Part shown: in pieces, positions 1-64,000 of the stretch
How positions within the stretch are numbered: position 1 is the first letter of the stretch
How the letters are laid out: each line of letters opens with the position of its first letter
Assembly (NCBI GenBank): GCA_031213475.1
Contig: JARUPZ010000021.1
Location: 3,493,545 to 3,557,544 of the forward strand
From: Nereocystis luetkeana
Lineage: Eukaryota > Sar > Phaeophyceae > Laminariales > Laminariaceae
Length of the DNA: 64,000 nt
Direction of reading: 5' to 3'
Notes under the pieces: model-generated
The model's input: the letters and a program-made list of their open reading frames with translations, nothing else
What the model was told of the DNA's origin: nothing
The model's database searches: none
Made by a program: the position numbers and the translations under genes

Positions 1-47
1 CGGCTATGAACTGTGAACGGGTGGGTTCTGATGAGGCTCATGGGTGC
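1..47 (-). CDS. Possible next exon, cut by window edge
   Basis: A TTTCTAG| acceptor preceded by pyrimidines opens a phase-0 frame reading APMSLIRTHPFTVHS to the window edge. It is too short to judge. If real, the gene ends outside this window. Confidence 0.25.
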
Positions 48-953
48 CTAGAAAGAGGCGTATAATACGCGACCTGGTTTCATCTCTGGCCACCCCCATG
101 CGCAGAACATTTTGCCAACAGCACTCCTGTTCCGACCTATAACATCATACCTCCTATCGTGTTGCTCGAAAAAGTACGAGTATGTATATTGCGAAATGTC
201 AACCGCGTTGGTTGTACTACTGTATACGTGCTTCAACCATGGGTCACACGGCGGGACCGCAAAGATTTATCCTGGATTTTTTTTTGCGGTGCTGAACAGC
301 CCGACCCCCCCAAAATGTTGTTGCAAAACCATACGCGTATTTCACATTGTGCACTCTTAAAAGACTAGCGTATACTATACCTGTACGCACGACGACGACT
401 TGGCCAGTTCAACAATATGGTTGACAGTCAGAACTCAAACCCATTTACACACCGCAAAATAATTTTCCTAGAAATTTCCCGGGACGTTGGGGTCAGGATG
501 AGGGTAGCTTTGTAGGGTAGGTTTTAGAATCAGACATGAGGGATATACCGGTACAATACGTGCTTGTGTTTTGAAAAGTCGAAGCTACGCCACATCGGTG
601 CCGTGAGCACAAAAAAAAAAAGATTTCCAAGTGTTTTCCTATTTGCTATACACTATCGCGGGGTGTGCGAGATATGACGAAAATAAAAAAATTCGTGGGG
701 GTGGGGGATACTCTGCTCGCACCGTCAACACGACGAAAAAACAACAAACAAAGCTCGAGCTCGAATTCGTACTAGTAATCAGGTGGGTTTGAAACGGGGA
801 GCGCGTAAAGAACACGGAAAAATAACTCCCTCCCGCCCCCCCCCCATACGACTAAGGTCATCCATGACATGGAGTACATCTCTCCTAACGAGTACACCCC
901 CCCCCCCCCTGCCCTCCTGCCTCGTACACACGATCGTAGTAAAAGGGGCTTAC
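48..953 (-). other. Intron 16 (provisional)
   Basis: It contains C-runs near 836-905, an A-run near 610 and no recognised repeat family. A GTTAG| acceptor at about 888 would give a short tail ending in TGA at once; its flanks lack a pyrimidine tract. Confidence 0.35.
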
Positions 954-1010
954 CTTGGTGAGCTTCACTTTACGCAGGGTGGCTTGCATCTTCTCGCGAT
1001 CGGGACGGAC
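954..1010 (-). CDS. Exon 16: last confident exon
   Basis: 57 nt between TTCGGCAG| and ACCAAG|GTAAGC, phase 0. It encodes VRPDREKMQATLRKVKLTK. The donor is strong, so at least one more exon is expected downstream. Candidates are an AG at 888-889, which reads eight codons to a stop, or the one at 48-49. Confidence 0.65.
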
Positions 1011-1836
1011 CTGCCGAAAAAATCGGAGCACGCAGTGCGAGAGGCATAAGGAATATGCCTTAGATCAAGAAAAAAAAAAAAAAACACCCCGCGCGGCCAC
1101 TTCGTCTCCTGCTCGAAACAATACACAATCGAACGAAAGGAAAATTTCAGCCTCTGCAATCAACACGTACGACGTCGCTGATGGGGAAGACGGGGGTAGG
1201 CAGGGTCGGCGAGAGCATGGGCCATCAGCAGAACTCACAAACTATTCGAGGCCATGGTTGGTACCCACTGCGTACAGGACCGACATCACTCCCGCATACA
1301 TTGGTTGATCGGGTTTCGGGTCAGGGTAGGGTCAAAAGAGGTACACGGCGGTAGGTGGCCATTCTTGAGGGACCCTTGTGCGCGTTCGAATTTGGACGTC
1401 CCTGAAATACATACCTGGTCGTACGCATCTACGTCTTTCATGAGAGTTGGTGCCGGCCTCTTACAGTCAGTACAGTGGTGGGCAAACATGGTTGGCAGAT
1501 ACTTGAGGTCCCTTTTATACCGTTTTCCCTTATATTAGGGGACTAAGACGATCAATGCCTACCTGTGGTGGTGTTGTACCTGTAGTTCTATTCGTGACGT
1601 ACACAGTAAACCTCAACCATGCCATCGAGTACGCTGGTCGACCCCACTCTCCTCGCCGCAACACGATCCACAGATCTATACTATTAATACCGCAGGTGCC
1701 TACAATCTTGTGTACTGGTCTGTACTGGTGCCAGACACCAGGTAATGCACAAGGCCCCCATTGGGAGTCGGGGATTTGGAAGAGAGGGGGAAAGGGAGAG
1801 TCGTACGAGTAGCCGGTGTTATGATGTTTTTGTTGA

Positions 1837-1887
<51 letters not shown>

Positions 1888-4800
1888 GGTTGACCTCACA
1901 CCGACAGGATCAGGTGCCCATGGAGACAGCTACGGGGGGGGGGGGGCATCCCTCCAGGTAGCTCGAATATAGACGGCGAGCAAAACCGAAGGAAAAATCA
2001 CTGCGCACTGCCCATGTCTAGGTCAACAAGGGGCAACACAGCCCGCCATCGACACCCGCCACCCACCCGTCTCCCGCATCTACCTTCTCCGTCATGAGCG
2101 TTCTGAGCCTTCGCATCTCCTTCATCGTCCAGACGACGGCTCTCTAAGCCGGCAAGACTCTGCCCCCCCCCCCCCCCTCCGAAAAATCGCCTTTTCCATT
2201 TTTTATAACTGGCCAAGCTTCGACAGACAAAATAGTCCAGAAATCTACATTATACATGATGCTGGAAAGGTCCTAAACTCGGAGGACTTCACCTAACCGT
2301 TAAAAAAAAATGCCGATAAAAGGGGCCAAAAGACTGTTCCCGAAGAATTCGGTTAAAACCTTGAACCCAGCTTGGTTGGGTTTCTCGCGGTCTGTTACCT
2401 ATATAAAAAATGACCCCAATCCCTAGAATCTTCCTGCTAAGAAGACTTGACCCAACCCAAGAAAACCTCAACAAGTTTAGGACTGTTAGGACCGCAGTCC
2501 CGTTCGGGGGGGGAACCACTCGAACTCCCAAGTGTTATAGTTCCTCAAAACGGGACCGCCGTCCTCCCAAGAGGGTCAATTAACTGAGAAGTGGCGTTAT
2601 GGCTCACTTTTTGCCCTAACCCCAGGAGGGTTGGGGTCATTTTCACATAGGAAACAGACCACAAGAAGCAAACCCTACCAAACTGGGTCCAATTAAAAAC
2701 TGATCGCAAACACTTACGCAAATGCACATTTTACATACCAGGTAAATACAAGGTACTGACGAGGCTGCATTACGGTGGACTCCATTAAACAGGACCTACG
2801 GCACACACAAAAACGTCTATCTTCCTCTAGTTCTACCAACAATGTTTGGTCCTGTTTACTATGGCCCCCCGTAATAGACTAAACCCGTGGATTAAACCCG
2901 AACCCTAACCATGAGCAAAAAAATGAAACCCTAACCGCGAGCGTCTGTCCCAGGAAGGTTCCGAGAAAGACGCGGTGACGTTTTTTTTTCGTGCACGTCC
3001 GACAGATCATCGACTTGAACTTAGCGATCCAGATATTCCCGTGCGGACAGAAGGTTCCCTGATCTGATCTGCAATTTCTATTTGGTCACGTATTTTCGGG
3101 GTCGGACCTTCGAAGCGCGCAACATCTCAAAACAACAGGTTAAGATCAAGATGTGTAGATCGTAATTCAACTGTCCGACGTGTGGACGTATGTGTATGTG
3201 TATACTGTCGGCCGTGGTGTCTAAGCTGGATCAAGTCATAAAAATGTACCGCCCAGCTCGCCATCCCCGCCACCCCTCCCCGTGACCGAAAACATTCAAG
3301 CCCAGCGAACTAATCAATCAGCACCAGGCAACTAACGCACCTGCTGTCCGCCGGCCTCTCCACCGTATTCCGCCACTCCTTGCACGGAAGACGCCGACGA
3401 AAATCCAGAAGCCCTTGCCCCCAGCTGCTGCTGCTGCAACTGCATCTGGCGCTGCTGCTGCAGCTGCAGCTGGTGTTGTTGCTGCTGCTGCTGTTGCATC
3501 TGCTGCTGCTGCTGCTGCCGGTACAGGGCCTGCTGGAGCAGGTAGGATTCCCGGTCAGCGATTTTCCAGGCCCTCCGACACCTCGCCTCCTGTTCACGAG
3601 AGACCGAGAGATTCCACGCGTCATACAGGTGATGAGTTAACTCCCCCGTCCCTCATATTACCTCAACACCGGCAAGACACGTGCACATGGGCTCTATCTT
3701 CTACGGATATCTCCCTGTAGCTCACCCCCGGTGAACACGTGTAGATGAGCTATACCTCTCACAGCTCACATCGTTCTTTTCGCATATATTTTCCCATCAC
3801 GGAAGGGGGGTGAAGACTTTTTATCGCGACGCCTGTGCAAAACAATTGTCACTCTCATCGAGACATTCACGGATGCGATGCGGTGCCATGTGACAGCGGG
3901 CCGGGGGGGAGGGGGGGGGGGGGAAGCGTCCCTTGTCGTGTCAGGGTAGAAAAACGCGGCCCCGGCCCCTCCCTCTCGGGGACATTTGTTTTTTTTCTTG
4001 TTCAGGACATACCACGACCCCCAACACCAAAAACATCAGCACCATCTTCCCAACACCACCAACATTACCGAACCCCTCAACACTGCCTGGTGCACGCCGT
4101 AACAAACACCAACATCACCAATATCACGCTTTCTGCACCAACACCAAAACAACACTCCTCAAACCACGAACATACATACAGCACCTACAACATCATCACC
4201 GACGCATTACCGTATCACGCCAGTGGCAAGACAACACACACCCCCTCGTACCACCTTTTCGAGCCGATTTATCCCGCGACAACCTGGGCGATGCAAACAC
4301 CGCGCGATGCGTCTACGGAAATATCTCGTCGAGCTGTGTCCAACCGCGATAGTCGCCCTTTTCGTTGTTTTTGTTCCCCCCTCCGTGTGCTTTGAAGAAA
4401 ACCGCGTAAAAAAATGTTCTCGGAGAGTGTGCTATCTCTCGTGCTACCATGTACCAACCATGTCCAGACATATAGAGACGGTTTCACTCATACTATTACG
4501 GGGGACAATAGTAAATAGAACCGAATATTGTTCGTAAAAAAAGGATAATATATACCTGGTAGGGTTTTGTGTCTACGGTAGGTCCTGACTACTATGGCCC
4601 CCCGTAATATGAAAAGAACAAAAAAAATCCTTGCATTTTCGGGCAGAGCGGTATACGGCAAACACCAACCCCAACACCACAGGCGCACCGCCACCAACAC
4701 CAACACCGGCAGCATGGTCACACAAACGCGATGACAAGTCGACAGAACCACCACCGACATCGCCACCACCAAGTACCACTACTACCGCAATACCAACCTT

Positions 4801-7800
4801 TTACCCACGTCAACAAATTATCATCAATGAACATGCCGACACCAACGACACCTAGGTCAATACCAACAATCGCACATATCACGACCAAAAACAACGAAAC
4901 CACCTCCAACAACAACACCAACACCGAAACCAGCACCAACACCAACACCAACCCAAGCATCACGAACATCGACACCACCGACGACAACGACCGCCCAATA
5001 TCGATCAGTACAAACACTGACGCCGAAAACGCCGGCATCTACGCCAGGAAGCCAGGAGCGACCCCGTCACGGATACCATCAACAGCAACCGCAAAACCAC
5101 CAACACCACCATCCACACACCAACGCCAGCAACAGCGACACCACCGACACCAACACCACCACCGACACCAACACCACCACCAACAAAAAACACCACCGAC
5201 ACCAGCACCACCCAAAAACAACACCAACTACCCGAACCCACACCGCGACCAACCCCATGTCCCGACATGACCACCAACACCACTCTTCGGCATTCGCATC
5301 GTTTTACAGCAAAACTGCACCCACGGCGCGCGGACAAAGCACGTGGACCTATACTCGGATAAGTTTGGCAGTCGGAAAAGGGTCAAACACGGTCGACACC
5401 TTTGCCCTGCACAGGGGTGGGGGGGGGGCACCATGCAACCGCGCACCGCCCCAACGCGCACCCCTTACGCCCCTCGCTCCCTCCTTTCCTCCCCCCCGCC
5501 GGACGATAAGGCGTTTCTCACCTCCACACGCATGTTTTTCAGCTCGTCCCTCGCCCTCAGCTTCTCGATCCTCTTGGCCTCCTTGAAAGCCTCGCGCTCT
5601 TCCGCCTGCCGCCTCCTCCGCTCCTCGCTCTCCCTGCCAGAAACGAGAAAAGGATGGGAGGGTAAACAGAAGCGAGGAAGGAAGGAAGGAAGGAAGGAAG
5701 GAAGAAAAGAAGGAAGGAAGGAAGGAAGGAAGGAAGGAAGGGAGGAAGGAAGGAAGGAAGGAGAAGGGTTTGTCAGCACTCCCTCTCCCTCTCCCTCTCT
5801 CTCTCGCCCTCCTTCTCTCCCTCTGCTCCCACGTCATCAATAGCACCACCACTGCACCAACAGCAACACCAACATGATACTCCGAAAAACGCCGACAAAG
5901 CAATAAAGAACCACACCTGGAATACACCAACAACAACCAACACCAACGCCGAACAACACAGTTCCACCGCCCCTGCCCCGCTGAGGCTAAGCCAGCCGTC
6001 GTGGACCCAATATAATCCGAGGCCAAGCTCGTACCTGGCCGCGACCTGCCACAGCCGCTCCTGCTCCTGATGTCTGATCGCAAGCTCCCTGTTAACCATA
6101 AGCCAGCCAGACAGCCGCCCAAGCCACCCCCGTCGCAGCAGCAGCAGCAGCAGCCACAGCAGCAGCCGCAGCAGCAGCCGCAGCAGCAGCAGCAAGCACA
6201 CGAAGTCACACCCGAAGCAAAGCCCGGGAAAGGAGAGAGGGGAAATAGAAAGCACGTCAGTAAGGTCGGCAGTAAATGTGTTACTATCACAGCCTCTCCA
6301 AGAGACAGCGCGATCAACGAGCACTACAGACCAAAACACACCCCGGGTTTCAACACACACGCGCAAGGCGTTTCGGTAGCCGGGGGCTATCGGGAGCAGC
6401 TAGAGTGCGTAGGGGGTATAAGGCGGTGGGGCTCTAGGGGGGAGTGTGAGATAACCTTGAGCATCGCCTAGCTTCCTCTGCGACAGACCATGAATATCTG
6501 CGGCGGAGGAAAACACCAAGCGCGAAATGACTGCCGCGTGTGATTGCAAAATCGACCAAAGTATCACACGGTGTGAAAATGGAACAACGCGAAACGTTCA
6601 CGTATCGCGCCGAATTGCCACAACCCGAACGCAACATCGCGTGCAACCGCTACACGGCGAAACGCCTACCGCATGCAACCGCCACACAGCAAAACGCCTC
6701 GAAAAGTACTCGGCATACCCGGTACACCGCATGAACCAGCTCACAACGCGGCGCGCAAGCCCGAATGTTTGCGAAGAGCCGTCTCGACGAGACACCGAAT
6801 GTACCGCGTGTAGCTACTGCAGCGGCATGATGCCCCCCACGAAAAAATCCTCAACACAAAACCTCCACCGTATGCCACTGCGGTCACCGCTGAAAAAATA
6901 TATATATATGATGGAAAGCTTTTATAGCTGCCACAGCGCGAACCTCTCATCAAGATTATACACCGCGGGAAGGAAGAATAAACTACCCCAACCCGCAGAG
7001 AGTCCACGCGCAGCAGTACCGCCTGCGGCTTGTAACGAGCAACTGCGTGACGTGCCTACCGTCTTCACCCCTTGCAGTACTGAAAAATAGTGTGCCACAC
7101 TATTATTAGTTCCACCTTACAGCATATCGGGGGGTCATAGTAAAGAGGACCAAATATTGTCAGTGAAAAAGGGTAACTACATACAAGGTAGGTTTTTGTG
7201 TTTACCGTCGGTCCTATTTACTATGGCCCACCGTCATAGTGTGTACCAAAAAATAGTTGCAGTTCGGAAGGGGTAACAACCGTTTTAGGACTGGAGCCCC
7301 GTTTCGGGGGACCATAGCAACTAGGACCAAATACTGTACCTGGTAGGTGAAAAATGCGAAATATATGGGTTTTTGTGTTTACCGTAGGCCCAATTTACGT
7401 ACCGTACCGTACAGCAGGTCCTATTTATTATGGTCCCCCGCAATAGGCAGTTTTCCCCCCAAAACGGGACTTCAGTACTAAAAGGATTGGCAGGGTGTAC
7501 TTGCAAAACGCCAAGCCCCGATCGTATATAACTAGCCGCCCGCATACACTTGCCAGAATTGAACTATTGGTATCCCTCTTCCCTTTTTGGTTCGTGATTT
7601 TTTCGATTCTGGTTTCGATTTTTCGACGTCGAGTTGGTTTTTTCCATCCTGTCTATATCTTCCGGCTACGTAGTATATTGGTCTTCTCGGTTTCTGTGGC
7701 GACTTGTACAGCGTACCGCATGTATCTGATACGTACGTTCGCGGACCTCACTTCAATATTTTTTGTCCGAGGTGTAGATGTGCTTCAGTCATCATGTATA

Positions 7801-10800
7801 CTATTATTTGCTTGTTTTATTACTATTAACACCAAGGTATTTCTTCCACTCCAGAGTTATCGGAGCCTGTCCTGCGACCACGGATTGCATTGTATTGTGG
7901 CGATGAGTTAGTGTGAGAACAACAACAACAACACCAACACCAACACCAACACCACCACCACCACCAACAGCAACACACACACACCGACCGCTCGTGGAAC
8001 AGCTGCACTGAGGCGTGAAAAAAAAAATCGAGACCGCGAGCATCAAAACATCTACCACAGCGGGTGACGTTTCCGAGTCATTGTACGGTAAAGGTGCAGG
8101 GAGCACCTAATTTTTTCTGAAGTCCCTCACTCGACCTTAACGCAGCTCCACACCTCCTCCCAGCAAAATAACTCTGAGACACGCTAATGGTGGCGTGCGA
8201 TCCGATAGATACTCCCAAAGCCCCAAGTGTAATTAGGACAATATCGAAGAAAAAAAAAATATATATATATGCGATCGTATACTCTTTTGTGTATTTTTAA
8301 CAAAACGTTGGGGTTGTAATAAAAAACCTTTTTCGGACCGCAGTCCCCTTCGGGGAACAAACTCCCTCAAATTATGTAGCAAAACTGTCCCCAAACCGGG
8401 ACTGCAGTCCTAAAAGAGTTGGGGAGCCGCCAAAGTCAGTTCGAAATAACGAGGCAACCAAAGTGTTATCTCTTCCACCGCGCGAAGCGTCTACGGCTCG
8501 ACGATCGTAGCTTCCCACGGGGGCGAAACATCTAGAGCACGTAATCGACACGCTGCGTGAAGGCGTGCGCCCGTTCGGCAACACAGCGGGTAAGGGGGAA
8601 AACGGGGCGGGGCATCGGTATTGGCCGGCATGTAAAGAAATGGCTTACCTTTGCCTCCCGGCCTCCTGCTCCTGCGCCAGCTTCATCAGGTGCCGGGCAC
8701 GAGCGTTTTCCTGAAGGGTTTGGTCGGGCAGTCGTTGAATCGGTCCGTCGATCGGCAGTTCGGTCGGGTCGGCCCATACACATTTCGGGCGGTATTTCCG
8801 TCAGAGACTAAGCCGGTCGGGTACGTAGGTTAGTCGGCCGGTACGATGAGAACCATGATGTTCTTGACAACAACGAAAAAAACAACGACAAAAAAACAAC
8901 ACCACACACAACACATAAACACAACACACAACACACAACACACAACAACAACAACAACACGCTCGTCGGGACGAGGTATGGAACCCCAGCAGCAACAGCG
9001 GTGCGCTCCTGCAGCCCACGAACGCTAGCGGCGGCACCAGCACCGGACCCCGACGCCACTGGGGGGAAACGCCTTGGCAGACAGCCTTGACAGAGTGACA
9101 GCTTGACCGAGTGATGTATCGACAGACTGACTTACCACACTACAGAACGACCGACAAAGTACGAGCATCGAACACTTTTTGCTGCCGAACTTCTTCAAAC
9201 GAATTTCGTCTTTACGCTTTGCATAATATATTTACCCGCATCTGAACTCATCAAGACCAACCGACACATCGACCGACCAGATCGACCGACTATTACGGGG
9301 GACCCATAGTTAATAGGACCCAATATTTGCAGTAAAAATGCTTAAATATATAGGTTTTTATGTATACCATAGGCCCCCTCAACCATGGTCCCCCGTAATA
9401 AACGCACCGACCGACTGGCGCCAAACCAAAAAGGTGGGAAAATCGGCCCGCCTGCCCGTGGTCTCTTCCCTGCCTCACCTCCGTACGCCGCTTGACCTCC
9501 GCCACAACATTCCCCTCGGCCTCTGTCAAAGGCGCCACGACCTGCTCCTGGAGACGCGGGATCATTTCCTCCCACCGCGGCTGTTTCCCGCTCTGCGAAC
9601 TGCGTAAATACAGACGAGGGTATTTTGATAAAGAAAAAAGTAAAATAACAAAAAAAAAAAATGAAAAAATTAAAAGTACGTGGTGAGATCGAAAAAACTG
9701 CAAGCCCCCTAAACACACATTTACCAGCTTTAACGTGATGAGAAAGGAGTACAGGGTCGATAAGTAGGACGTAAATCACACTATTAATGGTAGACAATCA
9801 GAACCAGGATCACATTCCAAAATGCATCAAAACAATAAGGCCTCATTCATAACTGCATGACTTGTGTAGCGCACATCAAGCCGTGTTATTACACCTCAGG
9901 GGTTTCCACTGTTGGGCCCGAAAATTATCACCGAGGGGGCTCCTCAGTCTATTTTGGTCAGAAACCTTGCCGTGGTGTCATGGTGCTTTGTATCGGACTT
10001 CGCTTTCAGCTGTTGTCTCTAAAAAAATCGGGTGAGGGGTGAGGAGTAGAGATGGGCACCGAATGACATTTTCGACAAACCGAAAACCGGATACATAGGA
10101 GGCTTCACTCATTGAAAAAAGAAGGAACCGGTTGGACAGATTGCTTTCTGGCGGCTTGAACCGGTTAACCGAAAACCGGTTCAATCGGTTTTTGCGTGGG
10201 AAAACATCCATAACATTGCAAAGCAGGTAGGGTTTTCATTGAGTGGCACCTTGTGGTGAGGATTAGAGCTCCTGGCCTGAGAACAGATGGGTGCTCGTGC
10301 ACGTCTCGAGCTGGGCCAACCCTAAAACAGATTTTCCTTCGATCGGCGGTTTTGCAGCCATTTCCAAATATTATTACTCCAAATTTAAAGTCATACCGAA
10401 TAAGTCTCGTCACACACGTGGATATTGCCGTGCAAAAGCCTATACGAAACCGCCATAAGCTTGTACAGTGGATGACGCTGATTCTCGGTGTGAACATTCC
10501 TTGAGGCATGGCGAAACGATCGATATCCTCACTATCGCCTAATTCGTTATCTGTCAAGGGATAGTGCGTTTATGATCCGCAATACATAGTCAAGATGATA
10601 CGATGAGACACAAAATCCCGGATTCCCAGCCCAGTTTTTCGTTTTGGTATCTGAAATTTTGACACGTTATTTTAATATTTCTAAAAAAATCTTCCCGGCA
10701 GTACATTTTTTTTTTTTTTTTTTTACCACTTTAGTCTGAAAAACAAAATTCAATTCTACTAATATCGGGCTAGCTCACGACAAAAATAAAAATGAAGAAA

Positions 10801-12201
10801 ACGTTATTCCCGTAAATAAATTTGTTATACTAATAATAATCCAAAGCACGTGCCTAAATTTCAGGTTCTGATTCGCAAAAACCGTCTCGGAAATCCAGTT
10901 CAGCCAACATGTTTGCGTCTTGCCCGGCCCAGCTCGTGCCATTATGTACTTTTTGTTTTTGCCTCTGTTTTACTTGAGGTATTTCTTCCATTCCAGAGTT
11001 ATTGGAGCCTGTCCTGCGACCACGGACTGCATTGTATTGTGAGTTAATGTGAGAACAACAACAACAGCACGCGTCATCGGATCATACGTGATGCCGGTAT
11101 GACACCGCAGTAGGTATGAAAAAAGACATTCGACGAAATTCTCGGTCTCACAGCTAAAGTTGTGCATGTTTAATATTACGGGGGACCATAGCAAATAGGA
11201 CCTACGGTACAGACGAAAAACTATATATTTACCTATTTTTACTAACAATATTTGGCCCACTTTACTCCTTATTTACTATGGTCCCCCGTAGTGCCAGGCA
11301 CATATAAAAAACAATGGCTGGTTTGACCCACCATGAGCGTTGCTCGCCGCAGATTCGAGATCGGACGAGCGCACAGAGAAGCAAAAACAGCGAAACAAGA
11401 AAGCGAAAACAAACAACACAAAAACTCATGGGCGGCGGGCGGTTTGCCCGGGCCAAAAGAACACGTCGACCCTTGCTTGATGCTCTCACAAGAACAGCAG
11501 AGAAGCAAAACACTTCACCCCCTACACCTTACCTCTCCCCGTCCCCACCTCGACCGCCCCTCTCCCCAACGTTCTCCGCCTCGAAAGAAACGCGTGGTCA
11601 ATGGCCAAGTGACTGCAGCAGTCGACAAATGAGTGCACCCCGACCACCCCCGCCCCCCTCCCGGTCCAAAGCAAACGGAACGAAGCAAGAAAAATCAAGG
11701 GCCACAAAAAACTAAAAACTAAAAACTAAATCACAAAAGCCAAAAATAGATGAACCTCCGCTGTTCGAGCCAGTTACAGGTATAGGATATACATTCAAAG
11801 GACTACATTTTTTGTTTGCTTTTTGTCAGGCATTCACGAGTACAGCAGTCTACAAAACGGTGATGAAGTTTTTTTTAATGTACCATTTTTCGGCTTTTCG
11901 CCACAATAATAAAAAAAACACCCGCCCCTTGGTTTTCCTCACGTCGCAACCTCCTGCCGGCGGGCGAAGTTTTCCGTGAGCTTCTCCAGGGCGGCGTTCC
12001 TGGCCTCCGAAAGCCTGACGGGGTCGGCTGCCTCCTCCCCCCTCGCCATCGCCTCCTCGAGCAGGCCGGCCACGGCGGACTGATGGGCGCGAAGGATGGA
12101 GAAAAAGTCCGCCTTGAAGCGATCCGCCCGCGCCTGCCGCTTTCTCAGGATGAGCTGCTCTCCCTCTATAAAGGCAGCAGCAGCAGCAGCAGCAGCATCA
12201 T

Positions 12202-12232
<31 letters not shown>

Positions 12233-15200
12233 ACCGGCAGCACGAATGAGAGGGAAAGGGGGGCAGGGAGGGAGGGAAGGTAGGGGCAACAGTGAGAAAG
12301 GGGGGACGAAAAAGGACATAGCCAAACGAGGGAAATGGGGAAGCGGAGGGGGAGAAGGAGGACGGGGGAAGCAGGGGGGCGCGTAGTGGAGGAGGACAAC
12401 GAATGCGATAGAGATGTACTCAAGCCATAAATGACCGTAGCAGTATGGCAATAGACGACGACGGGGGACGAGGAGGACACGGAGGAGAAGGGGCGACAAG
12501 GGGGGGAAAGGGGGGCTTGCAAACACGATACAGGGGGGATTGCTAACACTCGCCCCTCGGCCCTCCCATGCGCTCACCGCGCTTCTTGTCCTCCCGCCGT
12601 TGGCGCAGAGCCTCTCTCCTTCTCACTTCCCCAAGCTCCTGGCTCCGCTTCGCTAGCGACCTCGACTCCACCCACAGCCGTAAAGCTCGCGGGGTGAGCT
12701 CGCTTTCCGTCACCCACACATCGCGTTCCCGGCTCTTTTTTACAGAAGTTTCAAAGAAGAAGGAAGAAAAAGGTAACCCCCCCCCCCCAAAAAAAAAATG
12801 ATGCAGCCAACATACAAGAAGGAGGACAATCGCGGGTGGACAAGGGGTCGGGGGCGAGAGTGGGGGTGGAGTGAGCGTCGGGATCGGGGTTGGGGGGGGA
12901 GAGAACCAACATCAGGGCGTGTCTCAACCCCCCCAGAGAGGGCATTGGAACGAAGCGAATAGAAAAAAAAAAATGGAGCATGTAGTAGCCCCTCAATGAA
13001 GCGACGAGCCACGCGGAATACAAGTAAATATAGTCCCAGGGGTCCGTCTTTTCGGGCGTGTCAGCACCCCTTCTGACCCCAAAAAAACACTCGAGAGCAT
13101 AGATGCATCCAGCGTTGTGAAGGGCACGTACATTTACAGCAAGAAACAGAAACATCCAACACATGCTGCAATGGTCGATTTATTAATTTGGGAAAGGGCG
13201 TGTTCTGGATCATCTCCAGCATTTAATTTTGTGCCGAGTTTTTTTGTGTTTACTGCAAAACATCTCAGCCCGAGTTTCTCAGAACTACGAGTGTACTATT
13301 TTTCTCAGCACATTAGGCGCCCTGACTTCTTCAACAAAACAGCAGCACCGCTCGCTCACCTTCCTCCCCGCCGCCCACACCTTTAGAAGCACCTCGACCT
13401 CCCCCGCCCCCGAGCTCCACCGCTCATTGATAACCGTGATCTGGTCCGCCCCGCCCAAGCCCGCGCGGCCCCGGCCGCCCAGGCTCGACCCGCCCCCAGT
13501 CGACGCCGACAACGCCGCCGCGCCAGTGGTGGTGTTAGCCTCGGCTACAAGCTGAGCGTCGATCACTACGTGGAGGCTCCGGATGTGAACCGCCAGCTCG
13601 GCCGAGCTCCGGCAACGCGAAATGCGCGCGTGCCAGAGCATCGACACTGGAACCTTCGCTCCATCAACCGCAGCACTCGCGGTACCCGTGGGCGTGACAT
13701 AACAGACCCCGGGGATGCGCCGCATCGAGCCCCGGCGAGCTATCACCCTAGCCAAGCGTGGGGGCGGCGGCTTCTGGCTCGTCAAGGGGAAGAACCTCCT
13801 TCCGCGAAGCAGGGTCTCGCCGACCTCTAGCTCCTTCGCGGACACGGTCTTGCGCCTTCGGGCCCGGGAGGGGGCAGTCAGGGCGGACGAAGCAGCAGCA
13901 CCCATCATGCGCAACCCGTTGCCGCCCGCGCCCGAGCCGGCACCGGCTACGGGTACCAGCTGCCCCTGCGGCCGCAAGCGCCACTCGCACCTCAAAAAGC
14001 TGTCCAGGTAGCCCGGCGGGGGGAAGGTGGGCTCGGGCACAACCTTACCCCCTTCGCGTTCGGCCCCCCTATCGGCCTCCATCTCCGCGAGCATGCGGTC
14101 GAACGCCTTGTCGGACATCTTGCTGTGGTCCAGCGACGACCGCGCCCTGCCCTCCACGAGCACCCCGTCATCGTCGTCCTCCCCGCCCCCGCCGCCGCCA
14201 CCCCAACCCGACGAGTCCCTGCCCCCGAGAGAGGCCTTGCGCTTGCCACGCCCTTTTCCGGACGACGACGCCGCCGAGGGCGACCCGGCACCACCCGCCG
14301 CCGACAGAGAAGGCCGGCCGGAGCGACGTCTTTTCTTCGCCACCCGGAACTCCTGGGAACCGCCGCTGCCGCCGTCACCACTGCCACCTCCGCCACCGCC
14401 ACCGCCGCCGCCAGCGCCGGACTGCCGACGGTTAGCCGCGGCGGCGGCGGCGGCCCCAGCGGCGGTCGAAGCCGTAGCCGCGCCGGGGGGAGGGCGGGAC
14501 GGAGCGGGAGCCAGCGGCAGAGTCTCGGACGGGGGAGAGGAGGACGAGAAAGAGGAAGCGCTGAAAACTCCGAGCCCCTCGGGGGCAACAAGCCCTCCCG
14601 GAAGAGCGCCGTTCGGGACGGAATCCGAGGGGCTCGATCGACCGTACGGCGACATTGGCGAGGCAAGAGAGTGTACGCCGACCGAATGGACTCCGGGCGC
14701 CCCCCCCCCCCGGTGCATGGGCTGCATCTCCCACGCGTTGGCCTGGCGGTAGCCTCCCGAAATGTTGCCATTCTCGTTCCTCCTTTCCGCCCCGTACCCC
14801 CGACGACGCTGATCCATCTCGCCACGCGGGTGCGCCCCCACGACTTGCTCCGGGTGGAAGGACGCTTGAGCCCACCCATCGGGCCCGGGCCCCCGGGATA
14901 TCTCTGCCTCATTCCACGAGGGAACACCGACGCCGCCGCCTCCACTGCCCCAGCCACCACTACCGCCACGGGAATGGTGCGGCCCACCCCTGCCCGCCGC
15001 CCACGAGTGATGACCATGCGGTATCCCTCCCATGTGCGCACCCTCTTCGGCCCTGGCTGCCGCCGCGGCAGCAGCAGCAGCCGCAGCAGCCTCAGCTTCT
15101 TCCTTCTCCTTGGCCGCCGCTTTTTCCTTTACAGCCGCCGCCACCTCCGCCGCAGCTTCCTCCTCGGCTTCCTTTGCGCGGGCGGCCGCCTCCAGCTCCG

Positions 15201-18200
15201 CCTTCTCCCGCTCCATCGCGGCTTCTATGGCGAGGCGCTCCCTCGTCGCCGCCGCCGCGGCCCGTCTAGCTTCGGCCGCAGCTTGAGCATCCGCTGCGGC
15301 CTCCGCCGCCAACACCGCGTCCTTCGCCGCCTCCACTTCCGCTTTGTACGCGCGGGAAAGCTTGAGCTCGTACGGGGTGGTCCAGGACTCCCGGAAAACG
15401 CGCGCAGGCAACGCCTCGACAAGCTCCTGCGCGAGCCTCGCGAGCGCCTGTACGCTATCCGCCGCCCTAACTTCCACCGGCCACTGCCCCCCGACACCCC
15501 ACGCTCCGCTCCACTGCGTCCCATACAGCAGGCCGCCGAACGACTTCTGCAAGTGAAGGAGGAGCTGCACAACCGGTTCGAGGTGGGCGTAGGCGACGAG
15601 TTCTTCACCGTCGGCCGGGGAAGCGACCGGGTCGGAAGGGAGGAGCGGCTTCGCCCCGCCCGTCGCCTCCGCGGGCCAGGCCTGCCACAGGCGGGAGTCG
15701 TCGGAGAGCTCAAAAGGAGGAGCCGCCTCCTTTATCACCGGCATGCCCGGGTAGGCGACGGCCTTAGCGTATCGGTTCACGTACTCCAGTGGATTGTTGG
15801 ACGCGGTGCGGCGGGCGGATCGGGCCTTCGCCTCGGCCTTCTCAGCGTCCTTCACCTTCTGCTCCTCCGCGAGCTTGGCCGCGATCTCCGCTTCGGCCTC
15901 GGCGGCCTTCCGCGCCTTCAACTCGGCGGCGGCTTTTGTACGGGCCTCCGCCAGCGTCTTCCTCTCCGCCGCCGCCTTCCTGTCGGCCGCCAGCTTGGCT
16001 TTCGCCTCCGCGGCAGCCTTCGCCTCGGCTTCTGCGTCCGCCAGCTTCTTAGCTTTCGCGGCAGCGGCGGCTTTCGTTCGCGAGGCAGCCGCGGCCTTCC
16101 TCTCCGACGCTGCCTTGGCCATGTCCGCGGCCTTGGCCACTGCATACGCGGCCTCCGCCTCCGCCGCTTCTTGTGCCTCCTTTGCTTCTTTCGCCTCCTC
16201 GGCCGCCTTCGCCTTGGCCGCTGCTTTAGCCTCAGCCGCCGCTTTACTCGCCGCCGTTGTCTTACTACCCCCAGGCACCACTGTCGCCCATCCTACCACT
16301 CCAGACCCCGACTTTGCTTTGGACGCCGACTTACCACCGGCCGCCTCCGTTACCGTCTCCCCGCCTTCCGTCGCCGAGTCCGCGCTAGAGGAGCCCCCCT
16401 TCAAGGACGCCTCTTTAGAGGACGCTTCTTTCGCCTTCTTTCCTGTCAGGCTAGCCTTCCCGCCAAACGACGACGGGGAGCCAGCTGCAGCACCTCTCGG
16501 TGACCCCATGGCGCCGCCTTTCGCGCCCGCTTCTGCCGCTAAGGACGCCTGAACCTTAGCGGCTGCCTTCTTGCCTTCGGGGGACGAAGCGCGCGCCGCC
16601 TCAAGCGCGGCCTCCCTCGGGGTCTTGGGAGCTTTGAATGCGGGTCGCCCGCCTCCCCTTCCGGGCGATACCGAAGGGGATCGGTGTTTGGACCCGGGCT
16701 TCGCCGCACCCGCCACCGCAGCCACTCCCGGAACCGGGGTAGCCGCCGTAGTAGCAGAGGCAGCAGCAGCCAAGGCGGCCTTCGAACCAGCCGTAGCGTT
16801 TCCCACGCCACCTTTCCCTGAAACGCCTTTAGCAACGGCGGCGGCGGCGGCGGCCGCAGCAGCAGCGACAAGCGCATCGTCGTCGTCCTCCATTTCGGAC
16901 TCCTCGGCCACCACCGCCGGGCGGACCTTCCGAGGGCGTCCACGGGGGCGAGGGGAACTTGATCCCGACCTCGCTGCGGCGGCGGTGGTGGCGGCGGCAG
17001 CAGCGGCAACCGTGGCGGCGGCCGTGGCGGCTTCGGCAGCGGCGGCCGCAGTGGCGGCGGCTTCAGCGGCAGCGGCGGCGGTAGCGGCGGCAGCATCGGC
17101 GGCGGCTGCGGCCGCAGCTGCACGAGCACCAGCATCGGTAGCGGCAGAAACGACGACCTGCGCCGCACCTTCTGCACCTTGCCGAGCCGGTGAAGACTCG
17201 GGGCGGATCTTCCGAGGTCGTCCGCGCGGGCGTTTGACCACGGCGGGGGTCGTCACTGCGGTCGTCGGTTCCGCAACTTTCGGTATTCCCTTTTTCGGCG
17301 TCGTTTTGTCGGACGCTGCCTTGTCCGACGCTGAATTCGCCGACGCCGTTTCCGCCAGCGCTTCTTTTTCCGTCGCTGCTTTGTCGGACGCCGTTTTTTC
17401 GGAAACGGGGTTTTCCGAGTCCGATTCTTCCGACGCTGCTTTATCGGACGCTTTTCCCACTTTCTCATCAGTTTCAGCTTCCGAGCGGTCGTTCTCGGAG
17501 TCCTCAGCCGCGGCCTCCTGCGCCCCGCCGGTGGCCTTGAGCCTCGACCGCGTCACCCGGTCTCCATTCCCCGTCAGAGTATCGTTGTCTTCGCTACCCG
17601 CGTCCATATCCTTCCCGGTACAATCGTTCGGGGATGGCGATACTCCCGAGGGGGAGGTGCCGCCGGTCTTGCCGTATGGTTCATACCCAGCCATATCGTT
17701 CTCCTTGGCGTCAGCCGCAGCCGCTGCCGCCGCCTCGGCCGCCGCTTTGGCCTCTCCCGGCTTGAGGAAGGCTTCCGGCGGAAATTTCACGGTGCTGAAA
17801 GGGTACTCCTTGGCGGCCTGCTCCCCAAGCACTCGCCCGAGCAGGAACACGTCCCGCGGAAACAGGAGCTCGGCGCCCCATCCTTCAGGGCCCGCGTCCG
17901 ATCCGTTCTTGTCATGAGCGCTGCCCGCCGCCCCTGCTGACCCAGACCGCTCCTCTTCCATCTCGTTCCCGGACGACCGTCCTCCTCGTCCGGTCGCGGC
18001 GCCCCTTCCTCTTCCCCTTCCCCTCCCCCTCCCCCGTCCCCGTCCCCTCCCTCTTCCTCTGCCACGCCCAGTTCCTCTTCCGGGGCTTCTACCGCCCCTA
18101 CTACCCCTGCCGCGTCCTCGCCCCCGGCCTCGCGGGCTCGCGAGGCGGGCCGCTTGCGCCGCCGCTGCTGCCGCCGCCGCCTCCACCGCCGCCGCGGCGG

Positions 18201-19450
18201 CAGCCTCCCGCGCCTCCCGCGCCTCCTTGGCCGCCTTTTCGACAGCAGCGGCCTCCGCCTCTTCAGCCTCCTTCACCGAGTCCTCCCAGGACTTCTTGTT
18301 TTTCTCGGGAGGAGGGGCTGGACGGAACACGTACCCGCCGACCACCCAGACAGGGCCGACGGAAGTCTGCACGCGCGGCACGCGGATGCCGTCGGGAGCC
18401 GAGTCTTGCACCAGACACTCCCAGCACGACCAGTTCTCGCTATCGATCCCTTTCTTGCCGCCGATGCACTTGGTGTGGAACGCGCGCGGGCAGTTGTCGC
18501 AGCAGACCAGGTCTCCGTGGAGACCGCAGATGACACAGTCGAATACAGTCCCGTCCTCGTCTACGACGAACGCCTCCGGCGGCGACCGCAGGCGGAAGTC
18601 TATCTCCTTCTCGAACCAGGGGCACTGGCCAACGTGTCAAACCATTGGATTCAAGAAGGTTATAGTCCATCGCCGCGACGAGTACAACGGAAAGAAAGCG
18701 GGAGGAGAGGCGGGGTCAGTTTTTACGCCCACAGGTATTAATGGGGGGGGGGGGGTTCCAGCGTCGACACCGACGGCATCACGAGAGGGGGGAGGGGGTT
18801 CCATGCCTACGGCTATCAGCAGCAGAAGTAGAAGAAGAAGTAGGGGCAGGAGCAGGAGGAACTCGGGACACAAGAAGCCCCAAAAATCAAGGACAGGTAC
18901 GAGATAAAAACCAACGCAGGCCGAAAAAGGAGGACGGAACAGAGCGGGTGAGCCACGCATCCGGGACACCGCGACAACCACCACCATTTGTACCAGGTTG
19001 CTTTCAGTCGCCAAGCCAAACAGAGTCAAACCCAAGCCCCTCCACCTGTTTGCCCGAGGTGGGGGCAGAAAAAATATACATCGCTCGGAGGTGAGATAGG
19101 GTATCGGTCCTTCAAAAACGCACCTAGCACAATATACCCGAAGAAAGAAAAAGGCAACGGCAAATCATGCCTCAGTCCCATATATACCCACCAACAACTC
19201 CGTCATGCTTTTCGTAGATCAAGACTCTTGACCAAGACGACAACACCGGGGGGGACGGCCGTAAAAGACGATTTCAATCTAAATATAAATAAATAAAATA
19301 GGAACCCGCCCAGCCCGATCGTTCACCTCCATGGCTCTATCCACGAGGTACTCAAGTGCTTGGACCTTCATCTCCAGAGGCAGCAGGTGATACTCTCCTG
19401 CCTGGAACGCGAGGCACATTGTTTCGAGCGGGTCCCTCCCCTCGTCCTCG

Positions 19451-19482
<32 letters not shown>

Positions 19483-22400
19483 TTCCTCTTCCTCATCCTC
19501 TTCCTCCTCCTCGTCGCCAGCAGCGGCGGAACCGTGGCCACCGCCACCGCTGCCGTTGCCGTTGCCCTGCCGGCTGCCGCTCGGCCGCCGCTGCCGCCGC
19601 CCCCTCGCCCCCCTCCGGCGGCCGCCGGACTTGGACGAGGAGGACACTTCCGACGAGTCGGAGCTCGAGCTCGAGTCCTCCTCGTCCGAGAGCATCATGC
19701 CGTCGCTCTCCTCGTGCTGCTGCTCCAGCTCAGCCGCAGCTTTTGCCTCGTCCCTACGGCGCTGCTCTTCAACCGTCTGCACGAACTCCACGAAGTAAGC
19801 GGGCCAAGTCACCTGTGCGTGGGAGGGGTTCGTGGTGGGGGTAGGCGTGTGGGCGTGTGAGTGAGGGTGGGGGTCATGGTGGGAGTGGGGGTAGCGGTCG
19901 GGGTAAGGGGTGGGATTGGGGACGAGCCGCAAGAGTAAGCGCGCCAACTCCCCTGTGTGTGGAGGGGTTAGTGGTGGGGATAGGCGTGTGCGTGGGGCCG
20001 GGGGCGAGAAGAGTGAGGGAGTGCGGGTAACGATCGGGCTAGGGGGTGGGTTTGAGGGTGAGGGTGCCCGGGGGTAGCGGCGGCGGTGGGGGTGGGAGTG
20101 GGGGAATGGTGAGGGGGAGGATAGGGGGCGGGCAGGAAACCGTTCCCCTCGTTGCCCGACGTAGTATCGGTGGTCGCCGTATGTCGGGTCCCGATATTCG
20201 AAACTTGGTTTTAGAACCCCCCCCCGCTCCGTCTCGAAAGGCAGGCGTGGTCAATGGTCAAATGACTAAGGCCAGCAACAAATGAGCCCCCCCTTTTGTC
20301 TGGAGACTAAACAAAAAAGAAAAGTGGGGTGCCGTTTCTCCCATATATTCCAGGTACTTTGTCTCCAAAAAACATGCATCCAGTTTTGAAGAGGTAAACA
20401 ACACACACCGAGCAAAATACCAACAAGGTCAACAGAAAGAACACACAACCACCAGGCGGAAAATGACAGGCCTGTGTTCGCCTCTCTACACTCTCCTCAG
20501 GCAGGAACTCCCCCACCCCCTCTCACCTGATCCAAGTACTTCCAGTCAAGTTCCCGCTGCGCGCTGCTTCCCTTCGCCCAGCCGCCTGCGCGACCCCGGA
20601 GCAAGCAGCAGACGCGCCGGAGGAGCTCGCAGTGCACCGCGTCTAGCAGCGGCGTACGCAGCCGCAGCGTCATGGCGCGCAGAAAGGCGATGCTAGTCGC
20701 CGGGGTCAGGCGGCACGGGCGGCTAAAAGTTCGAACCATAGCGTACGCGCCGAGGGTACGGTGGGCTAGGCGCGGGACGAAGCCGTAAGGGAGAGGGGGG
20801 CCCGCGGTCTCTCCCGGGTTCGACTCCTGCTCCTGGACGACTCGCGACTGCCACGCCTTCCACTCCCCGTCCTCCACCTTGCGCATCCTCGCGAGCTTGG
20901 CCTCCAGCCAGTCCCCGCCCGTCTTCCCCTGGGACGCGTCCTGGCGAAGAAGGGTGTCTAGCCTTGGCCCCGGGTCGCGGCTCTGCGCGATGGCGGCGTG
21001 CCTTTTCGCGCAGTCTAGCCTCCCCTTCAGGCGGCGCTGACCGAGGGGAGGCCACTCCCACACCTTCGCGCTCTCCACCGCATCCTCACCGGCATCTCTT
21101 TTTTTCCCACCGCGACCGTCACCCTTGGCCTCCTCGACGACTCCGTCGCCGCCGTCCAAGAGGCCGGGCACGGCGATGACATCCTGGCCGGCGCCCATCC
21201 CCGAGGAGCCCCCCTCCACCGATTCAGCCATGCCGCGGGCCTGCGACTGCTTGTAGCGCCCCATCGATTTCCTCTCGGTGGCGTCCAGACGAAGTCGCTG
21301 AAGAATGACGGACACTCGGAGCTTGCGCGACCTCTTCTCCGCCGCCGTCCCCGCCTTCCGCTCCGCTTCCGCCTTTTTCGCCGCCTCCGCCCGTTCCGCG
21401 ACTTCCGCCTCAACAATAACTTTAGCCTTCTCCTTTTCCTCTGCTTTCTCTGCGGCGGCGGCCGCTTCCGGTTCCGCCGCTTTGTCGGCCTGCTTCTTGG
21501 CGACAAGCTCCTCCTCCTCCTCCTCCTCCGTCTCAGCGCTAACGGTGCCCGCCTCCAGGTCATCGCCCTTCCCCTTGCTCTTCTCCTTTCCCTTCCCCTT
21601 CTCCAACGACTCCTCATTCCCTTCCCCGTCCTCCTCCACCTCTATCTCCCTCGCCACCTTAGCCGCCGCCGTCGTCGACGAGGACCGCCCCTTCCCGTCG
21701 GTGGCCACGTCGGGCGCCTCCCTACTAGACCCCTGCCCTGCACCCGCCACATGCTTTTTACCGCTGGGCCCACCATCCCCTTCTCCCGCCTTCCCACCCG
21801 CCTTGTCCACATCCATTCCGTCCACGGTACCCGAGCCAGCGCTCGCGGCACCACCCGCAGAATTACCGACGGAAGCGCCATCGTACGCTTTCTCTGAGCT
21901 TGGCGAATCAGCGTCGTCCGCGGAGGCTACCGCCTTACGACCACTGTTTAGCGACCCAGCACCGTCCGTGGAAGACTCCGGAGGCGGTGCCTCCTCTTCT
22001 GGAGGGGAGGGGGACGGGGGAAGGAAGGAAGGACGGACCCACTGTTCTGGCTCGAGGAAGGGCGCTATGGTGGGAACGCGCACGGTGATCGGTGGGGGGA
22101 TAGAAACAGCTGACGCGCCAGGCGACGAAGGGAGACTTGAGTAGTTCGCCTGAAGGTAGGTGTCAAGTAGGGAGACGGATGATAACGGTCGGGGGGGGGG
22201 GGGGGGGGGATAGGGATTCGAAGGTGGGGTGGGCGGGGGCAAGGGGCTGCGAGAAAGGGTAACGGGCACGCCGCGTGTCGGTGGGGCAACCCGCTATACG
22301 GCGAACAAAGAAAAAAACGTGGCATGGCGGCTTGGCAGGCACGACGACAACCAGCTAACGCTTCCGACCACCGATCCAGCTGCTGCACCTAACGACCGCC

Positions 22401-23847
22401 CGCCGGCACGGCGCGGCAAAAAAACAGCACAACTTTCCGTGGTGGTTAACCGAACGACTCCACGCCACCTACAAATAACGTCTGCTCTTTTCAACCCACG
22501 TAAGCGACGCCCAGCAGCAATAGATACCAGTTCAGGAAAGAGAACGACAACCACGCCCCCAACACCGCCGCCGCAGCACCAGCCTCACCTGGGCATGAGA
22601 AGACGCCCTCGACCCCGAATTTTGCCCAAATCCGCTAGGCAGGGATCCACGGCCGCGACCGCCACCCCGTCCACGACCGCGGCCACGACCACCACCCCGA
22701 CCGCCACCCCGACCACACGCGGCCGCCCCACCTCCCACCCATTGCAACTGCTGCTGATGAACTCCGTTAGGCCCCGACGACGTCACTGACAGGGAAGACT
22801 GTGACGGCATCTGCGCCATGCGCTGGGCCGCGGCCTGCTGCAACATCCTCGGAGAGACAAGCCTCCTCTCGCCCGCCGCCGCCCACCCAGCGCCGCCACT
22901 GCCACCACCCTGCCTCGGGGAAGCGACCAAGACTCCTAGACCCTGCTGCCCGCCCCCTCCCCCCGATTGCCTCGGCGAATGCGGGGGGAAAGAGTGGCCT
23001 TGCTCGGGGAAGGGATCGGCCGAGTTCGAAGCATCAGAGGCAGACGAACCCCCCGCGGCGGCGATGGCGGCCGCAGCTGCCGCAGCTACAGCGGCGCTGC
23101 CCGCCTCCGAGAGGTTGTTGAGGCCGAAGCTTTGACCGCCGCTACCGCTGCTGCTGCCCGCCTGCGTGGGTAGGGGGCGGGGGGGGGGGGGTTGAGCACG
23201 GGAAGGTTACAAGAAGAGTTTCCACGAACGGTTGGCCACGTGCGATAGCACAGGCAGACGTATGTCGGTAAAAACCACGTTGAATATCCCACAGCACGGA
23301 CCACGTGCGTACTCTGGAAGCGGGAACAGGTCTGGTCTTTTTTACGGGTGGAGGGGGGGTTCAGCGAAACCGCACCTTCATACTACATCGCTGCAAGTAC
23401 ACACGAGGCTGCCACTCGCCGAAAGTGGGTAGTTGCTGCTACGACCCTGCTGAAAAAATACCAGGTATATACAAGTGGGCACCACACCAGCTTTCCTGGC
23501 TGTGGGGGGGGTACGCGGGCACGGCACGAAACCACGCAAAAACGGAACAAAAAAAAACAAGCAACACAAAACGAAACACCCGGGGCAAGCGGAGTATCTC
23601 GCTTGTGCGGACACCGGCCTCCTCTTGTGGACACCCAACTACAACCCAAGCCGAATAAAACCAAACCCAACCCAGATGCAAGGCAAGAGCTATCTTTACG
23701 CTTCCGAACACGTGGTGCCAAATAACCAGAATGGGCACGTCTCGTGACCAAGCCAACAACTAGCCTACAGCCAGCCAAAGCGCAGGAACCATCGTTATCT
23801 CTTCAACTCGTTCCGTGCCACACCCCAGTGTAGGCAGCGGTACTCGG

Positions 23848-23880
<33 letters not shown>

Positions 23881-26800
23881 CGCCACACATTGGTTTTGAG
23901 TCCCAGACAGGACGCGGCGGGGGGTCTACTATATAAAATCAATCAAGTATAATTTCAAAATAGAAAACGTCGTTCTTTGACTTTGTCCAGAAATATCGCC
24001 ATTCAACAGTATTACGGGGGTCCATAGTAATTAGGACCAAATTTTGTTAGTAAAAAAAGCGAAATACCAGGTACCAGGGTGTAAAGGTTTTTTGCATACA
24101 CTCTCCGTTCGACCCCTTAAGAAACTGCTCTCCTGCTGTGGAGGCAAAACACTTGGAAATAAATCATATGTAGGTGTTTCTGTACAGTGCAGCACTATGT
24201 CAAGGGGTTAACCGTTTAGAACCGCAGTCCCGTTTTGGGGACGAACCACTAAAATTTCAAGTAGTTTGTCCCCAAAACGGGACTGCAGTACTGAAGTTAA
24301 GGAAGAAGAAAAATTGCATTTAGAGTCAGGTACAGGTACATGTCTTCGTACGGGAAGTAGATCTAGTGGGAACAAGCCCTCGTTATATACTCACATCGAG
24401 GGTCCGAACGAGGCTTACATTATAGGCCAGATTGGTAGAGAACGGCACCCACATTTCCGGCCCAAACAACTTGCAACATAGTTAGGGGGGAAAACCAGAG
24501 GGGAAATAAGTGTAACCTAAAAAGGGTTATATATGACCTGCAGAGGCGGGAGCCTCTTCACCCTTTTCGCCACGCCTTCGTCTTTCCGACTCTTATTCTA
24601 GCGCTTACCGAGTGGGAGGTGTTAAACCGGCTGCCGTAGCCTCCACCGCGAAACCGCGAGAACGAAACAGCCGGAAGGGGGGTAGCGGCCGACGCAGCGG
24701 CAGCAGCAGCGACCCCGGACGCGGATGCGGACGCAGCTGGCGAAGGAGGGGATCCATACGCCGGCGGGTACACCTCGAAACCGCTGCCGACTCTCCTGTG
24801 AACGCCCACCTCCGGCCTCAGCGCAGGGGGGCGCGAGACGAGAGGGTTTGGCCCTACAGCCCCGACGACGCCCCCACTCATCACACCCGGGGACTGGCGG
24901 CCCCTCTTGTAGACCGCCTCTCTCTCACCAAGAGCTCCATCGCCTCCAACCCCGCCGCCGCCACTACCACCCCCTGGTGATATAATGGCCGAAGGGCGCC
25001 AAGTCTGCCCAGGTACCGACGGCGGGCCTTCTCGCACGCTCTCGGCACCCCTCGGGATCGTCTCCGACGCGCGACCCGCGCCCGTCGCGCTTGCGCCTCC
25101 TTCCGCAACGCCTCCGGTCTCGGAGAAGAAGGAAAAGTTCGCCGCCACCCGCGAAGCCAGCTCATCCTCACGCCGACGCAAGGCGATCGCATCGTGCGCC
25201 TTTTGCGATTGCTGCGCCAGAGAAATCTGTCCCACCGGCGACGACGACGGGGGGGGCGCCACCACCCCCGCCGTCGCCGCGACCGCTCCACGGCCGAACG
25301 AGCCGCCGCCTACCCCTGCCCGAGGTGCCGACGATCCAAAGCCTGTCACTCCCGGCTCTGGCCGGAAAGGCCCGATCGACGGCCCGGCCATCGAATCGGA
25401 CGTCCTCGGAACGGAAGAGGCGCCAAGCCTCCCTTTCGTCAACGAAGCGGCCAAAGCCTGCACCGCGTCGCCCCTTGTGGGAGAATTCGATGCCGGCGTG
25501 TCATCGTCGCTGTGTAGCGCGGCGTGCGGGCCGGGGCTAAGCTCTCTGCCCAAGCCTGCCGTTCCTCTCATTCGCGAGAAACTGCCGAGGGCTTCGCTGC
25601 CGGGCGGAAAGCTGGGAGCGCTCGTTGCCGTCACCGCAGGTCCCACCTCACGCGCACCGGCTCCTCCCTCCGCCCGACCCCTCTGCTGGATTCCGTCAAC
25701 CGCTTGCTCCGACGAAGAAGTTAATGTGTCCGGCCTGACTGCACCGGGTTTAGCAGACGCGGTCGCCGTCTCCGTATGGGAGACCACCGCGTCTCCGTTG
25801 GCTCCCAACCGGGCGCTACGACCGGTTTCGGCCCCGATCTCTGCCTCCTCGCCAGGCAAAAGCCTGGAACAGACGCCCACCCCAGCCTCAAGCTCTCGCG
25901 TTTGAGCGTGTGCGGGTGCTACACCCGGCCGCTCGAGCGAGGACGCCTCGCCGATGGAAAGCCCATCAGTGGGACCCGCCCGTGGGGCTAGGGCACCGAC
26001 AGGTTCGACACCCGACGAGTGCGAAGCTGCTGCTGCTGCAGCGTCATCGTCGCAAGAGCCGCTCACATCCGAAGGGGAGGTCTCCCGCATCGTCGGGACC
26101 TTCGAGGAAGGCTGTCCCGACGAAGACTGCGCCGGCGTAGGCGCCTCTCCTGCAAACCACATAGATCCGCGTAGGCCAGCCGGCGGCTGTCCCTGCCGCC
26201 CCGCGGAGGCACCCGCGGCGGCACCCGGAGCGCCGCGGGCCACCCCCCGCCCTGCGCCTTCGATGTGTCCGGCATTCTTCATCCCATGTTTTCCCGCAAG
26301 CTGCTTTCCGTCTGAAGAAGCCTCGTCACCCACAGCGACCTCCGCTCCGAAAGCACCTTCTGCTGTCGCACGTTCATCCGGGAACCGTTGTCCGGCCTCC
26401 GACCGCCCGCTCTCTACAGGTGCGGTTGCTGCTCCAGTCCGAGCCGCACCTCCAGCACTTACGCCACCCTTTGCGCCCGAGCTTTCGCTGGCACTGTCTC
26501 GCACCTGGCCACCGCTCCCGGGCCCCTCGACAAGCGGCACTCGCACATCCACATCCATCGCCTGAACCCCTATAGGGTGCGGCATCGTTCGGTCAGCCCC
26601 TCGCAGGGCACCCTCATTACCCCCGGATGATCTCGCCCCCGGCAAAGTCGACCCCCCTATCGGGGGCGGGCTTACCGTTCTCGCCCTTGGCCCGCGCTGC
26701 GCCACAGCCGGCCCTTCACCCGCCTTTCCAGCCGCACCCCCGTTCCCCATCGATGAAGCCGCCGCTTCCGATAGATGCGACGGTTTGATCGTTTCCGCGC

Positions 26801-29800
26801 GCGGCGGTTCAACGCGCGAAACATTTCTCCGTTCTTTACCCCTAGCCCCTCCCGACCCTCCCTGATGGGAGGGAGTCGCTGACGCTCCAGCTACCGCCGG
26901 AGTGTTACTCGACTTCGCTGGCACCGGTCTCCGCGGCAAGCTAGCCGGTTGGTCCGGTGTCAACGCTCGCTCTATGCGCGACTGACCAGCTCCGTCTGTG
27001 CTCATCGGCCACGCGCTACCTTCCTCTGAAAAAGCCCGGTCGTTTCGCATCGACCCCATCTCGTTCGTTCGAACGCCCCCCACCAACTGTGATTTTTTCC
27101 CAGCGGTTTCCTCCACAGCGGCTTTCGAAGGCATCCCACGCGCTTTGCCCGGCGGAGTTGCTTCTCGAGGCGCCGAGCGTTTCGGCCCAGCTACCACACC
27201 GTCGCGCGCCGCCGAGGGCCCTCCCTTCCCCACGATTGATCGCCTGACATCCGTCGGCTTGCTCCTTCGGTCGGTAGCTGACGCGGCACCGGCGACGGCG
27301 GCGACGGCGCTGGCGGCGGTCGAAGTTGGGGCAGATGAGTCACGGGACACCGGGACGCCACGTCCCGCACGACCAGCCTCTTCGTGAGAATACGAGGTCG
27401 GCGTCGCAGAAGAGGTGCTCGAAGCAGGAGAGGAAGCTACTAGCGAGGCGGGGGTGGCCGTGGTCGCCTCCGACGCAACCGCTGATTCCCTCGTCGCCTT
27501 TGTAGCCTGCCCGGTGGGCGGTCGAGCCCCACGTGGCGCCGAACGTAGCGGTGCCATCGCGCCCCCCTTCGCCGACGACAATGACCGCTCAGGGGAAGCT
27601 CCCGACCCACGCGCTGCTGGCCGATACCCTGTCAGATTCCCTGCCGTCTGTGGTGGCGGCGACTCTCGTACAGCACCGGGCTTTCCCGTCGAACTCACAA
27701 CCGCAGGCCTGCGTGTTGCCGCCACCGCCACCGCCGCTGCCGCCGCCGGGGACATTGCCGCCGGAGACAACGACGACGCCGCCGAGTTCCCCACTGCCGA
27801 CAGACGTGATGATGTTGTCGCTACAGAACCTGCACCTTTGCCCGTTACTGTGTGTGCCTTGGTTGGTCCGTCGGCAGGGCGCAGTGACGCCCGCGGTACG
27901 GGGGGGTTCTTCGTTGCTTGCGGCGCCAACACGATACCTTCACCGCCGCCTCTTGCCGTAGGCGCTCCCGCCCTGCTTGATCCATCCACCGGGGGCCTTT
28001 GAGACGACACCGGCGGCGGCGGCGGAGGTGGTGGTTTTGTCGCTGCCCTGCCAACTTTAGACATTCCCTGGGCCCCACTAGCCCTCACTGACGGCGGAAT
28101 TGACGATGACGATGACGAGGAAGAGGGGGAACTGATTTCCGGAGCGCGTCCGGGTGCGGCGCCTGGTGGAGGAGCATGTGGTGAGGGACAGATGGTCGGT
28201 AGGGGCGGACAGTCGGGGGGGTCGTGGCTACTAAGCGGCTGCGAACATGCAGGATGAGTTTCTGTTTTCGCAACATGCACGTCGGCGTTGTTCGTGTCGA
28301 CAACGTGCGCGTTCACACAAAAGTTATGATGCTCAATATATACGTGTACGTATACGACATGATATAGATGTACCAGACGATTGCGATGAAAAAACAAGAA
28401 AAGTACTGAGTATGGGTTTGGCACCAGAGGCGTTGGGCGGTGGGGTAAAGGGTGGTCAACGGCAGTTTCACGGCTACCTCGTGCTGTACTAGGCGGAGAT
28501 GGAAGGGAGCACATCGAAGTTGAAGAAACTTTACCATCAGACTACGGTACATGGCAGCACTGATGTAATAGTAACGCTGATCGGCTGAGGTGCGGAAACA
28601 ATGAATGACGAAATAACGAAAAAACGAACAATACGAAGTAAAGTGCAAGACAGCAGCAGCAGCAACAGCAGTAGTTAGGTACCGCCGTAGTGGACGGCGT
28701 TCACAGGAAGAGAAAAATCCCATTAGCACCGGACGCACGCAAAAAGTCCTCAACGCGTTGACTGCTGTGTCGCCCACTCCCTGCCACTACCTACGTACAG
28801 CAGCCTCCGCAAGCCATCACGGAGTACGGCGAAGCAAATACTCCTATTTTGAAAACAGCAGTTGCTTTTTTGGCCACAACATACAACGGACAGCACGAAA
28901 CAAAGCCTGAAGCAACAACCGAAATTCAAAAAAAAAGAACATACCAGCAGGTAGACCTGGTGATCGACGGACGGCGTGTGACGGCAGAAAAAACTATTGC
29001 TCCACAAGAAGAGCAAGTTCGATGAAATAATATATGACTCACTGTCAGTATAAAAAAATAGGTTATTTCCAGCAGGAACGGACAGGACTCAAGTTCGCAA
29101 CACGACGGCGGGGTTCTCGCGGCTCGTAGGCAAAAAAACAAATCAGGAACAACTTGGGCACCACCCGTTTCGTGAAGAGCAAAGCCGCCGAGGCGTAGAT
29201 TGGGCTGGTGGAAGCCAGCGGCTGTCGACGACCTCCCTTGCAACGCTGGAAGGTAGAGCTATCATAGACCATGAGCATCTCCGGCGTATAAAACGGTTGA
29301 CGAGAACAGGCAGGCAGGGAGGGAGGCCGGCAGCAGAGAGGCCAGAGCGCCAGAGCCGAAATTCCGCCGACGAACAGAGACAGAAAATTCGAAAATTCAA
29401 ACAAACCAAAACAGCAACGCAGGAAACAGAAAACACGGACTATATACGGGCTCGTCAATCCAAACGTACTACTACGCTCGTAGGACGTATTGCAAATATA
29501 CCTGCCGCACTACCGCCCTCCCCTTTCTCCTTCTCCTTCTCCGCCACCGCCGACGCCTTCAATACCGCTTCCGCCTCCCGACCAATTTCACCCCCAGCCC
29601 CCACCCATCGTTCAACTCCAACTGGAGCCGCGCCGACACTCTCCGCGGCGGCCGAGGGACGAGGGGCTTGGCCGGCGACGTCCTCCCCGCCGCCAGCACC
29701 GAGAGGTCTACCCCCTCCACTCGGACGAATGATTCCGCCGCGCAACGGGGACGGAGTCCTTGCTGCCGCTGCTGCTGTCGCTGCTGCTACTACTGCAGAT

Positions 29801-31288
29801 TTAGCAAGTGCGTCCCTTTCCCCTCCATCATTCCGCTGCAAATGGGAACACTCTTCCTGGCGGGGCGCGCCCTCTTGCCTGTCGACCCTTGCCTCCCGAC
29901 AGGCCTGTTGTCCCCTGGGGGCACCGACGCGGGTGGCGGTAGCGGCGGCGGCCGCGGCCGCGGCGGCCGAGGCGATGCTAGCGCTGCCCGGTTCATCAGC
30001 GCCGGGAGCATGCAGCGATGAAGGTGGGGGAGCAGCGGCGGCGTCGGCGACAGCAGTGATATTGCTCCCGCTGCCGCTGCCGCGGCTGCTTGCCGTGGTG
30101 GTGGTGGTGGTGGTGGTGGAGGCAGCGGCGGCGGTAGTGGCGGTGGTTTCCGCCGTAGTCGACGCCGACATGGAGTAAGGGGTGGGGCGGTCGGGAGAAG
30201 CGCCCCCAGCCTCTTTGAGAGGGGCCGTGGCGGTCAACGTCGGTGACGAGGGCAAGGCCGGCCGTGGTTGGGACCGTTGCTGGCCTGGACCCTGCCGGGG
30301 GTGGTTGTCACTAAAGGGGGCAACGGCAACCGCGCCTGCTGTGAAGTATTACAGGGCAAACACAACAACAAAAAAGACAGAAAGATACGTACAAAATGAA
30401 AGAGAAAACAAGAAAAAACGTTCGGTGCGATAGCTATCACAAAGTACTGCATTTTTTATTTGTTTTTTTAGAAGCAGTTTCAAAAGTAATAGTCTAGGCT
30501 CTATGATATGATATGATCTGACATTTGATATCATGGGCGGGGGCGTACGCTGGTTGTGCTTGCGTGTGGAAGTCGACCCGGGTAGAACGCGTTGCCGAGA
30601 GGTTCGGGAAGAAAATACGGGGAAGAAATAGCGCCCGGTGACCGCAGGGAGGCGATGCAACGAGGGCAATTTGCCCGCGAGCCTGCAACGCGAGGTTGCT
30701 CAGGCCTGGTGCCACATGTACGGTCCCCATGTCTCGAATAAGTAAGCCCCCCCGCGCTACGCGGAAAGTCAGGGTTTAAGTTTTCAAGTGAAATAGCTCC
30801 TGCGCCGTTGAAAAACCACGGGACCATCCAAATTCTATCTCGCCTTTGCGCACCACGCGCAGCGAAGCGCCCTCCCAAGCAAACAAAAACAACCACCCGG
30901 CGAGTGCGTCGGTCTTGAAGTAGCGATAGTGCCGCAAGACGGGCTACCGCTACCAGCCACCGCCACCAGCTGGAGCGCCGTCTTTTTTCTTACCTTGGCA
31001 TGCACCTCCACGCGGAGTAGACCCCTCTGCAACATTGCTGCTGCTGCTGCTGGTGCTGCTGCCGCCCGTCCCGCTCCTGCTGTCTATTTTTCCAGTTTTT
31101 TCGGCCAGGACCGCCGAGGGGCCACGATCACGCGCTTCCTCGCTACTTGAGGTCGACCCCGCTAACACCTTTGATGCGGAGGGAGTGCTTGTCTTGGTTT
31201 TTTCCATCTCTGCTGGCGGCGGGGCCGCCACTTTGAGGCCGTCTACAGGAGCCTCTGCTGCTCCCCGCCCCTCGCGACCACTCTCCAT
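954..31288 (-). CDS. Giant DDT-WHIM-PHD chromatin protein, 16-exon model (3' end open)
   Basis: Sixteen exons chain in one frame: 31288-30994, 30338-29502, 28162-24609, 23161-22589, 22149-20527, 19812-19327, 18624-13360, 12734-12578, 12165-11943, 9599-9479, 8710-8649, 6088-6035, 5633-5522, 3589-3341, 2143-2084 and 1010-954. All junctions are GT-AG and every donor phase matches the next acceptor, giving 4,576 codons without a stop. Domain order is DDT (about 2219-2311), WHIM1-like helix (2421-2456), PHD finger (2486-2526), two AT-hooks (about 2918 and 3012), a folded island (about 3995-4211) and a coiled-coil tail. The family is known for accessory subunits that partner ISWI ATPases and for plant DDT-PHD regulators, so a nuclear chromatin role is inferred. 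The start has a stop codon in frame just upstream. The weakest joins are exon 2 to 3 and exon 7 to 8. Two separate genes, with a second start at 28,064, cannot be excluded. Confidence 0.78.
1011..2083 (-). other. Intron 15
   Basis: 1.07 kb. A GTT trinucleotide run at 1,829-1,888 produces artefactual poly-Val and poly-Leu frames. An A-run at 1,070-1,084 and scattered short shadow frames make up the rest. Confidence 0.55.
1829..1888. repeat. (GTT)n microsatellite
   Basis: About 20 near-perfect triplets in intron 15. They explain the Val/Leu/Cys homopolymer frames at this point. Confidence 0.9.
2084..2143 (-). CDS. Exon 15: short basic exon
   Basis: 60 nt between CCGGCTTAG| and GAGAAG|GTAGAT, phase 0. 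It encodes RAVVWTMKEMRRLRTLMTEK. It is skippable without a frame change. Accepted on splice sites, phase and helical character. Confidence 0.65.
2483..2580. mobile_element. Family B hairpin MITE
   Basis: Left arm TTAGGACCGCAGTCCCGTTC and right arm AACGGGACCGCCGTCC form a long foldback; diverged. Confidence 0.65.
2769..2877 (-). mobile_element. Family A MITE copy
   Basis: Ends read ATTACGGTGGACTCC and GGCCCCCCGTAATAG, matching the terminal inverted repeat ATTACGGGGGACCATAG of this family. The interior AGGACCTACGG...TTTGGTCCTGTTTACTATGG is the complement-orientation core. Confidence 0.75.
3341..3589 (-). CDS. Exon 14: poly-Gln exon
   Basis: 83 codons between GTGAACAG| and CAGCAG|GTGCGT, phase 0 at both ends. 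It starts EARCRRAWKIADRESYLLQQ, continuing the coiled coil, then gives about 40 residues dominated by Gln with Met, His and Leu, and ends in a Ser/Gly linker. CAG triplets make the tract prone to length change. Poly-Gln next to a coiled coil is common in transcription and chromatin proteins; its role here is inferred. Confidence 0.75.
4016..5265. repeat. CA-only low-complexity tract (ACCAAC/CACCGA)
   Basis: Most of this stretch on the plus strand is built from A and C in ACC, AAC, CACCAC and GACACC words, with very little T or G. It is interrupted by the MITE at 4,494-4,610 and by less biased sequence before about 4,630. It lies in intron 13, so the pre-mRNA carries GGU/UGU repeats. Long open frames on both strands here are composition artefacts. 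Confidence 0.75.
4494..4610 (+). mobile_element. Family A MITE copy
   Basis: Terminal inverted repeats TATTACGGGGGAC and GGCCCCCCGTAATA, 117 bp. The core shows AACCGAATATTG and GTCTACGGTAGGTCC. Confidence 0.8.
5522..5633 (-). CDS. Exon 13: Glu/Arg coiled coil
   Basis: 112 nt between TCTGGCAG| and GTGGAG|GTGAGA, entering in phase 2 and leaving in phase 0. It encodes ESEERRRRQAEEREAFKEAK and RIEKLRARDELKNMRVE. Strong splice sites and a regular charged heptad pattern support it as a real exon. Confidence 0.78.
5634..6034 (-). other. Intron 12, CCTT microsatellite before the acceptor
   Basis: 401 bp. The tract at 5,678-5,766 is an AAGG-type run, reading CCTT on the transcribed strand. It ends about 44 bp before the TTTCTGGCAG acceptor and so extends the pyrimidine-rich zone to over 120 bases. 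Confidence 0.7.
5678..5766. repeat. (GGAA)n microsatellite
   Basis: Tandem tetranucleotide run with a few interruptions, in intron 12, followed by CCCTCT repeats at about 5,780-5,805. Confidence 0.9.
6035..6088 (-). CDS. Exon 12: short coiled-coil exon
   Basis: 54 nt between GTTAACAG| and GCGGCCAG|GTACGA. It encodes ELAIRHQEQERLWQVAA and is phase 2 at both ends, so skipping it would keep the frame. An alternative cassette exon is possible. Confidence 0.7.
6139..6200. repeat. CAG/CCG triplet tract
   Basis: CAGCAG and CCGCAG triplets about 50 bp upstream (gene sense) of the exon 12 acceptor. Probably intronic because the exon 12 frame and acceptor start after it. Confidence 0.75.
7124..7241 (+). 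mobile_element. Family A MITE copy
   Basis: Ends TCGGGGGGTCATAGTAAAG and TTTACTATGGCCCACCGTCA, diverged. Core AGGACCAAATATTG and GTTTACCGTCGGTCC. Confidence 0.7.
7271..7487. mobile_element. Family B hairpin MITE split by family A
   Basis: Left arm AGGACTGGAGCCCCGTTTCG at 7,288; right arm CAAAACGGGACTTCAGTACT at about 7,457. A family A element separates them. Confidence 0.7.
7311..7446 (+). mobile_element. Family A MITE inserted in a hairpin MITE
   Basis: ACCATAGCAACTAGGACC at the left and TATTATGGTCCCCCGCAATAG at the right. The copy sits inside the family B element 7,271-7,487, whose two arms flank it. Confidence 0.75.
7836..7933 (+). repeat. Dispersed repeat D, copy 1
   Basis: GGTATTTCTTCCACTCCAG through GTGAGAACAACAACA is about 90% identical by eye to 10,978-11,068. 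Unknown family; both copies are intronic and in the same orientation. Confidence 0.7.
8322..8428. mobile_element. Family B hairpin MITE
   Basis: Arms CGGACCGCAGTCCCCTTCGG and CCAAACCGGGACTGCAGTCC, about 100 bp. Confidence 0.75.
8649..8710 (-). CDS. Exon 11: short coiled-coil exon
   Basis: 62 nt between CCCTTCAG| and CAAAG|GTAAGC. It encodes ENARARHLMKLAQEQEAGRQ and leaves in phase 2. The exon is too short to stand alone. It is accepted because both splice sites are strong and the phase and helix character fit. Confidence 0.72.
8711..9478 (-). other. Intron 10
   Basis: 768 bp with a family A MITE at 9,291-9,401 and an ACAACA-rich tract at 8,865-8,960. Nothing else is recognised. Confidence 0.6.
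9291..9401 (+). mobile_element. Family A MITE copy
   Basis: Well-preserved ends TATTACGGGGGACCCATAG and CATGGTCCCCCGTAATA, with TA on both sides. Core ATATAGGTTTTTATGTATACC. Confidence 0.85.
9479..9599 (-). CDS. Exon 10: coiled coil
   Basis: 121 nt between TTTACGCAG| and ACGGAG|GTGAGG, entering in phase 2 and leaving in phase 0. It encodes SGKQPRWEEMIPRLQEQVV followed by EAEGNVVAEVKRRTE. The helical heptad character continues that of exon 9. The two alternative frames are also open, but only this one fits both neighbours. Confidence 0.75.
10165..10557 (-). CDS. Orphan 130-codon intronic ORF, unknown
   Basis: An open frame inside intron 9, same strand as the host gene. Composition is balanced and protein-like, with Trp, Cys and a stretch FRPG-like near RPGALILTTRCHSM, quite unlike the homopolymer-rich exons around it. 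No family was recognised. It could be a remnant of a DNA element or a captured gene fragment. The ends of such an element were not found, and splice signals around it are not convincing. Confidence 0.25.
   Translation of the reverse strand: MTDNELGDSEDIDRFAMPQGMFTPRISVIHCTSLWRFRIGFCTAISTCVTRLIRYDFKFGVIIFGNGCKTADRRKICFRVGPARDVHEHPSVLRPGALILTTRCHSMKTLPALQCYGCFPTQKPIEPVFG
10978..11068 (+). repeat. Dispersed repeat D, copy 2
   Basis: Second copy of the repeat at 7,836-7,933. It shares CCTGTCCTGCGACCACGGA and the ACAACA tail. Confidence 0.7.
11174..11292 (-). mobile_element. Family A MITE copy
   Basis: Ends ATTACGGGGGACCATAGC and ACTATGGTCCCCCGTAGT. The core is in the opposite orientation to the 9,291 copy. 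Confidence 0.85.
11573..11641 (+). repeat. Dispersed 65-bp repeat, copy 1
   Basis: CGTGGTCAATGGCCAAGTGA and ACAAATGAG match 20,225-20,289 in intron 5. Confidence 0.6.
11943..12165 (-). CDS. Exon 9: coiled coil
   Basis: 223 nt, entering in phase 1 and leaving in phase 2 at TTGCGAC|GTGAGG. It encodes EGEQLILRKRQARADRFKAD and continues to EKLTENFARRQEVA, an amphipathic helical stretch. The frame would stop (TGA) within the donor if unspliced, which marks the exon end. The phase fits exon 10 (AC|T gives Thr). Confidence 0.78.
12166..12577 (-). other. Intron 8, trinucleotide repeats next to the acceptor
   Basis: 412 bp. Bases 12,177-12,236 hold CAG and CAT triplet runs ending about 11 bp before the CCTTTATAG acceptor. 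The interior is rich in GGGGAAA on the plus strand. No mobile element. Confidence 0.65.
12177..12236. repeat. CAG/CAT triplet microsatellite
   Basis: CAG triplets, then CAT, then CAG again, just upstream (gene sense) of the exon 9 acceptor. Confidence 0.85.
12578..12734 (-). CDS. Exon 8: charged helix
   Basis: 157 nt, open in one frame, beginning SRERDVWVTESELTPRAL and ending in a basic helix (RRREALRQRRREDKKR). Donor GCGCG|GTGAGC gives phase 1, matching exon 9. The Trp-containing start may close the folded island of exon 7, and the rest begins the coiled-coil tail. Confidence 0.7.
12735..13359 (-). other. Intron 7
   Basis: 625 bp. The acceptor AAAAAAG| at 12,735 has a poor pyrimidine tract but gives phase 0 and an open, protein-like exon. 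A C-run lies at 12,777-12,788. No mobile element is seen. Confidence 0.55.
13360..18624 (-). CDS. Exon 7: PHD finger, AT-hooks, 1,755 codons
   Basis: The exon starts CPWFEKEIDF after TTGGCCAG|. Codons 30-70 form a C4HC3 PHD finger (C-x2-C-x8-C-x2-C-x4-H-x2-C-x13-C-x2-C; core CCDNCPRAFHTKC, then WSCWEC), lying at 18,415-18,537. After it come WVVGGYVF, a long GR repeat, and two AT-hooks centred near 17,227 (RPRGRPRKIRP) and 16,945 (RPRGRPRKVRP), which bind AT-rich minor grooves in known proteins. Ala/Lys/Glu-rich coiled coil follows. A folded island sits at about 15,800-15,360 (NPLEYVNRYAKAVAY...). A C-terminal island (14,010-13,360) holds SSAELAVHIRSLHVVIDAQL, resembling the helix after the PHD in plant DDT-PHD proteins. 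Donor GGGGAAG|GTGAGC at 13,360, phase 0. Long open frames on the other strand are shadows. Confidence 0.88.
18625..19326 (-). other. Intron 6
   Basis: 702 bp from GTGAAC to TTGGCCAG. It includes a 13-bp G run near 18,741 and AG-rich tracts. No repeat family or gene is seen. Confidence 0.6.
19327..19812 (-). CDS. Exon 6: end of DDT, acidic stretch, WHIM1-like helix
   Basis: 162 codons, phase 0. It begins VTWPAYFVEFVQTVEEQ, completing the DDT domain. Next is a Ser/Asp-rich segment, an RRxR basic patch, a Gly-Ser linker and a run of about 25 acidic residues. It ends with YHLLPLEMKVQALEYLVDRA, which matches the WHIM1 pattern (hydrophobic-x-L-P-x-E-x-K-x-x-x-L-x-x-L-x-D). In this family WHIM motifs contact linker DNA and the remodeller ATPase. 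Donor ATGGAG|GTGAAC. Confidence 0.85.
19813..20526 (-). other. Intron 5 with duplicated acceptor region
   Basis: 714 bp. Bases 19,931-19,990 are a diverged copy of 19,791-19,850, which spans the exon 6 acceptor, so a second CACACACAG acceptor lies 140 bp upstream of the real one. A 65-bp dispersed repeat at 20,225-20,289 is shared with intron 9. Confidence 0.7.
20225..20289 (+). repeat. Dispersed 65-bp repeat, copy 2
   Basis: CGTGGTCAATGGTCAAATGA and ACAAATGAG. Paired with 11,573-11,641. Confidence 0.6.
20527..22149 (-). CDS. Exon 5: coiled coil and main part of the DDT domain
   Basis: 541 codons, phase 0 at both ends. The first half is acidic and Ser-rich. Then comes a Glu/Lys/Ala coiled coil (EKAEEKEKAKVIVEAEVAER). 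The last 76 residues form a DDT fold: LGAYAMVRTFSRPCRLTP, then a helix ending in TPLLDAVHCELLRRVCCLLR, then RELDWKYLDQ at the splice. DDT domains are known as three-helix modules of chromatin-remodelling subunits such as BPTF and ACF1. The domain finishes in exon 6 with VTWPAYFVEF, the usual W-P-x-x-F/L ending, which confirms the splice. Confidence 0.85.
22150..22588 (-). other. Intron 4
   Basis: A 439-bp intron with a C-run close to the acceptor. The frame stays open from the C-run into exon 5, so an acceptor at about 22,250 is conceivable. It would need phase 2 and does not fit the phase-0 donor of exon 4, so CTTCAG| at 22,150 was chosen. Confidence 0.6.
22589..23161 (-). CDS. Exon 4: Gly/Ala/Gln-rich with RGG-like block
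   Basis: Phase 0 at both ends (CCACGCAG| at 23,162 and CATGCCCAG|GTGAGG at 22,589), 191 codons. It encodes a Gly-Ser start, a poly-Ala tract, QQ-rich helices around MLQQAAAQRMAQM, and then a GRGGGRG repeat near the C-terminal end. RGG-type blocks commonly bind nucleic acid; that role is inferred. The open frame and both splice sites are seen directly. Confidence 0.75.
24010..24105 (+). mobile_element. Truncated family A MITE
   Basis: The left end TATTACGGGGGTCCATAG and the core are present; the right inverted repeat is missing. Confidence 0.7.
24209..24296. mobile_element. Family B hairpin MITE, well preserved
   Basis: AACCGTTTAGAACCGCAGTC opposite GGGACTGCAGTACTGAAG; the inner arms TTTGGGGAC and GTCCCCAAAA pair over a short loop. 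About 88 bp. Confidence 0.8.
24609..28162 (-). CDS. Exon 3: 1,184-codon Ala/Pro/Ser/Gly-rich region
   Basis: The reading frame is open to the donor CACTCG|GTAAGC at 24,609 (phase 0). It encodes a very long disordered region with poly-Ser, poly-Pro and poly-Ala tracts and scattered RG and SP pairs, typical of scaffold regions of nuclear regulators. The frame is also open upstream to an ATG at 28,514, but that stretch (28,170-28,500) is rich in His, Val and Tyr unlike the rest and looks untranslated or intronic. An internal ATG in good context at 28,064 (MSKVGRAATK) is the fallback start if exons 1 and 2 belong elsewhere. No known domain is recognised. Confidence 0.72.
28163..29501 (-). other. 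Intron 2
   Basis: This is a 1.34-kb gap between the GTATAT donor and the proposed CCACCAG acceptor. It contains only short shadow frames and no listed repeat family. The acceptor was chosen because it is the one AG in the open frame upstream of 28,064 that gives phase 1 and has a C-rich tract before it. Confidence 0.45.
29502..30338 (-). CDS. Exon 2: Ala/Thr/Ser-rich disordered segment
   Basis: The exon is open throughout from TTCACAG| (phase 1) to GCGGCAG|GTATAT (phase 1), 279 codons. It encodes Thr and Ala homopolymers, a Gln/Pro-rich start and a charged end (KEKEKGEGG). Nothing resembles a folded domain. The opposite strand also holds a long open frame, an expected shadow of GC-rich repetitive coding sequence. 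The phase fit on both sides supports membership in the large gene. Confidence 0.6.
30339..30993 (-). other. Intron 1
   Basis: It runs from GTAAGA to a TTCACAG acceptor. It is AT-richer than the exons and shows no ORF with protein-like composition and no member of the MITE or SINE families seen elsewhere. Confidence 0.5.
30994..31288 (-). CDS. Exon 1: start codon and Ser/Gly-rich N-terminus
   Basis: The exon opens with ATG at 31288 (MESGREGRG...) with a TGA in frame a few codons upstream, and ends at CAAG|GTAAGA in phase 1. It encodes 98 residues that are hydrophilic and disordered, with a Ser run near the end. No signal peptide or membrane segment is visible. Phase 1 matches the acceptor at 30,339. 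Assigning it to the large gene rests on phase and strand only. Confidence 0.6.
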
Positions 31289-31966
31289 ATAGGTTTCTTG
31301 CCCTCACCACGCCAGACAGAGCGCCCGATCTGGTTCAAAAAATAGAGATGAAAGAGGGTCGTTTTTTTTTTTTACTCGCTTCGGCTGCTTTTTGTCGCCT
31401 ACCCTGAGGCTTGGCGTGAGCTACCAAGGGTTGTTGCTTCACGATCTTCCCGAGTTGTACTTTGCGGAAGACCAAGCGCGCCTCGCCGCGGGCCTGGCAG
31501 CCCCGTCAGAAAAGCACCCCACAACGACCCAAACTTCTGTCAGCAGGAGCTCGTAGTACAAAAGGCATTGACTATCGGGAGAGTGGGATTTTCTTGAATG
31601 CCCAAAATTCCTGCAAAATTGTCCAAAAAACATCAAACAATTTCGACGCCACTTTTCAAATTTTGGATTTTGATTTTACACGTATGAATTATTTGGGTTG
31701 TTTGATATATTGGGTCCAGTCGAAGTCGGAGCTTTTCGAACACAAACAACTAAAGGTCTGCTGACGCTGTGTGCTGCTGTAGACCGTAGACCGTAGACCG
31801 TAGATGTGTGATGGCGTATAGGGTATAGGGCACGCGGGGCAGGGTCAAAGCTTGGTTGTGTTGGGGTGCACAGAGTTTGAAAACCACCGTCGCCGGTTTC
31901 GTTGTCTCCAGCCAGGTGGGCGTGGTAGTAAAACGGACGCCGACACGGCTCTGCTTACACGGCGCG
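31289..31966. promoter_or_regulatory. Shared divergent promoter region
   Basis: 678 bp between the start codons of two genes on opposite strands. It includes T-runs near 31,360 and three copies of GTAGACC around 31,780-31,802. No clear TATA box was recognised. Shared control is inferred from position only. Confidence 0.45.
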
Positions 31967-32094
31967 ATGATGGCGATCAAGGCAGTGATCGTCCTCCTGT
32001 TGGGCTCAAAGTATTGTGGGGTGGCGGAAGCATTTGGTTCATCAGCAGCAGCCTGGACACACAACAGTCGGCAGCTCCTCCCACGTCGAGCAGG
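31967..32094 (+). CDS. First exon of a probable plastid-targeted protein
   Basis: The ATG at 31,967 opens MMAIKAVIVLLLGSKYCG, then VAEAFGSSAAAW and a basic, Ser-containing stretch, ending GCAGG|GTGAGC in phase 2 (42 codons and 2 nt). A lysine plus a hydrophobic core and a small-residue cleavage site with Phe at +1 (VAEA|FGSS) match the bipartite presequence known for nuclear-encoded plastid proteins of heterokont algae: signal peptide for the outer membranes, then a transit peptide beginning with Phe. The mature protein was not found. An acceptor at 32,143 (TTCCCAG|) would open a Cys-rich frame that does not look convincing. Head-to-head with the large chromatin gene. An ordinary secreted protein is the main alternative. 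Confidence 0.5.
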
Positions 32095-33838
32095 GTGAGC
32101 GTCAGCCGTGTGACCAAACGAGCGGCACGCAACTCTTCCCAGTTTACGGAACAGCTATGTCAGAGAGACCAAGTCGTGCGATTTTTTCCACCAGCAGATC
32201 TTGTGCCACTGCTACTGCTGCGTCTGCGCTGCTGCCTTGTCTGTGCAGCTCGGAGGAGGAGCAAATGGGTGTTCGCTCGTTGGCTCGCTCTGGTTGATGT
32301 GTGGCATGTTTGGTGTCCCTCCAGGTGCCCTTTATAGGCCGGACAGACCGGTCGTTCTTAGGAATCCTCTCCGCTCTCCGCTGTGCTCTGACCTTACCCG
32401 ACCCGCAGGCCTCGGGAAGCTGCTGTGGCTCTCGGGAAAGTACAGGCTAGGATGGCCGACGCAGGTGCGACAGACACATTGCAACCATTAGCATTCACAC
32501 AGTAGCGGTAGCACTAAACTTCAAATCGCGATCGGTGCACTGCAATGCTCTACTCGTATTATTGCATATTTTTCGTGTATGCTATGTTGTTCCAAGTGAG
32601 TTCGGGGTTCGGAGTTCGGAACTTCGTGGGGCCCCCCAGCTATGGATATCATAAAACAGCCGGGTCATACCCGTTGAGTGCGCAACGAATCTGTGTGCAT
32701 AGTCCTTACCTGGTGTGCAATATGCACACACATATCTATGTGCATGTACCCATAGGCTGCATTCCTTGGTTTGGAGACGTATTACCTGGCATCGCGTTTG
32801 CTTGTACGAGCAAACTGCAGAGTACCACCCCTCGTAGCAGTAGAAGACACGATCCCACACTCTCTACACCAGATAACGTAGGTAGAAAAGGCTTTTGGTG
32901 ACTTGCTGGCATCCACACCAGCAGCCCGAAAATTGGCTGCCTTTTTTATTTGCATACCTGGTACCTGGTACGTAGCGAACGAGTTGTTTTCGGAAGAAAA
33001 GCCGCGCTATTTTTTCTTCGCGCATGGCCCGGCCCCTGCAGGACAGAGAGGGAGACCCAGTGAGACTTTGGATCGTTCTGCAGGTCAACTAGTTCCTGCT
33101 GTGCTGATATTGTTTTTACCTGGTACGAAACACGGGTACCAGCGGTTCGATGTACATACCCTGCAGCAGTATCTAAAAACACGCACCAGACGAATGTCAG
33201 ACCCGGTTTCCTCCAAAGCATGCGGGGCACAAATGACGAAAATTGTGGCTTTGGAAAGATTTTCGTCGAGAAGGTTGCGTAGACCGCATCGCTCGGCGTA
33301 TTCATTACATACACCCTGCCCCATTTGCCGAGAAACCCAGCTTTGAAATTCGTCCGAGGGGGTGTGATATTCAACCACCCTACCAGGTACCAGGTACCTG
33401 GTACCCTGGTACCAGGTATATAATAGTGTGTGATACGGCGGTAGCTCTTCTGTGCGATTTGAATTAAAAAAAGCGTTTCTTATTCGCACGAAGTACTTAC
33501 CGGTACTCTTTGCTCGCTTGCGAGGACCACCAGATACACCACAAAGCAAAACCACTACAGCAGCACAGCTGTTATGCCGCGGTGATGTTGTGCTGTCGTA
33601 TATCGTGATATATCCCGTAATGGCTCACAAAATGTCACGCGTAAGAACTCGCAGCCTTGTCTCTTGTTTTTCTTTCTCGCGTATCATATACCAGGTATAC
33701 GAGGATGATTTCATATTCAGGTTTCCATATTATACGCCTGTTGTTCTAAGTACGTTCTGAGTTCCGCAGCAGAGTTCCGAGTGCTGCTTTCAAGTATGTA
33801 TGGTTCCCGGGGAAGAGATACGCATACTCGTAGTGCCG
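32095..33838. other. Intergenic or intronic, mostly unassigned
   Basis: It may be the intron of the 31,967 gene. It holds a repeat of unknown kind at 33,215-33,373, shared with 57,655-57,797, and a dense cluster of TACCTGGTA words at 32,955-33,420. No exon could be supported. Confidence 0.4.
33215..33373 (+). repeat. Dispersed repeat E, copy 1
   Basis: GTGGCTTTGGAAAGAT through CCGAGGGGGTGTG, shared with 57,655-57,797 in the same orientation. Family unknown. Confidence 0.6.
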
Positions 33839-34168
33839 GTCGCCCCGGTGGTTCAAGTGGTTAACCTCGAATTCTACTTGTTTGAGTCCTGGCTTCGAGC
33901 CCCAGGTGGGTCGGACTTTGACTTTATTTGCAAAAATAAAAATAAAAAAGGATTCAATTAATTGTTGAGAGCGCCTTGCAGCGTGGGTAGGCACAATTCG
34001 ATGCGAGTCGACGAGGGAAGAAAACGCTGAAATCTTCTCGCGATAAAAAAATGAAGGCACGTACCGTAGCGGGAAGGGGGGAGAAGAGCCTGCTATGTGA
34101 CCCCGGATCTGAGTTACGAGTTGGAAGGAGAGAGAGAAGAAGATGTGCGAAGATAATGAATGGGATGG

Positions 34169-34204
<36 letters not shown>
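33839..34204 (+). mobile_element. tRNA-headed SINE family 1, full copy with poly-A
   Basis: The head carries a perfect A box TGGTTCAAGTGG (33,849-33,860) and a near-perfect B box GGCTTCGAGCCC (33,891-33,902), 30 bp apart, with a T-arm-like stem. An AT-rich spacer and a conserved body follow (GAGAGCGCCTTGCAGCGTG, GTGACCCCGGATCTGAG, AATGAATGGGAT), then about 36 A. Length about 365 bp. Such elements are transcribed by RNA polymerase III and moved by a partner LINE; no LINE was seen here. Confidence 0.88.
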
Positions 34205-34206
<2 letters not shown>

Positions 34207-35535
34207 GATGAATAGCATCTTCATCAGTATCATACAGCATATATCAGACGTCGCTCCGCCAGTCCAGCGTAGAGCTGGAGATATCGAAATATCGAACGAT
34301 GGCGAACTGCCTTACGCTGTTCGATCTTCGATGGATGGCGAAACTTCCGCTTCTGCTGTTCAATCGTGCTCCGTGCACCATGCTGTCCAATGATGTCGAA
34401 TTACGGCTAAAATACGAAAGAGCCCGTGTGTTTCCACGTTAAATTTGTAGACTTGACGAGAAAATGAGTTCAAAATTACAAGATTACGGGTAGTTACGTA
34501 ATTACCACAACAATAGCTGGGGACGTTTTACGTTTTACCCCTTCAGTAGCAAGTACACGTACATTCATACACACGTATTCGCGCACAAATCACTTGGAAA
34601 CAGAGTTGAATGATTTTTTGCAATGAGATAACGGTATTGAACGGGTCGAAAGCTGTCGCGCACTCCAGCGTGCTTGGTCTGCTTAGCTAGCCAAGCCGTC
34701 ATCGGCATTGTGGCAGTTGGTCACAGGACCACAGCGTAAACTCAGAGTCAATTTTGGGGGCTGGGCACTGGTCAGCCTCAATCAGTGGATATTGGCACAA
34801 TAATGCTACGATTAGTCTTGCTATTAATAGTGGACACCCCCGTGGGCGCTATGGTTTTCAGGCGTAAAAAGACGTCCCGCTACTATGTGGCGGGGGGCGC
34901 TCTGAAAAACAATTTCGGACACTATATTTTCGCCCTCCAATCCGACCAAAAAAAACACGTCTGGCTGGACGTTTGCCCGATCGATATATATATGCTGGGC
35001 TGTCTTTTCTGGTCTTCTGTAGGCAAGCCCCTCACGGTCGCGTGCACATCAGTATGAGCTGATATGCCGGCCCCACCCCAATACATGTATTGCGTGGCTG
35101 GGTGGCATATATTTCCCAAGGGCCGCACGTCTCCAAACGAAAAACGTTCTCGTCTGATGTTTGTTTCGCTGCTGTGGCGCAAACATATAGCTACCCACAT
35201 CAATATTTCCTACGAGAAAAAACATCCCCTTGTCGTATTCCGAAACAGCTCCATTTCCCACATTCGAATGACTTGCCAGCTCGGCCCCGTCCCGTTTGCC
35301 CCTTTAATTTGAAAGGAGGGGGCCTTTTCTTGTGGGGCCAAATCGTTTTTCGCATATCTGTTATGACCGCGGGCGTTCACTCCGGATTTTGCCCTCTTTC
35401 CCTTGAAATGGTACCCCGTGTCAATTACTACAGCAGTACGTGGGATCGCTACCGCGGTATATATGTATCATACATACTGGCTGCATCAGCAATCGGCAAT
35501 CGGTATACTTGATTACATCTGTATTACGGTTTATT
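34205..35535. other. Intergenic, nothing recognised
   Basis: AT-rich sequence without a supported gene. A 90-codon open frame at 34,785-35,057 has a hydrophobic start and then VFRRKKTSRYYVAGG. It is not conserved with anything else in the window and has no splice context. Confidence 0.4.
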
Positions 35536-35671
35536 AACCCTTTTAGAACCGCAGTCCCGTTTTGGGGATAGGCTACTTGAACCCTTTTAGAACCGCAGTC
35601 CCGTTTTGGGGATAAACTACTTGAAGTTTGAGTGGTTTATCCCCAAATGAGGCTGCAGTTTTAAAAGGGTC
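35536..35671. mobile_element. Family B hairpin MITE with an extra left arm in tandem
   Basis: A left arm (35,536-35,579) is followed directly by a full element (35,580-35,671). Both begin AACCCTTTTAGAACCGCAGT. The element ends CAGTTTTAAAAGGGTC. Confidence 0.8.
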
Positions 35672-36560
35672 AATAGTTATGTGATATGTTTGTGATTTTC
35701 GCACTTTTTCGAGCATATCTCTTCGTCCAAGCACTTTTGGTGGAACGCCAACTCGTCGATACGGGAAGCCCGGCCGGACACATCGGTCGAGGTCCGGGCG
35801 CGATCCGTGCACTCTAAAGCGAGTGGCAAACCCTGACAAAGATTTTTTCGGGCGGAAGTGGATAAGACGATTTCCCTGCTTTGAAGGTTTTATTTTATTT
35901 TTGTCCCGTACCAGTACATATAAACGTATCGGTGAAATGTCGTCTTTTTGCCCCTTCTTGATTGTCGTACCTGGTATGTACGTACCGGTATCATTTCGGG
36001 GGGCTGAAGCTAAACTCCGGTACACCTAATCCATTTGGGTCAAAGTCAGGTACTTCGTAAATATTGAAATTATAGTGCCGCACCATACCTGGAACCCCCT
36101 CGACGCGGGGCGGGGCAGACGAATTGCCGTGTTTGTCCAACGGTGCTGTAATATGACTCCTGTGACGATAGAAAACAACAGAGCATAACACTACTTACAG
36201 ATATCTCACTCTCTGAGTTCCCACTTGGACAACACCTCCTTTGATTACCTGCCGGACCTTTCCTGCGGTTCTTGGTTTTCTCCTTTTGTTTTGCGCTTTC
36301 AGTTGTTTTTTCCCTGTTTTCTTCTTTCGTTTCGTATGCGCGCGTGTACTTAGAGCACGGCACCACGGGCGAGCCCGGCGCCATCGCGGGTGACTGCGGG
36401 TGCTGGTGGGTAGAGGGGGGGTTGGAAGGAGCGCGGTCGTCGTTTTCGTGGCTAGGCGTCGCGTGTGCCTCGAGACACGAGGGATGCATGAATGAGCTCT
36501 GTCTTGCCTCCATTTGTGGGATTGGATAGAGTATGTACGAGTCTATAATATAAAGATCGT
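35672..36560. other. Intergenic, one weak minus-strand ORF
   Basis: A 147-codon minus-strand frame at 36,070-36,513 begins with ATG and is Pro/Ser then Lys/Glu rich, with possible GTAAGT donors near 36,200. It could be a first exon, but no partner exon was found. Confidence 0.3.
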
Positions 36561-36619
36561 TCGGGAATGCGAGATAATATTCAAGCAGTGCTTATTTTTG
36601 CGACCAAGCTGAAGTTTAC

Positions 36620-36840
36620 AGAGAGAGCTACGCAATCTGAGCACCGACATCGTCGACCTGGCGAACGAGGGCCACGGCGAGCACCGGGCTTAACGCGAAG
36701 CAGTCGACGGGGCTCACTACTCTGTGGCAGAGAGGGAGGAAAGCTTTACCCGGACCGAATGGGTGGCGAGGTGGTCGCGAGAGGGGCGGGCAGCGTACGA
36801 GGCTGGGAGAGAAGCTCTACTGCTGTTCGATTTTTTTCTT
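36620..36840 (+). pseudogene. Degraded protein-coding fragment, unknown
   Basis: One frame reads LRNLSTDIVDLANEGHGEH and, further on, EREESFTRTEWVARWSREGR and AAYEAGREALLLFDFF. These are protein-like in composition and differ from surrounding repeats, but the frame is interrupted. Family not recognised; the source could be a host gene or an element. Confidence 0.3.
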
Positions 36841-38895
36841 TTTTGAACGGTACAAGGTGTTCCAATCAGACAGGAAAATATTGCATGAGAGGGGACGGGG
36901 ATTTTTTTTCTTTCCGATATTTTCAGTTATTTTTCATTGTTTTTGAGGTGCTCCTGGGCCGTGCTGTGCTTTCTCTTTCGCACATACAGCATATCACACG
37001 AAGAAAATGATAACCCTACCTGGTTACGTGCGTACGGCATGCGGCGTTCGGGTTGTTTGCCTGGATGGGGCATGGAGCTCATCGGGCGGAACCGTCCGCG
37101 ACGCGAAGGGCTTGTAGGTACATAGAGTACTTCACGACAACTCAAGCATATCGATCGTACACCCCAAAGAAGAAAAGTGAGATCACCGTACTTGTTTTCT
37201 GGTATGTATAAATACGTATCAGGTACGTAAAATCCGTACCAGGTACGTTCGTACGAGTACAGCAGAGGATATACACCAGAATTGCAACCGAGGGACCGAT
37301 GACGCAAACGCAGAAAAAAACATTGTACGTATGGCATCTCTGGTTCGAAATCGCCCAAAATCAGTTGAAAGCTAGACAGGGTAGATAAAGTCAGGTATAC
37401 CCTGGCCTTTTCGAGCCTAAATCAGGTGCGATGTCAGTGTGGCCAATGGCCAACAGGAGGGCTCCTGGCGTCTGATTTGTACTTGTTTTTAGAACGTACC
37501 AGGTATCCCAAAAGTGGCCAGGTATACATGATTTTGGCTAAAAGTCATGGTTCTCGTCTGGACACAGCACAGACAACAGACAAGACAGCAGCAGCAGAGC
37601 AGAGAGCGTGCTTATCCCCAGTTGCCTACAACACTACAACCCAGCCGTCCAGCAGCAGTAGCGGCGGGAAGTCACGTGCGCGTGTGGCAGGTCCACATGC
37701 GCGAAGGTCTTCGCTGTACTGAGTGGCTATTAATAGTTGGTTTATCTGAGCCTGAGATCGATCACCCCGCACCAGCAATCAAATGACATCATGCTCTGCG
37801 CTTGCTTGCTGTATGTGACTTAATACTGGTTTTTAGTGTGGAACACTCAGCCCTGCACCCTCGACGGCGCACGTTTTGCCCTGCTTTGACTGCTGGCCTC
37901 TCCGCTGCTGCGAGCATCGCACTGCTGTTTCACTGCTGTTGCTGTGCTGCTGTCTATGGCAAGCGGAAGAAGAGCACAGCAGCAGTAGAAATTATTTCCC
38001 CGTCACGCTGTAACACAACAAAGATGCCCGGACGCATGTATCATGTACGTACTCGTATCATATCCATGATGTGACCGCATTCAGCATAGCAAGGTAAGGC
38101 CACTTCTTATGCAGTCGGAAACTAGGATTGAAAAAGCCGGTTTCCGATCGGTTATTTTTCCGACTGGATTGCGAATAGCTACCCTTCTTTTTATCGTCCG
38201 TCGGATCGGATATACAGCAGTTATTGTGTTTTTTCTGGAGACCAGGAGACGCTTGATGCAAGTGAGTGAGTGTGGCTTGACCACTGCTGTGGCAACGTGA
38301 AAAAAGGGTAGGGTAGACGGAACTCGGTTCCAAACTGCTTCGCCATAATGTTCGTGGGGTCAGAGAGGTCTTCATCCTACAGCAGCAGCTGCGCCCAACC
38401 ACACATATATGCTGACGGCTCGCTTCTTCCTCGAGCAGCGTGTGAGCTTCACACGCGGGGCGTTCTCCCCCATCTCGTCCTCGAGGCCATCAAGACGCTG
38501 GGTTTCTTCGACAGTTGCCAAAGCTACAGCCAGCGCAGCAGTTGGCAAAATGTCATCATCGATACCGCACACTGCGGCCAGCGGGTGCTGTCACGTGCTG
38601 CTGACGGACATAGATGAGGATATATCACGCTGACTCGAGCCGAGCAGCAGCAGAAGTGACAGCAGCCAAGCGAGCGTCACGGATGTTGTGGTGTGGGGTT
38701 GTGTCGTATGTCGTGTTGTTGTGTGGGTGATACTCGTACGAGTATGCGGCTGGACTTTCTGACATTTCCGATGCACGAATCCGACTGACGAGTTGGATCG
38801 GAAATCTCAGTTTTTCGACTGTCTGGTCCTGCTGGAAATCATAATCGTTTTTTTATTGAAAAGGCGCTTTTTCAACTGCATAAGATTGCACACCT
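36841..38895. other. Intergenic with short repeats
   Basis: It contains the short repeat at 37,835-37,890 shared with 45,632-45,686, a CCAAAAGTGGCCAGGT segment at about 37,505 shared with about 45,900, and a 66-codon minus frame (38,372-38,572) of balanced composition without support. Confidence 0.4.
37835..37890 (+). repeat. Short dispersed repeat, copy 1
   Basis: CCTGCACCCTCGACGGCGCA and GTTTTGCCCTGCTTTGAC correspond to 45,632-45,686. Confidence 0.55.
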
Positions 38896-40402
38896 AGGAC
38901 AGATCAGACCCCATTTCCGGGATCTAGATCTTTTGGGGCAGATATATCCCTGATCTACAGGGATCTGCGGGATCTAGATCTTGTTTGCTGTATAGGATCT
39001 GTGCGATCTAGATCCTATGTACACGTTTGCCTGGGTAGGATCTGTATTATTTAGATCTTATGTACATGTTTCCGTGTGTGGGATCTATATGACCTAGATC
39101 TTACACACGTTTGCCCGGGCATGATCTGTGTGATCCGCCTGATCTGCACATGTTTGACTGGTGAGATATACCTGGTATATGATCAGCGAGATCTAGATCA
39201 GATATGCCTGAAAGAGTCTGCATGATCTAGATCTTACATACATGTTTCGGTCGGTGGGATCTGTATGATCTGGGTCATAGAGACATGTTTCGCCAGGTGG
39301 GATCTGCAGATCTGCGTGATCTGCACATGTTTGATAACTTTAAGTGGGATCTGTATGATCTAGATCTTTCATACATGTTTCGCCAGGTGGGATCTGGGTG
39401 ATCTGCACATACATGTTTGCCAAGTGGGATCTGTTCTGATCCGCATGATCTGCCACATTGTACTCGTAGATGAAGATGTAGATGTTTATGTTTGCTCGCG
39501 GGTGAATATATGCGTTGGCTCGTGTATACCGACACCGTTGTATACGAGATCTGACATACTTTGACGACATCGCTGCCCACGGTGGTGGTGGCGGCTAGCA
39601 GCTCAAGCTCCCCCCCATCAACCACACAGCCACAGCTGCACAAGCACGCCGTCGCTTACAAACCACGTGCGGTATGACAACTGTCGGGGGCGGGCTCTGA
39701 TAGTGGCACTGGGGCAGCAGATGATGTCGGCAGCGGGCCGGAAGTGGGTTGGTTCCCCGGCGGATCCCGGAGGCGAACCGATCGAGTTGGATCTTGCACA
39801 CACATTCGCCGGTGTGCGATCTGTATGGTCTAGATCGCACACACACGTTTGCCCGGGTGGGATCTGTATCATCTAGACCTTACACATACATGTTTCGCCC
39901 GGTGGGATTCGCATGATCTGCGTGATCTGTACATGTTCGCCGGGTGGGATCTGTATAATCTGCGTGACCTGCACTTGTTTCACCAGATGGGGTCTGTATG
40001 GTCTAGATCCTACATACATGTTTGCCCGGGTATGATCTGCCTGATCTGCACTTGTTTGCCTGGTGGGATATATATGATCTGCGAGATCTAGATCGTATAT
40101 GCCCGGAGGGATCTGTATGATCTAGATCCTACATACATGTTTCGGTGGGTGGGGTCTGTATGATCTAGATCATACATACATGTTTCGCCAGGTGGGTTCT
40201 GCAGATCTGCGTGATCTGCATATGTTTCAGAAGGTGGGATCTGTATGATCTGCCTGAACTGCACATGTTTGCCGGATGGGATCTGTGTGATCTGCATGAT
40301 CTGCACATGTTTCGCCGGGTGGGATCTGTATGATCTAGATCTTGTGGACAACTTTTTCGTATCTGTGAAAAAGGATCTAGATGATCTAGATCGTGATCTG
40401 TC
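38896..40402. repeat. GATC-rich satellite
   Basis: About 1.5 kb of irregular tandem units of roughly 40-50 bp built on GGGATCTGTATGATCTAGAT and ACATACATGTTTCGCC. GATC occurs several times per unit, often as the palindrome GATCTAGATC. A single-copy stretch at about 39,450-39,790 interrupts the array. No coding content. Confidence 0.85.
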
Positions 40403-43400
40403 CTAGGTATGTAAGTACTCTCGCATTTACGACCTCGATTTGTCTACATCCTCGGTCATTACGGGAATGCGCGGAGCTTTGTTGCTGGTACTCTGAATAT
40501 TATTCCACTGCTTTCTTTTTCTGCACTCAAACCTGGTGTATGTCTAGTGTATCTCTTGGTGGCACTGTCGCATTTACGGCCTCGATTTGCCGACATCCTC
40601 GTTGACTACGGGCATGCGCGGAGCCAAGGCGGGCGTCAGCCCGCCACGTCGATTCCCTTTTATATGTTTTGCTATGACAGAGTCGTCGCGCGGGTGTTTC
40701 GATGTTCATGGTATTCCCGTGTCCCCTCTGTTGTTGAGGTGGCGTGTTTCAAGATGAAAAACGAGTACGCACAATAAATACATTTGCTCCTGCCCGTTTT
40801 TCAGAACTCTCTTGGACTGCGACAGCATGGCAACAACTAGTGACACATCAAACTGGGAATGATCGAGAGTGTCTAGCTCTCAGCCTGCATCCAGTAGTCG
40901 GGCTCGCCCCATGCTGCACCTTTGTAGCCCGGTAACCCGGTACCTAAACTTCATCTGGATTGCCTTGAGAAATGGCGTCGTCGGCACGAGACAGTAGACT
41001 ACAACTGTAGATCGCACCGGTTGTTTCATCTGCCGAGACAGGCTCACGGCAACCTCGGTGAAGACTTTTGCTTAGATTGTTGTTTTTTCTGGTCGTTTTC
41101 GCTTCTTTGTTTTCACTCGTTCAACCCGTGAGTAATTCCGAGAGTTCTCCATCGGCTGTGCCAGCACAGCCGCTTGGGCTACGTTACCACCCACTGACGA
41201 GTCCCGCGAGATACGGTAGCGGCCACAGCCCCGGTAGGCACTAGCCACGATGATAGCAATGGTAGCAGTACGACACCTGCAGCAGTTGCCCTGCCTACAG
41301 ACTCAAGCGTAGTCCCTGACTTCCTCGTGTATTTTGATCGAATTTGCGATTTGTCACAAAATGTTCACCTGTGCGCCAACCCCTGTTTGAAATCACCGTC
41401 CGTTCCTGGATCGCTCGACCTCAACGTGACCTCTACCTCGAGTGATTACGCTGCTGCACAAGCGCTCGACCCCAGTCTGCCCTCTTCCCAGCCTCGTGTG
41501 CTGACGTAACCCCAGCCCTGTGCGCTGCTGTAGCGATGGCCCTAGATAATTATTTGGCTCAACTTTCCCCGTGGTCCCATTTGAGGGTTGAGGACCTTCC
41601 CCACTAGTCCTCGTTCGCCGTCGGTCCCAGCTGCACGCTCGCCCGACATAATGACCTCTCCCTCGTGCGAGTCTAGCACGGCCCACACGTTGGATGTCAT
41701 CCTGACACCTCTGTAATAACTACATACTGTTGCAGCTCGTACCGCGGAGGTCGATCCGACGGTGTCTATCGCGCGTCCACGCACAGTCGATGACGCTACG
41801 GTGCATGTTGAGATATCGCGTGAGAACAGCGAACTTCCACAACGTGCACCCGCCCAAGGCCCACCCCCGAATCCAGAATTTTGAAGGTGCGGCCTCCCTG
41901 CTTCCCAGCTTACGCCGCAGACTCTCGCTTGTGTCAGCCCCAGTGCCCGTGACCGCTGATGCTACCACCGCGAAACAAAGTATTGATAGTAGATTGTCAC
42001 CCGTGTCTGGCTTCGGGTCCTTCACCGGTGAAGGTTCTACTGCTGCCTCCATGTCCGACTTGGTTCGTACGAATCACGTCGCCACCCCGAGACCTGCAGC
42101 TGTCTGCTCGCAAAATTGTGGCAAAAAAACTATTCTTTGTCCGAATCTGGTAGACAGCTGCCGCAACTCCCAGCACCGACCGACGCGGTTGTGCACCCTG
42201 CACGATGCAAATACCTGGAGCGGACTCTGCCTGCCCGCCGAGGTGGCCTACCCATCAGGCATGCTGATCCATCCTGTTCACACACCAGTACCTTACCCAC
42301 GTGCTTGCCCTGCTCGTACAGCAGCACCGAGCACACGTACTGGTTTTGGTCGTGGCACTACCTCTTGCTTTACTGGCGACCCTTCAAGCAATTGTGACGC
42401 AAAAGACACCCCCACTTCGCCCAGCCCCACGACCCCAGAGATTGATCTCTCAAGCCAGAGCAATGTATCGCTGGACAACGATCAACCTTTGGTAGATGCT
42501 TCGGCCACCCTCTCGCAGCACAAGCTCGACGGCACCTGCACGCTGAGGCCATTCCTGCATTGCGGGATGCCCCTGAATCAACATTATCACTTGCTATTAG
42601 CAAAGGACGCCCAACTAGGGCATTATCACTTACTCCTATTAATGGTGCTGCAGCTGTCGATTCTGCCCGTGGCAGCCCCCTTCCTTCAATCAATCACGAT
42701 ACCGCTTCGTCTTCAAGCACGGACTGCTTCGCCGTATCTGCTCCTTCCCTTCCTCCGTGCCAAGTGGCTGCGTCTCTCCTGCCGCACTCCCACCCTCCAG
42801 CCACCGACTCCCCTCTCCCAATGGCGACCACTTCCCTCCCCCATGGATGCGGAGGTCGAATATAATGCTTCTGGCGACGACGCGCCGGAGGAGCCTTCCT
42901 GCCCGCCAACCGACATGACTCCGGACAGCCCCGCCGAGGAGGACAACCCGGAGGACAATGCGGACGTGAAGCCAGCTGGCCTTGTCCCCTCTGTCTACTG
43001 CGCAGCCATCACACCCACTCAATGGGCGGCGCTGCCCGCCGCTCTGCGGTTCGATATTACCCTCAAGGCACCGCTAACGGTGCGAATAGTCTATACATGG
43101 GACAAGGAGGCGATCGTACTCCAAAGGCGTCCCTGGAGAATGAGGCGTCACATGAAGCGATCCGGGCATGTACGCGCCTACGCAATAAGAGCCGAGGGAA
43201 GCTGGCAGCATTCGAGGACACCAAGGCCAAGCTTTTGACAGAAATGGCGGCGGTGGGGAAGGAGTTGGTGCAAACTCCTTCGACTACGACGCCTAGCGGC
43301 TGGAGGTCTCCGTGGTCGAAGCGGGTTGCACCAGCTCCTTCCCCGCCGCAGCCAGCTGCTGTCAAAGCTTGGCCTTGGTGTCCTCGAAAGCGGTCAGCAT

Positions 43401-43975
43401 GGCCGACTCCCACTGCGTAGGCACATACAGGCCCCGATCGCCTCATATGACGCCTAATCTCCAGACGCCTTTGGAGTACAAGAGCCTCCTCGTCCAACTT
43501 ATGGGCGTGTAGCACCGTTAGCGATGCCTTGCGGATAGTATCACACCGCAGATCGGCGGGCAACGCCGCCCATTGAGTCGGTGTGATGGCTGCGCAGTAA
43601 ACAGAAGGGACAGGGCTAGCTGGTTGCACGTCCGGATTGTCCTCCGGGGCGTCTTCCTTCTCCTCGGCAGAGCCGGTGGGAGTCGGGTCGGCTGGCGGGC
43701 TGGCAGGCTCCTCCGGCGCATCGTCGCCAGAAGCTTCAAAATAGATCTCCGCATCCACGGGGTCGTGGTCAGCAGTGGCCGCCTTGGGGGGAGGGGAGTC
43801 GATGCCTGGAGAGTCGGAGCGCGGCAAGAGAAAACCAGTCGCGGGCACGGAGGAAAGGGGAGGAGGTACGGATGAACAAATAGAGACTGACGACGAAGCG
43901 GCATCGTAACAAACGGCATCGCCGCCAGAACAGAGGTCGTTGGGTGTGAGTTCGAAACTTACGTCCACCATGAAA
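40403..43975. mobile_element. Fossil LTR-retrotransposon cluster (Ty3/gypsy-like gag pieces)
   Basis: An LTR-like block at about 40,670-40,960 resembles the LTRs near 53.3 and 54.9 kb. Within it lie two related gag-type fragments facing each other: plus strand about 42,840-43,100 and minus strand about 43,420-43,971. Both carry SVYCAAITPTQWAALPA and an acidic DDAPEEP region; a third relative is at 54.5 kb. A 56-bp segment at 40,421 is repeated at 40,567. No polymerase region was seen here, so the Ty3 assignment rests on the 54-kb relative. Broken in several places and clearly old. Confidence 0.65.
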
Positions 43976-46020
43976 AACGCTTTTTAAAGGAAGGCGAGTT
44001 CCTCATGTCAAAAATCTGAAAAATTCGAGATCTCCAGAAATTGGAACAGCGTGCTGGTGACACGCGTCGACCGGTATATCCGGTCCATTTTAGGGGAGGA
44101 GAGTGTTATTAAGGTTACTTTGGGTCGGCGATTGGTTGACCTTCAACCAGTAGCCCAACGGACCAATGCCTCAGCACAGGCGCATCGCGAACACTCGCTT
44201 GGTCGCTCGTACCCTTGGGGCGCGGTGTAGTAGGCTGTCACCAGCATATCACTAGAAAAGCATCAGGCCCCCCTATTATCTTTCTCTACCCTCCTCCCAG
44301 TGCGCCATGTCGTGGGTTTCCGTAATATTATACCCTGGGGTGGCGTTTCTTAGACGCACGTTGTACCAAATAGACTGGCGCACCTAGCGGTAGTTACTGC
44401 CAGTAGAGTACTATGGCGGTGTTCAGCCCTACAAAATATTGTAGTCGGTAATGCTGTCCGGGGCCCGGGGGGGCAAATGCAGGGGTTTCGTGTATAAATG
44501 TACGCTTTCGTGAATAGGGAACAAAAGGCATACGTATTTACGGCGCCCAAGATCAATTACTTACCGACAAATTGACCTTGCCGTAGTTCGTTTTCCGACA
44601 AAATTGACACTGTCAGGCTACTCCTGCTGTATCATATAAATACGTACATACCAGGTTTGTTCAGATGTTAGGTCGGTATCTGAAATCTGAGCCACCTTCG
44701 ATAAGTTTGTCCAGGAGTAATCAAGGGTTGATAGTCTTCCCTATGGTAGCTACGTATATGGTAGCTATAGTGGCACTCTGATTGGCCCAGGGTGTATCAT
44801 ATGCGGCTCACTCAACCCAAGATATGTCTTAGCCACAGTAGGATCCCGAGCCGGCCGAATTAACCTACCTGGCAGAATATTTTCAACCACAGCATCCAAG
44901 CCGGCCGAGTCAACCTAGAGTTTTACCCAGCACAGCATCCAAGCTCTGGCGACTGGCATAGGGTAAGGATCGAAGGGTCGGCTTCAGGCGCCCACCACGA
45001 AGACTCCGTCAAGATTCACTGTCAAGGTGTGACTACCCCTCAGGTTACCGGCTATCGGCACCCAGTTAATTTGATATTCTACCGAAGTTTGTATTACCTG
45101 GTGTGTACTCGTGTATTTATACTGCTGTTTCCTTTTCACTTGATCTTGTGTCTTGCTTTTGCATCACCGGGGGGTGATTTTTGTTCGCGGTGAGGGTGTA
45201 TCTTGGAGAAGGTGGTGCAGCAGTATCCAGAGGATTGAATTCGGAAATACTTCCGAGTTCTCGCAGTATATACTCCCGAAATATTGCCACTACTCTCAAG
45301 TACTCCGGTTGTCCCCCCTCCCCGAAAATGAGTTGCTCCAACTCTGACTCGTGGGACCATTCTGAGAATGTTTTCTGCAAATCAATGGGGCAGGGACGAA
45401 ATTGTCGAAAAGGTGCGCAGATGGTCAAAGTCTGCGTACTCCGAGTATGCTCTGCATACCGAGAGCGTCCCCGCTGGAACCGTGCGAACTCGCCGACGAC
45501 CCTTCCCCGACACTTCCTCGTACCGAGTGCGTGCGGCGTCGAGATGCAGGAGACAGCACTTTGACCCCTTCCCTTGACAGACAGCAACTTTGCCTCGACA
45601 TGCCTCGACTGACACCAAACTACTGGGTTTCAGTATGGAACAGTCGGCCCTACACCCTCGATAGCGCAGGTTTTGCCTTGCTTGACGTGTCTCCTGATAT
45701 ATTTGGTGTACAATGCACTTCAGTTTCTGTCATGTGTCCTCTTTTGTTTACTGTGGCCTGTACCCTAGAGAAACAAAACAATTCAGATTTTGTAGGCCAC
45801 ACGCTATTTCAGGCGCAGTTTTTTTCTATGGATTGTCATGGACAAAACACCGCTCGTTCCGCGTGTTTTTCACTTGGTTTTGGAACGTATCTGATTTTGG
45901 CCCAAAAGTGGCCAGGTGTACCTGATTTTGGCCAAAGCCCTTTTTTTCATGTCCTTCGGTTTGCCTGTTATTTCCTTTGCTTCTTACGTAGTCTTGCTCT
46001 GCGTAAATGCGTAATTGCAG
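43976..46020. other. Intergenic, unassigned
   Basis: It includes the short repeat 45,632-45,686. A 156-codon minus frame (45,117-45,587) contains ELEQLIFGEGGQPEYLRVV, which looks protein-like, but no family or splice context could be assigned. TACCTGGT words occur at 44,648 and 45,095. Confidence 0.35.
45632..45686 (+). repeat. Short dispersed repeat, copy 2
   Basis: CCTACACCCTCGATAGCGCA and GTTTTGCCTTGCTTGAC match 37,835-37,890. Confidence 0.55.
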
Positions 46021-46363
46021 TTTTTTTTTGTTTTTTTTTTCATCCCATTCATTATCTTCGCACACATCTTCTCTCTATCCTTCCAATTCGTAACTCAGAT
46101 CCGGGGTCACATAGCAGGCTCTTCTACCCCCTTCCCACTACGGTACATGCCTTCATTTTTATCGCGAGTAGATTTCAGCATTTTCTTCCATCGTCGACTC
46201 GCATCGAATTGTGCCTACCCACGCTGCAAGGCGCTCTCAACAATTGAATCCTTTTTTATTTATTTTTTTGCAAATAAAGTCAAAGTCCGACCCACCTGGG
46301 GCTCGAACCCAGGACTCAAACAAGTAGAATTCGAGGTTAACCACTTGAACCACCGGGGCGACC
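46021..46363 (-). mobile_element. SINE family 1, full copy
   Basis: Starts with the poly-T (poly-A of the element) and ends at CACCGGGGCGACC. The B box on the minus strand is GGGTTCGAGCCCC, a perfect match, and the A box is TGGTTCAAGTGG. Confidence 0.88.
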
Positions 46364-46408
46364 AGAATGTGTACGTACATTTGTACTCTGTTTCTCTTCT
46401 ATTAATAG

Positions 46409-46504
46409 ATCTTTTTAGTGCTGACGTCCCGCTTTGGGGACAAACTATTCAAATTTCAAGTAGTTTGTCCCCAACACGAGACGACAGCAGTCCCAAAAGA
46501 GTTC
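46409..46504. mobile_element. Family B hairpin MITE
   Basis: GTCCCGCTTTGGGGACAAAC and GTTTGTCCCCAACACG arms around a short loop; outer ends diverged. Confidence 0.7.
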
Positions 46505-46748
46505 CTGCCACATCCCCTGCTGCGGGGGAGGCACGACACTTTTTTCTCATATTTTTCTTTAGTATTTCGATTTTCTTTCTTCGTTTTGTGACCACATAAC
46601 TTGTGTCTTTCTAGGATTGAAGAATCGGCACGGACACTGGTTGTGCTAGATGTCGACGGGTTGAAGTAGAAATAACGGGTTAATGTGAAGAAAACACAAC
46701 GAAGTACACACATACAGCATACCTGACTTGAGAATCGTGCTCATCAAG

Positions 46749-47003
46749 GAGCAGGGTCGGACTTTGACTTTATTTGCAAAAAGAAAAAAAGGGATTCAAT
46801 TGTTGAGAGCGCCTTGCAGCGTGGGTAGGCACAATTCGATGCGAGTCGACGAGGGAAGAAAAGGCTGAAATCTTCTCGCGATAAAAATGAAGGCACGTAC
46901 CGCAGCGGGAAGGGGGGAGAAGAGCCTGCTATGTGACCCCGGATCTGAGTTACGAGTTGGAAGGAGAGAGAGAAGAAGATGTGCGAAGATAATGAATGGG
47001 ATG

Positions 47004-47049
<46 letters not shown>
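46749..47049 (+). mobile_element. SINE family 1, 5'-truncated, long poly-A
   Basis: It begins at GGTCGGACTTTGACTTTATT, so the tRNA head is missing, and ends in about 46 A. 5' truncation is typical of LINE-driven insertion. Confidence 0.85.
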
Positions 47050-47052
<3 letters not shown>

Positions 47053-48663
47053 GGTACGAGTGCACTTATTGGTTTTGTTTTGCGATTTTGTGTCGTTTTA
47101 GTGAGTTTGTCATGGATACTTTGGAAAACCCGGGGATGGTTAATTTTAATCCCCGGTTTTTGCCCTATCATCCGTACGTTACAAGAAATGCTGATAGCCG
47201 GTAACATTTTCCGCAGATCTGCCGTACAGAACCTACATCCCCTGGCACGTTTGGACCTTCGACTGGTTCGTGGCGCCTGCCTTGTATTGTTGATATAACT
47301 TGACCAGAGAAATTAATGTACGTACGAGTATCTATGAATTGTTTCATCCACAGCTGCTTCTTATTATTTCGAGATTGACCGTCCGCGCGTGCTTGTGGTC
47401 GAACTTGGTCGGATATACCCGGTACACAAAATAAGGCCAAAACAAAAAAAGAGCTCCCAACTGAACAATTGCACTTGACTTGCAGACAGCTGTATACAAC
47501 TCCTCACAAGCAACCACAGCCCTCAAAATTGAGGCACGTTTTTTATGGGGTTCGTGAGGGTGTAGGCCGTCGTAAGCCGCTAGTTTCAAGCCAGCGGCTA
47601 AAGAACTCAAAATCGAGAGAAGATATATATGTTGCAGGCCGATCGGGAGCCTATTAGTCTACCAGGGTAAGTATTATTAATATCAATAGCTAAAGCAGTT
47701 AGTGCCGATGAAAAAGCGAAAAAAACACGTTGCACCAAAAGTTTCCACCCTTTCCGCGGATAATTTCAGCAAACCTGGTACAGCAGTTGTACCCGAAAAA
47801 ATGTGCCTACAGGCAGATTACGTTATTACGTTCCCGTGCGTGAGAGGTACCTGGTACGTACGTATAGGTGTTATAAAGTGAGTGTATTGGGCCCAAAAAG
47901 GGCCGAAAGGTCTACTACGTACGTAAAAGCTCTGAATTGTTATTGTCTTAAAATATGAGTCATATATATATATATATATATGATATATCCAGCACTTTCC
48001 CTGAAATTCGAAATACGTTTCTTGGTATCTTGTTTGCGAATATATACGCTACTCTGTTTCCAAGTAGTTCGTATATTTTGGTGAAACGCCTACGTATGCT
48101 CCCCGATTATGTTCTATACCACTCGACGACAGATTTAGGGCATGAGGAGATGCTCCGTTTTTTTTATTTCTTATTTCCGAAAACGAGTGGAAGTGGCCCA
48201 CCAGGTACAAAGCAGTATCGCATAATCACGCATACAGGTGTATATGATACTGCTCTGTGCCATTTAATACGGAGTGTGTGCTGCTTTTTGTTCTGTATAT
48301 ATTGCTGGCATAGTATTGAGGGACGAAAGGTTCAGAGGTACGGCATTTTGTGTCATGAAATTGCTGTTGCAAATTATCTTATTTTATACAAGTGGCTGCT
48401 GCACTCCTAACTTCATATCAACTTTTTTTAATAGTATACACAAAACGGTATTAATGTACGTATTACTTCGTAATAATACGGAAGCAACTCGTACGTTTTT
48501 GTACCTGTTTTATGTATGCGGTATACCTGGTATGCAGCAGTACGTTTATGTACTATTATTACTATAATAAAAGACTGCTGTTGTAGTACACGTCAGCAGC
48601 AGCAGCTCAGGCCACTATAATACCTGGTATATAGCAAGTTGCCATCCCATTAATATTTATCCG
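47050..48663. other. Intergenic, AT-rich, nothing supported
   Basis: A (TA)n run lies at 47,962-47,981. Around 47,100-47,290 two short frames (MDTLENPGMVNFNPRF; YIPWHVWTFDWFVAP) look protein-like but are unassigned. Confidence 0.35.
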
Positions 48664-48830
48664 CTCTTTTTTTTTCTCTTCTCCCTATTATCAATAGTCG
48701 TAACTCAGATCCGGGGTCAAGCAGGCTCTCTTCCCCCCTCCCCGCTACGGTTCGTGCCTGGCTTTTTTCGTCGCGAGATTAACTTTTTTTTACCTTGTCT
48801 CCCGTCTAATCTAATTGCGCTGAATTTAAA
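48664..48830 (-). mobile_element. Diverged SINE family 1 remnant
   Basis: GTAACTCAGATCCGGGGTCA and CCCCGCTACGGTTCGTGCC are the reverse of the family 1 body. The head is unrecognisable. Confidence 0.6.
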
Positions 48831-49148
48831 ACATCCCGTCGTCATATCACCGACAGGGTGAGACGTAACCATCGCCCCTTTACTAATATATCGATATTAG
48901 AAGTACGTAACCTGTATGCGATAAATGTAGGTGCGTACCATATGTCACCAAATTCCGTAAAGGAACTACATGCGATTTGTAGGGCATGTCCTATTCATTA
49001 TATACCACTATCAATAGTAACTCTTGTACGTAGGTATATATGATATCTGGTACCTATCCGGTATTGATGTTGCAACACATTTATACTGGTACACAGCATT
49101 TAGGTATTGTTTGAACATGAACATATTATTACGCCAGGTAGCCCATAT
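48831..49148. other. Intergenic, AT-rich
   Basis: No gene, no repeat family recognised. Confidence 0.4.
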
Positions 49149-49254
49149 GATGGGGGACTATAGTAAGTAGGACCTACGGTGAACACAAAAACCTCCATGT
49201 TTCACTATTTTTACCAACTATATTTGGTCCTATTTACTATGGTCCCCCGTACTA
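49149..49254 (-). mobile_element. Family A MITE abutting a hairpin MITE
   Basis: Left end GGGGGACTATAG, right end ACTATGGTCCCCCGTA. The next bases begin a partial family B element, a second case of the two families touching. Confidence 0.75.
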
Positions 49255-49331
49255 CTGTAGTACGTTTTGGGGACAAACCACTCAGATGCTAAGTAATTTG
49301 TCCCCGAACGGGACTGCAGTACTAAAAGACC
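49255..49331. mobile_element. Family B hairpin MITE, left end lost
   Basis: Starts at TACGTTTTGGGGACAAACC and ends CGGGACTGCAGTACTAAAAG. It directly follows the family A copy. Confidence 0.7.
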
Positions 49332-49682
49332 CCGCGATGAGGTCAAACTGGTGCGTACGTATAGAAATAAGAAATAAGGCGCCTCCATAATCTGCCCACC
49401 ATTTTCCAGTCTTGCCCATCACTGACTCCAAGCGGCCGGTACCAACGTCAGTACTCCTGTATATACCAGATATAACTGACCTCCAATCCCGAATGAATCA
49501 TGATCAAAGACTACCTTCCGACTTTTACGAGGAGGGGATAAAAAACATAATACGTACGAAGTCTATACATACGTAGAATGGAAAACAGACTTTCGCAGAG
49601 TGAGTGCGAAGCTGCTGGTACGTATGTGTAAAGAATCCATACGTGGTGCTCACTGCCATCTTGATTTGATTCAGAGCAGTAC
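49332..49682. other. Intergenic
   Basis: Unique-looking sequence between a hairpin MITE and a SINE. No coding or structural signal seen. Confidence 0.4.
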
Positions 49683-50012
49683 CGGCGCCCCCGGTGGCTT
49701 GGTACGTCAGGTGGTTCGCTCCCCTACTACATATAATATGATACAGCAGTACCTGGTAAGATCAAATTCGCGGGTTCGAGTCTCACCGTGTGCATAGCCG
49801 TACGAAGGGACTTTTTCTGCAAAAAAAAAAGTAATCGCGGAAAGCGCGACAGAGAGCGTGAGTACGAAGCGAAGCAACATTCGATGAAACTCGACGATCA
49901 GTGGGAATGCTGAACCCTGTGCGCGATAAAAACATTGGTAAAACGAAGGCACGTATCGGGGGGAAGGGACTGACACCTGTGACCGCGGCTTGTCCAGAAG
50001 ATCGCTGAGGGT
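49683..50012 (+). mobile_element. tRNA-headed SINE family 2
   Basis: The head GGCGCCCCCGGTGGCTTGG has a longer A-to-B spacing and a perfect B box GCGGGTTCGAGTCTC (49,768-49,782), as in tRNAs with a long variable arm. The body shares GCGATAAAA and GAAGGCACGTA with family 1 but is otherwise different. It abuts the tail of the minus-strand family 1 copy, tail to tail. Confidence 0.7.
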
Positions 50013-50017
50013 AATTG

Positions 50018-50364
50018 TTTTGTTTTGTTTTTTTTGCTCATCCCATTTGTTATCTTCGCACATCATCTTCTCTCTCTCCTTCCAACTCGTAACTCAGATC
50101 CGGGGTCACATAGCAGGCTCTTCTACCCCCTTCCCGCCACGGTACGTGCCTTCATTTTTATCGTGAGAATATTTCAGCCTGTTCTTCCCTCGTCGACTCG
50201 CATCGAATTGTGCCTACCCACGCTGCAAGGCGCTCTCAACAATTGAATCCTTTTTATTTTTATTTTTGCAAATAAAGCCAAATGCCCGACCCACCTGGGG
50301 CTCGAACCCAGGACTCAAACACATGCAGAATTCGAGGTTAACCACTTGAACCACCGGGGCGACC
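50018..50364 (-). mobile_element. SINE family 1, full copy
   Basis: T-rich start, body ACTCAGATCCGGGGTCACAT, B box complement GGGCTCGAACCCAGG, ends CCACCGGGGCGACC. Confidence 0.85.
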
Positions 50365-50470
50365 GGTTGGTAAATATCACCCACCACGATTGACGCTGGA
50401 AAGTAAAGTGATGAAGAAAAAAAAAGAACTCTCGAACCTTCGTATCATTACCCTCGTATCAGGTAGTGTT

Positions 50471-50942
50471 ATTATTACGGGGGACCATAGTTAATAGGAC
50501 CACATATTGTTTGTAAAAATGGTTAAATGTATAGTTTTTTTATGTACACCATAGGTCCTATTTACTATTTTTTTTTTTTTTTTTTTTTTTTTTCTATCCC
50601 ATTCATTATCTTCGCACATCTTCTTCTCTCTCTCCTTCCAACTCGTAACTCAGATCCGGGGTCACATAGCAGGCTCTTCTCCCCCCTTCCCGCTACGGTA
50701 CGTGCCTTCATTTTTATCGCGAGAAGATTTCAGCCTTTTCTTCCCTCGTCGACTCGCATCGAATTGTGCCTACCCACGCTGCAAGGCGCTCTCAACAATT
50801 GAATCCCTTTTTTTATTTTTGCAAATAAAGTCAAAGTCCGACCCTCCTAGGGCTCGAACCCAGGACTCAAACAAGTAGAATTCGAGGTTAACCACTTGAA
50901 CCACCGGGGCGACCGGCTGTGGCGTTGGTCCCCCGCAATAGT
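50471..50942 (+). mobile_element. Family A MITE split by a SINE
   Basis: The left part 50,471-50,567 runs from ATTACGGGGGACCATAG to CCTATTTACTAT. The right end GGTCCCCCGCAATAG is at about 50,927-50,942. The 347 bp between are a minus-strand SINE, so the MITE is older than that SINE. Confidence 0.75.
50568..50914 (-). mobile_element. SINE family 1 inside a family A MITE
   Basis: Poly-T of about 26, complete body and tRNA head. Flanked on both sides by the halves of one family A element. Confidence 0.88.
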
Positions 50943-50994
50943 AAAAGAGTTGCTTCCGTTGAGTTCCCAAAATGAACAAACTAAACTGCTGACA

Positions 50995-51246
50995 GCGTGT
51001 CGCGTGGGTGGGGGGTAGTAGGCACGTATTAATCTAGGCACAATTCGACGAGGGGGAAAAGACTGAAGTTTTCTCGCTGTGAAAATGAAGCACGCATCAC
51101 GACCGCCGTATAATATGGTGGGGAGGTATATACGTGGGAGGAAAGACTGGTATGTGACCCCGGATCTGAGTTACGACTATACTATTAACAGCAAGGAGAC
51201 AGAAAACAATGGCGGAAGACAATGAATGGGAAGAGCGAAAAAATAT
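50995..51246 (+). mobile_element. Diverged SINE family 1 remnant
   Basis: GTAGTAGGCACGTATTAATC, GTGACCCCGGATCTGAGTTA and AATGAATGGGAAGAG follow the order of the family 1 body. The head is missing and divergence is high. Confidence 0.65.
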
Positions 51247-53096
51247 ATGTCGAGGCCCAAACTGGTACCGCAGGTAGGCAGGTACTTACCATGAGAGTCT
51301 GACGAAATCGTTCACGCTCTTCCTTAAATAATAAACAATAGGAGTCCAATTATTATGCACTCGGATTGGAAGGATCGAAACAATCGATTTCCGATTTCCG
51401 ATCCATTATTTTGAAGAATCGAAAAGGTCGATTTCCGATCCACTATTTATTCGACCGGGATGTGTCCGGGATACCTTCGTCCCATCGGTCGGCGAAAAAC
51501 AAATATGCCCACCCAGGTGTGGTGTGGACATGTGCGCATATACATATTATTATAGGTTCTGGTACAGCTGGGTGTTTTTGTACCGCTACTCAAGACTACT
51601 ACAGCATTAGTAATGCTACTCATACTATCCCGTGGGCTTGTACTTTCACTGCTTACAGATTACGGACACCACCTGGCACGCTCCCGCGTAGTGTAGTGGT
51701 GGTAGAAATATATAACCAGCTCTCCGCAGGAGCCGCCCAGGGCCCACCTGGCGACGTCCCCATCATATTGGGTCTTGACTAAATGTCCAGACGGAAAATT
51801 CCGGGCAGCATGCATGCACTCCCTGTTTTTGGCCAGGAGGGTGAACCGTTGTCCGCGCGGCGTGTTTTCCGCGCAAAACGCAACCCTCTACTCTTATCAG
51901 CATATGGAACGTTGCCTACGAGTAGTCTGGCTGCAAAAACGGAATATCTTCCCCCTTCTCTACGAAGTATATTCTGTATACCTATTATTAATAATTGTTT
52001 TGGTACGTAAGCAACAGAATAATGGAGTTCCTTTGATTGCTTCGGATACAAAATTATCGAAAAAAGTACGATCGTATATGCCCATACATACGGCGGCAAT
52101 ATATTCTACCTTCATGGCGTGTATTATTATAAATAGTCATATTAATAGTATACGATATTATTTATATTAATGTTATCTACTACTGCTGCTGTCCAGACAG
52201 GTAAAACAAGCAAACAAGCAAGGTCCAGGTTGCTTTGATCGCTAATTGCTGGTTGACTATGCTCACAAATTTGCGCCGAACAAAACTCGATTAGGGCCCA
52301 TCTTAGCGAGTTTTTTTTTTAATGATACACCGCCATTGTTTTTTCCGTAAGATTTGGTTGGTTCCAGATTGGTCGAAAAGCGAATCACCAAGCAGGCATG
52401 TTGGCTTTCGATTCGAATAAAACGAAAAGAAGCGAATTCGACAAGTTTTTTGGGGGTTATTTTGCTCTTCGTGTTATTCATTTCGGGGAGTTTCTCCAAC
52501 TCGACGTGGCGTGTTCCTAAAACGGAAGCAAGCCATGCCTTCTTGAGCCCTGTCGTCGACTGCTTCATAGCTGAGATCCACCATTCCCAAGAGACAGGGC
52601 CACCGGAGCGGCCGCAGCGCGAGGTCCGACGGCCCCTACCACAGTGTAGACCATCCGCGGCGCCTAAAAAAAATGCAAGTCCGTCGCAAACCCAGTTTTT
52701 TATCCCTCTTTGCCTCGCGAACCACACGAGCAACGACCAGGTCACGACTTCGCTTAGAAGTTCGATCGCTGTATCCTCGTCGCTGCTGCCTGCGTGGGGC
52801 TTCGGGGCTGCGCCAGCCACCCAAGACGTCCCAAGAGCGATAGCCTCTTCGGCGGTGCCGGCACAAACAATCGGCCGCTGACCGCGGCGCCCCGGGGAGG
52901 ACGCGCTCCTCGTCGGTTGCCCTCGGGTGCTCGTTGGTCCTTGTGATTTTTTTCAAATGCGCTATTGCTCGATAGGACTCAACGGCATATCTCTCACGAA
53001 ATTCTATTAAAATCGAGTCAAAATATTTTTTCCCTGTTCGAGTATCATGAAAAAGGTTTTTCGTCAAGACGGGCCCTTAATAAGCATTCTCATTTT
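51247..53096. other. Intergenic, with a weak minus-strand ORF
   Basis: Minus frames at 52,263-52,820 and 52,636-53,067 overlap. The second contains YRAIAHLKKITRTNEHPRAT, faintly like the N-terminal motif of helicase/methylase proteins of mobile elements. No catalytic motif is visible. The repeat-like TCGATTTCCGATC at 51,380-51,440 may be an element end. Confidence 0.3.
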
Positions 53097-55045
53097 ATTG
53101 TTATTATGTCATGGTATTTATGATCCCGTTCACCTTGCAAGTTAAAGAGGTGTGGGAGTGGGTTGTGAAGCGCCGTATCTTCGATCCATTTCTCAGAATT
53201 TTCCGGATGGATTTTTGTCCCCTCCTGATTTCTATGCATCTGCACATACAGCCCTTCAAGGTGGGATCGTGTCATGTTATTCATGATCCCGTTTCCCTCT
53301 ACTGTCGAGGAGGCGTGTTTATGAAGAAACGCGCGACGCAAAAAAATATTCAAAACCCCCCTGCTCTCAGAACTCTCTGAGAGCCAGGAAAGTGGGAATC
53401 TGTTGTGAGTGAGTACACACGTTTAGCACGACCTGCATTACAGTAGTCGGGTCTGCCCCATACTGCTCTTTTGTTATCCGGTAATCAGTCTATATACCCA
53501 GCCATACTATCAACCGTGGCCGCATGTTCTCCCTCTTTGACTTGGTCTCTTCGTTCCATCAAATTGCGATACACAAAAGACACGAGCCCCCTCGCTGCGT
53601 TCTGCACGCCCACACGCCTCTAAATAATCAGAAATGGGGGTCCCATTAGCTACTACTATACAAAAGTATGTAACCGTTGGAGCGCGGCAGTTCCGTCGCC
53701 GTCCTCTACGAAGCCCACTGGGGAAAGGCCTACTTCAGCCCTCATGCCGTCCTCTACGAAACCCACCGGAAAGGCCTACTTCAGCCCTCATGCGGTCCTC
53801 TACGAAACCCACTGGAAATGCCTACTTCAGCCCTCATGGGAGCGAGAGATGGGCCTCCAGCACTTCAGGCAGCACGTTAGGCCCTTGATACAATGGTAAT
53901 CGCGACAGTTGGATGCGGTTCAGCGAGCGCTCCTACCGCACCTTGACCCCGCTTGATATTGAGGCTGGTAGCGTCGTCTGGAGCATTGGACGCCTCCGTG
54001 GATATTTGTGGCGTACCTCCTCCCGTATTTTTTTGGACCACAGGGCGCTCGAAAGCCGGAATCTAAAGGTACGCGGCATGCAACGTGGCAAGCAAAAGGT
54101 CGCGATGCAGGTCGGCGGGGCAGAGATACCGGCAGAACGCCTCCAAGGTCGCTTCTTTCAAAATCATGCCGATGCCCAAGGATCTCAAACAACTAAGGCC
54201 CCTCCTTGCATTCGTGGTCTATCCTACTACAGGAAATTTCTGTCCGAACTGGCCAAAAGGATTCGGCCCATCACCATATCAGGCTCGTCGGGGGTGTCCA
54301 GGTGCCGCGTCGAGGCGCTGTCGTCTTGGTGCAAAACCTATGCGACAGGCACACGAAGAAGTGGGTAGGGCGAGGTGCCGAGTAAGTCGCTGGGTTCCAA
54401 TCCCGCAGAGCCGGCCAACGGAATCTGTTGGAAGCCATTTTGAGCGAGGCGAGAGCACACGATCGTGGCTCCAGACACATCATTCAATATGGCTACAACA
54501 CTGCCCCACCCAATGGATGCCGAGGTCGACTACGATGGATCCGGTGACGACGCGCCGGCGCAGCCGGCCAGCCACTCGACCAACCTAACCCTCTCGACTC
54601 CTTCTGGTTCTGCTGAGCAGACCACTGACGCCCCGGCCGAAACGCTTGCCGGCCCTGTCCCTGCCGTTTATTCGGCAGCGTTGACGCCCACCCAATGGGC
54701 GGCGTTACCCCCCAACGATCCGCGGGGATATGATTATGAAGGCCCCGCTCACAGTCCAGAAAGTCCATGCGATCGACGAAGAGGCACGCCAGCTCCAGCA
54801 ACGCCTCCCTGAAGGTGGGAGCGTGTCATGGTATTCATGATCTCGTTTCCCTCTATTGTCGAGGAGGCGTGTTTCTGATGAGGCGCGCCACGCAAATAAT
54901 TTATAAAAAACCCCCCTGCTCTCAGAACTCTCTGTGAGTGAGTACACACGTCTGTTAATAGCTTGATCTGCATTACCAGGTACAGTAGTCGGGTCTGCCC
55001 CATACTGCCCCTTTTGTTATCCGGTAGTCAGCCTATACCCAGGCA
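53097..55045 (+). mobile_element. Fossil Ty3/gypsy-type LTR retrotransposon
   Basis: Direct repeats at about 53,240-53,520 and 54,812-55,045 share CTGCTCTCAGAACTCTCTG and GTAGTCGGGTCTGCCCCATA and look like a pair of LTRs; sequence from 53,097 may belong to the left one. Between them are reverse-transcriptase-like pieces near 53,530 and 54,180-54,290, the latter with the connection-region motif typical of Ty3/gypsy, and a gag-type piece at 54,490-54,740. The pieces are out of their usual order and the interior is only about 1.3 kb, so the element is heavily deleted. Broken in many places; LTRs visibly diverged, hence old. Confidence 0.75.
53697..53836 (+). repeat. Three tandem 45-60-bp units
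   Basis: TCCTCTACGAA and CCTACTTCAGCCCTCATG recur three times, inside the fossil LTR element. Confidence 0.75.
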
Positions 55046-55942
55046 TACTATCAAAATTAATATAAGTTTGTCTATGGTAATAGTTGCTTTCATGTGCCAA
55101 TACCACGTACTATTAAATAGTAATATTAATATTAATAGCTGCACTACTCCCGGCTGCTTGGCTCTTGGATCTTTAGTGGGGGCAATCAATCAATCAATCA
55201 ATCGGCCTCTGGACGCAGGCGGCATTGGCATGATGTGATGACGGGGTTTGGATTTGATAGCCTCGTAAAGTTCTGGGAATATTCATCGTATGCAAGCAGA
55301 AAAAACGAAAAACTGAAATTTCTTGACTGCCCCGCCGACCGCCGACCACCTTCTGCAGTGAACAGAGTCCTCGGCTTAGTAGGTTTTCTTCAATTTAATG
55401 TACAAACATATCCTTCCATTTTTTCGAGAAGAAAATTGTTGACGGCCCGGCTGACCACCATCACCCTGCTCCCGGCGGGACCTGAGCCCTCCATCCGCCA
55501 CGTGATCATGTTCAGCCTGTATTTATAGCTCGCGCGATCGAAGCATCACACGCAGCTTGCAAAGAATAATGATTTTCGACCATAAATCCTCGGCCTCACT
55601 CCCGAGATGTCTCTGTTTTTTCCAGCTGGCCCTGCCGCTTGTCACGACCCCCCCCCCCCCCCGATCCCACTCGATCTTCATCCCACCCAGACCTGAAAAG
55701 CCCTCGAAACTGACCCCCCCCCCCCATCCCCTCCCCCCCCCCCCGGTATATTAAAAAAAAAACACGCCCCACCTACTGCTGTGAGATCGAAAGTGCCCTC
55801 TATACCGCCAGTGGGAAGACTGACAGCCGAGCGACGGATCGACCGGAATAAAAGGGGTGAACACGCGTTCCGAAGTTGATACCTGGTAGCAAACCTCGTT
55901 CGATGGCTCCCGCCTTGTGCCGGAGCGCCCTGCTCAAAAAAA
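55046..55942. other. Intergenic, C-runs
   Basis: CAAT repeats at 55,186-55,203 and long C-runs at 55,649-55,661, 55,714-55,723 and 55,734-55,744. No gene seen. Confidence 0.4.
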
Positions 55943-56680
55943 ATGTGCAGGGCGAGTGTCGTCAATTTCAACTTTGCACGCCGGTCCAGACCAACCCAAC
56001 CCCAGGCCTAACCCTTACTCTAACCCTAGCCCCAACCCTTCGTTGGGCTCGAGGTCGGCAAGGGCAGTCACGCGGCTCCGTCGCGTGCTTTTGGTGGCGT
56101 TTTTCCGAAAGAACGCCTGGCGGACGAAAGACCCGCCTTTGACCAATGAGACCCGCATCCTGCACAAAGTTTTTGTGCTGGGCGCTCCTTCACGTAGGTC
56201 GAGCCTCGCTTGATACCCACTTGATACTTGCTATAATAGAGTCACGTATATTCATATGTACATCGTCGTACTGACGTTTTTTTCTTTCACGTTTTTGCAC
56301 GAGTGTTATATTTTAATGAAAAAACAAAACTGTGTGCAGGACGGGGCGTCAATTTCAACCTTACACGTCGGCCCAGACCAACCCTTGGGTATATTTCACC
56401 TTTCCTCTAACCCTTGGGGGGGGGGCTCGAGGTCGGCAGGGGTAGTCACGCGGCTCCGTCGCGTGTTTTGGTGGCGTTTTTCCAAAGGAACGCGGGCGGG
56501 CGAAAGACCCGCCTTGACCAATGAGACCCGCATGCTGCACAGATTTTTGTGCAGGACACTCCTGCACATATGTCGAGTCTCGCTTGATACCCGCTTGATG
56601 TTTGCTCCATAATAGAGTTACGTACAACCATGTATGTACATACAGACGGTTTTTTTTTTACGTTTTTGCTCAATTGCTAC
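55943..56680 (+). repeat. Tandem pair of a 360-bp repeat
   Basis: Unit 1 (55,943-56,303) and unit 2 (56,331-56,680) share GTCAATTTCAACTTTGCACG, GTCACGCGGCTCCGTCGCGT, ACCAATGAGACCCGCAT and TCGCTTGATACCC. Unit 1 also holds degenerate telomere-like CTAACCCT repeats (55,990-56,040). Family unknown. Confidence 0.8.
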
Positions 56681-57654
56681 CAGGGGTACATATTACTGAA
56701 GAACTTGGCGCTTCCGTCCATCAAACACGGCACTTGTACGAGTACGTATAATACGAGTATGTACGTACGTATACACCTGGCATTTCACATGTTGGAATTT
56801 CAGGGAAGAAAGTATTTCTCACCAAGATCATTCAGTACACGTTGTATACTGCTTCATAGTTTCGTGTTAGACTGAAAATATCAGCGGTTCTTTCTTAGCT
56901 CTCTTCTTTGTTTAGTATCTTAGGCTCAAAATTTGTTTTGTGTGTGTGTTTCCGACGGATATATTGGATGTCTAGTGATCGTCCTGCAGAGCTGCAGAGC
57001 AAGCAAGCACTGCAAATCCCGAAAAAAAAAACCGTTGCTCACCTAGGCTCATGCGGGACCTGGATATCCCTCTCTGTCCACTAATACAATTGTGAAGAAC
57101 TTTTGTTTCTAATTTTTAACATACAGAACGTCCTTATATATAGGGACAGACTGGTACGCACCGTTTGGGCAATATTATGGATAAGGAACATGCAAAATAC
57201 CGTTGTATCCCGGGACAAGCGTGGTGTGTACCAGGTACCGTGTAATTTACTTTATAATTCGGAGTATACGGCAGCGGCGAACACATGCCAATTTTTCGCC
57301 GGAAGGGCACACTACTCGTAAAGTATGTGATATACCATGGTATACGTAAGAGAGGCAGGCTGATATTTTCAGTCGAATACGAAACCAAGAAGCAGTTACG
57401 TTATACTGAATGATGTCAGTGATGTTGGTCTGAAGGTCGTTCTTCCCTAAATTTGGAAGCAAGCCTGGGCCAGCAGCAGTCTTGTGTCTCACCACTCTGG
57501 ACGTAAATACAAGGACCGCTTGGTATTCATAATAGTGTACAAACGATCCTTATATTCCCGACCAGACAGTGGCACTATGTACCGTACGATATCACACGGG
57601 TGATGAGATAACACACTCCACTGGGGCGAATTTCCGAGCCGAGTTTCTCTACAC
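56681..57654. other. Intergenic, nothing recognised
   Basis: AT-rich with ACGTACGTAT-like words; no supported gene. Confidence 0.4.
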
Positions 57655-57797
57655 CCTGCCTTGCGGGGGGTACACACAATCGAAAATGATGGCTTTGGAA
57701 AGATGATGAGATCTTGCCATAGACGCATCGCTTCTGGCGTTTGCAGCTTCCCCATTGTCGAGAAGACCAGCTTCAAAATTCGGCCGAGGGGGTGTGT
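57655..57797 (+). repeat. Dispersed repeat E, copy 2
   Basis: ATGGCTTTGGAAAGAT through GGCCGAGGGGGTGTG, matching 33,215-33,373. Confidence 0.6.
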
Positions 57798-58090
57798 TTT
57801 TTTATCACACGGGTGATAGTGGTGTACGGTAGTGTGTTATCTTATCACACGGGTGATAGTTTTTTGCGGTAGTGTGTTATCTTATCACACGGGTGATAGT
57901 GTTGTTCGGTAGTGTGTTATGTTATTTCGGGTGATAGTGTGGTAGTGTGTTATCTAATCTTACGGGTGATGGTATTATATGGTAGTGTGTTATCTTTTTT
58001 TACGGGTGATAATGTTACTCGGTAGTGTGTTATCTGATCACACGGGTGATAATATTATGTGGTAGTGTGTTATCTTATCACACTTGTTAC
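57798..58090. repeat. 40-bp satellite with a dyad
   Basis: About seven units of 40 bp, each with TATCACACGGGTGATA (TATCAC and GTGATA pairing around ACGG) and GGTAGTGTGTTATCT. Confidence 0.85.
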
Positions 58091-58347
58091 AAGGAATGCA
58101 TGAATATCCACATAACATCATATCACAGGCGTCCTGTTGTACAACGTACGATGTATATGGCACGTTTACCGGACTTACACCCCAACGTTTCCGCTTTCTT
58201 GTCATTCTTGCCGAGGTTTGGCCGTGTATTACCGCAGGTGTCCTGTTGTGCTGCTGATGTTAATGGTTTGTGTAAGCGGTCCTTACATTCCAACGTGCTC
58301 AGTATTCCTTGTCGGTTTGCTGAGGGTTGACCCCCACCTTCTTGCTT

Positions 58348-58539
58348 ATGTTTCGGTGTGGGCGCGCAGCCATGCCGGCCGTGGGATTGCAGGGCGGTAG
58401 CCGGGGCAAGGTGCAAGGCGTCTGGGGGCTGTATCTGGACGCCCTCGAGAGGAGACCGATTAGGACGAAGTCTCTGTCGTCGGGGGTTATCTCGGGCACC
58501 GCCAACTTCCTCGAGCAGACGCTGGGCGCCGCGCCGTTC
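58348..58539 (+). CDS. Mpv17-like exon 1
   Basis: ATG at 58,348 or 58,372; donor GCGCCGTTC|GTGAGT, phase 0. Basic, Arg-containing N-terminus compatible with organelle targeting. No stop in frame follows until after the donor. Confidence 0.75.
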
Positions 58540-60921
58540 GTGAGTGCAGACGTTGTTCGCGTGCCTTTGGAGGCCATGCCGCGCCGGTACAGTAAGTAGT
58601 ACGCGACCTGTGTTGAGATTTTGGGAGTTCACAAATGTCCGGCTGGGATTATTTTGACTCTGGAGAATTTACAGATAAGGGTTCTGTGCTATTACGGGGG
58701 ACCATAGTTAATACTCGGAGTAGGACCTATGGTGTACACAAAAACCTATATTCTCAACCAGTTTTACCAACAATATTTGGTCCTATCAACTATGGTCCCC
58801 CGTATTAGCGAGAAACGCCACTTTTAAAGTGTAGTTCCTACCTGGTACGGCAGGCATAGCAGTATATTTTTTAGCCTTTTAGGAGCTTATTATGCTCAAT
58901 GTTGGCATCACGATGAGCCGCGAGCGTTCTTAGCCAAACCAGGACGTTATTGTCTGCTGTCGCGTACTGTGTATACGGTGTTTTTTTTTTTTTCAATTTG
59001 CGCTATACGTGTTCGGGCGGACGGGGGGGGGGGGGGGGGGGGGTGCTGAGGAAGTACCCTAAATATTTGGAAATCTTATTCAACCCTTTAGGGGCGACTG
59101 CAGTCCCCTTTAGGGAACAAATTACCTACAGCTTGACTGGTTTGTCCCCCAAACGGGGCTGCATCCCTAAAAGGGTTATGCTCTACACCATAGCAGTATA
59201 TAACGCACATGATAGCACACCCCGGTGATAACGCTTACTGGTAGACCTTTGAAAATGTGGTCGCCGGTATTCCCGTGAGTGGGGGGGGGGGGGGGGGGGG
59301 GGGGGGGGTCTATCTAACGTGTCCCCCAGGTGGTAAAGAGTCGTGCACGGGGGAAACCCTGCAGCTGAGGGGTGTGACACCGAGGGGTTGCTTTAAACAG
59401 ACGCCATGGATTTGGAATCCGAACCCTACTCCAGATACAACTGGCAAAACTCTAGTTTTTGGCCAGGGAGAAGTTCTTGTTCTGTAGGGCGGCAGGGTGC
59501 GTCCTTAGACTGCGTTCAGTAGAAAGGTTTGGTTTTTTTTTTCGCAGGCGGCTCTCGCGCGTTGTCTCGGAGCGATGTGGATCCATGGCGTGGGAAAGTC
59601 ACCCTCACCCTCACCTCCCCGCCCTCCCCCTTTCTTTGCCACTCGCCGTCCGCATTTTTCGCTCGCCCGACGCCTTGGGGGGCTGGCCTATCGCCGTTGC
59701 TCACGCTAACGTGGCGCAGAACTTGACGGAGTGGGCGGCGTTCACCCTCGTCGGCGCTGTCTTCATCGGGTCCGTCCTCCACCACTGGTACAGCTTTCTC
59801 GACAGGTGAACGGTAGTAACCGATTGATGCCTTTCACAACCTGTGCTGCGGTACTACTACTGTCTGTACACCTCGGGGGGAAAACTCCGAACTACCACGT
59901 ACTCGGAAATTTTGGAATGGGGTCAGGTTCTCCGCGGTTGCAGATCGCCAGGGCGTTACGTTGCGTGGCCCCGTTGTAGGTCGATGGTGACGATTCCATT
60001 GACGGGCGTGTCTTGCTACTGATGGCACTGCTGCTGTCGGAGTCGGTGATTGGTCGGATCGGTGTTTTTTTTTTTTTTGTATCGTGTGGGTGGTTTTGTT
60101 CTGTCGGTCGGTGTTTTCATTTGTTTGTTTGTTTTTGTCGTTCCGGGATATGACTGTGTCAACTTTGTTCTGCCGTGTGGGTGATTGTGATTGGAGGGGG
60201 GTTTGTGCCTCGAGTGATTGGTCGGTCGGTGCTTTTATCGCGTGATTTACGATCAGAACTTGCTTGATCGTTTTTTTTCGTGGGAAGATAGAAAAGCTGC
60301 CATGGAGCCGACCGGTCCTCCTCCGCTCGTGAGTTTAGTGCGCCGTGAATACTGTGCAGGAACGAGATACATACTGTAGACTGTTTGCCTTGGTGGGGGC
60401 GGGGGGGGGGGGGGTCACACACACCCTCAACCATGTGCCCGCTTTTTTATTGAAAATCTGCAGAATACGTCAGCTTTGAGTTTCTCCCGATCCGTCGATT
60501 CTCAACTATCTGTGCAAGCTAAGAGATACATCGGTCGCGCGTTTCCCACCTCCTTGAGAAGGACAACTGGCAGGCGCTCCTCTGGATGCTACGTGCCGGG
60601 ACCTACGGGGCCTTACTGCTCGTAGGCACGGTTTCCGAACGACTTCGGCCTTGTGTATCATTCCCGTGCACAGATACAACAGAAGGCCGGTCTTTAGTGA
60701 TGATCCTCCTTCCCGGCTGCCACAGGTTGTCCCGTTCGGATGCAGTGACGTCTCGAGTGAAGAGCAAGTACGGGATCACTCTGGTGCAACTGGCCCTGGA
60801 TCAGACGGTGGGGGCGACGATTGTCAACTGCGGCTACTTCGCAGCGCACACGGTCTTCTCGGCGGCTTTGACGGGGCAACTCTTCCCCCTCACGGAGCTC
60901 GGGTCGTCCATCCACTACAAG
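58348..60921 (+). CDS. Mpv17/PMP22-family membrane protein, 5' three exons
   Basis: Exons 58,348-58,539, 59,720-59,805 and 60,726-60,921 join in phase (0, 2, 0). Exon 1 has WGLYLDALERRPIRTKSLSS, the family's W-x-x-Y-L-x-x-L-x-x-x-P-x-x-T-K start. Exon 2 reads VLHHWYSFLD, the H-x-W-Y-x-x-L-D motif. Exon 3 has YGITLVQLALDQTVGATIVN, the conserved D-Q and following membrane segment. These proteins sit in the inner mitochondrial, peroxisomal or, in algae, plastid membrane with four helices. The usual G-D-x-x-x-Q after the first helix is T-A-N-F-L-E-Q here. The start may be 58,348 (MFRCGRAAM) or 58,372 (MPAVG). The last third (W-P motif region) was not found and probably lies past base 64,000. Confidence 0.8.
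58690..58806 (-). mobile_element. Family A MITE in Mpv17-like intron 1
   Basis: Ends TATTACGGGGGACCATAG and ACTATGGTCCCCCGTATTAG. Near-intact, about 117 bp. Confidence 0.85.
59082..59178. mobile_element. Family B hairpin MITE in Mpv17-like intron 1
   Basis: AACCCTTTAGGGGCGACTGC and GCATCCCTAAAAGGGTT outer arms, with AGGGAACAAA and TTTGTCCCCC inner arms. Confidence 0.75.
59720..59805 (+). CDS. Mpv17-like exon 2
   Basis: GTGGCGCAG| to CTCGACAG|GTGAAC, 86 nt, entering in phase 0 and leaving in phase 2. Encodes NLTEWAAFTLVGAVFIGSVL and HHWYSFLD, a membrane helix and the family's H-x-W-Y motif. Confidence 0.8.
59806..60725 (+). other. Mpv17-like intron 2
   Basis: 920 bp, GT-rich, with CGGTCGGTG-type short repeats at 60,045-60,240. 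No mobile element recognised. Confidence 0.6.
60726..60921 (+). CDS. Mpv17-like exon 3
   Basis: GCTGCCACAG| to CACTACAAG|GTACAG, 196 nt. It enters in phase 2 (AG|G gives Arg) and leaves in phase 0. The D-Q motif and NCGYFAAHTVFSAALTGQ helix are present. An unspliced read would stop at TAA within the donor region. Confidence 0.8.
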
Positions 60922-60950
60922 GTACAGTAAAACACGAAATATAACTCGCG

Positions 60951-61376
60951 CCCTTTGGGAAAGATAACACACCCCCTTGGGAAAGATGGCACACCCCCTT
61001 GGGAAAGATAACACACCCCCTTGGGAAAGATGGCACACCCAATTGGGAAAGATTGCACACCCCCTTGGGAAAGATAACACACCCCCTTGGGAAAGATAGC
61101 ACACCCCCTTGGGAAAGATAACACACCCCCTTGGGAAAGATAGCACACCCCCCTGGGAAAGATAACACACCCCCTTCGGAAAGATAACACACCCCCTTCG
61201 GAAAGATGACACACCCCCCTGGGAAAGATAACACACCCCCTTGGGAAAGATAGCACACCTCCTTGGGAAAGATAACACACCCCCTTGGGAAAGATAACAC
61301 CCCCCCCCTGGGAAAGATAACACACCCCCTTCGGAAAGATAACACACCCTCTTCGGAAAGATAGCACACCCCCTTG
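60951..61376. repeat. 22-bp minisatellite
   Basis: About 19 copies of GGGAAAGATAACACACCCCC plus TT, with AT(A/G)(A/G)CAC variants. Starts 30 bp after the exon 3 donor. It makes three overlapping artefactual minus-strand frames. Confidence 0.92.
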
Positions 61377-61396
61377 GACGTTTTTTTCTGAGACTC

Positions 61397-61430
61397 CTCC
61401 CTTGAGGAGCTCTCTCCATTCCCCAAACAC
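61397..61430 (+). repeat. Direct repeat left of the hAT element
   Basis: CTCCCTTGAGGAGCTCTCTC and CATTCCCCAAACAC, nearly identical to 62,586-62,619 on the far side. Confidence 0.8.
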
Positions 61431-62572
61431 TAGGGCTGTGTATCGGCACCGATGTTTTCGATATATCGGACGATCCTTCGATATATCGGACGATCCGATA
61501 TATATTTTATATCGGGAAGTCGAGCCGACATTTTAGGGTATGGATTTTCTGCAGAGTAGGAAGGCATACATAGCAGCGAAACAGGGGATATACACCTCGT
61601 CTCAACGTCCCGCATCACACACAGCGTCCTGCAACAGCAGTAGTAGCAGACAGCAAGCCCACGCACGTCACTAGCACCCAATGAGCGCCGAGGGGTCAGC
61701 GGACTAGCTCGTGGTGTGCTTGCCCTTCCAGCATCGCAAGCGCAATCCGAGCGCGTGTTTTCTACCGCGGGGCGTATCGTAACGCCCGCGAGGAATTCCC
61801 TAAGCAGCGAGAACGTAGAGCTACTCGTGTACCTCCGTCACGTATGGGGTGTGGCAGATAAGTGGAGGAATGTCTGCCCTTAAGAAATGATCACGTCAGC
61901 ACGAAGGTTCAAGGAACGCACTGTAGTGTTCAGAAATTAGCGCGAAAGTACCACCTGCTACATACAATCGGTAGAAGGACGGTGCTTGGTGGGGTTTCTC
62001 TTTGCTTTATTTATTTAGCTACTTGATATGCTGTTGCTGTCGAAATCGGTTCACTTTGGTTTGGCAGTAAATTCAGGCTACAATTTCAGGTGCTTGCATG
62101 TTGGTTGCCACTTGCCGGCAATGCGGCTATGTATGACGTTAATTTTTTGTCGCCATCTATATACATCGTTATTTCATATATATTAGCAGGCCGTACGTTG
62201 TAGCATACATCGTAGGTATCTGTGCAGGCCAGTCCTGGTTTCCATGTAATTTTTTTTCATGGAAATGCCAAATAAAAAAAATAAAAAATGTTCTTCGAAG
62301 TTTTCGCCCAATTTTGTTTGCTGAACAAAAAATCAATTTTCATGGCGTATTTGGGACCAATTTTGATGGGAAATGAAGCAAAAGTGCTCAATTGTTCTGC
62401 CTCCGGCGGCGCCTCCAACGGGGCCCCCTCGCCAGCCGGGGGGGGGGGCTTCGGGGCTCGCACAGCGAGCTTCCGCACGTTCGCGCGGAAATTTCGCTGT
62501 GCTCGCCGGCTCGCTGCGTTCGCCGATATTTTTTCGATATATCTGCGATAATGCTACCGATACACAGCCCCA
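61431..62572 (+). mobile_element. hAT DNA transposon, internally deleted
   Basis: Terminal inverted repeats GGGCTGTGTATCGG at 61,433 and CCGATACACAGCCC ending at 62,570, followed inward by TCGATATATCG-type subterminal repeats. The flanking 8-mers CCAAACAC and CCAACACA may be a decayed target duplication of the 8 bp usual for hAT. The frame 61,704-61,883 codes for a hAT dimerisation domain (LALPASQAQSERVFSTAGRI, RNSLSSENVELLVYL). The rest of the transposase is absent, so it cannot be autonomous. It lies in the presumed third intron of the Mpv17-like gene. Confidence 0.85.
61704..61883 (+). pseudogene. hAT transposase C-terminal (dimerisation) fragment
   Basis: 60 codons ending in TAA. S-E-R-V-F-S-T-A-G is the signature of the hATC domain, followed by R-N-S-L and L-V-Y-L. 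A full transposase is usually 600-800 residues; the catalytic and BED-finger parts are missing. Confidence 0.85.
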
Positions 62573-62585
62573 CCAACACACACTT

Positions 62586-62619
62586 CTCCCTTGAGAAGCT
62601 CTCTCCATTCCCCGAACAC
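62586..62619 (+). repeat. Direct repeat right of the hAT element
   Basis: CTCCCTTGAGAAGCTCTCTC and CATTCCCCGAACAC; partner of 61,397-61,430. Far too long for a hAT target duplication. Confidence 0.8.
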
Positions 62620-62747
62620 AGATTGTGAGAAAGTAATGGGGCTCTCATCTTACCCTCGGGTCATCGCTGGTGTCTATATACTGTTTCTAATTTTATCGGA
62701 AAATCAAGATGAGATCTCAACGATGATGAATAGTTCCTCAATTCCAT

Positions 62748-62841
62748 TTACCCTTTTAGGACCGCACTCCCGTTTTGGGGACAAACTACTCAGAATTTGA
62801 GTGGATTGCCCCCAAAATGGTACTGCAGTTCTAAATGGGTT
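62748..62841. mobile_element. Family B hairpin MITE
   Basis: ACCCTTTTAGGACCGCACTC opposite ATGGTACTGCAGTTCTAAAT; inner arms TTTGGGGACAAAC and GATTGCCCCCAAAA. Confidence 0.75.
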
Positions 62842-62942
62842 AAGGACCCCCCCCCCCCCCCACCCCCCCCCCCCCCTCCGTCAGCTGTCGAAATGTTTTT
62901 GGCCCAAAAAGTGCAACACCTCTACATAACCGCAACGCCTTT
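62842..62942. repeat. C-run spacer between two hairpin MITEs
   Basis: About 27 C with one A interruption at 62,848-62,876, then unremarkable sequence. Confidence 0.7.
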
Positions 62943-63039
62943 TGACCCTTTTAGGACCCCAGTCCCGTTTCGGGGACAAACTACTCATAGTTTGAGTACT
63001 TTGTCCCCACACATGGAACTGCGGTACTAAAAGGGTTTA
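62943..63039. mobile_element. Family B hairpin MITE
   Basis: ACCCTTTTAGGACCCCAGTC opposite GGAACTGCGGTACTAAAAGG. Lies 100 bp from the previous copy. Confidence 0.75.
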
Positions 63040-63659
63040 GGCAGCAACGACGGGGAAGAGTGGAAACGCCGAGCGACGTATGAGCGTCGCATGCGTGTGT
63101 GTCTGGGAAAAATCTCGGCGAGAACCCCTCTATACATAAACCGAAGCTGCTATTTTCATACGTTGGTGTTTTTTCTGGTCACGCCCCGTGCTTCGTATGA
63201 CACGATATGGGATGCTGTAGGAGTTCGGGTCTTCACGCAGGTGTTAGCTAGAGCTCGTTGGGTTGCAGAAAAAAAAAAGTTGTCATGTTTTGTAGAGACA
63301 CCACTACGGGTGTCCACAAACTGCACACTTCGTGTTTACCGGCCGTAGCGCGCACGATCGAAGCATGACGCGCAAGCTTGCACAGATGGGTTTCGAGAGG
63401 AAAACCCAACCTCACAGACAGCAGCTTGAGGCGTATTTTTTAGTTGAAATGTTTTGTGCAAGGTAGTGGTGGGCTTCCTTTACCACAAGGAAGGTCTTCT
63501 CCGGCTACATACATACGCGGATGTCTGTTGTACCTGATACCACGCTCTGCCCATGGTAGATGACGCCACTCTCTGTCCATCGTACCCGAGGCCCCTCTGT
63601 CCGGGTATGTAACGACCGTTTCGCTGTTGGTATGATTACCCGAACGATCCTTATATTTC
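63040..63659. other. Intronic or intergenic, nothing recognised
   Basis: No exon completing the Mpv17-like gene was found here, and no repeat family. Confidence 0.4.
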
Positions 63660-63679
63660 CGGCGGTACAAGTAGGGGTC

Positions 63680-64000
63680 CCCCAATAAGGCGGTATCCCG
63701 ATATGAGGTGGTATCCCGATATGAAGCGGTATCCTGATATAAGGCGATATCCCGATATAAGGCGGTATACACCCCGATAAGGCGGTATCCCGATAATGGC
63801 AGCTTTCCGACATAAGCCGGTATCCCGATATAAGGCACTATCCCTATACAAGGCGATATCCCGGTATAAGGCACTATCCCTATACAAGGCGATATCCCGG
63901 TATAAGGCGGTATCCCCGTATAAGGTGGTCCCGATATGAGGTGGTATCCCGATATGAAGCGTTATCCCGGTGTAAGGCGGTATCCCCATATAAGACGGTA
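63680..64000. repeat. 18-bp tandem array, open at window end
   Basis: About 17 units of GGTATCCCGATATAAGGC with variants. The period is a multiple of three, which keeps long artefactual frames open on the minus strand. Confidence 0.88.

Follow-up and report, generated by a model that had tools for sequence, protein, structure and literature searches.

A very long spliced gene that probably encodes a DDT-PHD accessory subunit of an ISWI-type chromatin remodeller

The window, that is, the whole 64,000-nucleotide stretch of DNA that was analysed, contains a very long and real spliced gene, which runs on the minus strand from position 31,288 to position 954. Manually rebuilt frame by frame, the gene consists of 15 exons that are all bounded by GT-AG sites and all match in phase, and the spliced frame of 13,593 bases encodes 4,531 residues with no stop codon. 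No stop has been reached by 954, and the donor AAG/GTAAGC at 953 indicates that the gene continues beyond the window. With a score of 7.3, this donor is the highest in the region from 0 to 32 kb, tied with the donor at 8,648. The original prediction had described a spliced gene of 16 exons and at least 4,576 residues with strong GT-AG sites and agreeing phases, and it was confirmed in substance with corrections: the long phase-matched chain and its splice sites were recovered, with GT-AG boundaries in 15/15 exons, while the sixteenth exon was not reproduced, and five tail exons shorter than 130 bp (121, 62, 54, 112, and 57 bp) were counted instead of four. As splice sites were picked for keeping phase during the manual rebuild, agreement of phases alone is no test of this model.

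Coding signal was therefore judged by scores against controls, using our own Viterbi parser, which combined splice-site weights (generic values set by us) with codon odds and was not trained on the tail. Three versions were run: a generic-amino-acid parse, in which synonymous codon preferences came from exons 3, 5, and 7 and amino-acid frequencies were generic; an exons-5-7-composition parse, with codon usage taken from exons 5–7; and a full-gene parse, in which gene starts and ends were modelled, at four settings (two with a stricter and two with a lower intron penalty). The tail (13,300–600) scored well above all controls. In the generic-amino-acid parse it reached 132.1, compared with 46.8 for the opposite strand and 65.5 for the reversed sequence, and none of 60 order-1 Markov sequences exceeded 14.4. 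In the exons-5-7-composition parse it reached 112.0, compared with 35.9 for the opposite strand, 62.2 for the reversed sequence, and no more than 6.3 for 40 order-2 sequences. Because the reversed tail scored about half as high as the real one, the margin over the reversed control is smaller than the margin over the shuffles.

All eight manual tail exons were matched exactly by the generic-amino-acid and full-gene parses, and seven of the eight by the exons-5-7-composition parse. Exon 8 (12578..12734) was exact in the generic-amino-acid parse and at 4/4 full-gene settings, and was given an alternative donor with an end at 12,548 in the exons-5-7-composition parse. Exons 9 (11943..12165), 10 (9479..9599), 11 (8649..8710), 12 (6035..6088), 13 (5522..5633), 14 (3341..3589, with a glutamine-rich run), and 15 (954..1010, followed by the strong donor at 953), all on the minus strand, were exact in all three versions. 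Three extra tail exons called by the generic-amino-acid parse (2143–2084, 1894–1739, and 1528–1415) and one called by the exons-5-7-composition parse (5851–5780) were doubtful and were left out. Introns within the gene also contained two pairs of repeats, 7835–7934 with 10977–11070 (89% identical) and 4500–4609 with 7130–7238 (79% identical).

In the full-gene parse, the minus strand scored 481.9 at the first setting and the plus strand 54.0, and at all four settings the region from the exon 4 acceptor through exon 15 was called as a single gene. Under the low intron penalty the sequence was badly over-split, into 46 or 38 exons; both of these settings were still included in every count out of four. 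Exon 7 (13360..18624, minus strand; 1,755 codons) contains the PHD finger, an RG-rich stretch, two AT-hooks, and two less repetitive stretches. Both of its ends were recovered at 4/4 settings, each of which also removed an intron at 18,101–17,934 in the RG-rich part, and this intron was left out of our gene model. The open reading frame in the exon 7 region is 1,783 codons long, compared with at most 811 in Markov sequences. Exon 6 (19327..19812, minus strand), which carries a TWP motif after the DDT domain, an acidic run, and a WHIM1-like stretch at 19,330–19,437, was recovered exactly at 4/4 settings. For exon 5 (20527..22149, minus strand), which holds the DDT domain, the end at 20,527 was called at 4/4 settings, all with a start at 21,998, while the generic-amino-acid parse gave a start at 22,149, so the start is uncertain; the open reading frame in this region is 598 codons long, compared with at most 555 in Markov sequences.

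The N-terminal half (31,600–22,160) behaved differently in the two scoring schemes. In the generic-amino-acid parse it scored 14.9, compared with 9.8 for the opposite strand, 17.0 for the reversed sequence, and at most 9.4 in 60 Markov sequences, and it thus failed despite the presence of exon 3 in the training set. In the exons-5-7-composition parse it scored 121.2, compared with 24.6, 29.9, and at most 5.7 in 40 sequences; with the same parse, the region from 63.9 to 34 kb, taken as a yardstick, scored 34.8 on one strand and 36.1 on the other. Such a failure followed by a pass would be expected of coding sequence with a biased composition.

Exon 3 (24609..28087, minus strand; 1,159 codons, rich in Ala, Gly, Ser, and Pro) is clearly coding, and is probably joined to the DDT/PHD chain. 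Its frame contains no stops, compared with 9–31 in the other five frames, and the open reading frame in this region spans 1,327 codons, compared with a maximum of 528 among 300 order-2 Markov sequences. The exon 3 end was recovered by the exons-5-7-composition parse and at 2/4 full-gene settings, and its acceptor is uncertain, since both scripts put the start elsewhere. In the regions of exons 1, 2, and 4, open reading frame lengths were within chance in the same order-2 comparison. Exon 1 (30994..31288, minus strand) has a possible ATG start at 31,288 and a strong donor (AAG/GTAAGA); this start and donor were recovered by the exons-5-7-composition parse, and the start was chosen at 0/4 full-gene settings. 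The low-complexity exon 2 (29502..30338, minus strand) has an uncertain acceptor, and its end at 29,502 was recovered by the exons-5-7-composition parse and at 4/4 full-gene settings, each time with a start other than the manual one. The acceptor of exon 4 at 23,161 was recovered by the same parses (22589..23161, minus strand; Gly/Arg-rich end, donor CAG/GTGAGG), and the parsers ended this exon at 22,791 or 22,732, the latter at 4/4 full-gene settings, compared with 22,589 in the manual model. On the basis of the full-gene parses and open reading frame lengths, the chain of exons 5–15 (about 2,800 residues) is firm except for the exon 5 start and the possible short intron in exon 7, and the gene start and several N-terminal junctions are provisional placements.

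An alternative, which is unlikely, is that two genes are present: the first exons would encode a low-complexity protein, and a DDT-PHD gene of its own, with a start in exon 3, 4, or 5, would account for about 2,800–4,150 residues. The chance-level open reading frames of exons 1, 2, and 4 and the weak generic-amino-acid parse of the N-terminal half are consistent with two genes, and so is the splitting of the N-terminal part at 2/4 full-gene settings, with boundaries between 31,243 and 27,134. Gene counts over the four settings were 1, 2, 1, and 3: under the stricter intron penalty, one parse called a single gene from 30,171 and the other called two genes split between 27,940 and 27,134, and under the lower penalty one parse called a single gene and the other three. 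None of the four, however, split the sequence between exon 4 and exon 5, and the exons-5-7-composition parse kept the ATG at 31,288, the ends at 30,994, 29,502, and 24,609, and the acceptor at 23,161 in one phase-matched chain, which far outscored its controls (at most 29.9) but placed the acceptors of exons 2 and 3 and the end of exon 4 elsewhere. A break further downstream, at which the DDT-PHD gene would stop at 13,287 and exons 8–15 would be a gene of their own encoding a charged helical protein, is very improbable. The exon 7 frame does meet a stop 24 codons beyond the donor, and the tail lacks any domain that ties it to remodellers; but the tail chain opens with an acceptor rather than an ATG, although the parser allowed ATG starts, exon 7 was joined to exon 8 at 4/4 full-gene settings, and a strong phase-0 donor lies at 13,359, across which GC content (150 bases) drops from 0.74 to 0.44. 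Support for the join between the DDT/PHD exons and the tail exons is thus strong, and the single-gene reading is based on the phase-matched frame, the scores of the tail exons above controls, the exon 7–8 join, and the drop in GC content.

Two recognisable domains were found in the order DDT, then PHD. The PHD finger (18415..18537, minus strand; residues 2461–2501, in exon 7) is a solid sequence-based identification: the C4-H-C3 ligand pattern is matched, a 101-residue spliced piece matched the Pfam profile with an E-value of 1.4e-6 (28.6 bits, above the cut-off of 24), and the whole frame matched with 8e-5 (23 bits, slightly under that cut-off). Among solved structures compared by sequence, the nearest was the PHD finger of AIRE (1xwh, E 9.7e-10), and 54 distinct solved sequences matched at E <= 0.01, with AIRE, CHD4, and PHF12 at the top and Sp100 also matched. 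Upstream of it, a DDT domain (Pfam PF02791) is probably present at 20614..20754 on the minus strand (residues 2194–2240, in exon 5). It matched with an E-value of 6.1e-4 on a spliced piece (20.3 bits, just below the cut-off of 22) and 0.0052 on the whole frame (17.3 bits). No DDT match was seen in seven scrambled controls, but one of them hit an unrelated family with an E-value of 0.0023, and the DDT E-value by itself would therefore not carry the claim. What carries the call is its place: the TWP motif comes next, on the far side of a phase-0 intron, and the PHD finger after that. Two RGRP AT-hook motifs, KRPRGRPRK (17200..17238) and RPRGRPRKV (16912..16950), both on the minus strand after the PHD finger, were identified by motif scan.

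The original prediction had read a DDT, WHIM1, PHD, and AT-hook order in one frame and had proposed a profile check of the spliced protein. Our check of spliced pieces upheld the PHD finger above its cut-off, the two AT-hooks by motif, and the probable DDT domain just below its cut-off, and it gave WHIM1 no support, as no Pfam match was found after the DDT domain at E <= 10. Profiles in Pfam can miss WHIM motifs, according to the available text of PMC11789628. The scanned pieces gave no match to WSD (WHIM2/WHIM3), and Pfam scans of other pieces, including the island (exons 7–8) that precedes the charged part of the tail, gave only unrelated matches below cut-off. By sequence, the DDT region matched no solved structure at E <= 1, and the island matched only four unrelated ones, from E 0.71 upwards. 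For the DDT exon end and the island, the structure models were poor (mean pLDDT 49.6 and 49.2), and Foldseek found no fold match to either model at E <= 0.001. Searches for relatives in virus and prokaryote collections with the tail, the DDT region (viral_contigs), and the PHD finger (genome_contigs) were unproductive.

Comparisons with known families suggest that the protein is probably a DDT-PHD accessory subunit of ISWI rather than a BPTF or BAZ protein. Like plant DDT-PHD proteins of the DDP/PTM type, it has a DDT domain before a PHD finger and no bromodomain was seen. The W-rich stretches after the PHD finger (approximately residues 3375–3522), the exon 7–8 block, and the PHD finger itself may resemble those proteins, and the island and exon 8 may correspond to their last modules. 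Unlike them, the protein here would be about three times as long, and it carries a charged tail, AT-hook motifs, and inserts that are acidic or RG-rich. BPTF/NURF301 similarly has DDT then PHD in a very large protein, and BAZ/ACF1/WSTF proteins have both domains in common with it. It is nevertheless unlikely that the protein is BPTF/NURF301-like or BAZ-like, with a C-terminal bromodomain encoded outside the window. The C-terminus does lie outside the window, since the frame meets no stop before 954 and a strong donor follows; against this, a second PHD finger and a bromodomain, as in BPTF/NURF301, were absent from the scanned parts, no WAC domain or bromodomain was found in the frames of exons 1–7 and 9 and residues 4187–4455, and the island and exon 8 may point to plant DDT-PHD proteins. 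WAC, an N-terminal feature of BAZ/ACF1 proteins, gave no match in the frames of exons 1–7 at a Pfam E-value of 0.1 or below, and the scanned parts gave no WSD or WHIM1 profile match either. NURF301 migrates at 301 kDa, according to the available text of PMC2705796. In Paramecium, ICOPa/b are also divergent ISWI partners with WHIM motifs barely detected by profiles; as far as the available text of PMC11789628 goes, only a WSD-like motif was detected in them, whereas here DDT and PHD were found and WSD was not.

Most of the unusual length is probably repetitive, unfolded low-complexity sequence: 3,396 of the 4,531 residues are of low complexity (25-residue windows, entropy below 3.0 bits). A coiled coil of 370 residues had been predicted after the island, and this was not supported. 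Residues 4187–4455 form a highly charged stretch that contains 12 Gly or Pro among 269 and shows no heptad hydrophobic periodicity, the observed score being reached by 490/1000 shuffles in a simple script of our own. The helical hydrophobic moment of the tail is likewise ordinary (reached by 262/1000 shuffles). Opposite charges at helical spacing, scored with a similarly simple script, exceeded all 1000 shuffles over residues 4187–4455 as a whole; by part, only residues 4341–4455 stood out (reached by 7/1000), and each of 4187–4240 and 4241–4340 was reached by 183/1000. From sequence, a single charged helix is therefore a reasonable guess for the last 115 residues of this stretch only. No Pfam match and no solved structure at E <= 0.1 was found by sequence for the tail, and NCBIfam gave one unrelated match below cut-off.

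Taken together, the locus is best read as a single long nuclear gene on the minus strand for a DDT-PHD accessory subunit of an ISWI-type remodeller, with a probability of roughly 0.7. The original prediction of one gene for a DDT-PHD remodeller accessory protein thus remains the best-supported reading, based on the PHD finger above and the DDT domain just below their Pfam cut-offs in this order, the matches to AIRE, CHD4, PHF12, and Sp100, and the AT-hooks. AIRE- and CHD4-type PHD fingers read unmethylated H3K4, and the PHD finger here, closest to this type in sequence, may read the tail of H3, probably in the form that lacks K4 methylation. Loose contact with DNA or RNA could be provided by the RG-rich stretch together with the two AT-hooks, histones may be contacted by the acidic run, and the charged C-terminal stretch might act as a stiff spacer or docking arm. 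The DDT region and the helices that follow it would dock on the SLIDE end of the ISWI ATPase, as the SLIDE domain of ISWI factors is the binding partner of the DDT domain (available text of PMC4901127). The extra length would be mostly disordered low-complexity sequence, for which no function need be assumed.

The folded parts, DDT and PHD, belong to a known kind, and extra length alone is weak evidence of a new function. A more ambitious proposal, which we consider doubtful, is a lineage-specific giant DDT-PHD subunit of more than 4,500 residues that would combine a docking module with a charged helical arm and long disordered segments that bind DNA, and thus a remodeller reader and a chromatin scaffold in one polypeptide, in an independently multicellular lineage. 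If the sequence is brown-algal, it would place a DDT-PHD remodeller subunit in a lineage for which the available text of two chromatin papers, PMC13076208 and PMC7784034, names no such proteins; a word search of their main text for DDT, ISWI, and BPTF gave 0 occurrences. The available text of an Ectocarpus paper (PMC3174193) contains 'PHD finger' twice, and no paper that we recognised as describing this long DDT-PHD protein came up among the partial texts covered by our literature search. The gene model supplies exact junctions that can be tested by cDNA.

Several other elements were observed elsewhere in the window, in which Rfam gave 0 matches. A dispersed element of about 350 bases with a poly-A/T tract, SINE-like in appearance, occurs in five copies that are pairwise 92–99% identical (33836–34190, 46021–46363, 46754–47040 of about 290 bases, 50015–50366, and 50568–50917). 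The segment 42741–43865 matches its own reverse complement over 1,147 columns at 79% identity and forms a large fold-back, which carries long frames at 41706–43235 (plus strand) and 43066–43983 (minus strand) with no Pfam match at E <= 0.01. At 53889–54365 on the plus strand, a weak RT_RNaseH match (Pfam 4.2e-4, below cut-off) suggests a likely retrotransposon remnant. Stretches of two plus-strand frames at 59456–60927 may resemble the Mpv17/PMP22 membrane protein family, and the piece joined from them gave no Pfam match. Tandem arrays were located at 38993–40341 (unit of about 43 bases), 57792–58083 (about 40), 60936–61377 (about 22), and 63685–64000 (about 18).
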